64,000 bases of DNA from Sipunculus nudus (taxonomy: Eukaryota; Annelida; Sipuncula; Golfingiida; Sipunculidae). The notes beneath the pieces were generated by a model. That model had not been told where the DNA came from. It was given only the letters and a program-made list of their open reading frames with translations, and did not search any database. A program made the translations under genes and the position numbers. This document shows, piece after piece, positions 1-64,000 of the stretch. The DNA is taken from assembly GCA_026874595.1 (NCBI GenBank), contig CM049306.1, forward strand, positions 86,689,142 to 86,753,141, in the 5' to 3' direction. The first letter of the stretch is position 1, and each line of letters begins with the position of its first letter.

Positions 1-568
1 CTGCTTAAAACATTATAAATACTACAGTCCAACTCTGCAAGTCTTGTCTAAACCATGATACCTAAAATTACCATCCATCCGTAAAAGAAGTTGATCATGC
101 TAGATCTTATTACTGTCCACCTCTGGAAAAGCACGATACATCAAATTAGTAGAGTGTCTTAAGCATGATACATCAAACTATAGTCTCGCCGAAAAAGTCT
201 CTCCAAAGCTTCATGCATCAAATTAAGACTCACTCTGCATGAAGTACGTCTAAAGCAATGTAGCAGGAAGGTTGTACTGCAACACAAAAATACATAAAAT
301 TACTATCTCTGCAAGAAGTTCTCTGCAGTAAATACTAAGTCCTCTGCAGTAAATACTTTAAATTATGGTCCGCCTCCACAAGATCATTACCATATACTAA
401 CATATTTCAGTCATCTCAGTAAGAAGTCTCTCTGTAGGATGAACACCAAACGGTCCATTGAGCATATTATATACACAAAACAGTCCATCTAACATATACA
501 ACAAAAACAGTCCATCTAACATGAGTCTTTGCATGATTCTACTTCAAGCAAATCTGTATTAATTTTGA
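1..568. repeat. degenerate short tandem repeats, no gene seen
   Basis: This AT-rich stretch repeats loosely related words such as GATACATCAAATTA, CTCTGCAAGAAGT and CAGTCCATCTAACAT. The spacing is irregular, roughly 60-70 bases. I see no open frame of note and no splice-site-bounded coding segment. It looks like an old decayed tandem array beside the first P2 element. Confidence 0.4.
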
Positions 569-2010
569 ACAAGGCCTACAGGCCTATGTGAACCTGTACA
601 ATGGGATATACATCAGGTATAATGCTTCCATACTGGACCGTTACTTTTCAAGTGCATAATGAACATGTATCTGTACAATGCAAGTACTAAACATTTTGAA
701 CCCCAGTACAAGCACCAATTACACAAACGTAACTGTTGAAATACTAGCATGGGTGCACACAACACAAAATTATTGTAGGATGAGCCACCAGTCTTGTGTA
801 CAAGAAAGCCATCGAAGATGTATGGAAATGCAAAATTTAAGCCAGATATTTCATACCACTCTTGGGCTATATGCATAAAAGCATGAAACAATTGTAGGTG
901 GCACCGCAAGTCTTGTATACAACAAAAATATCCGAGATGTATCAATGTGTTTAATTTCATGCTGATATGTCAAATCATTCTTGAGAAATAAGCAGGAGAA
1001 TACACTGTGCAAAAATTATTGTAGGTGGCGCCACTAGTCTTGTATATGACGAAGATATCCGATATGTGTAAAAATGCATGATTTCAGGCTGATATATCAT
1101 ATCCCCCTAAGAATTAAGCAGGTACATGCACAGGTGCAATATTCATTATAGGTGGCAACACCAGTCTTGTGTACGAGAAAGCCATCAAAGATGCATGGGC
1201 AATTAAAAATGTCAGGCCAATATATCAAACTTCTCATGAGTCAGGTGCACTGGGCTGACCAAGCTTAGGTGAGGAAGACTGCTGCCCTGAGTGAACCAGA
1301 ACATATTGCCAGCTGCAGCTACTGCGCTTAGTGAACTCTTTGACCTGTACCTGGCTGCACTGAGTGAACTCTTGACCTGTTGCCTAATCTGATACAGTTT
1401 GCAGTCTGCCAAACTTTCCAAATGTTTTTCAACTTTTCCCCTGTAAAATATATGTTAATGTAGGAGGTGCCACAAAAGGCTCAATCCCACATTTGATATG
1501 TAACAGATTTTTGCATAAAACTTGGGGATGGTAGACCTGCATTTCCTGAGAAATTATGTGTTAATGTACTGATGACCTACGACCCCCATACAAAAAAGGT
1601 CAATGCAGGTGGCGCAACCATTAAATCATTTTCAAATACGAGTCCTTGACCAACATTTGCAGAAAAAAATTGTTGATGATAGCTCTAACCTTTTCTGATA
1701 TTGTAATTTTAGTATCCTTTTTTGGCTTAAGTTTTAAGGACTTAAGTTCAGCTTCCTGTAACTCGGCCAAAATTCACTGAACTGGAACCATTCAAACAAA
1801 CTTAAGAGAGATTGTTTCAGAGATTATTTTTGTGAAATATTGAACTATTTCCCTGGAAACTTTTAGAGGAGAAGATTATAAAAGGTTTTTTTAGCCTTTT
1901 CCTGATAAAATCTAAGTAATTGCAGAAAGCAAAAAATATTAGCATGATATTAGGTGATGCTAGCTCCTGCCATTTTTTAGATAGTATGGGTTATTGTATG
2001 GACAATGGAA
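569..2010 (+). repeat. P2-family element, copy 1 (3' end eroded)
   Basis: The element starts with ACAAGGCCTACAGGCCTA, an ACAAG start fused to an AGGCCT hairpin, followed by a decayed form of the P2 end GCGAACCTGTG. Inside are about four units of roughly 130 bases built around GTAGGTGGCGCCAC-like sequence (near 890, 1022, 1148 and 1603). They alternate with text such as TGATATATCAAAC and GAGAAATAAGCAGG. The same text is found in P2 copies at 18522 and 28517. The 3' end fades out near 2010. No coding capacity is visible. Confidence 0.6.
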
Positions 2011-2653
2011 TGCCGGATGATGTTTGAATATTATTGGTCCTGATAACTCTGTATTGTACAATTCAATAAAACATGATTCAGAGAAAAAATACAAAACTCT
2101 TCATTTACTTTTATATTTCTTGATGTAATTTACACATATTTTGTTCTATGAATATACAAATATGGTGCCACTGATAAATATTCTGACAAGTCTTAAGCAA
2201 GAAATTATTCTTATCAAACCACAAGTATATACCATCAACAGTACTGTGACTATATAATGCACATGAGTATGTCTGTTGAAAATTTACAGATGAAAGATTT
2301 TATTTGGTTTAGAAGACTTGTTGATAAATACCAAGTGGCTGTGTCACTGTTGTTACAGGTGTAAGCATATGGTGCTGTTATATATATTTATATAAAGTTT
2401 ACAGATTTAATCTAAGTTGCTTAATTCCTTAAGCTTCTTATCAGTTTAATCTATATATGCCAGCATCTCCTTCTGAAGCATCAGATGTCAAAAACTGATT
2501 CTCACATATTAATTTTCTATTATATATATATATATATATATGCAGTAAATGCATGATCACATTATCCATCCAACATTTGTTGAATAAGCTCACAGACTGA
2601 GGGCCAAAAAATCCTCATTTACTTGTTCCATCAGTTTTTTTTTTTTTTGCCAT
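2011..2653 (-). other. WASHC1 3' flank and probable 3' UTR
   Basis: These bases lie downstream of the WASHC1 stop on the minus strand. They are AT-rich, with a (TA) run at 2520-2541 and a T run just below the stop that reads as poly(A) on the gene strand. A possible AATAAA signal on the minus strand lies at 2299-2304. The true cleavage site cannot be fixed from sequence alone. Confidence 0.35.
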
Positions 2654-3345
2654 TTAGTCCCAATCATCTTCCTTTCCTCCTCCTTGTGGTTTTGGTGGAG
2701 GTGGTATCATATTAGAGATGCGATCCATGGCTGATCCACCTCCAAGGGAACGTGATCCACTGTCATCCTCCTTCGGACCAGTGCTGCCTTCGGCCTTCTT
2801 AGTTCCTGATATACCTTTACGTCGCATCATCAGTTTGGACGCCAAGTCACTCATCAGGTCACCACCTCCGCCCCCTCCTCCTGTGGTCTTCTCCTCTTTC
2901 TTCTTCTTCTTGGTCTCTATTTTACGATCTTTAGCATTGCGTAGTTTCTTTCCTTGACGAATAGAAGCCAGCAGGTCAGCTCGGCCCGAGCTTGGATTGG
3001 CCACTTCTTCAGGAGCGGAGGCCGGGACTGCTGCTGGTGGAGGGGGTGGTGGTGGAGCGCCGCCCTCAGGCGGAGGAGGTGGTGGAGGTGGAGGAGCAGC
3101 TGCTGGTGGAGGAGGTGGGCCAGGTGGAGGTGGAACATCACCAGGTGGTGGTGGTGGAGGTGGCGGTGGAGGACCGGGTGGGGGCGGGGCTAGATCAGGT
3201 GGAGCGGGGGCGGATCCACTTGTCGCAGGGCCTGATGGAATAACTTCTTCTGGAACGACAGCTGGTAAATCTGGGACGATGGAAGGTAATGATGGCGCTA
3301 TCCCAGCGCCCAGGTCGGCCTCGTATTCTATGTCACCAGCAACCC
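2654..3345 (-). CDS. WASHC1: WASHC1 coding exon 3 (polyproline and VCA)
   Basis: The exon begins after TTTATTTCAG with GVAGDIEYEADLGAG. It encodes about 80 residues of proline/glycine runs that bind profilin and SH3 partners, then the WH2-like and central regions (LLASIRQGKKLRNAK, MRRKGISG) and the acidic EDDWD end that contacts Arp2/3. The opposite strand here shows glycine- or tryptophan-rich open frames, which are mirror artefacts of the proline codons. Confidence 0.93.
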
Positions 3346-6030
3346 CTGAAATAAACAGCATTTAAAGTTCAACACATGTATAATATTACAGCACTTTAAT
3401 ATTAGTTAGGTTTACAGCTTGCAAGTGGCCTCCACAAGTTAAAGCTATTATTCTTGTTCAATCAATACTTAATACTTAATCAACACTAAATAAATACTTT
3501 GGACGTTAAAAAAGACCATTCTGTATCTTTCTACAAAGAGAGGTCTACCCATATTTTTTTATATACAAAGCTGCAGGCAAAAATCTACCTTGTCTCCCAA
3601 AAGCTTAATTCATTTTATAAACAAATATATTCATGTAATATGGAAATGTTCCCACTGTTCACAAAATGTGTTTTATTTTATTTTTGAAAGTGAAAAACCT
3701 TTAACAAGAACTCACCTGGTAGGTTTGGTAATGTGTCAGGAAGTGCAAGATCTGGGACTTCTCCCAGTCCTGGCATGTAGAAGATTTGTTCCTTGGCATG
3801 TCTCTCTAGTTCCTCTCTGTGTGTGATGGTGCTGGGAGCATCGGCCAGTCCTTCCTCCTCATCAACCAGACTGGTTCTGGTCTTTGTAACGACACCCAGA
3901 GGGTCCAACATCACATACTTCTTGTAGCTTAGAGATAAAGCAGAGAACAAACACTCATACAGAAGGTTTATGAATATAAATGATCGGAATGTAGACAACT
4001 GATTTATACAGCACAAAAGATCAAAATTAGACAATAAATGATGTATTTTATATTTTACAAGTGACAGACTTAAATAAGAGCACTGAAAGATTATATTCCC
4101 ATCATATGCCTTGTAGCCCCTGGCTGCAATCCCTGCATTTAATATATATGTGGTGTTTGTTGATAATTTATTGCTGGTGAGAAATTTTATTGGTAAATAT
4201 TAACACAGTTTCATGAAAATCCATTTAAGGGACATAATCAGGAGCAATATTATGCCTATACTTTCACACTCACATAGGGCTGTTTTAACACTTTTTTATG
4301 GCTCTCATACTGATAAACACAGTCTACATGTGTTTGACAGGAGGTCTGATTGTGAGCCACAAAATGCAATATTTCAGCCATTGGGAACATGTTAATATTA
4401 CATTTTTTGGACCAAGTCAGTCAGGCCATCTCCTGATTGACACTGTTTTATCCTGGGCATATTGTGCGCTGTGTTTAAGTTGACACCTGTGACCACGCCT
4501 GGTCCACTGTTTTTACCACACATTTGCAGAGAAAGCAAACCATTTCAGGGCAATATCTTGGCAGGCAGAAATGTATTTTAAAGGGAAGAAGTTGTTTTTT
4601 GTGTTAATTCAGCATACTCTTTAGGTGATTAGGCCCCTCCAAATTTTTGTAAAGTCATCATGGCACCACCAAAGTCTGGTGATCTGATTAGATTTGCAAA
4701 GATTAAATATAATAAACACTGATATACAGATTTGGGTGGTGATTGATACTATGCAGTCATCCAAATCCAATATTGCACATCACACATTCCATTTGTAAAC
4801 ATTGAAAATGCATTATGACATCCACCATACAATGTCTCATTGTTCCATAATGAATAATTCTATGCATTATCACTAGTTTCATTTCATTCATTTTACTAAT
4901 AGAAAAGTTGAACTTCAACCAATGTAGATTAATTTTAGACCTGAAAGATAAGGGTAATAGCAGATAAAAACAATACATGAACGTTTCTGTCACCTAAGTT
5001 TCATCTGGTGTAAGATATTTTATGCCCTGAAACATGTTTCATCTTTATTTAATGATCTGTTAAGCCCTTAAATATATATTTAGGTTTATCTTACAAATTA
5101 TTAACATTTCATTAATTAATTTTATTTACATTAATATTTTAAGACCATAAATAAGCTAGGGGCACTTGTATGTAAGAAATTTTACTGATACAATGAAAAA
5201 GTACATGTAAGGTTAATTCATGTCTGAATATACATCACTGTGTCAGAAGCTTCTGTGTCAGCATGAATGAATTAGTTATACAATATGCCACTAGATGGCA
5301 GCTCATACATATAATCATACATATGAAAAACAGATTGGCTAAGAATCATTATTTCAAAGCACATAGACAGGGCCAGTTTAATGAAAAGAGATGCGTTAAT
5401 TATGAAAATTTGTGATCATTTGAATACACAGAAATAAAATAGGTGCAAACAGGTGAAAGAAATCAAGTAATGATAATTGAAGAAGTGAGATACTTACGGG
5501 TTTTCTGAGGTATTGAACAGGAGAAGTGAGCTGATAGAAGGAATCTGTCTTGGCAGGCGGCCCAGGCCTTCACCCTGACTTTCTTCATCAGGTTTATTTT
5601 TCTTTACATTCAAATGAACATTATAAAACTGCAACTTTTCACGAAGTGCCTTATCATCCAGAACCTGATGCTTGGCTTGGAGACGATAACTGCTGCGTTT
5701 TAATTCCTGTAGTTCGTCTGCAGACTCATGCAACGAGTGGTAAAAGTTCTGGGTATCATGACACGGATATTTGGCACTGGAGAATACTTTGGTTGCTTTT
5801 GTGCTGCCTGTAAGCTTCTGTATCTTGGCCTCGGCCAAATTTATGCGATCATTGACAGCTTTCAGACGAGTGTGGTTCTCATTAACACGATTACTGATTC
5901 GGTTAAAGATGTCATTGGCAGTCTTTTCTAGATACTCTAAGGCATCACATATCTGTTGTACGGTCTCTTCTCTTCGTAAATCTGGTGGTACAACAGGAAT
6001 GTTGTAGCTCTGGTCTGTCATAATCCTCAT
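2654..6030 (-). CDS. WASHC1: WASH complex subunit 1 (three coding exons)
   Basis: The gene encodes the nucleation-promoting subunit of the WASH complex, which activates Arp2/3 on endosomes to drive cargo sorting and membrane scission. Exons 5498-6030, 3716-3927 and 2654-3345 join with matching phases into 1437 nt (478 aa plus stop), close to the roughly 465 aa of vertebrate WASH1. Family landmarks in order are the PPDLRREE N-terminus, a helical WAHD1 region with KVFSSAKYP, SSLLLFNTSENP then YKKYVMLDPLG, ADLGAGIAPS, a long polyproline stretch, a WH2-like segment with LLASIRQGKKLR, the LMSDL...MRRKGISG basic region, and an acidic tail ending EDDWD. All introns are GT-AG. An acceptor-like AG just above the start (near 6054) suggests a non-coding first exon upstream that I could not place. 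No damage is seen. Confidence 0.95.
3716..3927 (-). CDS. WASHC1: WASHC1 coding exon 2
   Basis: The 212-base exon starts after CTCTAAG with the conserved YKKYVMLDPLG block and ends at CCAG|GTGAGT. It encodes the linker between WAHD1 and the proline-rich region, including FYMPGLGEVPDL and LPNLPG. The flanking introns are about 1.57 kb and 0.37 kb. Confidence 0.92.
5498..6030 (-). CDS. WASHC1: WASHC1 coding exon 1 (WAHD1 domain)
   Basis: The exon encodes residues 1-177 plus two bases of codon 178. It holds the conserved PDLRREE motif and the coiled-coil helices that bind the other WASH complex subunits, then KVFSSAKYP and SSLLLFNTSENP. The donor is CC|GTAAGT, and codon 178 is completed by the first base of the next exon. 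ATG 6030 is chosen because the family's start lies just before this motif. ATG 6021 (MTDQ) is an alternative start. No stop separates the ATG from the acceptor-like AG near 6054, so an upstream start remains possible. Confidence 0.92.
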
Positions 6031-6459
6031 CTGGCTGGTCTGTGTCGACCAACTGTAAATATGAAAACATTTAAGTATTTCAAATGAATAAGAATATAAA
6101 ATGTTTCCTCAACTTTGTCTCTGTCTGAGCAATTACAATGAAAATTTCACATATCTAGTCCCATATTTAGTGATCTAAATGAACAACAAGATACCAAAGG
6201 CTTGTGTTTATAGTTCTGGAAACAATTAAATTGATAAAAAAAAATATTTCTATCAGATTAAAAAGTTTCCAAATAGAATAATATAATATTTATTATATAA
6301 TACATAATATTGTAATTCTGCGGAAAATCTGTCACAGGTTTAAACTTCCCATGGCACAGTAAATTTACTTTTACTGAAAGGGAAATGATGCCTTAATTCT
6401 TATATCAAACTCTAAACTTTTATTTAAGAACAAATCTGAAGGTTTGAAAAATGGAAGTG

Positions 6460-6492
6460 CTTATTTCCACTCCCCCAGGGGGTGGAAATAAG
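6460..6492. repeat. near-perfect palindrome, CTTATTTCCACTCCC type
   Basis: CTTATTTCCACTCCC is followed directly by its near-perfect inverted copy GGGGGTGGAAATAAG, giving a 33-base hairpin with one mismatch. The same word recurs as a hairpin at 8714-8765, on the other side of the reverse-transcriptase remnant. It may mark transposon ends. Confidence 0.6.
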
Positions 6493-7404
6493 GGATGCCC
6501 TTTTCCACTCCCCCTAGGAGTTACCAATCCCCATGATGTTAGATGGAACAGATAAGGGTTTGTTAGAATAGATATTCATTTACAGCAGCTTTGTAGGATA
6601 ACACTGATGCATATATATAAATAAAACATGAATGTTATTGGGCTTACCTTTGAGATGCATATCTATGTAATCAGTATAGTGCCACCTGTCTTAAAACACC
6701 CATTGTTACATTTATAGTTTAATTTTTCTTTTAATCAAAGTTAGGTAATTTTTACCTATTTTGACACCACAGTAACATCACTGAAAATGTTTAAGATGAA
6801 ATCAGTGGTATGGTAAATTACTGAAACAACCTACCAGGGTACAGGTGCCAGTCAAGTTTAACTGTCTGGGCCTTGTATTCTGAGCCAAGAGCTATTTGCA
6901 CCAGTCTGAGCATAAGGACAAAACCAGAGCTCACTAATGAGGTGCCAATAGTTTACTGATAAGGACTCTCAGCCAGTTTATCAAGTAATGTCGAAATCTC
7001 TTACTCTTCATGTGCTACTTTAAGTTAGTTCTCATGATCCACATATAAAATTTTGAAATGATTAAACAACTAGACCGAAAAATGGCACTGCAGAAACAAA
7101 ACAAAATCTCTATGTCTTTTAAATATTTTGTCGCACATAATTGTAATATAATTGTCAGGGGTAACTATGCAAATCATTATTGATTTAAACTTTCATAATA
7201 AATGCATGGAAATAAAAATCAATTTTAATATAAAAACTGAAAAATTTAATTGTTTAAAGAACTTGGTTCTAGAAATATGTAACTGTCTAATGTCCCAGCT
7301 GTCCCTAATGTGTCTATAGAAGTACTTGAGAGAGGATTCTGTAAAGAAAAGCAATTATTAAACAACGTTTATCACTGGAAAGAATAAACACCCAAGTTTT
7401 GGTC

Positions 7405-8690
7405 ACTTAAGATAAGATAAGATAAGATAAGATAACATTTATTAGCCTTCAGTTCCAGGAATTTGTTGTTGACTTGCAATTCATTACATAAAAATAAATA
7501 AGTAAATAGATAGATAAATACATAAAAATAACACAAAAATACATAAAAATCACACATAACATATTGATGCATGTAAAATTAAGCATGTAAAAATGATAAA
7601 ACAGATAATTCTGCAGGTAAAACACATAATTCAAAACATTAAATTTCTAAGAGGGTTGTGAGTTAAAGTGTTTAATACTGTGTGGTACGAGAGATTTTTT
7701 AAAACGAGTTGTTCTGCAGAATATTGTATCTAGGCGTTTACCTGAAGGTAAAAAACGGAACTCTGAATATAGGGGATGTGTTTTGTCATTCATGACCTTA
7801 GATATGAAGGCCATTGTTTTGGTTTCACAGATTTCCTGGTGTGTGGCAAGAGAAGTACCAGTTATTCTACTACTTCTCTTCCTGGTATTATTCAACTGTT
7901 TCTTTAACTTATCAGATATATTTGTAAACCAGCACTCCAGTGAATAAGTAAGGACACTGGAAATTACTGAATTATAAAACATGGTAATTATGGTTTTGTC
8001 AATATTAAGCTTTCTTAGATAATAAAGGTAATATAATCTTTTGCTTGCTTTCTTGGATTGATTCAACACATGTTCTTTCCAATTCAGATTTCTGTCAATA
8101 ATACATCCTAAGTATTTATAATTTTCTACAATATCAACATCTTCATTTTTGATAGCAACTGGGGTAATTACAGATTTTGATCTCCTAAAATCAAATACTA
8201 CTTCTTTAGTCTTCTTTACATTTAACTGAAGGTAGTGTTCCTCACACCAACCAGTCACATATTGAATGGTTTTCCTGTAGAGCGATTCATCATTCTTGTG
8301 TATCAGGCCTAGAATGACAGTGTCGTCTGCATATTTGATAATTTTACAATCTGAAAGGCTCACAGACAAATTATTTGTATATAGAATAAAAAGGACTGCT
8401 GACAGAACACAGCCTTGTGGAGCACCAGTATTTATGATTATATCTGAAGAAGTTTCTTTGCTTGTTCTAACATGTTGTCTTCTATCCGAGAGAAAATCTA
8501 GAATCCACAGACAGTAGGAAAGAGGAATGTTATATCTACAGAGCTGATTGATCATAATGTGTGGCTGTATTGTATTGAAGGCTGAAGAATAATCAATGAA
8601 AAGTGATCTGGCATAATTTCTGGGGTCCCTGTCTAAGTGTTGATAAATATAATGAGTTAATGTGGCACTTAAACTGCCAAAATACTCAAG
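7405..8690 (-). mobile_element. CR1/Rex1-like non-LTR retrotransposon, 5'-truncated
   Basis: The minus strand is open from about 8690 to 7647 and encodes the second half of a reverse transcriptase. Visible motifs are DYSSAFNTIQP (motif A region), NTGAPQGCVLS (motif B), KYADDTVILGLI (catalytic motif C), WCEEHYLQLNVKKTKEVVFD, and a C-terminal LLNS-type tail region. The wording matches the CR1/L2/Rex1 group of LINEs as I know it. Endonuclease and N-terminal RT are absent, which is usual 5' truncation; an upstream TAA closes the frame near 8695. After the stop comes AT-rich 3' UTR and a (TTATC)n tail, seen as GATAA repeats at 7411-7437 on the plus strand. The frame has no internal stop, so the copy is fairly young. 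Confidence 0.85.
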
Positions 8691-8713
8691 ACTTTACCAG
8701 CTTTTATCACAAT

Positions 8714-8765
8714 GGGGAGTGGAAATAAGCATTCCTTATTTCCACTCCCGGGGAGTGGAAATAAG
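8714..8765. repeat. triple inverted repeat of GGGAGTGGAAATAAG
   Basis: GGGGAGTGGAAATAAG, a five-base loop, its exact inverted copy, then a third direct copy follow one another. The word is shared with the palindrome at 6460-6492. The pair brackets the RT remnant at a distance of 2.25 kb. Confidence 0.6.
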
Positions 8766-9430
8766 ACCTGCCTTGAAAAATTAGCCTCTTGGTGCCATGT
8801 GTATCTGCCACAAATGAATTTACATACAGTTTAGGGGGCGTGGCTTGAATCATATGACAATGACATAGTCATATTTCAATTTTGTGTTACTGTATAATTA
8901 CATAAAAAATCAAGACTATGCATATGCCTACTATAGGTTAATTACATTTAAACTTTGTACCAAAGGTATTTCCCAACTGAGCAACAAAATGAATATTCAG
9001 CAGGATTCACAGATGGGAGATGTTGACAGTGTGTTAGTGTTACAGAGTTGCGACTGATTCACTGAATCAGTGAACGGCTACTTCTACTGTTCAAGACCTG
9101 CAGTCATAAAATTAAACAAGTCTGTGTGAACCACTGATTTAATTTTTTTTTATTGATTGTCCAAAATTTAATATCTTAGACCCATGTCAGCGATAATTTC
9201 TGCCAAAATACTCACGGAAGAAATGTTGTCTGATTGTGGGCGAGTCTGGAACGAGTTTTCCCCTATTAACACTCAGTGTCACAAGATCAAGCTGTTAGAT
9301 ACAATCGCCTCTAGCCTTATTTGCATATTCATGTACAGACTGGCTCTCCGCTCTAATTCCCCATATGCATAGGTTTTTTTGTTTTGTTTTGTTTTATTTT
9401 GTCCTTTGACATGTCAGATGTTTTGGATGA

Positions 9431-9574
9431 CAGGCGCGGATCCAGGGGGGGGGGGGGGGGTTAGTGGTCGACCCCCCCCCCCCTGCATTCAACCAACGAC
9501 CTTTCTTTTAGAAAATTTTTATGCATGACACCCGATGAACCCCTCCCTGCAAAAAAAATCCTGAATCCGCACCT
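9431..9574. mobile_element. GGATCC-ended MITE, copy M1
   Basis: The terminal inverted repeats CAGGCGCGGATCCAGG and GAATCCGCACCT enclose about 140 bases with long G and C runs. GGATGA occurs directly on both sides as a possible target duplication. The same ends recur near 12865, 27629, 36506 and 44775, with a fragment at 60788. There is no coding content. Confidence 0.65.
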
Positions 9575-9579
9575 GGATG

Positions 9580-10043
9580 AGTTGCAGCTTTATATGTCCC
9601 GGGTCTTCGCACATGGTCTTTTTATACAAGCGTTTCGTATTTTACCTAATACATGACATGTCTGTGTAGGCCCTATATATGCATGTAAACAACAACAAAT
9701 TGATGACCCGAGGGCCATCATGCTCAGCTTCAGCAAGGACCTAGATATGATTAAAAACAAATGTGTAGCCTAAATATTATATATGAATATTCATAAAGTA
9801 TAATAAAATATAAAAAATATATACATAACTGATTAAAAGCAAAAAAATTGGCTCGTGAGATCTTATTATAACCGCTGGTTTGATTTTAGATCATGTGTGT
9901 AAGAAAATTATTTTATTGGAACACACTAGTAGCCGACACTTGCTCAGCTCTCCATAACCATGAAGGAGGGATTGTTAATTCACAACGTTCACACGAGAGG
10001 ACAAAGATAAAACAGCAACGTTCTTCCTTATATGCACGGGATG

Positions 10044-10046
<3 letters not shown>
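9580..10046. other. upstream region of lectin gene, no gene seen
   Basis: AT-rich spacer. A decayed palindromic word, GAGGGCCATCATGCTC, near 9710 resembles the start of P1-type elements, but the match is too weak to call a copy. Confidence 0.3.
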
Positions 10047-10105
<59 letters not shown>

Positions 10106-10106
10106 G

Positions 10107-10149
<43 letters not shown>

Positions 10150-10152
10150 ATA
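10047..10152. repeat. (TA)n microsatellite
   Basis: An almost pure TA dinucleotide run of about 105 bases with single interruptions. It lies about 450 bases upstream of the lectin gene start. The IYIYIY open frames across it are artefacts. Confidence 0.95.
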
Positions 10153-10458
10153 GTTCGTTTCCCTATGTGCTCTACAGATCGTTTGATTGTATGTTTATTC
10201 CTTCTTCCCTTTATACAGGCCTCGGTTTGTCAATGTCACTGTTTGTTTCCTACTTTCTTTAAGCAATATATTAAAATATTTTATGAAAACAGCATAACAT
10301 TAACATATATTTCGATGAATCAACATGAAGACACAAGATCGACAAAAAGTGAAATGACTGGTGGACTTGAGGAAATTCATAAGTATTTTGGCGTACGTGT
10401 TTTCCTACAACTGATCGTTTTTATTAACCATTAAACTAGCTGACAAGTGTTCACTTTT

Positions 10459-10465
10459 TATATAT
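10459..10465 (+). promoter_or_regulatory. possible TATA box of lectin gene
   Basis: TATATAT sits about 140 bases before ATG 10601 in a suitable position for a short 5' UTR. No other promoter evidence is available, and AT-rich DNA makes chance matches likely. Confidence 0.25.
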
Positions 10466-10600
10466 CCCCTTTTACGAATGCTTCCTCAATTGCCAGTTAA
10501 ACAGAGCCATTCGTATTGTTGTAGCTGTCTGTCATGGCAGTAATAACGGTTAATCCCATCATGAATTAAGGACACGTTAAGGCGCTGAAGTGTGTTAACA

Positions 10601-10688
10601 ATGAAAGGCGAGTTCCGTGTTTTGTTTTCTTTGTGTATTTTACATCTGTATCAAGGGACCGAATACAAGGCGTGCACGAACAGTTCAG
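10601..10688 (+). CDS. lectin receptor exon 1: signal peptide
   Basis: ATG opens MKGEFRVLFSLCILHLYQGT, a basic start and hydrophobic core typical of a secretory signal, followed by EYKACTNSS. The exon ends at TCAG|GTAAGT in phase 1. It is too short to show up as a long open frame. Confidence 0.75.
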
Positions 10689-13600
10689 GTAAGTAACCAT
10701 AATTCCAGCCAGGTATACCAAGGATATTAGCATTAAAATACTAAATTTCCTTGATACACCTGGTGTTTACATCATGTAGATAAAAGAAATATTTTATATA
10801 ACAAAAAGTTTTTAAAGGAACTATATACATCATTTTGGCAAAGCTTTTTAACGACATCACCAGTGTTCAGCTAATCCATCATGCATTGTATCATGCTACC
10901 ATTTTCTATGGTTGCTCGTCGACAGTACGTTTGGGAAATATTATAATAACACCTGCTTAGACATAAATGTTATATACTTAAATATTATGTGCAACAATTA
11001 ATACTTATGTTTTCAATATGAAAAGCTATTGGAAACCTTTCTATCACAGACTTAGGGAAGCTTATAACGATGTATTAAGTATTGGGTTAAACTTTTGCAT
11101 ATGCCAAAACATTGATATCAGAAGCCAGTGTACAGTATGTTGATGAATTTAGACAATTTCAAGTTGGTAAATCGAATTGGGTATCTCATGTAAGAACATT
11201 GTTGGTCCAATCTGGTTTTGGATATGTTTTGATGGCACAGTACATTGGAGATGTCAATTATTTTATGAAAGAATTGGAAATGAGAATAAAAGATATGGCT
11301 GTTAATAATTAGCTTGATGATATTGAGTTTGCAGTAAACTATACTTTTATGGTACTTTTAAATCCAAATTAACTCTTAAAAGGTATGTATATTGTATTCC
11401 AATTAAAAAAAAACGTACAGCACTTGCTACTCTTCGATGTTCGAATCATGAACTGGCTATAGAAATGGGACGTCATACAGATGTATATCTCGTGAAGAGA
11501 GGATATGTAAATATTGTTTATGCCATGGATACAGAATTGTTGAGGATGAAACTCAATTTATGCAAGAATGTAAATTATATCATGATTTGAGGTAAAGATA
11601 CTTTAGACAAGACTTACATTATCCAAGTGAACAAAATTTTATAAAATTATTTAATTTAGATCATCTAACTGAAATAACAAAAATCGCTGCGTATGTATGT
11701 AGTTCCTTTTTTGAGGAGACGAAGAATAATAGATGGTTGAATTATGTTTTTGGATTGTTTTATACTCACTGATGATGGCAAAATAGATACATTATGTACG
11801 TAGGTATGCAGTAATGTTATATACGTGTTAATGGCATTATTTATCAGACTGCTACTTACATTATATTGATGTATTTGTTTGATTGAATGTTTGTTGAAAT
11901 GTTTGGAACTTTGGGCCTGAGGCCTTCTTCCTGAATGAACTTCTGTTCTGTTCTTAGGGAAGCGTTATTGTCTCTACATGGATGGTCAATCCTGGACAAT
12001 GGCACAGAATTTTTGCATGTATAATAATGTTCATTTAGCATGACGTAAGTATAACAAGACACACGCCATTCTCAACGAATTACTGACGTCAGCCGGTGTG
12101 TCTTCGGCATGGATAGGAGGGACTGTCCGTGCTCTCTACTTTAACTGGATGAATGACGGTAAGATGTCAAAACATCAGCGTCCACAAACTTTCAGGTTAT
12201 TTATTTTATTCATAATTAACCTTGCTCACCATAATAATTTTGGAGGAAGTCACTCTTCTTTACTAGGAGCTTAAATAAGAGAAACGGTCCCACACCCAGT
12301 TGTCCTATAGATATTCATGTTCTTTGTGACTCGTGTTATTATTGACAAAAAGGAAACCAGCTCATATATGAAATTTTAAACAATTTAACAATTTGATTCA
12401 AGCAGCATGTCTCTAACAGAGGTGTTGTTTTCTTGAATTTTTGAATTATACTTTTCATGATGAGAATGATGGAACAGTATAGAACTAGTGATTCTGAATT
12501 AAACTAAATGATTATTTCCAGAGCTGTTACATATGGGGACATTTTATCAGGGTTGTTACACAGCTGGCGACCCATTCAACTCTCCAGAACTTAGGGAACA
12601 GTGTAAGAGACATAAAGTTATCTCGGACTGTGTATCGTTTTGCAATGATTACAAGTACCTGGGCCTTTATGGGGCAAGTACCGGCTTCATCATACATACT
12701 TTACTGCAAAATAAGTAGTAATATAACGTCATTTTTTTGCATTAAAAGGAAACGCAGCATAAATATATAAAGCCATTTTATCATATAGGAGGAAATATTC
12801 TGGGAAAAAAATTGCCAGATTAAACGTTTAAATTAGAATACATGCGATTTAGGTAAATTATGTGCTGGGGCGGATCCAGGGTTTTGGAAATGGGAGGGTC
12901 CAACCCAAGAAGACAAATTAGAAAACCTAAACAAAGGTCATCTGATCCAGAAACGGAGGGGTTCAGGCCAGGAAGATTGAGTAAAACTTTAAGAATGGTT
13001 GTTGCTGCTCAAAAGAAGGGGGGCCCGGGCACCCTTGACCCCCACTCTGGATCCGCCACCGATGTGTTGTCGTGACCTGTTAACACATTTCATAGTTGAA
13101 CTTCACTCAATAATCTCACTTTCGTGTTATAGGCCTATAAAAAATCAAATGTTTTATCTTAATGTATTCATTTAAAAGTGCATGAATATAGTTATCTTCT
13201 GATGTATATAGTACCACACGTACTTGGAAAATTACTGGTGCTGTTGTGGAAACGCATTTGGACAATCAGGAGAGGGAGATCCGAGGGAATGCCCATCTCA
13301 TCGAGAGGACCTCAGAATCGCCAAGAATTACACACACAATGCTGTAGATATGACAACCGCCCAGGTTGTGTGAATCTTATTAAAAAAGTACTCGTGCTTT
13401 CCCATGTATTTTTGTTTTAATATTTTGTAATTTGATCCATTTATATATCGCCACATTTATTGATTGTATCCGCCAAAGCAAGATCTTGCGAATATTATGT
13501 TCTCAAGTAGGTTCCGCCGCCGCCGCGTCCATTTCCGTAGAACTCCTCTGAAACCCTTGAGCGGATCTTTCCGAAAGCCAGCATTTATTTGGTCACAAGT

Positions 13601-16600
13601 GAACTGTTGCCTAACAAAGACTGGTGGTGCATCCTGCAATCCTTTTCGTGCAGTATGAATCTGAGTGTCTTAGTGAAAATAGTCCATATCTCTGGAGTGG
13701 TTCAATGTTTTTGGCTGAAATTGTGCATGTCCATAGACATTCCAAGACTGGTAGCGCCATCTGTAATCATATTTGCGTGGCATCCATCCATGCGTTTGCT
13801 TTAGATAAAAATCTTTCATATCTCAGGATCCCAATGTATTGGTCTGAAATTTTGTATGTTTATCCATCTTGGAGAATTTTTCTCGTAGACCAGACAGTTG
13901 GCGCCACCTACCTTCCCGTTTTCGTAGAATACATTGATGTCCTTCTCTCAGGAGTGGTTTGTCATATTGGCCTGAATCTGAATTTGTGCATGTCCATAGA
14001 TCTTTGATACCTCCATCTCGTACTCGAAATTACAATGGTTTTCGCATTGCGTTCATCCGTCCCTATGCTTATATCGCTTATATCTCAGGAGTTGATTGAT
14101 GAACCAGCCTGAAACTTTGTATGTTTATCCGCCTGGATAGCTTTGTTATATACCAGAATACCTTTAGAATACATTGATGCCCTTTCTCAGGAGTGGTGTG
14201 CCGTATTGACCTGAAATTGTGCTTGTCTATAGATCTAAATACCTCCTGGTGGCGCCATCTACGACTGTTTTTTTGTGGTGCCCGTCCATCCCTCTCTTTC
14301 GTTGAAAATCGCTCAAATCTCAGGAGTGGCTGGATGCATGTAAAATTTTGTTTATCCGCGTCTTGGATAGCATTGCTTTATACCTGACAGATGGCGCCAA
14401 CTGCCATTCTCTTTTGTAGAATACATTAATGCATTTTTCTCAGTAGTGATCGGTAAATCGGCATAAAATGTTGCATGTTAATCCGTCTTGGGAAGATTTC
14501 TCATTCACGAAACGTGGTGGCACCGCCTGGAATCACATATTTGTAGAATAGGTTCATGCATTTATCTCAGGACTGTTTTAATGTATCAGCCTGAAATTTC
14601 TCATCCACAGATTTTGGATACCTCCACTTTGTACATAAGTGGCGCCACCTACCTTTTCGTTTTCGTAGAATATATTGCCCTTTTTCTCAGGAGTGGTTTG
14701 ATGTGTTCACCAGAAAATTTGCTTACATGTCCATAGATCTTGGAATGGTTTATCTTGTATACAAGACAGCTTTGGCCACCTACAATCAATTTACTCTCGT
14801 ATCCGCCTGTAGATCAGTGTTGTTGAAAATTACACAAATATGAGGAGTTTAATTGGCATCTCTGTTTCGACAAATTTGAAGTCATGTCATGTCAGGAACA
14901 TTCAGTGCCGGACTTTTTCCATGCCTCTGTGGTGATACCTGCAGTCGTTTGTCGACTGCCCATTTTCTAGATTTTTTATATGTATACTATGTGTGTAACG
15001 TAACAGCACCAGACGGACCGGTATGGGAAGCTGGCTATCCTTCAGGATTAGAAGTTAATCAGGATGCACTTTGTCTAGTGGTCAAAGCTAGTAAGATATC
15101 AGGAGTGACAAGAATGAGACAGGAACACAGAAACTGCGAGGAATTACATAATTTTGTCTGCTCGGTAAGCAATGACATACGATTTAATTATGACGGTGCG
15201 TTTACTTGACATATACCTTTAAAGTCTCTGCATTCTATAATAAACCTATGAAGTATATATGACGGTGCGTTTACTTAATATATACCTTCAAAAGCCCTGC
15301 CCTCTATCAAACCTGCCAAATATACTTAGTATAAAAATATATTGTGTACTCTCATAAAAACGAATGAACTCTCATTCGCAGTGTAAATTGTTTAAATGAG
15401 AGAAATCAAGTTATAAATCACTTTGGTTCAACATTCATTCTGTAATCCAGCTTTCACATATTCTACAAAACAGTAGCTTGGTTATGCACTTTTCTGTGAT
15501 GCTGAATGTGTTAACTGAATCTTCTATATCCAGAACCACGTGTCGATGGATGTGCACATGAATACTCTGAGTTTACTTTGGGATCGGGAAAATGTGTCAA
15601 GTATATTGATAATCCTAAATCATGGGAAGATGCGCTGTCGCTGTGTCAGCAGATTAACCAAAGGTCTTCTCACCTTTTATCTTTCTACAACTTCTCAGTT
15701 TATAAAGATGTAGAGGTGAAAATTGATGAGGTTTTACCAAATAATGAAGAGGTAACATTCTGGATAGCTGGTTCGAGTCGACGCTGGGTTTGGGAAGGTG
15801 CGCATTGATGCCTAAATTGGCTTTTAACTAATTATTATACCTCCGCATTGTTTTAATAGTGGGAGCATATTTAATCGAATTAATGAGCACGGTATAATGT
15901 GAAACACCAAATAAATATATTAAAATTGCAGATATTGTAATCTATGTCACATTTCTATCAGAAGACTCAAACACCCGAGTGGACATTGTAACTGACCACT
16001 GGATTAAGCCTCAAGAGAAATCTGTTCTGAAACATCATTGTATGATGGTGCTGACCGGTGGTGGTGATTGGGAATCAAAACCTTGTGACCCGGACATATA
16101 TAAAGAGTCATTCATATGTGAAACTGGTAGGATACATTGTCTTGCTTTGAGTGGATTACATACAAAAACAAAAGCTAGATTTTGTATATTTACTCAGCCT
16201 GACATTTTATACATGTGGCCTGTATTACTGTGTAATGTTTATGGGGAATTCCATGTAACTATTGCATACAATGATCATTAACTTAATATTCCACTCAAAT
16301 ATTCCAATACATCATCGATTAAGGAAAGTTGTAAAAAAATTACAACCTCTCGACTCGGTCTCAGAATATTTTTGTCGGTTGCCTTTCAGAAAACACACCT
16401 TTTGTGATAACAGAACGCTCTAATACAGAAAAGAATTTGAACTCCACACGGAAATATGTACCCTCAAATGTTCCAATCACTGATAGCATTTCTTCCGCTG
16501 AAATCACAAAGCAGTACCAGTTTTCGACAGCGTCCGAGCATATTCATTCTTCCCATATAAACGAGGAGCTGATAACAACGGATGAATACCGTTCTAGCAC

Positions 16601-18175
16601 ATCAATATATGGAACAACTTGTAAGTACAATAATAAAAAAATTATCATGTTAATGATTATAAAGGTGAACCGCATTTAGATAATTTAAAGCATCATGGAC
16701 TAGCTGATATAACGCTTGCATATCGCTTTGAACACTTCTCTCATCTTTATCATATTTAGGTTATTGAAACTAAAGAATCACTAATTAATAAAACTTTTCG
16801 ATATTACTAAAATAAATATATTATTAATATCTCATCTTCCAAAGACTGTGATCAAGGCTTATGGTTGTTGGGTTATGATCACTTTACACAGATACAGCAC
16901 AGACGAAGCATGGCCCTACGAGTAACATGGCCTCTATTATGGCGGCTGTTGGTTTTACCTGTGGTGTTTTGGTACTGACCGTATTTGTAATATTGTTTTT
17001 CAGGTGAGTCGTTGCTTTGTTTAAACTATTTTATTTAAAACGATAGGCCTACAAATACATTTTTTCGATGAATTAGTCATCCATCGCATTTGGTTATAAA
17101 TTGGTTCACCATAAACTTACAACAAGTTACATGCAGGGAATTTAAAATTATCCTCCCATCAAATATTCATGAACCATGAGTTAAATGTTACGTTTACGTG
17201 TAATTTGTCTGTTTCAGAATGAGAAGACGGCTGACAATCGGTAATGACCGGAGTAAACCCGATGGTTCAGAAAATATCCAGTTACAAAATAAAACCGAGA
17301 GAACCAGAACAGATAACCCCAAATTCAAAGTGGACGGGAATGCTGGCAAAATGAATTGCGACAGCTATGGATCAATATCTGACGATCATAGAAATTGCTC
17401 ACGGAATCCCACTGATTTTACTGAAAAAGAGACGGTACCAAATATCATAAAGGATCACGTTTACGAAAAGGTAGGTGAAGAAGAATGCCAAGCCATTGTA
17501 GGAAAGCCCCCGGACGACGGCTCGCGTGTTTTCTGGAGTAAACATGAAGCAGAGGGCGGGGCGCAAGTAAAACCTCAAGACCAGTATGATAATGGGGTAA
17601 ATGAAATATACAGTCTGCCCGGGAAAGAGATATCTTTCTGTCCTCAAATTTCAGAAAAAAAGGGTCTGGTTGGAGCTGTTTCTCTGCCAAGAACAAACGG
17701 ACATGAAAGCACTTCGATGCAAAAGGGAAGACATGAAATAACTGAGCTTTATGCTGTGCCAAATAAAAAGAAAAGATCAAGACAGAAACGTTCTGATCTG
17801 TCTTTGGCAAATGATCTTGAAAGCCAAGTATATGAAGATTGTAATCCCGTAGAAGCGACTTCAGTGTCTCAGGTAAAACCAACAAAGATATCAAAGCCTA
17901 TACCGCAGAATAACCCCGGGAACCATACGGGAAATGATGTCATATACGCGTTTCCGAAACGGAATAGGCTTGAACCTTACATCCCTGTCACAGAATCTAT
18001 CTATGCAGTCGCCAATGCTGGCTTCCAAACCAACTTCTGCCCCGACTACGACGGTGTTGTGATGAATGTTTCTGAACCACCGGAAATAAAAAGGAAGGAT
18101 TGTCATGAAGGATGCAAGGGGAGCGAAACGTTTGAGGCTACCATTATGGTCGAGAATGAAATATACAACACATAA
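10601..18175 (+). CDS. transmembrane C-type lectin-like receptor with multi-tyrosine tail
   Basis: Eight exons (10601-10688, 11958-12158, 15007-15195, 15534-15797, 15962-16126, 16390-16620, 16892-17003, 17218-18175) join with matching phases to 2208 nt, about 735 codons. The order is signal peptide, C-type-lectin-like domain 1 split by an intron, domain 2 also split, Ser/Thr-rich stalk, one transmembrane helix, then a 318-residue cytoplasmic tail with eleven tyrosines, several in (I/L)-Y-(A/S)-x-P form. Canonical EPN/QPD and WND calcium-sugar motifs are absent, so carbohydrate binding is doubtful. Codon 58 is an in-frame TGA (12041-12043), so this allele may be inactive, polymorphic or in error. 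Two WSC-like exons (12522-12673, 13212-13373) lie inside the domain-1 intron and cannot be joined in frame to the next exon. A role as a phosphotyrosine-signalling immune or adhesion receptor is inferred from architecture only. Confidence 0.8.
11062..11790 (+). mobile_element. LINE 3' remnant in lectin intron 1
   Basis: Broken reading frames encode pieces typical of the C-terminal region of metazoan LINE polymerases: SNWVSHVRTLLVQSGFGYV, then RCSNHELAIEMGRHTD, then after a frameshift a Cys-rich stretch with VEDETQF and LYHDLR. Stops and frame changes show it is dead. It lies in the sense direction within the first intron of the lectin gene. The clade is not determined. Confidence 0.65.
11958..12158 (+). 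CDS. lectin receptor exon 2: first half of lectin domain 1, with in-frame TGA
   Basis: The exon follows TTCTTAG and ends GACG|GTAAGA, phase 1 to phase 1, 201 bases. It reads KRYCLYMDGQSWTMAQNFC, then HLA, an in-frame TGA at 12041-12043, then RKYNKTHAILNELL and SSAWIGG, the usual order C, W..A...C, HLA, WIG of lectin domains. The reading frame continues perfectly after the TGA, so this is a single nonsense codon in an otherwise intact exon. A GTAAGT directly after the TGA is a possible cryptic donor, but it comes after the stop. Confidence 0.75.
12522..12673 (+). CDS. WSC-like domain exon a, inside lectin-domain intron
   Basis: After TATTTCCAG the sequence reads in phase 1 as ELLHMGTFYQGCYTAGDP, then a spacer and DCVSFCNDYKYLGLYG. 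GCY, CxxxC and Y.Y.GL are the signature of WSC domains. The exon appears to end at TATGGG|GCAAGT, a GC-AG type donor, in phase 0, which fits exon b. If read through, the frame stops at 12716-12718. Confidence 0.55.
12865..13064. mobile_element. GGATCC-ended MITE, copy M2
   Basis: GGGGCGGATCCAGGGTTTTGG at the left and CTCTGGATCCGCCACC at the right are inverted repeats around about 200 bases. Flanks TATGTGCT and GATGTGTT may be a diverged 8-bp duplication. The copy lies in the intron between the two WSC-like exons. The open frame through it is incidental. Confidence 0.65.
13212..13373 (+). CDS. WSC-like domain exon b, possible alternative last exon
   Basis: After TATATAG the frame matching exon a reads YHTYLENYWCCCGNAFGQSG; CxCGNxFG closes WSC domains. 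It continues for about 30 residues to TGA 13371-13373. An ATTAAA poly(A)-like word follows at 13378. A GT at 13365 (CAG|GTTGTG) would give phase 0 and cannot join exon 15007 in frame. The pair may therefore form a short secreted isoform's 3' end or a decayed insertion. Confidence 0.45.
   Translation, partial: YHTYLENYWCCCGNAFGQSGEGDPRECPSHREDLRIAKNYTHNAVDMTTAQVV
13464..14972 (-). mobile_element. P3-family element, inverted copy filling the lectin intron
   Basis: Read on the minus strand it starts TCTAGA-AAATGG and a hairpin GCAGTCG-ACAAA-CGACTGC (14941-14959). It runs through about seven tandem units carrying GGTGGCGCCACC-like palindromes (for example near 13915, 14245, 14390 and 14640) and ends with a CCGCCGCC stretch and TTTGGCGGATACAA (13464-13478). 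These are the P3 ends seen at 40316-42066. It ends 34 bases before the acceptor of the lectin domain-1 second-half exon. Confidence 0.65.
15007..15195 (+). CDS. lectin receptor exon 3: second half of lectin domain 1
   Basis: After GTAACAG the frame reads APDGPVWEAGYPSGLEVNQD, then ALCLVV and NCEELHNFVC, the conserved C-terminal half of a lectin domain. The donor GACG|GTGCGT at 15196 keeps phase 1 with the next exon. The nearer donor TCG|GTAAGC (15165) would break the frame, so I chose the former. Confidence 0.75.
15186..15315 (+). repeat. 65-bp tandem duplication including a splice donor
   Basis: TATGACGGTGCGTTTACTT and its following AT-rich text occur twice in a row, so the donor site of exon 3 is duplicated 69 bases downstream. 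Use of the second copy would read into TGA, so only the first keeps the gene open. Confidence 0.6.
15534..15797 (+). CDS. lectin receptor exon 4: first half of lectin domain 2
   Basis: After ATATCCAG the frame reads EPRVDGCAHEYSEFTLG, then KCVKY, SWEDALSLCQQI, HLLSF and FWIAGSSRRWVWEG. This is the N-terminal half of a lectin domain with the paired cysteines and the WIAG core. It ends GAAG|GTGCGC in phase 1 (264 bases). Confidence 0.82.
15962..16126 (+). CDS. lectin receptor exon 5: second half of lectin domain 2
   Basis: After CTATCAG the frame reads EDSNTRVDIVTDHWIKPQ, HHCMMVLTGGGDWESKPCD and ESFICET. The calcium-site triplet position reads KPQ rather than EPN or QPD, and WND is replaced by DWE, so classical sugar binding is unlikely. 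It ends ACTG|GTAGGA in phase 1. Confidence 0.82.
16390..16620 (+). CDS. lectin receptor exon 6: Ser/Thr-rich stalk
   Basis: After GCCTTTCAG the exon encodes 77 residues rich in Ser, Thr, Asn and Glu with no cysteine until the last codon. That is consistent with an extended, probably O-glycosylated stalk. It ends ACTT|GTAAGT in phase 1. Confidence 0.75.
16892..17003 (+). CDS. lectin receptor exon 7: transmembrane helix
   Basis: After TTACACAG the frame reads YTAQTKHGPTSN, then about 25 hydrophobic residues (MASIMAAVGFTCGVLVLTVF onward) ending FFR and followed by MRRR in the next exon. A hydrophobic span with basic residues on its cytoplasmic side marks a type I membrane protein. It ends TTCAG|GTGAGT in phase 2. 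Confidence 0.82.
17218..18175 (+). CDS. lectin receptor exon 8: cytoplasmic tail with repeated tyrosine motifs
   Basis: The single last exon encodes 318 residues from MRRRLTIG (ATG 17219) to TAA. Eleven tyrosines are present, at tail residues 50, 82, 123, 131, 178, 205, 243, 254, 262, 277 and 316. Five share the pattern (I/L)-Y: NEIYSLP, TELYAVP, DVIYAFP, ESIYAVA, NEIYNT. Three are YxxP sites, the class recognised by Crk/Nck-type SH2 domains, and SYGSIS, VYEKV and YDGV resemble YxxI/V sites. Basic stretches (KKKRSRQKR) lie between. No enzymatic domain is seen. Confidence 0.85.
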
Positions 18176-18521
18176 ACGTTGCTGTCGTCTTGATACACTG
18201 GATATGTTTACGTGTTATTATCACGAAACTAAAATTGCGCAAATTTACGTATATGCGTATGCGTTACGTATAAAGCAAAATCGGGTTTATAGAACAGAGC
18301 TGTTTGAGTAGAGAAGTCACAGCCAGAGGAATACCATTTCACTGACGCCAACGTTTCATTTGCATTTACCCGTCCGTTACCATGCGTATATGCGTTTTCA
18401 ATCGCTACCATGAGCGATTGTTGCGGCTGCACACTGTTACTAGAAATTTTTCTGGGTTCGGTCACGCAACATACACAACACAAGAAACACTCACAGATAC
18501 CCAATATTATTTATAACTAAA
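18176..18521. other. 3' flank of lectin gene, no gene seen
   Basis: No AATAAA signal is obvious close to the stop. The sequence is unremarkable up to the start of the P2 element at 18522. TTATAACTA just before 18522 looks like the first bases of a P3 element interrupted by P2. Confidence 0.3.
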
Positions 18522-18583
18522 ACAAGGCCTACAGGCCTAATGCGAACCTGTGCATTGGGAAATACACCAGGAATAATGCTTCA

Positions 18584-19280
18584 TACGCTCCCGGGGCAGC
18601 GGAAATCTTGCGCTTCTAAAGAAGCAACTGATTTTCACGCTGCCAGCTTTGACCGTTTATGATATATTTAGACACCAGATGGCGGTTTGTTGTCCACTGA
18701 AATAAACGTGCGTATGATGTGACAAGCAGCCAATCAGATGCCAATAAACAAACACTCGACAGGCATCCTGGCTCCGCCCATTGCCGCGCTTCAAGCGCCG
18801 TTTGATGAGTTTCCGGTCGAATTTAAATTGCTCCCTTTGCATTCTCGCATCAGCGACCGATTCGATTATGACATTATGACTCTGTTGGCGTAGCCATGTA
18901 TCTGTTGTCTGCAGAACTGAAACCAGCCAGCGAGGTGTGCACGAAGCCTTTGTTGTTACGTTTCGTTTGAATTACAGCTCACCGGCCGAGCATCCGATGT
19001 GCCCAAGGCCCTAAGCAAACCACGTCAGGGGCAATTCTCTCTGAGCCTGTGGCCTGTTTAGACGGTTACGCTGGGGGATGAGCTGTCACTCAAAAGAAAT
19101 GAATATGATTGGCTCCGTGTATTCCTCGCTTGGCTTTGTCTTCCAGCACAAAGTTTCATCTGATTGGACAAAATACAGTGCTCCCCTCTGGTGTTGCAAA
19201 GCAGGATACGAGGTCATAACAAACAGCGCCTTACGATATAGGAAGTAGCCCTATAGGTAAAGCGCTGTGTAAAGAGCGTA
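18584..19280. mobile_element. 697-bp non-autonomous DNA element with 9-bp target duplication
   Basis: AATGCTTCA flanks the element directly at 18575-18583 and 19281-19289. The element starts TACGCTC and ends GAGCGTA, a short inverted repeat. The empty site is seen in P2 copy 1 (GGTATAATGCTTCCATACTGG) and copy 3. The interior is more GC-rich than its surroundings and has no convincing gene. A 9-bp duplication is typical of Mutator-like elements, but the family is not proven. Confidence 0.7.
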
Positions 19281-20737
19281 AATGCTTCAATGCTGGACCA
19301 TTACTTTATATGTATATAAAATGCAAGTACTAAACATTTTGAATAAGAAAAAATTACACGAACATCACTGCTGAAATTCTGGCATGGGTGCACACAACAC
19401 AAAAACGATTGTAGCTGGCAACACCAGTCTTGTATAGAACGAAGCTATCAGAGATATACACTTATGCCAATTTTCAGACTGATATATCAAACTCCTCCTG
19501 AGAAATAAGCAGGGACACATTGTGCAAAATTTATTGTAGGTGGCACCAACAGTCTTGTATACGAAAATGCTATTCGATATGTATAAATATGCCCAATTTC
19601 ATGCTGATATATCAAATTCCTCTGTTTAAATAAGCAGGCACATACACTATGCAAAAGTCAATGTACGTGGCACCACCTGTCTTGAAAATGAGAAACCCAT
19701 CAAAGACGCATAGACAGGTCAAAATATCATCCAATACATCAAACTCCCCAAAGTTTGATGCACTGGGCTGACAAGGCTTAGGTGAGTAAGGCAGTTGCCC
19801 CAGAGTGACCTGTGACAAATTGCTGCCTCAAGCTACTGCACTGAGTGAACTCTTTACCTGCACCTGGCTAGACTGGGTGAACATTTGACCTGTACCTGGC
19901 TGCACTGAGTGAACTCTTGACCTGTTGCATAATCTGACACAGTTGGCAGTCTGCCAAAGCTCTAAATAGATTCAGGCTGAACTTTGGTGCCAAATATGAT
20001 GCAGTGAACAGTCTGCCAAAGCTATAAATAGAACGCAGCTACTGCACTGAGTGAACTCTTGACCCATACCTGGCTGCACTTCTTCCAATCCTGGCACTGT
20101 AACAAAACTATTTATAGAGCTGACATCATCTTGGCTAATGGCCAACATCAAGAAAACTGGCAATCTGCCAATGGTATACAAAGTGCCGCCATCTGAACAC
20201 AAAAGTAGTCCCTACATAAAATAACATGAAATTAATTTTCCCAATACAAAATGCTTTTCAGCTGACTTTTTATAAAAAAGAAATCAGGAATATATGTAAA
20301 ATTATTACGGATGCATACTGAATGCAAAATTAAAATACAGATATATCTCACTGATGGCTAATTCTTGAATTAAGTTGAGTAGGGATACCAATAATTTATA
20401 ATCCACGTACAGTTGTCTTTATATAGCCACAGAGAGCTGAATATCCATGATTGTAACATTGCCTGGTATGATGAAGCATTACCCTAGGATCATTTCTGTG
20501 CGATATTACACATATTGGCCATATGGTTTCAGAGAAAAAGTATTTTGTAGCCCTCAGTGTGATACAGGCACTGATGACCCTGTACAAAAAAGGCCGATGC
20601 AGGTGGCGCCACCAATACCTCAATTTCAGATATGACCTATATGACCAACATTGGCATAAAATTTGGTGATGATAGCTGCAGCCGTTTCTGAGATTTAAAT
20701 TTTAAAATGCTTTTTTTGCACAGTTAACAAAGTTAAC

Positions 20738-21191
20738 CCGGGGAGGGGCATCAACACTGATTGACAGTCGATATAGAGATGCCCCAGAGCCAATCACAGG
20801 CAGCTAAGGACTTTGCCCTCTGTCCCTCTGGGATAAAACCCCCTTGCCCTGGCGATTCTCCCTCTCTTGGATCATCGACCAGTGGACCCCTGTGCCTGCC
20901 CTCTGTGGCAGGCAGAGGGTATATGGCTTCTTTTTCACCTTGGGGTTGGTTTTACGACAATGTCGGCTACCCAGGTGAAGAGCCACCCACATCCAAAGAG
21001 CAGTCCTTTTATCTAGTCTGGTAAGTATCTTTCTGTTTCATTTAAGTCTAGATAATAATATGCAGTCCTGATATTTTGAAGGTTTAGGCTCTAAATTTTA
21101 TTCCAGTAAAAAGTGTTATTTTATCTCTTTAAATTGTGCGAGTGCATGTTGCCCAAGCCCAATTTCCTCCCAGAATAAATAAGCAGCTACA
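20738..21191 (+). repeat. left LTR (5'-truncated by 26 bases)
   Basis: It contains a CCAAT box (20790-20794), a TATA-like ATAAAA (20833-20838), an 87-codon open frame (20761-21024) that ends at CTGG|TAAGTA, a strong splice donor GTAAGT at 21021-21026, and AATAAA at 21174-21179 near the end. The open frame is conserved in both LTRs but resembles no protein that I know. Confidence 0.75.
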
Positions 21192-24100
21192 TCTGGCGAG
21201 CGATGCTATTCGGTTGTTACTAACAGCTAGGAGACGAATTCTGGTAAATAAATTGCTTATTTTGAGTTAATTCTGGGTTTTTTAGCATCAGTATATACTT
21301 AAGGGGCTTAGGTTGTAAAAGTCTGCTAAATAAGCGATCTATTCAAATGGAAACATAGTAACAGCTTTAAAAATGCCTGACTTTCATTTCTTAAGTAAAT
21401 TCCTTTTATTTAGTGCACTCGTTTTGTGAACTAGAATAGGGGCTTTTTATAAATGTAGACCCGTCTCTGTTTAAAGAACAATGCGCATTATTTTATTTGG
21501 AAAGGTTATTACTACTTAGATTCCTATTGATAAACCATTATAGTAATTTGCCCTTCTTTGGCTATGAAGCGGCGTATACATTATAAAACAGTGTATGCTT
21601 CAAACAATCATCTACAAAAACATTTGTAGGTGTACAATAATCCCACAGTATTGAACCTTTATCTGTACAATTTACAGTAAATACTAAGGTTATTGGGAAT
21701 TTTCATTGTGGATAAACCAGTCATATTAGTTTTACATTCTTATAAAATGAGAACCTTAATATCAATGTATTTCTAATTACTTCAGTCATTAATTGAAATT
21801 AAATCCCACAGTGTTAAACTTGAATTGTGTGTTCCCACTAGGAGGTTATATATGAAAGAAAAAGAAAATAAAAAAAAAAATGTCCTATAATTATGTATAT
21901 AAAATATGTGTAACTAAGATGTAAAAGCAAGAGAAATAAAACGTGCTATGTGTACCATTAGGGGATGTGTAAAAACTGTAACACGCATCTTCTTAATACA
22001 TTGGGCATAAGTGTAATCCGCAAATATTTCATGCCCCCCATGCAAACAGCCGGGCAACTTGTGCCTGCAATTGTATATATGTCATATTTTAATTATAATG
22101 AATGACCTTTTCTTTGCAAAATTAATGTGTTGATCAGATTTTATGTATATAAAACTTTCAGGACTTGATCTAAATTAGCTGGATTCTATTGAAATAAGAG
22201 TAACAGCTCAACCTTTTATTATTCGTAGCTGTCTCTTGAATAGAAGTAACATAGCTTCTCTTTTGTACATATGTATAGATGCTGTAGAATGGAAAATATT
22301 TAAACTGTTATGTTATGCATGTACATATTGAATGAATACCACTGAAGTGGTTATTGTGAATGTATTTTGATAGAAACATCAATTAAATATCTTATTATTC
22401 CAATCTGGCTTTTCAGTTCAAAATATTTTATAATCCTGATATTCATTCAAATGTTTTTGTAAAAACATGAAATTCAGTGATCTTTATGTTTAAACCAAAT
22501 GGGTTTCTTGAATAAAGAAATTTAGCCTACATGCTGTTCTTTAAACCAAAGCTTTAAATCCTTAAATTACTGTACTACGTGGTCTATTGTTTGGCCAATT
22601 TTAAATTACAGAAAGGGCACAAACATCAGTATCCACCGCCTGGTAGATACATTTTAGTGTGTCATTCAAACAACCTGACCGATGGTCAAGTTTCATCTCC
22701 TGGTCACAGGTTATTGCATAATCCCCAGGTGTGTAAACATCACCATAGGGTTTCAAAGTTAGCTGTGTCTCACAGGGCCTGCTGGTAATCCCATTATCTG
22801 GCAGGTTAGATTAATAATCCAGGTGCATTCTTTGCCCCATATGGGGTTATATCATACTGAGTAGGATAAGTTGAGATTTGCTATCAACACTAAAACTCTG
22901 TCAAAAGAGCCCAGACAAGTTACCTAACACACCACAAGTATTTAGATACACCTGTTACCTGGTGTGATGTCATGTGAACCCATGTCATGTGTCATGTACC
23001 TTATACCCAACCTGAAAATTTGTACCTTTAACATGTTTTCATGTGCTGGTAACCCACTTCAAATAATAATAATAATAAATAAATAAAACTGGTAAACTAA
23101 TTACACCAATAAAAATAACATTTAAATAAAATATTATTTAATAATTGGGCCTATATTTCTGTTGGTCTCTCTTATATGTCCAACTGATATAAGCAGATAC
23201 TTTTAAGGTGTTTAGCCCTTACCTTTAGATAATCCTAATAACTTGTTACAATTAACAATGAATTATGATGTTAAAAAATATAACAATAAAAACAGATCAG
23301 TACTTAATAATCTAGATCAATCTTTTAAATGAAAATTTAGTAATTCTCAGGGATTACCTCTGAGACATTCTCATATTTTATTTACACTTTGACTAAATTC
23401 ATTTGTTGATTTTGGATTTTTTTTACATTTAACTTTAATACAACTGTAGACTAAAATCTCAAAGCTATTTAAACTGTTCATAAACATTTAATTATTAATT
23501 ACATTTGAATTATAACAATCTTATTTTAAAATGAGACTTTTACAAACTTAGTTATTTCCAATGATAGTGATTAACGTTTTTTACTCTACTTGATTAGACA
23601 AATTCAGAAGTAAATAGTATGATACTTATAAATTTAGTTAAAGGCATGTTATTCTGTCTCACATACTGCTGGACTAGATATGCATGAGAATTACTTTGAA
23701 TTTCTCTGGTGAAATTAACTACCTATAGGCTAGATGTAACATGCCTGACACACCTGGAAGGTTATTTATTGGTATCCTATTTGCCTAGATCTCAGTATCT
23801 GGCATAGTACCATTTATTCTGCCTCAACCTTGAGAGTTTTACTAGTCGCTTTTTAGGGTTCATATCCCGGCATAGTATGTGCTTTTCCTGGTTGAGTTTT
23901 TATTTAGTTTAGCATATAAGGGCATAAAATATATACCAGTTGCCTTGGGTGATACCCGGCATGGTTGTCCCTTCTTATGCAGTGTTTTATTGCTGGCAAA
24001 GTTCCCAGTCGCTTTTTAAGGAGATGTTCTCCGGCATGGAAACAATTTTTGCCTAGTGATATAGGTGTCTGACACGGCTGCATGTCTGCCCTGTGGGTTT

Positions 24101-25079
24101 TGCGTATCGCCTTGAGAGTTCTCGATTTTTGCAGGGTACCACCTTTCACCTAGAGTATTTTGTATCTGGTATGGTGGCGCCACTTGCATAGGATTGTACC
24201 TGTCATCATATCTAAACCTAGCTATAACATCAACCAGCCCAAATTTTTCTCTCTTAAGTATTGGGAGTAATTAAAATAAATTAGACCAGCGTGCATACTT
24301 AACACACCAGTTAAACTGGCATCACTCATTTAGAAGCTTAACTTGTTTAATTAGGTTAATTTCAGTGAAATCCTATCAATAATATTAATAGGTGAGCAAC
24401 ACACCAAAATACTAAATAAGTTGAATAAATACACGAATAAAATGAACAAATAAGCTGACTTCAAGTTTATGTCTACTCTATATTGCATTTGAGAATAATG
24501 ATATTTAAAATAAATAACAAACCACATATACATTGCTTGATGGGTATAACTTTTTTTTGTTACCAAAATACATATTTCACTGCGGATTCGAGTTAAGAAA
24601 CGTTAATGTTGTGGTGTAAATTTGAGTACTACAAACTAACTTAGCTATTACACATAATCTGAATCTACAGATTTTAATAAGAAGAAAAGATAATGATAAA
24701 AATCAGAATGATAATATTCTTGATGATAAAATAATGATTTATAAAAATATAAACAATAAACTGTAAAGGCTAGACACAGATTAAAAAGGAAATTCTCGTT
24801 ATGCAAATAAACTAATGAATAGGTAACTAACCCTGATATCTAATTTGAATGTTATATTCATAGATACCTGTAGGGTAATAAATAACTTTGATGATACAAA
24901 TTCTTGGGCAGCACTGCTTACCATTTTCCCTCAATTAAAGTCATGTATAGGTGTTGTATATTACAGGTAGACTTTCTTTAACTGATTAAAACTACTGTGC
25001 AATCATTGAATTATCTGGTAATATTATTTGATGTATTACTATGCTTAAGTTCACATGTAAATATATAAGGAGATCTTAC

Positions 25080-25630
25080 ATTTAGCGAGAAATCTCGCTG
25101 TTATTTGATTATTATTACTTGGTCAGTTGTAGTTCGTATTTTAGCCCAGTGAGAGGGCATATTTAAGCCGAGCGGGGCTTAAAAAAACCGTCTAGATGTT
25201 GAGGCCAAACAGGGCACAGAATAAATACTGTTTATGAAAAGCTTACCTGAGGGTAACGCATATACGTCTAAACACTGATCAGATGATGATACAGTGTGCG
25301 AGTGAATCTCGCTAGATAAGTCGACCAATGGACTTATTATTTCACCCCAGTGAGAGGGCATGTTTCGGCCGTGCGGGGCCTAAAATACCGTCTGTATTTT
25401 GAGGCCAAACAGGGCACAGAATAAATACTGTTTATGAAAAGCTTACCCGAGGGTAAAGCATATACGTCTAAACACTGATCAGATGATGATACAGTGTGCG
25501 AGCGAATCTCGCTGTATTAGTAGACCAGTGGTCGAAATATTAATTAGCCCAATGAGGGGGCATGTTTCAGCCAGACGGGGCTCTAAATAAATTCCGTTGC
25601 AGTCGTGAGGCCTGACAGGGCACAAAGAAA
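25080..25630 (+). repeat. three tandem ~200-bp units inside the LTR element
   Basis: Blocks starting CCCAGTGAGAGGGCAT at about 25145, 25345 and 25543 repeat the words GAGGCCAAACAGGGCACAGA, GATCAGATGATGATACAGTG and the small hairpin GCGAGTGAATCTCGC. The third unit is more diverged and truncated. Confidence 0.8.
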
Positions 25631-26015
25631 ATACTGTCCATTAAATCTGATACGTTGGTTACTTTTGCCAATCTTGTATCTTCGGGCTATACAACTTTTG
25701 GGGACCATAGTTACCCCTAATTTTATATACTCCATATAAAACGGAGAAATGAGCCCAGATTATGCCTATTGGAGGGTCCCTTTATGTAACCGCTGTCAAT
25801 TTTATTAAATAATGTATAGTTGAAAACTTAGATCAAGTGTTTAACTGTCTTAATGTTTTACCAAGGGGCCGCTTATCATCATTCTTTATGTTTGATTATG
25901 TATAATTTTTTGTGAGAGATATTTTTTTAAAATAGTCATGTCTAGGTTATTGCCGCAAAAATTATACTTGTGTCATAAGGACAGATACTGCCGCTGTTGT
26001 ATTTGTATTTTCAGA

Positions 26016-26342
26016 GGCTCCATTTTCTCCATGAACCAGTTGTCAGCCATCAGTGCAGCCTTCCCAGTGTGGTCCGGCTCAGCTCTTCTGCTACAGCAAG
26101 CTGCAACCTGAGCCAACATTCCACTACAGCCAGATATTGGACGCTTTTTTAAATGCAGATCACCTTGATTTAATACTGAGGCCTGTGGCGCCACCATCTG
26201 GACTGATATTTAATTAAATCCTTTATGGCCACCAGGCTCACTAATGGACTGTAACATCTAATAACTTATTGTACCTGGTGCATGTTGAATGTCAGTGATG
26301 TATCTTTGAATATTTTATATTGTTTTTGAATGTTCAATAAAA
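26016..26342 (+). other. possible 3' exon of LTR-driven transcript
   Basis: TTTGTATTTTCAG is a good acceptor, followed by about 300 bases ending in TTCAATAAAAATTAC, a poly(A) signal, still inside the LTR element. A transcript from the left LTR donor (21021) could splice here. This is inference from signals only, and no protein is recognised. Confidence 0.3.
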
Positions 26343-26649
26343 ATTACACAATCCCTGAACCTTTAAAACAACTATCAGACTGCAAAATCCCTAATCACTG
26401 GAGGTACTGTGTGGGGAGAGAACACTCCCTACCCGCTGTTGTAGCATTGGATAAACCTACCTCCCCCCTCCCAACATGGGAGTTAGGGGTTGGGTAGCCG
26501 GCTAACAGCCTATACACAGCCTGCCAGCCATGTTTTGGTCATATAAGAAACAAACAAAAACAAATTCTCCTCTTCAAAGGCTAGATATCATGACTGCTAT
26601 CGCAAAATTTTCCACTGTAGTGAAAAATTTTTCCTATAGGGGGGAAGGA

Positions 26650-27129
26650 TGTAACATTCTTGCCCTTTGACCTTGCCGGGGAGGGGCATCAACACTGATT
26701 GACAGTCGATATAGAGATGCCCCAGAGCCAATCACAGGCAGCTAAGGACTTTGCCCTCTGTCCCTCTGGGATAAAACCCCCTTGCCCTGGCGATTCTCCC
26801 TCTCTTGGATCATCGACCAGTGGACCCCTGTGCCTGCCCTCTGTGGCAGGCAGAGGGTATATGGCTTCTTTTTCACCTTGGGGTTGGTTTTACGACAATG
26901 TCGGCTACCCAGGTGAAGAGCCACCCACATCCAAAGAGCGGTCCTTTTATCTAGTCTGGTAAGTATCTTTCTGTTTCATTTAAGTCTAGATAATAATATG
27001 CAGTCCTGATATTTTGAAGGTTTAGGCTCTAAATTTTATTCCAGTAAAAAGTGTTATTTTATCTCTTTAAATTGTGCGAGTGCATGTTGCCAAAGCCCAA
27101 TTTCCTCCCAGAATAAATAAGCAGCTACA
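26650..27129 (+). repeat. right LTR (complete, 480 bp)
   Basis: It begins TGTAACATTCTTGCCC directly after the polypurine tract and ends CTACA. It contains the same CCAAT, TATA-like word, 87-codon frame (26699-26962), splice donor (26959-26964) and AATAAA (27112-27117) as the left copy. Confidence 0.78.
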
Positions 27130-27390
27130 CGACAATGGCTGGACAGTTTTGGAGAAGAAGATTTTTAAAGCTTTTTTAGCTTTTTCATTAAAAAATCTAA
27201 GAAAACGCAGTTAGAAAATATTAACAAAATCCGATATAGTTTTTTGGATGACTGATTATTTGCAAAAAATATGGTGATGCTAGCTCCTGCCGTTTTGAGA
27301 TAGGAATGGTTAACGTACAGGCGACGCACGACGCACGACAGACGACGGACGCCGCCGCACCATCGCATAAGCTCACAGGTTCGCTAAAAA

Positions 27391-27620
27391 CGGATAGTCG
27401 ACAAGCGACTACGTGTACCAACCAAAATCAGAGTGGTACGGGTGAAGTAAGGCGTAAATTGAGTGGCAAGGTGACATAGAGTGAGATGTTGCATATAAGC
27501 ATGGATGTCTGCCACGTAACAAAACAAAAAAAAAACGTGATTTCAAGTCCTTCTTGCCTAATAACAATGTGTCAGAATTAGTCCCATGGAGGTACAATAA
27601 TTGTTTCTCCAAGGTAGCAC
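27391..27620 (+). mobile_element. P3-family 5' fragment
   Basis: CGGATAGTCGACAAGCGACT and the following GTGAAG...GAGTGGCAAGG text equal the P3 start at 40325 onward. The fragment breaks off after about 120-230 bases. Its first bases appear to be left of 18522, separated by the P2 insertion. Confidence 0.6.
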
Positions 27621-27628
27621 CGGTACCC

Positions 27629-27818
27629 GGAAGCGGATCTAGGGGGGAGGGGACCCTTTTTTCAGCCGCCGCAACCTTTTTTTAAAGGGTTACAGGCCAA
27701 TTTTTGCGGAGTGTACCCCGCCTTTCCGGACCTGGGGACCTTTTTTGTGGGCTTTGTCATTAGTCCTCCTGGGTTGAATCCCCCCCCCCCCCTCTTCCTA
27801 AATCCTAGATCTACCCCT
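27629..27818. mobile_element. GGATCC-ended MITE, copy M3 (variant GGATCT)
   Basis: AAGCGGATCTAGG and CCTAGATCTACCCC are inverted ends around about 190 bases with G and C runs. GGTACCC lies directly on both sides (27622-27628 and 27819-27825), a probable target duplication. Confidence 0.68.
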
Positions 27819-27955
27819 GGTACCCCTGACGGCTGACTCGACGTTGCGTTTAACCCAGCCATCGCATACGGTCGACGTCTGGACTCATCACACCACCACA
27901 ATACGCATAAGTAACGCAGACGTACTGCATGCATGCATATGCGGCATATGCACAT

Positions 27956-28147
27956 ATGGAATGCTACCTTAATATTCAATATCAGCTCGTCTCGCTATGT
28001 ATAATTGTTTTTGTGATAACACGTCCTGCATGTGCGGCTATCAGTGATGAAGATAATGACCGGGATATATTTAATCATGGAAAATTCCGTGGTAAATATC
28101 AGGAAATTTATCAATTATATGGAGATGAAACAACTTTTATAATAAAG
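27956..28147 (+). CDS. orphan exon with signal peptide
   Basis: ATG opens a 64-codon frame: a hydrophobic stretch (LVSLCIIVFVIT) ending RPACAA, a plausible signal-peptidase site, then an acidic mature start ISDEDNDRD, ending at AAAG|GTATAA, a usable donor. The frame stops just after the donor, as expected of an exon. I found no matching downstream exon on the plus strand before 38 kb, so it may be the first exon of a gene broken by repeats, or chance. No function is recognised. Confidence 0.35.
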
Positions 28148-28516
28148 GTATAATCTTGAAAGCGAAATATATTATTATTTTTTTAATCTACGCGCCCTTT
28201 TCCTGTGTATTTATTTGTACCATATAATCTAAAATGAAGTGAAAATAAAGATATAGAACGTTTTTAAGTCTTGGCTGCACTCATAATATACATGTACCAC
28301 ATATATCTATCGTAATGTCAGGAACTTTCCAGTCCTGTGTCTTAACCCATGCATAGGGCCTACATGATTTCCTACACAGTCTAGAAATACTTAATACATG
28401 TACTTTATGCCGATAATTTGGCTTTTCCGGTCATCCCAGTAGTCTTAAAAGTATACAACGCCTATAAAGGAGGAGCAATGTGCTTGGTGGTAGTGACTTT
28501 ATTTTTTAGGAATTGC
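28148..28516. other. spacer, no gene seen
   Basis: Low-complexity AT-rich sequence with no recognisable repeat ends or coding signals before the P2 start. Confidence 0.3.
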
Positions 28517-29155
28517 ACAAAAAAGGCCTAATGCGAACCTGCATGTGCAATGGGATATATAAAAGGTATAATGCTTCCATCATACCATGCTTGACAGTTA
28601 TTTTCAAGTACATGTGTGGTCAACATGTATATATATACAATGCAAGTTCTAAACATTTTGGTTAAGCACCAATTACGCAAGCGTCAATCCTGAAATACTG
28701 GCATGGCTGTACACAACACAAAAATGATTGTAAGTGGCGTCACCAGTCTAGCGTATGAGAAAGCCATGGGAGATGTATAGAAATGCATGTTTCAGGCAGA
28801 TATTTCAAACCACTCTTGAGCTTTGTGCACAGATACATGAAACCTAAAAAACAATTGTAGGTGGCGCAATAAGTCTTGTATTCAACAAAACTATCCGAGG
28901 TGTATGGACATGCACAATGTCAGGCTAATTCGTCGAATCACTCCTTAGAAATAAGCAGAGACATACATTGTACCAAAAATATTGTAGGTGGCCCCTTAAG
29001 TCTTGTATAGGCATATGACAAAGCTATCCGATATGTATACATATTCCCAATTCCAGGCTGATATATCGAATCCCGCTAGAGAAATATGCATTTTGTACAA
29101 GCACCAATTACACCAACGTCACTCCTGAAATACTGGCATGGCTGTACACAACACA

Positions 29156-32032
29156 ACAAGGGACCCATGGGTCACGGCGCTCAGCTGAAGTTTGAAATTT
29201 TTGCAAATGCAAAATATGTAAAATATTCTATTGTAATGTTTTTCATTTATATAAGCATATGAGAATCTAAGAGGAAAGGGGCCCTCCTACTTGGTTATAT
29301 TAAAGTTCTAAATATATGATTGCAAACTAATACTCTGACAAGACTGTCATGAAGAAAAATAGTAAAAGTTTGGAGATACTGTGATGCATATGAAAAATTT
29401 ACAGATGGACAGGTAAGTGGACAGAATGGACTAATACCTTTATTTCACTATTAAGGGAATAATGCATTTAAGTTTATATATAAGCCTATTTTTTAGCATA
29501 TCCACTTTTTCCAATAATAGTTTTTATCTGATTCATTTTTTTTACAAGTTTTATAAATTTGTAATAAAAAAAAACTTAAAATATAAGTTAAAATATTAGA
29601 ATTCTAAGTTGCAATCATTATATATCCAGAGTGTAGCTCATATTGGGTCATATTATGCATACACATATATTTTATTATTTCTAAATCACAAATGTTTAAA
29701 CTGAATTTAAAAGAAAATAATGCCACATCATGGCATCTACAAGATTATTCCTTGAATCACTATTTAAAAAGTTTTGCACATTGGAGTTTACAGTACATGC
29801 TTAATTTTATTCACCAAAATTAAATAAAAGATTCAGTAAATTTGATCAAATAAAAACATCTTTTCAAATGAAATATACACACTGTTGGTTGAATGAGGGA
29901 CAAACAATATCATTGTGCTAACTAGACATTTCTTGGCACCGCAGGTGCCATAGTATCCCCAGACAATTAATCCCCCCCCCCCCCTTTAAGAATAGGCCCC
30001 CTATCTTCAGCAACAATTAATATCAGACCACACTCATAGAAAAGGTCACTCTCATAGAAAAGGTCATGACCCCAATTTCAATATACATCATCCCCTAATC
30101 CATGTCTATGCATATGCATAATATGAAAGAAATCTGTCCATTAATTTCTGACTTATAATGCTCACAGTACTGTCAAGTGGCAATGATGGAGTATTAAACG
30201 GCACAAAAACAAGTAAAAGAATAACAGGTGGCACTATCAGTTTCCGGTACATGACAACACTATCCAAGATTTTCGGTCAAGTTGATTTTTGGACCAATCA
30301 ATGCATCCCTTATTGAGAAAATAATGATTTTGTGTGATTTTCACCATATATGGCAATATTCAAGGTCAAGGCCACTCTCATAGGAAAGGTCATGACCCCA
30401 ATTTAAATAAACATCATCCCACAACCAATATCTATGTATATGCATAATATAAAAGAAAACTGTCCATTAGTTTTTGACTTATAATGCTCACAGTACTGTC
30501 AAGGAGGAATTTCGGGGGTATTAAACGGCACGAAAACAATTAAAGAATAACAGGTGGCACCACCTGTTTCTGGAACATGACAACCCTATCCATGATCTTC
30601 CATCAACTTGATTTTGGGATCAATCCATGCAAGATTTCTTGAGATATTTAAGAATTTGTGTGATTTTCCCCAAAATTGGACCTATTCAAGGTCAAGGACA
30701 CTCTCCTAGTCAAGGTCATGACCTCATTTTAGATAGGCGTCGTCCTCTCACCCATATCTATACATATACCAAGTTTGGTAAAGATCCGTGAAATATTTTT
30801 TGAGTTATCGCGCCAAAAAGATTTATATGCGGCGGCGGCGGTGGCGGCGGGACCGGTATGAAAACATAGTATCCCCCGACTTTGTCTGGGGATACAATTA
30901 CTATCTCAGCTATAATTAACTGGAATTAATAGTCAATTTCACACCTGATGAAGTTTTTACTCTTCTGAAGTTTACTTATCTGATAAACATCCAAACTTTC
31001 ATAGCAATACATCACTTTGTGGACAATTAAATGTGCACTTTAATCATTGTAACCCTGGTGGTACAATACAAAATCTAAAATGTAGCACAGCCAAGAATAA
31101 AATAAAATACAGAAAATTAAAACATTCATCTAGTTAATGCACCATCTGGGGCGGGGGGGGGGGAGTGGAGGGCAGAGGGGAAGCCTGCTAGTAGTGGCCA
31201 AGCTGAGCCAATGCAAGCTGCCTGGGGTAGGTTACATAATGCAAGTGAAGGCTGTGTTACAAGGTGGGCTAGATGTAAACAACACTTGACATGGTGTATG
31301 AAAACTTGAATAAAAGCTACTCTTTTCAATCAATTCCTTTGAAATTTCAGATTTTAAAAGATTAAATCCTTATGTATATATGCTGTGAAAATTAAATCAA
31401 GTGCTTACAGGGAAAAAACGTGCCATTGCCAAAGTTGGACAAAATTTAAGGTATTGATTTTTTATTTATGCTAATAACTTGAAAAAATTTGCATAATTCA
31501 GATCTAATTTTGGGTAAACAATTGAATCTTGATTAAATAAAGTTATATTCCTGACAAAAAGTCTCCAGCTTTAGCAATTCTCATGTTAGGTGAGTAAATA
31601 TATTTCCTGATTTTTAAAAAATTGCATTATATATGGGCCCATAACTTCAGAATTATACCCAACAGTGACCAAATTTTTGATATGTTCATAGAAAATGTAG
31701 GGAAGAATATGAATACTAAATATGATCAAAAACAGATCAGTGGTTTTGATATTAGGCAGCCTTGAAGTGTAACAATCTTTTTTTTTTATGGAAAACGGAG
31801 GTTTTTCCTTAATATCTCGAAGGAACGAAGTCCTAATGACCCAATTTTCGGTATGGTAGGAGATTTTAGGGACCTCTAATGGAATGCAAAATTTTGGATT
31901 CGTAGGTCCAACAGTTTTAAAATGTGCCCTGTTAACGGACGGCCGGACGGCCAGATGGCCCGACGGACTGACGGACGACGGACAAAGGACCACGACTATA
32001 GCTCAGATGACTTATAGTCAGCTGTGCTAAAA
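29156..32032 (+). mobile_element. P1-family element, copy A
   Basis: The left end is ACAAGGGACCCATGGGTCA, including the hairpin TGACCC-ATG-GGTCA, then GCTCAGCTGA. The right end is a hairpin GCTCAG...AGTCAGCTGTGC (32001-32027) and TAAAA, preceded by GGACGG-type runs. The flanks read CACAACAC and AATGATTG. The empty site CACAACACAAAAATGATTG stands at about 28720, so the insertion went into an A run without duplication. The centre carries the P4 element. Confidence 0.72.
29921..30900 (+). mobile_element. P4-family element, nested in P1 copy A
   Basis: It starts ACTAGA, then hairpin TGGCACC-GCA-GGTGCCA (29934-29950), then GTATCCCCAGACAA. It ends in hairpin GTATCCCCCGAC-TTT plus GTCTGGGGATAC (30869-30895), after a (GGC) run. 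The interior has two to three units of about 320 bases with CAGGTGGCAC-type cores. No coding. Confidence 0.7.
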
Positions 32033-33251
32033 ATGATTGTAGGTAGCGTCACCAGTCTAGCGTATGAGAAAGCCATGGGAGATGTATAGAAATGCATGTT
32101 TCAGGCAGATATTTCAAATCACTCTTGAGCTTTGTGCACAGATACATGAAACCTAAAAAACAATTGAAGGACGCGCAACAAGTCTTGTATTCAACAAATC
32201 TATCCGAGGTGTATGGACATGCACAATGTCAGGCTAATTCGTCGAATCACTCCTTAGAAACAAGCAGAGACATGCACTGTACCAAAAGTATTGTAGGTGG
32301 CGCCTCAAGGCATATGGCAAAGCTATCCGATATTGTTTACACATGCCCAATTTCAGGCAAATATATCAAATCCCGCTTGAGATATAAGCAGGTACATACA
32401 CTGTGCAAAGGTCATTGTAGGTAGCGACACCAGTTTTGTGTACGAGAAAGCCATCAAAGATGCATGGATAAGGCAAAATTTCAGGCCGATACATAAAACT
32501 TCTCTTGAGACAAATTTCTCTTGACTTGGTTGCCCCATGTCAAGCAAAGCAAATTGTCAGGTGCAGCTACTGCACTGAATTAATCTGTACCTAAGTGAAC
32601 TCTTGACCTGTTGCAAAATCTGTTAGTTGGCAGTCTGCCAAAGCTATAAATAGAACCAGACTGAAACTTGGCCTATTGCCAAGTCTTAAATAGTTGGCAG
32701 TCTGCCAAGCTATTTATGTATACGGACAAAATCTTGGCAAATCTGTTTATACATACTGAAGAAGTTTGGCTAAAATTCTGTTTTCAAGCTGCATATTCAT
32801 AAGCTTTTTTTATCGAAATTCAGATGCCTGTTGAAAGCAAAATCAGAATACAGATATATTTTATTCATGGATTTATTTTACACATAAACTGAATATGGAC
32901 ACTAATTATTTATGTTGCCTGTACAGATCTGTTTATATACCATAAGAGCTAGTTTGTTGATACAATAAAATTACAAGCTTTTTTTTGCAATGTATCTCAC
33001 AGTCCTTTCATTGTTAAAGGTCCAAAAATTTAAGTTAACTTGAACAAGGTCACCTAATAACTTTTGTACAATGTTACAGAAATTGAAACGACAGTTTTGC
33101 AGAGAAAGAATATTGCAGCCCTCAGTTTGAAATAGGCTTACTGCTGGCCAGAATACCAACTTAAACTTTCTAAGACCCTACTCAACATCAATGAACCCAA
33201 TCTATCCTTATACAATTGAGAGAACACTACCCTAAGCTAATTCTTGTGAAA

Positions 33252-34285
33252 ACTAGAATATCAGCAGAAGCTGACAAAAGCCCTCAGCCAAAAGAACAGT
33301 GTTTAGAGGTGGTAACAGTGACAAGTACTAAATATCTGTTCTCACATGGATGTATATCTGTACATGTCTCAGTTATAAATTTAAAATGGAGAGGTATGTA
33401 CCATGACTCGTAACAATCCATCAAATGCTTCCTGAAAATAAGCTTCTAAGTTTTATTCTATTATAAGCTCTGTGACCTTAAAAAGCAGGTCAAGGTCACC
33501 CATCTTTGAACTTGACTGAGATTTTGTTGATATGCATATTCACCAAAGAAATAAAATTCCTATTGTGAATCCTTTTAGAGATATCCTGCTCACAAGGCCA
33601 AAATTGAAAATCCAAGAAAAATTCATTAAAAATCAGAAATTGCAGGTGGCGCCCCCAAACTTGTGCAGCAGTTACAGACCATCAGTCCCTATGATCATAG
33701 TAAGTATTGTGAAAATCCACCCAATGGTTCCTGAGAAATAAGCTTCTAAATGTTTTTTTCTATAATCAGCTCTAAAACGTAGAAAAATAGGTCAAGGTCA
33801 CCCATCTTCGAACTTGACCGAGATTTTGTCAATATACATCTTCACCGAAAATAATAAAATTCCTATGGTGAATCCCTTTAGAGATATCCCGCTCACAAGC
33901 CAAAAGTTGAAAAATCCGATAAAATTTCATTAATAATCAGAAATTGTAGGTGGCGCCACCAAACTTGTGAAGCAGGTACAGATTATCAGTCCCAATAATC
34001 ATAGTAAGTTTTGTGAAAATCCACCAAATGGTTCCTGAGTAATAAGCATCTAAGTGATTTTCTATAATCAGCTCTAAAATGTAGAAAAATAGGTCAAGGT
34101 CACCCATCTTCGAACTTGACCGAGATTTTGTCGATATACATCTTTACCGAGGAAATAAAATTCTGACTGTGAATCCTTTTCAAGATATCCCGCTCACAAG
34201 GTAAAAGTTAACGGACGCCGGACGGACGGACGGACAGCTTGGGTGGCGACAATAGCCAGTCAGCCTAAGGGCTGAGGGCTAAAAA
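33252..34285 (+). mobile_element. P6-family element
   Basis: It starts ACTAGA, then hairpin TCAGC-AGAA-GCTGA (33261-33274), then AGCCCTCAGCC (33279-33289). The right end GGCTGAGGGCT (34270-34280) is its exact inverse and is followed by AAAAA. Inside are three units of about 310 bases (GGTCAAGGTCACCCATCTT) with GTAGGTGGCGCCACC in two of them, then a GGAC run before the end. Confidence 0.7.
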
Positions 34286-35403
34286 GTAACCATTCAGCTT
34301 GACAGTTTCATCAATAAAACATTTTTAATCTGAAAAAGGCAAAAATCATGAGGTTTTTGCCTGTAAAAACAGGTAGATGTAGGTGGCGCCACAAAAACCT
34401 AAATTTCAAATATGTGTCATGTGACCAACATTTTCACAAAACTTGGTGATGCTAGCTCCTGTCATTTCTCAGATTATTATGTTAGTATGCTTACTTGGTC
34501 AAATGACTGAGTTAACATTCCTGTAACTCGGCCAAAGTTCATCGAACTCAAGCCATTTGAACAAACTTGACAGAGCTTATCTCTGGGATCATTTCGTGTA
34601 ATATTGAACAATTTGGCTGTATAATTTCGGAGAAGAAAATATTCAAATGTTTTCAAGCCTTTTCCCCTGTAAAATGCAAGTTGATACATGTGGCGCCACA
34701 AAACGCTCAATCCAACAACTTTTGATATGTGACTGATTTTTTTTTTCACAAAATTTGGGAATGCTTGCTCCTGCTGTTCGTGAAAAATTATGGGTTAATG
34801 TACTGATGACTGATGACCCCCATACAAAACAGGTGGTGCCATCCATACCTCGATTGAAATATGACTGTGTGACCAATATTTGCATAAAATTTGGCGATGA
34901 TAGCTCCAGCCATTTCTGAGATTGTAATTTTAGTATTCTTTTTAGGCCAAATGACTAAATTCAGCTTCCTGTAACTCGGCCAAAATTCACCAAACAATTC
35001 GAACAAACTTGAGATTATTCCTGAAATCATTTATGTGAAATAGCATTTCTGTGAAATATGGGACAATTTGGCTGAACAGGTTCGGAGAAGAAGATTTTAA
35101 AAGTTTTTTTTTTAGCTTTTTTCTATAAACTCTAAGTCAATGCAGATAGCAAAAGAAAGAAAATCCGATAGTTTTTTTTAGAGAACTGCTTTTCTACATA
35201 AAATTTGGCACCGCATTGACATTGTCGTGCCGATGTGTATGTACACTCTGGTAAATTTTCAATCATCCCAATTTTAATACTGAATAATATTTAATATTTA
35301 TCCCATTACTGAATCTTATACAAGGGAACATCTTCAAAACTGCCAGTTACAACAAAGCAAGAAAGTGAACAATACTGGATCCAGAAAATATACAATGTCA
35401 AAG

Positions 35404-35565
35404 CTACGTGTAGATCTTAAAGTCAAAATTGTGGGATATATTTCCTGAACGTTTTTCAATAACATCTCGTAGCACTCTGTCTATACGTGTTGGCAGTGTT
35501 TCCAATGTATACGTACGTAAGAATACAGATGATGGAGTTCCGTGTGGACTCTCATAAAATAAGTT
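35404..35565 (-). other. unexplained 53-codon open frame
   Basis: On the minus strand a frame without ATG reads ESPHGTPSSVFLRTYTLETL and then PTRIDRVLRDVIEKRSGN. The composition looks protein-like, but splice signals on both sides are weak and I do not recognise the sequence. It could be an exon remnant or chance. Confidence 0.2.
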
Positions 35566-35658
35566 TTATCACATAAACACATTTGACTTCATTATCAACC
35601 TCCTCTCGTGAGTAGAGAGTACACGGGATGCACTGAACTCATTTACAATAGTTTCCCA

Positions 35659-36317
35659 TTAAGCCCAAAACAGATTAACGCGCGCGTCACGCACGCGTCA
35701 AGCGCCACGCGACAAATTCAAAACACACTAACGCGGCTACAACGCGCACGACACGCGTCAGATTGGAAGGTATTAACCAAGCACCTATTGCATTTTTTTT
35801 TATTATCTTTGTAAAAATAGTAATTTCGATAATCAGCGTTGGATAACTTATATACAAATATATATCTTTTGTGACCTGTTCTAAATCTGACAGAACTCAG
35901 TCACTATTCTGAACGATATTTATATATCTGTGCTGCTTTGTTTCATGTTTTCTATCCAGACACAAATGAATAATTATAGTTCAATGAATTATAACTAACG
36001 TTTCACCCGGAGTTTTATATAGAATTTGAGTGCTGGGGAGGGAAACCCTGTTTTAAGTTATGTCATTATCAGCGCGTCACGCGTCGAAAATCGCTCCAGG
36101 AGCGTTAGCTGACGCTTAACGCGCGCGTAACGCGTGCGTAAGTCTGTTTTGTCATTGATAAAAAGAGTGGAGCGATTTTTCCAGATTTGACGCTTGACGA
36201 GTGACGCTTGACGCGCGTGTAACGCGTGCGTTAGTCTGTTTTGTCATTGATAAATAGAGTGGAGCGATTTTTCCAGATTTGACGCTTGAAGCGCGCGTTA
36301 GTGTGTTTTGGGCTTAA
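35659..36317. mobile_element. CpG-rich MITE with TTAA-flanked inverted ends
   Basis: The left end TTAAGCCCAAAACAGATTAA and right end TGTGTTTTGGGCTTAA are inverted repeats extending into GCGCGCGT-rich text. TTAA stands at both borders. Inside, an 88-bp unit (TCTGTTTTGTCATTGATAAA, GTGGAGCGATTTTTCCAGA) is duplicated at about 36118 and 36208. CGCG words are dense here but rare elsewhere in the window. TTAA borders suggest piggyBac-like mobilisation, but the end sequence does not prove it. Confidence 0.7.
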
Positions 36318-36505
36318 TTATAAAGCAATAATTCTATCAGATGCAGCAAGGTTATCTTTACAAGAAAACTCAGGGTATTTATTTCAGTATACCACACTGA
36401 TATAGCAGTCGGAATGCTGAGTATACCCTGGTTTTCAGAATTTTTGGGATAGGTTGAAACTTTTTATTTTTCGGTTGGCTGTGTTATGATAGTAATTCAT
36501 CATCG

Positions 36506-36684
36506 AGGGGCGGATCCAGGATTTTGGAAAAATAGAGAAAGAAGAGAAAACCTACAAAATGGTCCTCTGGTCCAGAAAGGAGTGGTCCAGGTCGCCAAAT
36601 TTAGTTCGAAACCCTTTTGTTTTAGCTCAAAAAGGGGGTCTGGACCGGAACCCCCCCCCCCCCCCCCCCCCGGATCCGCAACTG
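36506..36684. mobile_element. GGATCC-ended MITE, copy M4
   Basis: AGGGGCGGATCCAGGATTTT and CCCCCGGATCCGCAACTG are inverted ends around about 180 bases with a C run of about 20 near the right end. CATCG occurs on both flanks. Open frames through it are incidental. Confidence 0.68.
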
Positions 36685-36729
36685 GCATCGTCCCGGTTTC
36701 TTTAACAATTACACACAAAATGGAATCCT

Positions 36730-37683
36730 TATAGAACATTTATTTTGTATCAGATTAAAAAAAATATTCAAAAGTACGATACTGAGTCTCACATAACAGT
36801 TTTATATGTAGAGCTGTACTTCGAAAAAAAAAAACAAGTATGGAAGCAGGAGACGACCATTAAATCAGTAAATTATGTAATTGAAGCACTTTTGCTGAAT
36901 GACATTTATTGATGAATTTATTCTGAGAAAAATGTTGTACTTTAACATTTTGTTTTCCTTTTACAATGCAAAATTTTTTCAGATGGATGTAACAATATTT
37001 GTAATTTGTATTGAACTGATTATGCTCTTAGCTCATACACTTAAAGAAATCAGTCAAACATTATGAGCTGAGACTGTTACAAATTTTCACGTGTGGCACA
37101 AGCTCATTTCTCTCTGCCAGCTAAAAGCTATGTGGGGGATCAGCAAACAGTAGCTAATGCAGCTGTTTAATCAAAAACCATTCAAACAAGGAATGTTTAA
37201 ATAAAAAATCTTTACAGACAACAGAACAGTGATACATTGTCCAGAGGGGTATTGAATAGAGAAATATTATAACTGTGTCATCTATTCATGCATAAAAGCA
37301 TCACATGTTAAACATTTGTGAAGATAAATAAAAGACCTTCACTCAATATAAAAAAGTGCTTTATTTACATTTTTATATAGAAGCACTAAACCAATACAAA
37401 TATATGTATCTAAAAATCTGGAGTATATGAATATCAAGACCCAAAGAATATTAATAGTTTGAAGAGAGAAAGTAAAACTAGAACAAATCTTGATCATGTA
37501 TATTTCTACAAATAAGCAACAATAGCTAAACAAAGAAGCACCAGCTATGTTAAATATCATTTATATTTTACATATTAAAACTTAGAATATTTTTTTCAAA
37601 AATAATTTATCACTTTGAATATTTTATTCAAAAATAATTTATCACTTACACATATGAAATATATATATCTATATCTATACAAA

Positions 37684-37750
<67 letters not shown>

Positions 37751-38002
37751 CTTTCACTCATTAAATGCTTTACTTATAACCATTCATTTATATGTTTGGA
37801 CCCAGGTTAAAGGCATACAAAAATGCTTATGACTCATGATTTTGTGCTTTGTTTACATTCTGCATCTAACTTTCTTTTGGTCTTATAAAGCACTGGAGGT
37901 TACTACTCATCAAAATTAAGTTTTTATAAAGTTTATCATCAAGATTTATTTAAAACCCACTGATGAATGAGAACAGCTCCTGATTATGATTTTTTATGAT
38001 TG
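36730..38002 (-). other. kinase gene 3' UTR or 3' flank, with (TA)n
   Basis: This sequence lies downstream of the kinase stop. AATAAA words on the minus strand occur near 37946, 37361 and 36742, so the mRNA end is undecided. A (TA)n tract occupies about 37661-37747. No separate gene is seen. Confidence 0.35.
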
Positions 38003-38041
38003 TCAGAGGAATTTCTGTAAATCTTCTACTGCAGTGAGAAC
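38003..38041 (-). CDS. IRAK4-like: kinase exon 9: last 12 codons and stop
   Basis: After TATTTTTTACAG it reads [12 protein letters not shown] and TGA. It follows MTE in phase, giving [12 protein letters not shown], the usual helix end of IRAK kinases (compare MTQVYERLE in human IRAK1). It is 6.5 kb from the previous exon. Confidence 0.72.
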   Translation of the reverse strand, partial: VLTAVEDLQKFL

Positions 38042-41000
38042 CTGTAAAAAATAAAGAAAGTAACAAATTCAAAGTTACATCTTATGAACTGTTGATAAAT
38101 GAAAAGAAAGCAGGTGATTATATCAAATACATAATTGACCTCACCCCTAGAGCCCTAATACACCACCCTTTTGACCTAATTATTATAATGAGCCCCCCAC
38201 AATGCTCCCTACACAGGTCTTCCTTGCTACAGCTATTTACAGGACAATAATGATGACACAAAGGTTGATGACGTAGACTTCACATTGACCGACTTCATCA
38301 TCTGGAATGGCAGTCATTGTGAACCATCTTGCAATATTTAAGATTATTTGTCTCATACGAATAACATGCAGGTAAAACATTATTATTCACGCTGTAGTCA
38401 GCGGAATGGCTCCTGCAATATTTGGCCTAGAACTTTTATACCATCTCCTTTGTATAAAAAAATATCCCAGAAAACATGCCAACATGAGTACTAGTAGACA
38501 ACACTTGTTCTATTTCGGAGAGGTCTCCCTAATTACACAAATTATATACTGGTGAAGTGATTTACAGTTTAGAGTAATATCAGCAACCTGATTGGCTGCA
38601 TGGAACAGTTATTCTCAATAAATGAATATGCTATTAAGGTCAGGTAAAAAATGGTGAGGTCAATTGTCTACCTTCCTGGACCACAACAAAAAACTAAATT
38701 GTTACATAGACTCTTGGATAAGCAAGGTTGAACAAATTAATTAATTGGCCTAGACTAATTTTTTAGTTTGCAAACTCACCAGAAAATAATACAAAAATGT
38801 GTGACAGTTAATAAATGGTGCATATGAACGTCACAAAGATTGATCCAACTTCAGGTATACATTCATGACTGAACATGATTTCTATAAAATGATTGGAGGC
38901 CAGACCTGCAATAAGCAAAACTGATATCCAGGGTTTGGTACTAATTCACAAACAAGGGACCCATGGGTCAAGGCGCTCAGCTGATCATGATTGGACTATA
39001 AATGTTTCTCCACTGTGATACTATATCGAGTCGATAAAGCTTATGAATATCATGTACATGTTGGGCTATTATAAAGGAATGTAATGTAATATGTGAGTAA
39101 ATGATAAATGAAATTACCTGACTGATGGATTAATAGAGTCAAATAAAGTGGTTTATTTTTTATTTATTTAGGAGGGGTTGAAAATTGTGATATATTTGAG
39201 CAAATATGAATGCAATGACAGCAGTAATAAGCAGTAGTAGAATGATGATAAGGCTATTTGTTGAAGGATCTAAAGTGTATGGTAGTCTGCAAGCGTTCAA
39301 TTTGACAGATATGATGTTATGATTAACTATGCTGAAGAAAGTGATTTATGAATATGTGACTGTATGACACAATATCTCTTTAGTCTTGACAAGGTACATT
39401 ATTGTGATGCCCACTATGTCTACATATTACACAATATTGACATAATTTCTGGCATGTACATAGGTACCTATGGACGAATAGTTATACAAAATATTAAAGT
39501 ATGAATATATCTGATTCATCTTGTTCTTGCTTACTATGGCTAACTTTGGGATGGGGTTCGGAGAAGGGAAAAGTGAGGGCAGCACGAAGGTGGATGTAGA
39601 AATATTCTATTGTAATGTTTTTCATTTATATAAGAATATGAAAAGCTAAGAGGAAAGGGGCCCTCCTACTTGGTTATAGTAAAGTTCTAAATATATGATT
39701 GCAAACTAATACTCTGACAAGACTGTCATGAAGAAAAACAGTAAAAGTTTGGAGATACTGTGTTGCATACGAAAATTTACAGATGGACAGGCAAGTGGAC
39801 AGAATGGACTAATACCTTTATTTCACTTTCAAGAGAATAATGCATTTAAGTTTATATATAATACTATTTTTTTAAGCAGATCCACTTTTTCCATTAAGAA
39901 GTTTTTATCTGAATCATTTTTTTATTTACAGGTTTATAAATTTTTAATTAAAAAACCTGAAAATATAAGTTAAAATATTAAATTTGTTGCAAAAGTTGCA
40001 ATCATTATATATACAGAGTAAAAAACATTGGGTCATATTATGCATACACATATAATTTATTATTTTTAAATCATAAATGTTTAAACTGATTTTAAAAGAA
40101 AATAATTCCACAACATGGCATCTACAAGAATATTCCTTGAATCACTATTAAAAAGTTTTGCACATTGGAGTTTTCAGGACATGCTTAATTTTATTCATTA
40201 AAATAAAATAAAAGTTAATTTGATATAATAAAACATCTTTTCAAATAAAGTATACACACTGTTGGTTGAATGAGGGACAAACAATATCATTGTGCTTATT
40301 ACTATCCCAGTTTTAACTAGAATACGGGTAGTCGACAAGCGACTACGTGTATCCGCCAAAATCAAGAAGGACGGGTGAAGTGAGGCATGGATTGAGTGGC
40401 AAGGGGATATAGAGTTACATGTGTTAAATAATAGAATGGATCTCTGCCACATAAACATGATTGTAGGAGGCGCCATCTGTTATTTGAACGAGAAACTATC
40501 CAAGATATATACACATGCAAATTTTCATGTGGAAAAGTCAAACCACTGCAGAGATGAGTAATTTTATCCCACAGCAGACAAACAGATGGACGCTGTGCCA
40601 AAATGGCTGCAGGTGGTGCCACCATTTTTGTTCATGTTATAAAGCTATCTAAGGGCTACATTTGTGTAAAAAAATTTTCCTGATTGGTTGAATGAGTCCG
40701 GAGATATAAGCATGGATGTCTACAGCGTGAACGTGAACATAGGTGGCGCCACCTGTCATAAAATCAAGAAAGCTATGCGGGATGTATAAGCATGCTGAAT
40801 TTCAGGTAATTTGGTCAAACCACTGCAGAGATATGATTGATTTAAACCAAAGGCAGATTAACAAATGGACACTGTGCAAACATGGTTGCAGGTGGCGCCA
40901 CCTTTTGTTGTGTATGTTATAAAGCTATCCCAGGGCTACATTTGTGTAAAAATTTTTTCCGGATCGGTCAAACGGTTCCCGAGATATATGGGTTTATGTG

Positions 41001-44000
41001 TGGAGCGTTAATGTGAATGTAGGTGGCACCACCTGTCATAAAATCAAGAAAGCTATCTAGGATGTATATGCATGCCAACTTTTAGGTGAATTAGTCAAAC
41101 CACTGCAGAGATATGAGTGATTTTAACCCCAGGCAGATGAACAAATGGACACTGTGCAAACATGGTTGCAGGTGGCACCACCTTTTGTTGTGTATGTTAT
41201 AAAGCTATCCCAGGGCTACATTTGTGTAAAAAAAATTTTCCTGATTGGTTGAATGAGTCTGGAGATATAAGGGTTAATGAGTGGAGCGTTAACGTGAATG
41301 TAGGTGGCGCCACCTGTCATAAAATCAAGAAAGCTATCTAGGATGTATATGCATGCCGAATTTTAGGTGAATTAGTCAAACCACTGCAGAGATATGAGTG
41401 ATTTTAACCAAAGGCAGATGAACAGATGGACCCTGTGCAAACATGGTTGCAGGTGGCGCCACCTTTTGTTGTGTATGTTATAAAGCTATCCCAGGGCTAC
41501 ATTTGTGTAAAATTTTTTTCCGGATCGGTCAAACGGTTCCCGAGATATATGGGTTTATGTGTGGAGCGGTAACGTGAATGTAGGTGGCGCCACCTGTCAT
41601 AAAATCGAGAAAGCTATCTAGGATGTATACGCATGCCGAATTTTAGGTGAATTAGTCAAACCACTGCAGAGATATGAGTGATTTTAACCCCAGGCAGATG
41701 AACAGATGGACACTGTGCAAACATGGTTGCAGGTGGCGCCACCTTTTGTTGTGTATTCTATAAAGCTATCCCAGGGCTACATTTGTGTAAAAATTTTTTC
41801 CGGATCGGTCAAACGGTTCCCGAGATATATGGGTTTATGTGTGGAAACAGACGCACAAACGGACGCTGGGCAGAGACGAAAAGTCAGAGGTCAAGGTCAC
41901 TTGGTTAGGCACCAGTTCACATGTGACCCGATAATTTGTGTAAGTTTCGGAAAAATCTGTCCAGTAGTCTCAGAGGAGTTCTCTGGAAACGAACGCGGCG
42001 GCGGCGGCGGCGGAACCCGGTCAAAAACATAGTATCCGCAAAACTTCGTTTTGGCGGATACAATTAATTACTGGAATTAATAGTCAATTTCACACCTGGT
42101 GAAGTTTTTACTCTTCTTAAGTAAGGAATTACTTATCTCATGAACATCCACACTTTCACAGCAATACAACCCTTTATGGACACAATTAAATGTACACTTT
42201 AATCATTGTAACCCTGGTGGTTCAATACAAAATCTAAAATGTAGGATGTCCAAGGATAAAATAAAATACAGAAAAATTATAACATTCATCTAGTTTATGC
42301 ACAAGCTGGGGGGATGAATGCAGGGCAGAGGGGAAGCCTGCTAGTAGTGGCCAAGCTGGGCCAAGGTAAGCTGCCTGGGGTGGGTTACATAATGCAAGTG
42401 AAGGCTGTACTACTAGGTGGGCTAGATGTAAACAACACTTGACATGGTGTATGAAAACATGAATAAAAGCTATTCATTCCAATCAATTTCTTTTGAAAGT
42501 TCAGATTTTAAAAGATTTAATCCTTATGCATATAAGCTTGGAAAATTAAATCAACAGTGCCAAAGTTGGACAAAATTTAAGGTATTGATTTTTTATTTAT
42601 GCTAATAACTTGAAAAATTTGCAAAATTCAGATCTAATTTTGGGTAAACAATTGAATCTTGATTAAATAAAGTTATATTCCTGAAAAAAAGTCTCTAGGT
42701 TCAGCAATTCTCATGTTAGGTGAGTAAATATATTTCCTGATTTTTAAAAAAATTGCATTATGTTTTGGCTCATAACTTCAAAACAATACCCAATACTGAC
42801 CTAATTTTTGGTATGTTCATAGAAAATGTTTAAAAGAATGTGAATACTAAATACGATCAAAAACAAATCAGTGGTTTTGATATTAGGCAGCCTTGAAGTG
42901 TAACAATGGCTTTTTTTTATTGAAAACAGAGTTTTTTTTCCTTAATATCTCGAAGGAACAAAGTCCTAATGACCCAGTTTTCGGTATGGCAGGAGATTTT
43001 GGGGACATCTAAAATTATGTCAACAGCCTGGGGAGCATAGAGATGTGCACTGAATGACCTACAGTCATCAAAGTGGACTGCTTGACAATGTAAGGGAATA
43101 CAACAAGAGCCTCCAAAAAAATTCAATAACTAGCCTAATTTTGCAGCTTTTATTTTCAAATTTCAGATTTTAACAGATTAAATCCTTATGTATACATGGT
43201 GTGAAAATTAAATCCACAGTACTTACAGGAAAAAAAACGTGCCATGGCAAAAGTTGGGCAAAATTTAAGGTACCAATTTTATATTTTTGCCAATATTTAA
43301 AAAAATTTAACAGATTTTGATCTAATTTTTGGTATACAATTAAATTTTGATTAATTAAAGTTGTATTACTGGAAAAAAAAGTCCCTACCTTTAACACTTT
43401 TGGTCTTAAGTGACCAAAAATATCTTCCTGATTTTTTTACAAAGTCCATTATGTTTGGGCCCATAACATTTTTAAATTAAATAATACTGACTTAATATCT
43501 GGCATGTACATAGGAACTATATAGAGGAATATTTATGGTAAATATGAAGAAAACCAGATGAGTGGTTTTGATATTAGGCAGTCCTGAAGTGTGAAAATAG
43601 ATTTCTAATATAAAATTGAGATTTTTTCCTTAATATCTCAAAGGAACAAAGTCCTATTGACCCAATTTTTGGCATGGTAGGAGATTATGGGGACATCTAA
43701 CATTATGCCAAAATTAAGATTCGTAGGTCCAACGGTGTCGAAACGTGCCAGTCTTACAGACGGACATCCAGACGGACAGACAGACAGAGGACGGACGGAC
43801 GGACGGACGGACGGACAGACAGACGGACGGACGACGGACAATGGACCATGACTATAGCTCAGATGACTTATAGTCAGCTGAGCTAAAAAACACTTCGGGG
43901 TAAATGGAAAAAGCATTTCTCTAAAACAATTATTGTTTTGTGTGACCTTACTGTAAGATTATGTATTTGCTGTTGTATTTTTTTGTTTTATTTTAAATAT

Positions 44001-46185
44001 TTTTTGGTGATGGTTAAACTGCCTTGATTTTTTATACTATCTTAACTTATTCTTAATCTAAGTATATACATCTGCAGAGTTCCATTTTTGGCTTGGGACG
44101 ACGTGACAGGGCAGTAGCACTCATATCGTATTATTTTTGCATCCTGGTGGATGCTCAGGTCAGTGTCTACCGCACCTGTGGGTCCTGGTTGTATCATCAT
44201 CCCTATCGCTGGGTTATAACATCAAGGAACCCCCCAACCCCCACAGATGCACTCGTTTGTGAGTGATATAAGGCTGTGGGGCACAGCATTCCCATTAAGT
44301 CTGCAGAGCACTCACCCTGGTTGGGGCCTAACGGTGAAAATCTCACCTCCTCAGCTGAGATTTGAACTCACAACCTCCAGGCTATGAGTCCTGTGCTCTA
44401 CCCCTGAGCCACAGAAGCTAGTCACTCTCTATTGTTACTGTGGTTTTCTCATGATACACACAGTGAATACAAAATTCTTTCTAAAACCAATATAAATTGA
44501 GTAACAGCTAATTTTTAAATTAATCAGCCAACTCTTAACATATTGTGAAATTACAATGGGTAACCCTATAATTTACCTCTGTCATTGTAGGCCTCTTCTT
44601 CTTCTTGTTCTGTAGACATCTGTCCCAAGCTAATGACTGGATCTCATCCACCAACTCCTCAGGCCACTCTCCAGCTTTTTCATCCTGGCACTTCTTTTCA
44701 TCATCTAGTGCCTCTTCCACTCGGCTGACCTGGTCAATACACACAAAGCTTTCTGGATGCTGCACTACTTGCTACAGGGGCAGATCCAGGATTTAGGAAA
44801 AGAGGGGGGGGGGGGGGTCCAACCAAGGAGGACTAATAAACAAGGGACCCATGGGTCACAGTGCTCAGCTGATTGTGATTGGACCATCTATGTTTCTCCA
44901 TTGTGATACTATATCGAGTCGATAAGCTTATGAATATTATGGACATGTTGGGCTATTATAAAGGAATGTAATGTAATATGTGAGTAAATAATAAATGAAA
45001 TAACCTGACTGATGGATTAATAGAGTTAAATATAGTGGTTTATTTTTTATTTATTTAGGAGGGGTTGAAAATTGTGATATATCTGAGCAATTATGAATGC
45101 AGTGACAGCAGTAATAAGCAGTAGTAGAATTATGAATAGGCTATTTGTTGAAGGATCTATAGTGTATGGAAGTCTGCAAGATTTTAATTTGACAGATATG
45201 ATGTTATGATTTACTATGCTGATGAGGGGATTTATAAATTTGTTACTGTATGTAATGCCCACTATGTCTACATATTACACAATATTGACATAATTTTTGG
45301 CATGTTCATAGGTACCTATGGATGAATAGTTATACAAAATATTAAAGTATGAATATATCTGATTCATCTTGTTCTTGTTTACTGAGGCTGCTATTGGGAT
45401 GGGGCTCAGAGAAGGGAACAGTGAGGGCAGCTATGAGGTGGATGTAGAGAGAAAAAAAGAAGAGAGAGAGAGAGAGAAAAAGAGAGAAAGAGAGAGGGGA
45501 TGGAGCATTCAACAGAACTTAAACACCTGGAAGGTTAAATCTAAAATATTATGAAAAGCAGATAAAATTCTGATGGGAAAAGGTAATCTTGGCCATGGTT
45601 GGTTGATATGATTGAAGAAATTGTTGCAAATAATATTTTGAGATCTGACCATGTGTTTCCATTGGTTACCTTTTTGATAAACTGTTGACAGTTCAACAGT
45701 TTACAGATTTGTTTAATGAGATCCAATTATTTTAATAAACCTTTTTTCTATTTTATCATATGTATATAGTAGCCATAAAGGATTGACGGAGGGGGGGGGG
45801 GGGGAAGGAGTTATGATGGGAGTTAAAACGCCTCAGTCTTTCTGTATATATTATCTTTAATTATTAAATTTTATGGAAAAGCAATAGACCTATTGTTCAC
45901 AGTGCCAAAGAGCAAGGACTCAGTGGGGTGGGTGAAGGGTATGGTGGGAGTTACAGCACCCTTGCATATTCATACAGGATATTAAATTGAATTCAAGTGC
46001 TTACAGAGAAAAATGTTTATTAATAATTATTAAATATTTTAGCAGGCAGAAAGGTGGAGAAACAAAGCAAATCATTTTTATTCCCATTCTACTGAGCCAG
46101 GAAAAATTAACAATATTTGCCTTTATTCCTTTTTTTTCAATACATCATTTTTTCCAGGTTTAAAAATGTAACAACACATTTACAG

Positions 46186-46224
<39 letters not shown>

Positions 46225-46225
46225 T

Positions 46226-46260
<35 letters not shown>

Positions 46261-46405
46261 TATTATTATTATTTCAGTTGATTCACATTTCTAAATTGCT
46301 TCAACATTCATAGCTAATTAATCTGGTTTATATTACCTGTCAACAGAATGGGTTGCAGGGAGAATGGGAGGCTTAGGGGTAAGAGAGAATGGGAGAGAGA
46401 GAAAA

Positions 46406-46447
<42 letters not shown>

Positions 46448-46460
46448 TGAGATTTACTGT

Positions 46461-46500
<40 letters not shown>

Positions 46501-49500
46501 CTCTCTGGTAATTACTGCCTGACCCAGCCTGACCCAGACAATCACAGAGGCAGTGGCTAGGTCAGAAGTTGAACCAGTTATGTAATACTGCCCAAGCACA
46601 CATTTCACTGACTGGATGAAAACAATCAAGGCATGGTGCTTGAAAAGTTGAATGACATCTAAAGTTTTTGATCAATTAGTTTCAAATTTCAGATTTTAAC
46701 AGATGAAATGCTTATGTGTACATGCTGTGAAAATTAAATCCACAGCACTAACACTGGTAACAGGAAATAAATGTCTACTGTAATTTATGTTAATTATCAT
46801 GCATGCTTTTTACAAAGTGGTTAACTGTTATTCAATAATTTCAGGTTTCCCATAGCCAAAAGTACCACTAGCACAAATGATATTAGAGTTAAACTATTCA
46901 TTAAAAATTAATTGGAATTATTGGGCAAAATATAATTTTAATTAAAAAATATTAACAGTAACATCTGAAAAGATTTCTTTTAATAATATAAATGAAATAA
47001 ATGATTAAAATAAAATTATAAAATATATTCATGAATGCATTAATGAATACATTTTTAAAGTATTTGTACCCAAATTCTTTCTATTTACCTGTATTAGTGT
47101 TTTTATTCATTTTCATTATTGAACTATTGATTTTTTTTTAATCATATTTGAATACAATTATTAAGTATTCTCTCAAGGTCTCATATTTATTCAGTTTCTG
47201 TCGAAAGAAACTGTTGAGAATCCACAAATTTAAATAATGATTGTAACTACCTGGTTTTATGGCTTTAATTTATAAAAAATATATTATATTCACTTTTGAA
47301 TACTTTCACATCACTGTCAAGACACTTATGACAATTATTAACATTATAGACATCATAATGAGAACTTGTCTTTAAGACCTGATTTTTTTATCACATTTTA
47401 AAAATTTTATTGATTTTTTTTTTTAATTTGTATCAGAAAAATAAAAATAATCTCTACTATGAAACTAATACATGTGTTAAAAATAACCCAAGGATCAAAA
47501 CAAACCAATATATTATACAAGAAGCAAACTGGAGTTGGGAATGTTTAATTTTATTAACTGAAATAAAGTTATCAGAAATATAAATTTTGATTATTTACCC
47601 AGTATCATGTAAAGCTGATACAGCCATGAGTGTTAACGTTATTATTCAAACATATTGACATCTTTAATGAGCACTTGTCTGAGTAATTTTTTAAAATTTT
47701 TGACATATTTCATTTTTTTTAAATTTTGTAATAAAAAAAAAACAACAAATTAAACACCTGGAAAAGACCTGGAAATTTAGAATATTTAATATGACCAAAT
47801 GCATCCTTGTCTATCATTAACTTGCTTCACATAATCCCTTTTAGTAAACAACAATTTTATTTAATTAATTATTTTTCATTTTTATGATTGAAATTAAAAA
47901 ATACCCAATGGTGACTGCATGGTGTCATTTGAAATATATTTTCAGTAATCCATGAAAGATCCATAAAACATCAGTAATTGCAAGGTCCCTGTTACTCATT
48001 AACCATAAAATTCCTTTTCCATTTATTTTTCTTAAAGTTGTTATTGTAAACCAATAATTTATTTTTAAATTATTGTTTATTGTTATGTTTTTGGCCAAAC
48101 AACTACAAGAGGAGGGGGGTTGAATAGTTATATCCAGCTCAGGCCACCCAAGAGCTGGCTGGCTGCAGTATATGCCTCCCTTCAAGCATGAAAGGTCAAT
48201 ATGGGGACATATAGAGGGGCTTCAGTACAGCCTAGGTGTGACATGGTCTCATAAAAAATGTAATAAAAGCTACAGTTTTTGGTTAATTCCTTTCAAATTT
48301 TAGAATTTAGAGGCTGAAATCCTTACGTGTGCATGATAAGAAAATTAAACCAGCAGTACTTACAAGGAAAAACGTGCCATGCCCAAATTTGGGCAAAATT
48401 TTAGGTACTGATTTCATATTGATGCAAATAACTTATAAAATTTGAAAAATTCAGATTTAATTTTCGGTATACAATTGAATCTTGATTAAATGGAGTTATA
48501 TCCCTGAAAAGAAGTCTCTAGCTTCAGCCATTCTTATGTTAAGTGAGTTAATATATTTCCTGATTTTTTATGAGGTGCATTATGTTCCGGCCCGTAACTT
48601 CAACAAATTACGCAATACTGACCTAATTTATGGTATGTACATAGAAAATGTATGGAAGAATATGCATATTCACTATGATCAAAATCAGATCTTAGGCAGT
48701 CTTATAGTGTAACAATGGTTTTTTATGGAAAATGGAGGTTTTTCCTAAATATCTCAAAGGAAGGAAGTCCTGATGACCCAATTTTCGGTATGGTAGGAGA
48801 TTTTGGGAACATCTAACTGTATGCCGAATTTCAGATTCGTAGGTCTAACGGTTTCAAAACGTGCCAGTTTAACGGACGGACAGACGGACAGTCAACGGAC
48901 AAAGGATCACGACTATAGCTCAGATGACTTATAGTCAGCTGAGCTTAAAACCTAACAAAAGATCACCAGGTCTGGAAAAGGGGGTGACCAGGCTGCATAA
49001 TTTTGTCTGAAACACTTACAAGAAGCTTGCAGCGGATGAAAAAGTGGGGGTCATGACCCCCTTGGCCCCTCGCCTGGATCCGCTTCTGTGTTATATCCTC
49101 CTGGGTAGGTATCATATTTTCCTGTCAGATGGTTTGTCAGTTGGCAACTTTACTCAAAATGAACAGATTCAGATGGAATATTGTTGAGGATTAGGTTAAC
49201 ACTGAAGGGACATTTCATGATTTTGTGTCAACCATGTGGGTACATAATAGCCATCCTAAAGCTAGTAAATATATTAACTGTAGGATCAAATCAACCACAG
49301 AGTGAACAAGAATGGCTTTGTTTTTGCAGCACAAAACAAATATATGTCTCCCCCCTATGGGCCATCCCAAAACATAAGGTGTGAAATATGCACTATCTCA
49401 AAACAATGATTCTAGATTTCAGCAGATTTGACTCTGAAGCTTCAGGTCATCGCTTTTCAAACTCCAATGACATTTTGTCAGGAAAGACTGGTGAATCAAA

Positions 49501-52500
49501 TTTGAAGAAAAAATCTTCAGTACTTTCAAAGTTATGGGGTTTACAATAATCCTAGAATTGCATAAATTTGACCTTTAAGATCAAGGTCAAGATCACTGGA
49601 TTTTGAACTCCTTCTATTATTTGGTAGGAACAATGTTTTAAATTTTGGAGGACAACATGCAGGCCTTCAAAAGTTATCGCATTCACAAGACAACACTAAT
49701 GAACGGCTGATCTGACCTTGAAGATCCTAGCAAGGGTCACCTGTTTTCAATCTTGTCAGAGAACATGGTAGGAACAATTGGTGTACCAAATTTAAGGACA
49801 AAATATAACAAGTGACCCATGGGTCATGACGCTCAGCTGACTGGGAAGAGATTCACAAAAGGAAATTTTATCATCAGAATGGTAGATACCCATTCAACTG
49901 AAGCATCAAACAGATTAACCAACAGGCCAAGATTTAGTCTGTATTTATATATCTGAAAAATAGAGAAAAAATGTGTAAACTTTAAAAACTAGAATATGGG
50001 TAGCCGACAAGTGACTACGTGTATCTGACAAAATCAGAGTGAAGTGAGGCATGGATTGAGTGGCAAGGGGAAACAGAGTGAGGTATGTTGCATATTAGCA
50101 TGGATGTCTGCAGCCTAAATGTGTATGTAGGTTGTGCAACCTACCACAAATCCAGAAAGCTGTCCAAGTTGTATACATATGCAAATAATTTTTAGGCAGA
50201 AAAGTCAAACCACTACATGGATATGAGTGATTTTAGCCCACGGCAGACAAACAGACAGACGCTGTGCAAAAATGGTTGCAGTTTTGTGTATGATAAAGAC
50301 CTATGTGAGATCTAAACACAAGCACAATTTTGGCCCAATCGGTCAAATGGTTCCTGAGATATTAGCTTGGATGTGTGCAGCGTTAACTAGAATGTAGGTG
50401 GCGCCACCTGTCATAAAATCAAGAAAGCTATCCAGGATGTATAAACCTGCAAAATTTTAGGCAGTTATGTCAAACCACTACAGAGAAATGAGTGATTTTA
50501 GGCCATGGCAGACCAACAGACAGACGCTGTGCAAAATGTGCAAAAATGGTTGCAGGTGGCCCCTCCAGTTTTGTGTATGATAAAGATCTATGTGAGATCT
50601 ATACACATGCAAAATTTTGGCCCAATCGTTCAAACGGTTCCCGAGATATGAGCTTGGATGTCTGCAGCATAAACTAGAATAAAGGTGGCGCTACCTGTCA
50701 TAAAATCAATAAAGCTATCCAGGATGTATAAAACTGCAAAATTTTAGGCAGATATGTCAAACCACTGCCAAGATGTGAGTGACTTTATTGCACGGCAGAC
50801 AAACAGACAGACGCTGTGCAAAAATGGTTGCAGGTGGTGCCACCAGTTTTGTGTATGATAAAGAGCTATGTTAGATCTATTCACATGCAAAATTTTGGCC
50901 CGATCGGTCAAACAGTCCCGAGATATGAGCTTGGATGTCATCAGCGTGAACGTGAATGTAGGTGGTGCCACCTGTCATAAGATCAAGAAAGCTATCCAGG
51001 ATGTATAAAACTGCAAAATTTTAGGCAGATATGTCAAACCACTGCCGAGATATGAGTGACATTATTGCACGGCAGACAAACAGACAGACGCTGTGCAAAA
51101 ATGGTTGCAGGTGGCGCCACCAGTTTAGCGTATGATAAAGAGCTATGTTAGATCTATATACATGCAAAATTTTGGCCCGATCGGTCAAAAGGTTCCCGAA
51201 ATATGAGCTTGGATGTCATCAGCATGAATGAGAATGTAGGTGGCGCCACCTGTCATAAAATCAAGAAAGCTATCCAGGATGTATACGCATGCCGAATTTC
51301 AGGTGAATTAGTCAATTCACTGCAGAGATATGAGTGATTTTAACCAAAGGCAGATGAACAGATGGACACTGGAAACATGGTTACAGGTGGCGCCACCATT
51401 TTTTGTGTTTGTTATAGAGCTATCCAAGGGCTACATTAGTATAAATTTTATTTCCTGATCAGTCAAACGGTTCCCGAGATATGAGCTTGGAAAGCTGATA
51501 AAATCAAGTCCCAGAGGAGCTCTCTGGAAACAAACGCAGCAACGGCGGAGGAACCCGGTCAAAAACATAGTATCCACAAAACTTCGTTTTGGCGGGTACA
51601 AAAATACAGGTGGCTCCACCAGTCTGCAGAAACTAATAAAAACACTTACAAACATCAATATCCATGCAAAGAATCATGGTGATCTCCCCATTAGTTGTTC
51701 AGATACTTCAGCTTTTGTATCAAATTGTCCATTATTCTGAGGGATACTTCAGAGTCCTATAGCTTGAAGGATATGGGTAACAGAGACCTAATTTTAAGTT
51801 TCCACAGGCACTTTTCATTGGGCCTTCTTGCATGACAAGAATGAAGATTCTAGGTCCAGTTGTTGCGATTTGTACCCTGTTGACAGATAACCACATCTTT
51901 AAAGGTATCAAAAAAAGAGAAAAAAAATCGTAAAAATTTCGAAAAAAAATACAGGTGGCGCCACCAGTCTGCAGGAACTGATGGAACATCTCATGATCAA
52001 TATGTATGCCAAAAACATGACCATCAGTGTTGTAGTTATTGAGATATTGAAGTTTTTGTATGAAATTTTTTACTATTCTGGGGGGTACTTTGGGGCCCCA
52101 TAGCTCAAAGGATATGGGTAACAGAGACCTAATTTCTGGTTTCCAAGGAGATTTTTCATGGACCTCTCAGTGTTTCAAGAATTAAGATTCTAGGTCTAGG
52201 CTTTACGATTTGTGCCTTGTTAACAGATGTTCACATTTTTAAAGGTCTCAAAAATAGAGAAAAAAATTTGTAAAAAATCGAAAAATACAGGTGGCGCCAC
52301 CAGTCTGCAGGAAGTGATGGAACATCTCATGATCAATATGTATGCCAAAAATCATGACCATCAGTCAAGTAGTTAATGAGATATTGAAGTTTTTGTATGA
52401 AATTTTTTACTTTTCTTGGGGGTACTTTGGGGCCCCATAGCTCGAAGGATATGCGTAACAGAGTCCTAATTTCTGGTTTCCAAGGAGATTTTTCATGGAC

Positions 52501-55500
52501 CTCTCAGAATCCCAAGTTACAAGGTTCTAGGTTCAGCGGTTACGATTTGTGCCTGGTTAACGGACTGACAGACGGACGACGGACAAAGAGTGATCGCTAT
52601 AGCTCAGATGACTTTCAGTCAGCTGAGCTAAAAAACTTTAAAAGTTATGGGGTTCACAAATAAATTTACATTTTGGCAGATTTTACCTTGAAGATGAAGG
52701 TCAAAGTCGCCGAGTTTTGAACTTGTCCAAGATTTTGGGATGAACAATGAGTGTTTAAAATTTTTAAAGGAAAATATTTCGCCCCTCAAAAGCTATCATG
52801 TTCACAAGATATCATACAGACAATGGCACTAAAAACAACATCTCCCCTGTAGGGGGGGGGGCATAAAATTTTTTACCTTTCTTTTGCTGTATTATGAACT
52901 TTGACATACTTGAAATAAAATTTGAAGTGCTAGGTTAATGTAATTTAAAGTCAGGTCCCATGACAACTGATAAGCCAATAGAACAGGAAAAGTTAGGGAG
53001 CAGAATTTGAACTATCATTGAACAGGAGTAGCAATTTTAACAAGGTCTTTATTGCTGTAGATAAAAGTTACTGAACTCATTTAAAGCATAATACTCACAA
53101 TATCAGCGGGAATTGTAGTCCCATCACCTGGTGTTCCTAGGTATGTATCACCATCATTCAGTCTGACAGGGGGCCAACCGGTCAGTAACTCAAGTAAAAC
53201 CTAAAAGACAGAAGAGGGTTGTGAGGAATAAGATATATTAAATATTGTTTACATTGAATAATTCACCAATTAGCATAAAGTTTAAATTTACCTTGCTTGT
53301 CCACAAAATATCTGAAAAAGTTATTAATGTGATTTTGTTTGAAAGAAGGCCATTGAGAAGTGATTAACCTAGGGGGCACATTGATATATTTGGGAGCATT
53401 TGTAGAAAAAAAAACACAGGCCAACAGACATTTTTGGCTATATCTAGATTTCAGTTTTACTTATCCATTCTATAATTAAATTTTTTTCTTCTTGACTCTC
53501 AGAAAAATACTATTTACTGATCATGTAACTCTTTTTTTTTTTTTTTTATTACCAACAGAACAAAACTTACAATACTGTACAAACAATCAAACATACATGA
53601 CATATTGATACAGATGTGGGGTTGGGGATGTCCCCACACTGTATCACATACGGTTGCTGTGTTTGTGGCAGACAATGTTCCAAGACCAGTTTGATGATAG
53701 AAGTCTTTATTCAATAGCAAGAGGTCTGGGACAGTCTCTCTCTCTGAGAGAGCCACCCAGCCTCCCTGACTCACTCTCTCTCTCTCTCTGACTCTCAGTG
53801 TGCACTACAGATAGTTTTGTTACAGAGCTTTCACGTGACACATGAGACGTACATATCCATATTTCTGCATTTCGTCATAAAAGCTAAACATTATTGGATG
53901 ACCCAAAGTAGGTCACAATTACATCAGAGTTATAAGTGTACATCCTACTTTCGTGAGATCTGATTGGACTAAAGTTCTGTGGAAAATCCCAAGTCTGACC
54001 TGACATACATCCAGTTATAGAATGACCTACAAGTCCTATTTGGAGGACAGTGCTTATATACACATGCGGAGTCTCATAAAATAACATGTTTTAATTGTGT
54101 TCTACCATTCCCTCATAAAGACTAAACACATAAGTCATTCTGTGACACTATTTCTGTTTGTACAGATATAAAATAGACCTTAATGGTTTGGTGTACTGTT
54201 CTCTGATTAAATTAGGAGAGAAGCCTATATGTGTGTGACCGGATGACTGGTTGTTGGGTGTCATCAATTATGAGAAGTCATTCATTGTTCAGTCTGACAT
54301 GCCTGAAACTGAGCTTAAATTTGTGAAATATGAAATGTGAAATATTCCTTGAAATATGTGTTAAGTCACAAATATGCACTTTCCTACTCCATAACAATAT
54401 GTTACATAACATCACTGTAAAATTTTACATTAACATAATACATCAAATACACAAACATGTGACATATACAACAAAGCAGACATAAACATCCTTATTCTAG
54501 CAGTAAAAATTCAATTTGTTTCCCATATAATAATATCTAATTTTCCCCATATAGTTTTATGTACAGCTAACTTTCCTTTGGTGATGGCTACTTCTTTTTC
54601 CACACAGTAATATTTTGTAATAAACTGTGTGGCACCTTTAATAGTTAATTGCTTCTTTTTACATCTTGTGGTGTATATATAATATTTCATTAAGAGAATA
54701 ATTTTATCTAATAATTTATTTGTGCTATTATTCAGAATTATATTCTTGAACAGAAAATTGATATTGTAATTGGGATACTAAATTGGATTTAATTACTGTA
54801 ATTTTACCAATTGGTGTCAATTTTCGTTTTGACCATGTTTCCACTAATTTATTTATTTTTCCTATTAAAGGTTTAAAGTTAAGTTCGCTAAGATTTTGGA
54901 GTGTACTGTTAATATTAATTCCTAAAAGTGTAATTGGTCCCTCTGTCCATTGTAACCCTACATGTTTTATTTCTTCTTTTCCATATTCGTGATTACCCAT
55001 AGGCATTACTGCGGTTTTTTCTATGTTAATTTTTAAACCACTAATTTTATGGAATCTCTTAAACTGTTCAATAGTCTCATGAATCACTGGCCCTCCTCCT
55101 TTAATAAATAGATTCCTGTCGTCTGCATATTGAGATATTACATGTTTAGAATTTTCTACTTCTATACCTTTAATATTTACATTATTTCTAATACTCGATG
55201 CTAAAATTTCTGCGCAGACTATAAATAAATAAGGAGACATAGGGCAACCTTGCCGTACTCCTCTGCTTATTGGGAAGAAACAAGAGCTCCACCCATTATT
55301 AATAACACAAGATGATATGTCAGTATAAAAAATTTTAACCTACTTACAGAATATAGTTCCAAAATTATAGTACTGGAGTGTTTTGTTTATAAAAGACCAT
55401 TCTAATAAATCAAATGCTTTTTCAAAGTCGATTGTTATTAAATTAGCTTTAATTTTGTTTTTACTGCAATAGTTATTTAAGTTATAAATTCTATTAAGAC

Positions 55501-58500
55501 TTTCTCCTATATAACGATTTTTTAAAAATCCAGTTTGATCTGGATGGATTATTCTTTGAAGAACTGATTGAAATCTTCTTGCCATACATTTAGTAAGTAT
55601 TTTATAATCTATATTAAGCAAAGAAATTGGTCTCCAGTTCTTCAAACTTGGTGGGTCTTTTGATTTTTTTGGAATCAGTGTAATAATCCCTTGTTGTTGA
55701 GAAATATTGAGCTTTTCTTTTAGGTATGAGTATTCAAAAGCACTGATTAAATATTGTTTGATATCTTCCCAGAAATATCTATAAAATTCAACTGTAAGAC
55801 CATCTGTTCCAGGAGTTTTCCCATTTTTAAAAGATTTAAGACATTCTAAGATTTCGTTTTCAGATAAATCGGCATCACAAAGGTTTTTTTCTTCTTCTGT
55901 TAGTATTTTGTGTGATTGTGTAAAGAATTCTGTATAAAAATTATCATCTAAATTAAACTGTGTTGAAGTATACAAATTCTTATAAAATTTCTCTGTTTCT
56001 TTTAAAATCTTATGGTGGTCTGTTACATAGTGATCATCAACTTTAAGTTTAGTAATAGTCTTTCTGTTATATAACCTCTTTTCCAGATTCAGAAAATATT
56101 TAGACGGTCTCTCGCCGTCCTCAACCCATTTAGTTTTACACCTTAACATTGCTCCTTCTGTTTTTTCTTTTATAATATTTTCAATTTCTATTTTTTGCTG
56201 ATCTATTTCTACTGTTAAAGCATCATCTAGGCTATCTGCATATTGTTTCTCTAATATTTTTAATTTGTTTTCTAGTTGTTGTAGTTTTGTTCTTTTTTGC
56301 TTGTTTAGTCTATGAGAATAATTAATGGATGCCCCTATTATTTTACATTTAATAGTATCCCATAGCAAAGATGAATTGGCACTTTTATTATATTCTTTAG
56401 TTTCTTTAATAGTTTCTTTAATAAGTTTTATATAATCTGAGTTATTCAACAGGTTACGATTAAATTTCCAGAAGCCTGGTCCTCTTTTATTTAATTTCAT
56501 ATCAATTGTTATTGTAGCAGCAGAGTGGTCAGTTTTAAAACCTGGTTGGATATCTGTTTTATGTACACGTTCAGAAAGACCTTTAGAAATAAGTATAAAA
56601 TCTAATCGGCATAAAATAATTTTAGGGTTTAATCTTTTCCAGGTATATTGCGATACATTTGGGTGTTGTTTACGCCATATATCCACTAAGTCTAAGTTTT
56701 TTATCCATAGGTTCACCACTATTTGAGCTTTTTTATGAGTTTTAGCCCTGCCTCCTTTTTTATCTTTAGTGATATTAAGAACTAAGTTGAAGTCACCTGC
56801 TAATGTTCTATTGTCATTTGGTAGTAATTCTATTCTATCATGTAACTCTTTGCCACCTTTGATGGATATATATTTAAGAAATCATCTTACCACACCAAAT
56901 GCATAGGTGTCTAATTTTGATGAGATATCCCCCTTGAATCCTTCAGGTGCCATATAAACTGGCGTTCCGATGACCATTTGTGTACACACTGCAGTTGTGT
57001 TTACTCCAGCTGGTCCTCTTCGACAAAGGTCAAAGTCACTTATTTTAGGTGAAAATGAGGAATCCAGCAAAACATTGGCACTGCAATCAATCAGTTAACC
57101 ATGATTTGAAAAATATGTGAACACTGATGAAACATTTAACTGACTGGACTCTTTTTTTCCAAATTGATGATTTTAACAAAACACTAATACACATTGTCAG
57201 AGGTCTGGAATATTTTAAAACATATATATCTAACTGGCAAATTTAGGCAGCTGTAAATGGTAGAAGTTAAACTAAAAAATATTTATTATAAGCTGTAAAT
57301 ATATAGCTTCTGTAAATGTTTATACGGTACATCCCCATTTGCGTTGCCCCCTGTTCAGTTGCTAAATTTTTTACTGTAAAAAAATGCAGAAGTAGCATTA
57401 TAATATTTCCTACATTTTTACCTAGAACATGAGTACCTAATTATCAACAGACAACAATAAAGTGTGATGTTTAGAGGTGTCTCCAGGCTAGTGTGGTTAA
57501 TAGGTAATACTATACATATTGTAATAAATCCACTCACGATACTATACAAGATGAGATATCAGAGTGGTGTCAGAGTTCAAAATCTGAGTCTTTGTTCTTC
57601 TTTGTTCATGCTGGATAAGCCATTGCCTCCATGCTTCACGAATAACTAGAATGAGTTTGTTTTTGTGACTTCAAAACAGATACAGGTCTCCAATCACTTT
57701 GGACCCCCCATCCCCAAAATTGAGGAAAAATACATGGACTACTTCAAAAGCTGTGAGGTTTATAAACATTGTAACATTCTGAAAATTTGACCTTGAAGAT
57801 TAAGGACAAGGTCAAACTTTTTGAACTCATGTGAGGTCTTGGTAGAAACAATTAATGAGTCAAATTTAACAAAAAATATTGTAAAGTTCAAAAGTTATAG
57901 TGTTCACAAGAAATGACACAGATGACAACTACAAATGGCACCGACAGACCAACCACTATATGTCTCCCCCATTGGAGGGCAGACATAATGAAAGATGAAA
58001 CATCCCTTTAATTGATCAGATTTTGTGCTCAGTTAGCAAATGAGATAGCACTTGACTGATTACTGGCCAATAATGTTTTGACTTGCATCTGCTAGGCATC
58101 CTGGTCCTACAATGTAGATGGAGCCCTGAGGACATGAAAATGGCAAAGAAGAAGGCTACAATGTACAATATTTTCTTGAAAATTATCTTTTCTGACAATG
58201 TTTTCAAGAGATGATTAAAGTTAAGCCATTTTTTGTGGCCAGATGTACCTTTTAATATCCCTGTGTATCATGGGTTTTTCTTCATGTGTATGCAGGAAAT
58301 TGATTCCTCTTGCTGTACCAATAGCTATAGAAATCCTGGTGGGAATATTCAGTGGTGTACCTTCCTGTAATTAGAAACAAATGCTGATAATTCATAGGTG
58401 GAGCTAATTTGAAAACCAAATAACAAGATATATGGTAAAATTTCCAATATAACCCTCGACTTGTAAAGAAAAAACAATTTAATACATTAAATGAACTTTT

Positions 58501-61500
58501 ATAAGGTGGTCACACTTTTTTATTACTCTTCATTATACATCTGGTGTATTTTATTGCAGTCATCATAAAGATGTTTTACCTTGCATGCCAGCCGGTCCAT
58601 CAGAGAACCGTTTGCCATAAAATTGTACACTAAACATATGTTATCAGCTTCCTCAGCATAACCAAGTAATGGCAGAAGATTCTCATGTTGAAACCTGAAA
58701 TACAGAAAGCTATGTCACTGTCAATTCATTTATGTGATTCAATAGTGATCAACAGTTCCAGTCTTAACTTCAGTGAACATGAGTAATAACACAGGGTCTA
58801 TTCATTTGGCCTATTTCTGCCCCTGTTCTCCTGACATTTTCACATGAAATTACCCTTTTCTCCATATTCAGAGTTTTAAAAACCTCAAAACAATATATAT
58901 TTGCCATTGCAAAACTATTACAATTGTTAATTGAAAGCTACATATATTTTAAAGATGAAACAAAATTGTATTTTCATGCTGCTAGAAAGAATGCTGTTTT
59001 GAAGAAATAATTTATTATACACAACCTTGAAAGAACCTTGATTGCGGTCATTAAATGATCTCCTTTTTCTAAAGCACTTCCTTCAGTGTAAGACATCTTT
59101 TTCACTGCCACAGAAAATTCCTTATTGTTTTCATCTGTTGCTTTACCTGAAAAAGATAATGATGTATGATTCAGCATTGGCATTCAAACTCTAATCCAAA
59201 ATTCAGTCTTTGTATTCAGAGATTAGTGTTTATTTGGAATAGACTTCAGATTAAAGTACTCAACAGTCATTACCAAGCTGTAGTTCCAGTACTTTTTACA
59301 ACATGATATGCAATACAATAGTGTATTTTAAAAGAAACTAGATGTGTCGGAAAGACACGAATGCCCCCCCCCCCCCCCGAGGCAAATTAGAAACATTTGT
59401 TAAATTTTTAAAAAATTTTTAAGTTCAGGAGGTGTCGTATGGTCAAAAGTTGGTCATCAAGGGCAAAATGCAAACTCGATCTGTAACGGGTCATTATCAA
59501 GCAACACACCAAAAATCAGGCCAGTATCTGCAGGCATTGTGAAAAAAGTCCATACATGTGCATTTTCCATAAAAATTTCTTTCATGTCTTTCATGAAATT
59601 TTCTATGTTTAGGAGCCATAAAACAATCAAAAGAAGGTCAACCGGGATGAAACGCAAACTTGATCTGTTACTGTCATTATCTGCCCACACATAAAAAATC
59701 AGGGTGGTATCTGCAGGCATTGAGGAAAAAAAGTCCGTAAATATGCATTTGTTATGAAAATTTCTAATTTTCATGAAACTTTCTATGTTCAGGAGCAGTC
59801 AAATGGTCAAAATTAGGTCAAATGGGATTAAACAAGAACTTGATCTGTAACTGGTCATTATCTGCCTACACACCAAAAATCAGGCCTGTATCTGCAGGCA
59901 CTGCCAAAAAAAAGTCCGTACATGTGCACTTTTTAATGAAATTTTCTATGTTAGAGCACCGTCAAACGGTCAAAAGTAGGTCAACTGGGACAAAACATGA
60001 ACTCGATCTGTAACTGGTCATTATCTGCCCACACACCAAAAATCAGGCCAATATCTGCAGGTATTGTGAAAAAAAGTCTGTACATGTGAATTTGTGATGA
60101 AAATTTATATTTTTCATGAAATTTTCTATGTCCAGGAGCCGTAAAACAGTCAAAAGTAGGTCAACTGGGACGAAAAACAAACTCCATCTGTAACTGGTAA
60201 TATCTGCCCACACACCAGAAATCAGGCCAATATCTGCAGGCATTGCGAAAAAAGTCGGTACATGTGTATTTGTCATGAAAGTTCATATTTTTCATTAAAT
60301 TTTCTAAGTTAAGGAGGTGTTAAACCTTCAAAAGTAGGTCAACTGGGACAAAACACAAACTCGATCTGTAACAGGTCATTATCTGTCCACACACCAAAAA
60401 TCAGACCAATGTCTGCAGGCATTGCGAAAAAAAGTCTGTACATGTGTTTTTGTCATGAAAATATCTATTTTTCGTGAAATTTTCCATGTTTAGGAGCTGT
60501 AAAACAGTCAAAATTAGATCAACTGGGACAAAACAGGAACTTTATCTGTAACTGGTCATTATCTGCCCACACACAAAAAATCAGGCCAATATCTGTAGGC
60601 ATTGCGAAAAAAAGTCCGTACAAGTGTTTGATTTCGGAATGACGAAAGGACGGAAGGACGGCACGACGGACATGGGTAAAACTATATGCCCCAGCCACTT
60701 TGTGGCGGGGGCATAAAAATATAAAAAGATGGGATCACTGATGGTTTCCTGCAAGTATAGTATAAAGACAGGTGCACAAAGAATCAAGGGGCAGATCCAG
60801 GATATGGCGAAAAAGGTTTTTCTTTCAGTGTTAGGTGAGAGAATATTGTTCAAGAAAACTCCACATCTCAAAGAAAGAGGGGTTACCCATAAAAACTAAC
60901 AAAAAATACTGCAAAGAGAAGTAATTTCTCCCAAAATGGTAGAGGGGATTAAACCTCATGTACACCTACCCTTTTGTATTCCCCTGTGAATCTATAACAT
61001 CTGTATGTTAATAATAAGAAGGTGATGCCACTTCACACTTTTTACATTTGTTAATGATAGATTTATAAGCCTAATGTATAGTATGACTACACAAAATAGA
61101 CATAATATGTACCTAGTAGGTCTACATGAGTCCACTTGTGCTGTTTTTGCAGTTACGTAATGGCTCAAAATTACTCACAGCCATATACTCTTCAGCACTA
61201 CTAAGTGCTGCCATCTACTGTATACTTATTCTTATTAATAATTAAATTACAAACAGCTTGACAGACATTGACTTATACAAGAGGTAACAATGAGTACACA
61301 GCAAACATACCCAGGTAAACATGTCCGAAGCCACCACTGCCTAGTAACCTCTGTGTGTTGAAGTTTTCTGTAATGCTGGCCAGGTCATCTGAACTAAACA
61401 TCTGTGGATCTTCTAGAATACACACATGAATAACATTTCTCATTACTCATGCAGAATTGATCTAACCATGAACTCTACATGACCTTAATAGCATATTCAT

Positions 61501-63563
61501 TAAATGCATAATAATGAGCAAAGCAGATAACCTGACAAGTGCAAAATCTACATAATTTTGGCAAAGGAACATGATTACCTATACATAGTATTGGTGCATG
61601 CATGTATTTTCTGCATAATTTTTTACACAAAGGAGACAGTATATTCTGGCCCAAGGGTTGCTTGGAGCTACTCCACCAACTGCCAATTGAAAAAATGCCC
61701 TGCACTGAATTCATATTACACAAATAATCCAAAATATTACAAAACACTTCTAAATAATTGAGTAATATTCATCAGTGAAGAACAGATATAAACAAGCTGA
61801 TAATATCAGTCAATGCAAAGTCGTACATGACTAGCCTTTGTGATGTCACTATTGTCTTATGAATAGCTCTTGCAACCATAAACAGGAGTAATTTGGGGGT
61901 CATCTGGATAATCAATTCCAAAAGGCAGAGCATAAGGGCTGTGGTGGATAGTTCAATTGTGTCTTCAGTGTGCATACCCCTTACGTGTGTAATGGTGTGG
62001 GATCCATGTCCAGTTACTCTCATTTTAGCAGTCAGTTGAAACTTTTTTATGAATAAATTATTTTAGTCCATAAACACTCTGTTATTGTGCAGACAGATAC
62101 TTTTTTTTAACTTAAATGATAACTGCACACTTGTATTTAGTTTATGCTGTTTATTCACATCCTCTGCACAGCATATTTTGAGCCTTCTGTGGATTTTATG
62201 CTATATCAAATAAATCATTAGTACTATTAGTGATATAATCACAGCAAACCTGGCACGAGGGCTCTATTGATACATTATCTCAAAATCAGTGATAGAGTTG
62301 GGTCCACACCATCCGAATCTGAGTGCAAGTCTGAGTCCTGGCTACTTGAGACAGAGTCAAAGTTCTGAGATTCTAGTTCATACTTCTAGTATGAGCCATT
62401 TGGAACCCAAGTAGAAGTCCAAGTTCCAGTCTAATACAAATCTCCTTATTAAGAGAAATTTAAATGAAATCTGAGATTTTTATGCGTATTTTATGTTAGT
62501 TTGAATATTTTTAAAAATTAAATATTTAATTACATTAAGCTCCCTATGCAGAGCTTATGTATGGTATATCTAGTCTTTTTGTACTATTCTGATAGCATTT
62601 CACACATGCATAAAAGTCTTATAGTATGTGACAGAGGATTATACTGGACTTGAGTTGGACTCAGCCTGATTTCTCCAGTCCTAACCTCTAAGTTGAATAC
62701 AAGTCCAAGTCCACGAACCTTGAGTTCAAGTCAGAGTCCCAAAATAAGTCCCTAAACTCGAGTCCAGAATCCAGTCCAATCCGACTCAAGTCTTACATCA
62801 CTGCTCACAATACCACAGACATTGCAATACTTCACTCCGATACCATACATATATATGTAGACCCTAGTACTCAAAGATTCAAAGTCATCTCTCTTATTTG
62901 TTCATATTCCCTATGGCATTGCCTCAGGGTTTCATGAATAATGAACAATGAAGGAGCCTCTTGAACTGGTTAACTTGTGTGACGGTAAAAATATCATATG
63001 GCGATTAATTTACTTTATCGGCTGAACAAGAACATACATGCACAGGAAACAGGACAGGTTTGTATGGTTTATTGGATTGGTCCTATCCTTGATGCCTTTC
63101 CAGCCATGCTAAAAATGTGGTCTCAAACTTGTTGCAGAATCCACAACTGCAGAGATAATCAAAATAAATTGTTTTCAGACAAGACAAGTCTCAAAGCTCA
63201 AGAAATGTTCAGGTAGCCACGTAAAACAGGTTTATGCGAGTAATTTTATTGGTTCCTTGCCTTGTTCATTATTCATGAAATAGATGCCAGAGTGACTCAT
63301 TGTATCAAGGTTTGTGAAAAGTGTAGCTGCCATAGAGTTGGTTGTATGAAGATGTGTAAAGTTCTTAAGAAAGGTCCCACTACCACCCTAGTGCCAATAC
63401 CTATCATGCAACGGTTGGGGTGGTTGTACTAAGGACTACAAGTTAAATTACCTGTGTCTGATTTAATGACCAGGTTTATAGGTTCCCAGTTCTCTACCGG
63501 TTCTGGGTGGACTGTAATTTTTCCAGGGGGATCACCAATCACAGCTGTTGGGGCATTCTGTAT
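38003..63563 (-). CDS. IRAK4-like: IRAK4-like serine/threonine kinase, 5' part outside window
   Basis: Exons, in gene order: 63452-63563, 61311-61412, 59026-59146, 58580-58694, 58249-58364, 56891-57080, 53099-53200, 44577-44759, 38003-38041. All junctions are GT-AG and in phase, totalling 1080 nt or 359 aa plus stop. Numbering from the first visible codon: glycine loop LGSGGFGHV (61-69), VAVKK with catalytic Lys 87, [11 protein letters not shown], gatekeeper Tyr 135 in CLVYNFM, IHRDIKSANVLLD (HRD 184-186), DFD 204-206, [16 protein letters not shown], and [13 protein letters not shown] kinases act below Toll/IL-1 receptors through MyD88. Family traits, especially the Tyr gatekeeper and CLVY...NGSL, are clear. 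The helix-C Glu is replaced by Ala 106 and DFG by DFD, so catalytic strength is uncertain. The N-terminal death domain must lie beyond 64000. Confidence 0.88.
38952..43888 (+). mobile_element. P1-family element, copy B, with nested P3
   Basis: It starts ACAAGGGACCCATGGGTCA and GCTCAGCTGA. It ends in hairpin GCTCAGATGACT...AGTCAGCTGAGC (43857-43883) and TAAAA, after a (GGAC)n run at 43795-43837. It lies in the last intron of the kinase gene. The 38952-39600 part matches P1 copy C, and 39600-40310 plus 42066-43020 match P1 copy A almost word for word. Confidence 0.75.
40316..42066 (+). mobile_element. P3-family element with four 280-bp tandem units
   Basis: It starts ACTAGA, then hairpin GTAGTCG-ACAAG-CGACTAC, then GTATCCGCCAAAA. 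It ends with hairpin GTATCCGC...GGCGGATAC (42032-42061) after a (CGG) run. GTAGGTGGCGCCACCTGTC recurs at 40741, 41021, 41301 and 41581, exactly 280 apart, and GCAGGTGGCGCCACC at about 40890, 41170, 41450 and 41731, so each unit is a dimer of related halves. The element sits inside P1 copy B. Confidence 0.78.
44090..44420 (-). mobile_element. tRNA-derived SINE
   Basis: On the minus strand an A-box TGGCTCAGGGGTAGAGC and a B-box GAGTTCAAATC are spaced as in a tRNA (44359-44412), followed by about 260 bases of unrelated body. The tRNA part is not a good cloverleaf, so it is a SINE head, not a functional tRNA. The 3' end is uncertain. It lies in the last kinase intron. Confidence 0.6.
44577..44759 (-). 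CDS. IRAK4-like: kinase exon 8: C-lobe helices
   Basis: After AGTAGTGCAG it reads [19 protein letters not shown], then [20 protein letters not shown] and KKRPTMTE, ending GAG|GTAAAT. The W..CL...K..RPTM motif is the conserved end of tyrosine-kinase-like kinase domains. A MITE (M5) begins only 15 bases above the acceptor and supplies its pyrimidine tract. Confidence 0.85.
44775..49088. mobile_element. GGATCC-ended MITE, copy M5, split by P1 copy C
   Basis: The left part CAGGGGCAGATCCAGGATTT (44775-44839) and right part (48951-49088, ending CCTGGATCCGCTTCTG) together make one M element. P1 copy C is inserted between AGGACTAATAA and CCTAACAAAAGATC. The intact order is visible in copy M2. Confidence 0.65.
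44840..48950 (+). mobile_element. P1-family element, copy C
   Basis: It starts ACAAGGGACCCATGGGTCA with GCTCAGCTGA and ends in hairpin GCTCAGATGACT...AGTCAGCTGAGC (48918-48944) and TTAAAA. It contains GA runs (about 45455-45497 and 46383-46500), a (TA)n tract (about 46189-46260) and AT-rich filler. Open frames over the GA runs are artefacts. The 45500-48200 part matches no other copy here. Confidence 0.72.
49808..52633 (+). mobile_element. P1-family element, copy D, with nested P3
   Basis: It starts ACAAGTGACCCATGGGTCA with GCTCAGCTGA and ends in a hairpin GCTCAGATGACT...AGTCAGCTGAGC (52602-52628) plus TAAAA. Beyond the nested P3 it has three tandem units of about 340 bases starting ACAGGTGGCGCCACCAGTC (about 51607, 51953 and 52288) and a GGAC-type run. 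Confidence 0.72.
49988..51604 (+). mobile_element. P3-family element with ~280-bp tandem units, second forward copy
   Basis: ACTAGA is followed by hairpin GTAGCCG-ACAAG-TGACTAC (one mismatch in each arm). The end is GTATCCACAAAACTTCG with TTTTGGCGGGTAC. Palindrome-bearing units recur at 50395, 50685, 50959 and 51237, and at 50548, 50829, 51109 and 51385. Confidence 0.72.
53099..53200 (-). CDS. IRAK4-like: kinase exon 7: C-lobe helix F region
   Basis: After GTCTTTTAG it reads [18 protein letters not shown], then [16 protein letters not shown], ending ATT|GTGAGT in phase 0. It completes [11 protein letters not shown] begun in the previous exon. Confidence 0.85.
53535..56837 (-). mobile_element. 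L1-like (L1/Tx1 clade) retrotransposon, 5'-truncated, with TSD
   Basis: The 14-base TCATGTAACTCTTT flanks the insert at 53521-53534 and 56838-56851. A poly(A) tail is read as a T run at 53535-53547. The minus strand encodes the end of the endonuclease ([24 protein letters not shown]), then the reverse transcriptase ([65 protein letters not shown]) and an L1-type C-terminal region ending at TGA 54511. One in-frame TAG near 55341 and one single-base frameshift near 54740 break it. About 960 bases of 3' UTR include CT runs. It lies within a kinase intron, same strand as the gene. Confidence 0.88.
56891..57080 (-). CDS. IRAK4-like: kinase exon 6: activation segment
   Basis: After GATTGCAG it reads [20 protein letters not shown], then an activation loop with [20 protein letters not shown], then DTYAFGV, ending GTG|GTAAGA in phase 0. 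DFD replaces DFG. The L1 element lies 40-50 bases below this donor. Confidence 0.9.
57645..57990 (+). mobile_element. P7-family element, short copy
   Basis: It starts ACTAGAATGAGTTTGTTTTT and ends with hairpin ATGTCTCCCCCATTGGAGGG and CAGACATAA (57960-57988). The single core unit has GGACAAGGTCAAACTTTTTG-type text. It lies in a kinase intron. Confidence 0.55.
58249..58364 (-). CDS. IRAK4-like: kinase exon 5: catalytic loop
   Basis: After AATTACAG it reads [20 protein letters not shown], then [18 protein letters not shown], ending AAAG|GTACAT in phase 2. The HRD aspartate is present. Confidence 0.9.
58580..58694 (-). CDS. IRAK4-like: kinase exon 4: hinge and gatekeeper
   Basis: After TATTTCAG it reads [18 protein letters not shown], then [20 protein letters not shown], ending CAAG|GTAAAA in phase 0. 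The Tyr before the hinge is the gatekeeper typical of IRAKs. Confidence 0.9.
59026..59146 (-). CDS. IRAK4-like: kinase exon 3: catalytic lysine and helix C
   Basis: After TTTTTCAG it reads [20 protein letters not shown], then [11 protein letters not shown], ending TCAAG|GTTGTG. VAVKK holds the ATP-binding lysine. In helix C the position of the conserved Glu (QEIKVM in human IRAK4) is Ala (TAIKVL). Confidence 0.88.
59337..60718 (+). mobile_element. P5-family element with seven ~180-bp tandem units
   Basis: It starts ACTAGAT, then hairpin GTGTC-GGAAA-GACAC (59344-59358), then ATGCCCCCC. It ends with GACGGAC text and hairpin ATGCCCC...GGGGGCAT (60686-60713), then AAAA. GATCTGTAACTGGTCATTAT recurs at about 59478, 59662, 59842, 60005, 60185, 60363 and 60543. 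This core lacks the GGTGGCGCCACC palindrome. It lies in a kinase intron. Confidence 0.75.
60788..60890. mobile_element. GGATCC-ended MITE, fragment M6
   Basis: AGGGGCAGATCCAGGATATGG marks a left end. The right end is not found, and the rest decays within about 100 bases. Confidence 0.4.
61311..61412 (-). CDS. IRAK4-like: kinase exon 2: glycine-rich loop
   Basis: After ATTCTAG it reads [19 protein letters not shown], then [15 protein letters not shown], ending [23 protein letters not shown] matches the F...L...T.NF lead-in of IRAK and Pelle kinases. Confidence 0.88.
62287..62803. mobile_element. hAT-like MITE with 8-bp target duplication
   Basis: The ends CAGTGATAGAG and TTACATCACTG are inverted. 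CTCAAAAT (62279-62286) and CTCACAAT (62804-62811) flank it, 7 of 8 equal. The interior is full of AGTCC/GGACT words in both orientations (ACTTGAGTTGGACTC, AAGTCCAAGTCC). CAGTG ends and 8-bp duplications are typical of hAT elements. It lies in a kinase intron. Confidence 0.75.
63452..63563 (-). CDS. IRAK4-like: kinase exon 1 of those visible: linker before kinase domain
   Basis: After TTTCTAG the frame reads [20 protein letters not shown], then [16 protein letters not shown], ending ACAG|GTAATT in phase 1. It is a Pro-rich linker of the kind that joins death and kinase domains. The phase-0 start means more coding exons lie upstream, outside the window. Confidence 0.72.
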
Positions 63564-64000
63564 CTAGAAATTATAATAGTAGTCAGCCAGTTATAAAACT
63601 GAAACCTAACAAACTCATCATTTAGACCACACAAAAAATTATTGTTCTTTAGACACTGGGAACAAAAAATATGGTGCCAGTGGGCAAATTTGTTTTTCTT
63701 TCTACTGGTTTAGACACAATAAATGAGGTTGCCTACAAACTACAAAAATTTGCTTCCATTCTTGAAAAGGTGTACTAAGCATAGGATCAACACATAATTT
63801 TATTCATTTTCAAATTTTTTTCAAAATTATTTTGAGAAATTGGACCCAAATAAGCAACATTATCAAAGGCCTGGTCTTGATCCACATAAATGGGAGCAGT
63901 GAAGCTGTAGAACAATAACATTTTTTGCATGGCCTTACATGCTCCTCTCCAACTGATTAAATATTCAAGTGGCAATAATAAAAGTGTAAGTACTGATTTA
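63564..64000 (-). other. kinase intron running off the window
   Basis: No further exon of the kinase was found up to the right edge. Its 5' exons, expected to encode a death domain, must lie outside. Confidence 0.5.

Follow-up and report, generated by a model that had tools for sequence, protein, structure and literature searches.

Probable Helentron-associated (HINE) families in Sipunculus nudus, one of which shares its ends with an autonomous RepHel-endonuclease element

Introduction

A 64,000-nucleotide stretch of the Sipunculus nudus genome (hereafter the window) is crowded with non-coding elements that differ in sequence from family to family and repeat a common plan, raising the question of which class they belong to and what moves them. 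An earlier note described families that begin ACTAGA or ACAAG, followed by a short hairpin unique to each family, a subterminal repeat, a tandem-repeat core, a GGAC or CGG run and a 3' hairpin, and likened them to molluscan pearl elements and to Helentron-associated (HINE-type) elements. As laid out in the HINE literature, such an element has a 5' subTIR with an inverted repeat (IR) hairpin, a GTCC microsatellite, tandem repeats, a 3' subTIR and a 3' palindrome, ends CTAGT or CTTGT, and occupies an A/T-rich target with no fixed target duplication (PMC7492417, PMC4067079, PMC2374699).

Here, we compare the window with this plan, describe an autonomous partner for one family, and report an unexpected shared orientation of neighbouring copies.

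Results

Seven families with one plan

About 40% of the window consists of 15 elements or fragments from seven families (P1-P7), several of them nested. All six hairpin arm pairs named in the earlier note were recovered, GTAGTCG, GTGTC, TCAGC and TGACC by pattern search, TGGCACC at 29921 and AGGCCT at 569; P7 is the seventh family, in which the A-end hairpin is present and the G-end hairpin is weaker. The elements are as follows, with strands in the HINE sense.

569..2019, - strand: P6a, AGGCCT family; 3' end at 569, 5' end lost near 2019; homologous to P6b and P6c
13466..14971, + strand: P1_14k; stem GCAGTCG/CGACTGC; the sole oppositely oriented element found in the window
19281..20735, - strand: P6b, 3' part; without recognisable terminus, broken by an LTR-flanked insert
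27130..27384, - strand: P6b, 5' part; GAC-rich run and ...CAGGTTCGC end
27385..27519, - strand: P1 fragment; 3' end without ACTAGA
28524..35210, - strand: P6c; hosts P5_29k and P4
29156..32028, - strand: P5_29k; inside P6c, hosts P2
29921..30895, - strand: P2, TGGCACC/GGTGCCA; inside P5_29k
33252..34280, - strand: P4, TCAGC/GCTGA; inside P6c
38952..43884, - strand: P5_39k; hosts P1_40k
40316..42061, - strand: P1_40k, GTAGTCG/CGACTAC; this end matches 39 or more further copies at 96-98% identity
44840..48945, - strand: P5_45k
49306..52864 (end approximate), - strand: P7; outer element around P5_50k
49808..52629, - strand: P5_50k, GACCCATGGGTC palindrome; ends and core type as in the autonomous element
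49988..51599, - strand: P1_50k; inside P5_50k
59337..60714, - strand: P3, GTGTC/GACAC

The proposed common plan is borne out across the families, except that P6, whose copies are decayed, has no clear G-end hairpin. When every part of the plan was required together (an ACTAGA or ACAAG anchor, then a hairpin, then a subterminal repeat recurring as a hairpin arm 0.5-6 kb on), a scan found six elements in the window, each of them on the + strand when read from that anchor, and none in 60 dinucleotide shuffles; it missed P1_50k, P1_14k, P5_29k, P3, P6 and P7. A looser, anchor-free scan was discarded as too noisy: it gave 16 matches where shuffled windows averaged about 5 each, and only 2 of the 16 were P1-P7 elements. 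Folded in a 45-base window, the A-end hairpin of P1_50k and those of the four P5 copies do no better than shuffles.

Across the 1.43-Gb genome, exact 3'-terminal patterns occur 6547 times for P5, 2750 times for P1 and 22 times for P3, and zero times for each when read backwards. Rfam at gathering thresholds returned no match, the 38 window open frames scanned held no Rep domain, and a literature search for the core motif GGTGGCGCCACC gave one paper, unrelated to judge by its title. Scans of viral contigs picked out 3 stretches for the P5 3' end, 0 for the P5 hairpin and 59 for the core palindrome, which we took to be chance matches because none of these 62 aligned to the window (blastn, E 1e-4).

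The reverse sense matches the HINE plan

The note had taken ACTAGA/ACAAG as the 5' end. We reverse this orientation because it is the opposite strand that matches the published HINE plan; RepHel sense runs from the supposed 3' hairpin toward ACTAGA/ACAAG. So read, the elements begin (T)GTATCC, ATGCC, AGCTC or AGCCC, with a subTIR at the 5' end beside a T-rich flank and a 5' IR next to that subTIR and a GTCY-type microsatellite. A palindrome lies near the 3' end with the 3' subTIR internal to it, and the terminus is CTAG followed by T in P1-P4 and CTTG in P5-P7.

Some families vary in these parts. The subTIR is a poly-C/G tract in P3 and only about 9 bp in P6; P1 and P2 carry CCG runs in place of the GTCY-type microsatellite, P6 has no clear IR, and the run of P7 is weak.

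An autonomous partner of P5

The search for an autonomous element that the note had called for succeeded for P5: an apparently intact element with both P5 ends lies at C17:35625477-35640361 on the minus strand. Its RepHel open frame comprises 2342 codons, and the program-called frame across C17:35628042-35630653 agrees with both ends as read. Herpes_Helicase scores above cut-off in the C-terminal part of the RepHel frame, and Exo_endo_phos families fall below cut-off in this copy; in the C10 copy, Exo_endo_phos_2 exceeds it.

The P5 3' end is found about 1.0 kb past the RepHel stop (34/35 bases), and six non-self full-length copies of the 3' region end at query 1062-1069, within 4 bases of the P5 terminus (1065). 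Among copies at 98-99%, the 3' region starts about 3.6-3.7 kb downstream of the listed RepHel domain in four of five. More diverged copies fall short of the P5 terminus or are broken by interruptions, with examples at query 912, 903, 760 and 738. The P5 5' hairpin and GTCC run stand at the 5' end of the autonomous element in RepHel sense, and its core type is common with P5. Another P5 5' end is found internally, 0.7 kb into the element, so that either 5' end may be the one used. Because this RepHel-endonuclease element begins and ends with P5 ends, P5 is directly linked to a Helentron, and it is the one family whose non-coding copies were found to share ends with such a partner.

Insertion at A/T-rich sites

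According to the note, insertion is into A runs without duplication. We found no fixed-size duplication, and the target is better described as A/T-rich sites, AT^T in the HINE strand for P1 and T-rich for P5. Empty sites are supported for four of the five nested insertions, whose joined flanks match a paralogous site at 79/85, 56/60, 55/59 and 61/66, each join scoring higher than any of 500 random ones; at the 61/66 site another paralog matches 58/71, outside the comparison with random joins. For P5_50k in P7, the joined flanks scored 41 against 66 for the best of 500 random joins.

All 39 other listed copies of P1 (96-98%) start matching at query 4-17, where 17 is the first base of ACTAGA. 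Eight P1 loci were read, that of the window and seven others, and their flanks are unrelated; five other readable ends stop at GGCGGATAC, followed by AAT. The 3' flanks of the autonomous element begin TT in 4/4 cases. Insertion at TT or T-rich sites without target duplication is thereby seen at four of five nested sites and at the eight P1 loci, five of them with both ends. The junction surplus is at most one base, which a 1-bp duplication could also account for; a few bases from the junction, one site has a further 3-base difference.

Weighing the class assignment

Terminal inverted repeats and a fixed target-site duplication (TSD) are the hallmarks of MITEs of cut-and-paste (DDE) transposons, and the elements do not present this combination. 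They are short and non-coding with subterminal inverted repeats, as MITEs with subterminal repeats would be, and DINE-1 was itself formerly classed that way (PMC2374699). The two ends are nevertheless structurally unlike, no fixed target duplication accompanies them, and for P5 the occurrence of both ends on a RepHel-endonuclease element contradicts a MITE origin, so that we consider this reading highly improbable. Canonical Helitrons, defined by 5'-TC and CTRR-3' termini and an AT target, come closer: P1-P4 end CTAG then T, and P1 inserts at AT^T. However, the full set of canonical features is lacking, as there is no 5'-TC, P5-P7 end CTTG, subTIRs, a 5' IR and a GTCC run are present, and the P5 partner has a C-terminal endonuclease-type domain; a canonical Helitron identity is unlikely.

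P1-P7 are instead very probably HINE families, that is, non-autonomous Helentrons moved by rolling-circle transposition, an element class that is already known. The direct Helentron link is that of P5, and P1-P4, P6 and P7 are assigned by architecture. The likeness to HINE-type elements drawn in the note therefore stands, as does that to pearl elements on published descriptions.

Pairing of the terminal stems

Between families, the terminal stems retain pairing though their sequence differs, as the note had it. Within P1, covariation was not significant: a single compensated pair stood opposite two broken cells, and 123 of 500 shuffles did as well. The suggestion that the transposition machinery reads hairpins by shape holds in part: unrelated self-complementary stems across families fit it, but loops vary freely here, at odds with the loop requirement of Helraiser, in which about 90% of activity was retained after a stem swap and the gain was abolished by a loop change (PMC4778049). 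Neither a stem that changes sequence yet still pairs, published in 2008, nor the idea of recognition by shape is new, both having been put forward for DINE-1 (PMC2374699).

Shared orientation of neighbouring copies

Unexpectedly, pairs of one P1 and one P5 copy, members of two families with unrelated ends, that lie 10-50 kb apart at the start of one chromosome, the only region covered, have the same orientation in 28/32 cases, and concordance falls to chance beyond roughly 200 kb. Orientation clustering of P1 alone was not significant (46 runs against 50.9 expected, P 0.19). The LTR pattern, with 52 places genome-wide, is too rare to serve as an orientation control, as are the 22 occurrences of P3. 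Because runs of at least four A (720) and at least four T (683) are about equal in the window, a simple target skew does not explain the shared orientation there.

Bacterial IS200/IS605 elements join, as single strands, one of the two template strands at a replication fork, and fork direction may also set HINE orientation. We tentatively extend this to a possibility that we rate as rather less than probable: HINEs would record local chromosomal polarity, most simply by their single strand joining one template strand of the fork, so that thousands of copies would preserve, as a fossil map, the direction in which forks travel in an animal genome. Shared orientation could also arise independently of replication, through selection acting within introns or with respect to the direction of genes, or through local duplications that escaped detection. 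This is a serious possibility if not quite a probable one; the effect acts at the gene-to-replicon scale, below 100-200 kb, which speaks for it, and no point against it is decisive. Among the papers listed by searches of open-licence literature, we saw none tying the insertion orientation of eukaryotic Helitrons or Helentrons to replication. Of Cg_HINEs, PMC7492417 states that both orientations occur and nothing further on the point.

Discussion

The closest published counterparts are the Cg_HINEs of Crassostrea gigas, which have in common with the P families a 5' subTIR and IR, a GTCY/GTCC microsatellite, a satDNA-like tandem core in fixed orientation, a 3' subTIR, a 3' palindrome, a TT target without TSD, and related ends around unrelated cores (PMC7492417). 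They differ in that none of the 10 autonomous Helentrons described there could be related to Cg_HINEs (PMC7492417), whereas P5 has a partner. Drosophila DINE-1 likewise has subTIRs, a partial IR beside the 5' subTIR, a GTCY microsatellite, variable central repeats, TT insertion and a 3' stem that pairs despite changed sequence (PMC2374699, PMC4067079), although its stem varies between species and those described here vary between families of one genome. The bivalve pearl family (CvA, CvE), DTC84 and MgE carry short tandem-repeat arrays between conserved ends (PMC7492417, PMC5139131), a likeness drawn from descriptions. The Helraiser/Helibat1 Helitron has a 3' hairpin terminator, a swappable stem and a CTAG 3' end in common with these elements, but it is a canonical Helitron with 5'-TC in which the loop matters (PMC4778049), while loops vary here.

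In HINE sense, each element thus starts at an A/T-rich site, where the subTIR and its IR are accompanied by a microsatellite of GTCC or CCG, and continues through tandem repeats, the 3' subTIR and a family-specific palindrome to CTAGT or CTTGT. Extrapolating from established work on Helitrons and Helentrons, we envisage that RepHel would nick the 5' end, the displaced strand would be copied or circularised with the 3' palindrome acting as terminator, and the single strand would then join a T-rich target.

For P5, an abundant repeat-carrying HINE family, the autonomous partner supplies in S. nudus the link left unresolved in the oyster study, and the shared ends and core type make mobilisation testable. 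If the orientation domains hold genome-wide with controls, this would suggest that eukaryotic rolling-circle transposons follow the direction of replication (or transcription) and that their insertions leave a readable map of it.

Results

The window (G000:C1:86689142-86753141) lies in a 1.43-Gb genome whose listed contigs, C1 to C17, measure 61-111 Mb each, and is eukaryotic, since it holds exons that match the WAHD domain of the WASH complex. Seven non-coding families (P1-P7), present as 15 elements or fragments, several of them nested, span 39.8% of it, a figure that counts other inserts too. In the orientation of the earlier note, elements start at ACTAGA or ACAAG (TCTAGA in the copy P1_14k) and continue with a family-specific hairpin, a subterminal repeat, a tandem core, a GGAC or CGG run and, in all families but P6, a closing hairpin that reuses the subterminal repeat as its arm. 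An anchored scan for this full plan picked out six elements in the window, and 60 shuffles gave none, bearing out the shared architecture that had been proposed. A GC-rich tandem repeat of GACGCTTAACGCGCGCGTAACGCGTGCG type (36040-36300) differs from these cores, and reverse-transcriptase frames (Pfam RVT_1) occupy two minus-strand regions, 7647-8693 and 54728-56881.

Once reverse-complemented, the elements display the order described for non-autonomous Helentrons (HINEs) in the available text of PMC7492417, PMC4067079 and PMC2374699, with 3' ends CTAGT in P1-P4 (CTAGA in P1_14k) and CTTGT in P5-P7. A search for autonomous relatives, scoring the best 150 of 195 candidates, found at least 143 Helitron_like_N stretches genome-wide, some in frames exceeding 2200 amino acids, and for P5 it yielded an autonomous Helentron with the same ends, encoding a Rep-helicase (RepHel):

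C17:35633527 to 35626502, minus strand, RepHel open frame of 2342 codons

Both ends of the frame were read and agree with the profile-search length; across 35628042-35630653 the length is the search's own. Towards the C-terminus, the frame passes the cut-off for Herpes_Helicase but falls short of it for Exo_endo_phos families; Exo_endo_phos_2 exceeds the cut-off in the C10 copy. Protease-like matches differ among RepHel frames, with OTU in a C11 element (C11:50383793-50387404) and Herpes_teg_N in those on C17 and C13.

About 1.0 kb past the C17 stop lies a P5 3' end, identical at 34 of 35 bases to window 49841-49807. Because P5 ends occur so often (6547 exact copies genome-wide, one per ~218 kb), we tested this boundary across copies, using the 3' region as query (P5 terminus at query 1065) and scoring the best 40 of 2017 candidate places. 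Six non-self copies (five at 98-99% identity, one at 89%) aligned in full, stopping at query 1062-1069. Four of these five close copies have a RepHel stretch 3.6-3.7 kb upstream of where the region starts; for the fifth (C8) there is no such stretch among the matches listed. More diverged copies are interrupted or end early (query 912, 903, 760, 738 and others), and in four of these (C15, C7, C1, C9) a separate final piece ends at 1065-1069. Fourteen further places match the last 120-165 bases only, with 12 stops at 1061-1069, one at 1039 and one at 1084, and look like shorter relatives. The 3' flanks of four copies (C17, C5, C9, C10) all differ and all start TT; the C10 copy has one altered base at the palindrome centre and an adjoining P5-type end.

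Upstream, the C17 and C5 copies share long repeats at 96-98%. In RepHel sense the C17 element starts at 35640361 with TTTTT-AGCTCAGCTGAC...CAACTGAGCTC...TTTGTCCGTCGTCC, the P5 5' end, followed by repeats of the type in the copy P5_50k, carrying the 12-bp palindrome GGTGGCGCCACC. An additional, internal P5 5' end at C17:35639637 also occurs in the C5 copy; reading reached the outer end in C17. Both copies also contain a complete P1-like HINE, within the stretches C17:35634476-35640361 and C5:42914400-42922900. P5 and the C17 Helentron thus match at both ends and in core type. The RepHel coding strand sets element polarity opposite to the 5'-to-3' direction assumed in the earlier note. No P5 3' end occurs in the 2.2 kb past the frame of the related C13 element, nor was one found for the C11 element.

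The window holds 45 sites with at most two mismatches to GGTGGCGCCACC (1024-52290; 0.27 expected), 43 of them within HINE spans, in the cores of P1, P2, P4, P5_50k and P6. Five families with unrelated ends thus carry it; outside it, some cores are alike (z up to 11.5) and others unrelated (z near 0). Two further copies, at 24173 and 26184, lie in an LTR-flanked insert. Compensation is seen in just 1 of the 14 copies that have two changes, and a CpG-type change sits at the centre in 11 of the 45; GGTGGCGCCACC therefore appears to be conserved as a sequence site and not as a hairpin.

At the G-end (HINE 5'), the hairpins of ten elements tested against shuffles gave z of -1.8 to -5.5 on the top strand and -0.9 to -5.3 on the bottom. 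At the ACTAGA/ACAAG end (HINE 3'), palindromes of P1_40k, P1_14k, P2, P3 and P4 gave -2.4 to -4.8 (top) and -1.3 to -4.7 (bottom, HINE sense), and those of P1_50k and four P5 copies -0.6 to +1.3 on either strand. Stems are self-complementary in each family yet unrelated across families; P1 and P2 have similar flanking subterminal repeats but entirely different stems. Within P1, the 28 cells include a single compensated pair (T-A to C-G), a G-U and two broken cells, a result equalled by 123 of 500 shuffles. The suggestion that hairpins are kept by shape therefore rests on the comparison between families. Shape conservation with changing sequence was proposed by the DINE-1 authors in 2008 (PMC2374699, available text); in the part of PMC4778049 available, a swapped Helraiser stem retains ~90% activity, and an altered loop equals hairpin deletion.

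Insertion sites were read from nested copies.

Nested elements and the LTR-flanked insert (window positions)
28524-35210, P6c, host of P5_29k and P4
29156-32028, P5_29k, inside P6c, host of P2
29921-30895, P2, inside P5_29k
33252-34280, P4, inside P6c
20738-27129, LTR-flanked insert splitting P6b, 6.4 kb, 454-bp direct repeats with 2 differing positions

P1_40k is also nested in P5_39k, and P1_50k in P5_50k, itself in P7. Three interior frames of the LTR-flanked insert (76-84 aa) have no Pfam match; its LTR pattern recurs at 52 places genome-wide, mostly paired ~6 kb apart. For five nested insertions (P4 in P6c left out), we joined the element's flanks, compared them with a paralogous copy and scored them against 500 random joins. 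Four gave clean empty sites (identities 79/85, 56/60, 55/59 and 61/66), each scoring above the best random join, with a junction surplus of at most one base and, in one, an additional 3-base difference a few bases off; P5_50k in P7 scored 41 against a random maximum of 66. Insertion without target duplication, as first described, is supported at these four sites. In at least 39 other P1 copies (96-98% identity) the match starts at query 4-17, with ACTAGA itself starting at 17; flanks differ among the eight loci read (the window's own and seven others), and five readable opposite ends terminate at GGCGGATAC, then AAT.

Discussion

Fourteen of the 15 window elements share direction (two-sided binomial 0.001), as do 8 of 9 outermost ones (0.039). 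Genome-wide, P5 orientation is balanced (3307/3240). Among the first 100 places listed (C1 0.2-17.8 Mb) it is clustered, forming 33 runs where 50.2 would be expected (P 0.0002): the share of like pairs is 13/14 below 20 kb, then 16/22 (20-50 kb), 23/34 (50-100 kb), 43/73 (100-200 kb) and 69/113 (200-400 kb), and 0.53, 0.48 and 0.58 in successive classes beyond. P1 by itself is not significantly clustered (P 0.19; start of one chromosome). P1-P5 pairs agree in 12/12, 21/25, 16/27 and 41/66 cases over the first four distance classes and about half the time past 200 kb. The nearest P5 within 50 kb of a P1 is concordant in 24/27 (0 of 99 circular shifts equal); with pairs under 10 kb dropped to exclude nesting, 28/32 agree at 10-50 kb, and 19/22 counting nearest only. 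The P values are approximate because the pairs are not independent of one another (they overlap), and the pair counts cover HINE families alone at the start of one chromosome.

Gene-related selection may lie behind the shared orientation of neighbouring copies. For IS200/IS605, insertion orientation tracks replication (PMC5371812, available text), and we propose that replication direction could likewise set the orientation of HINEs.
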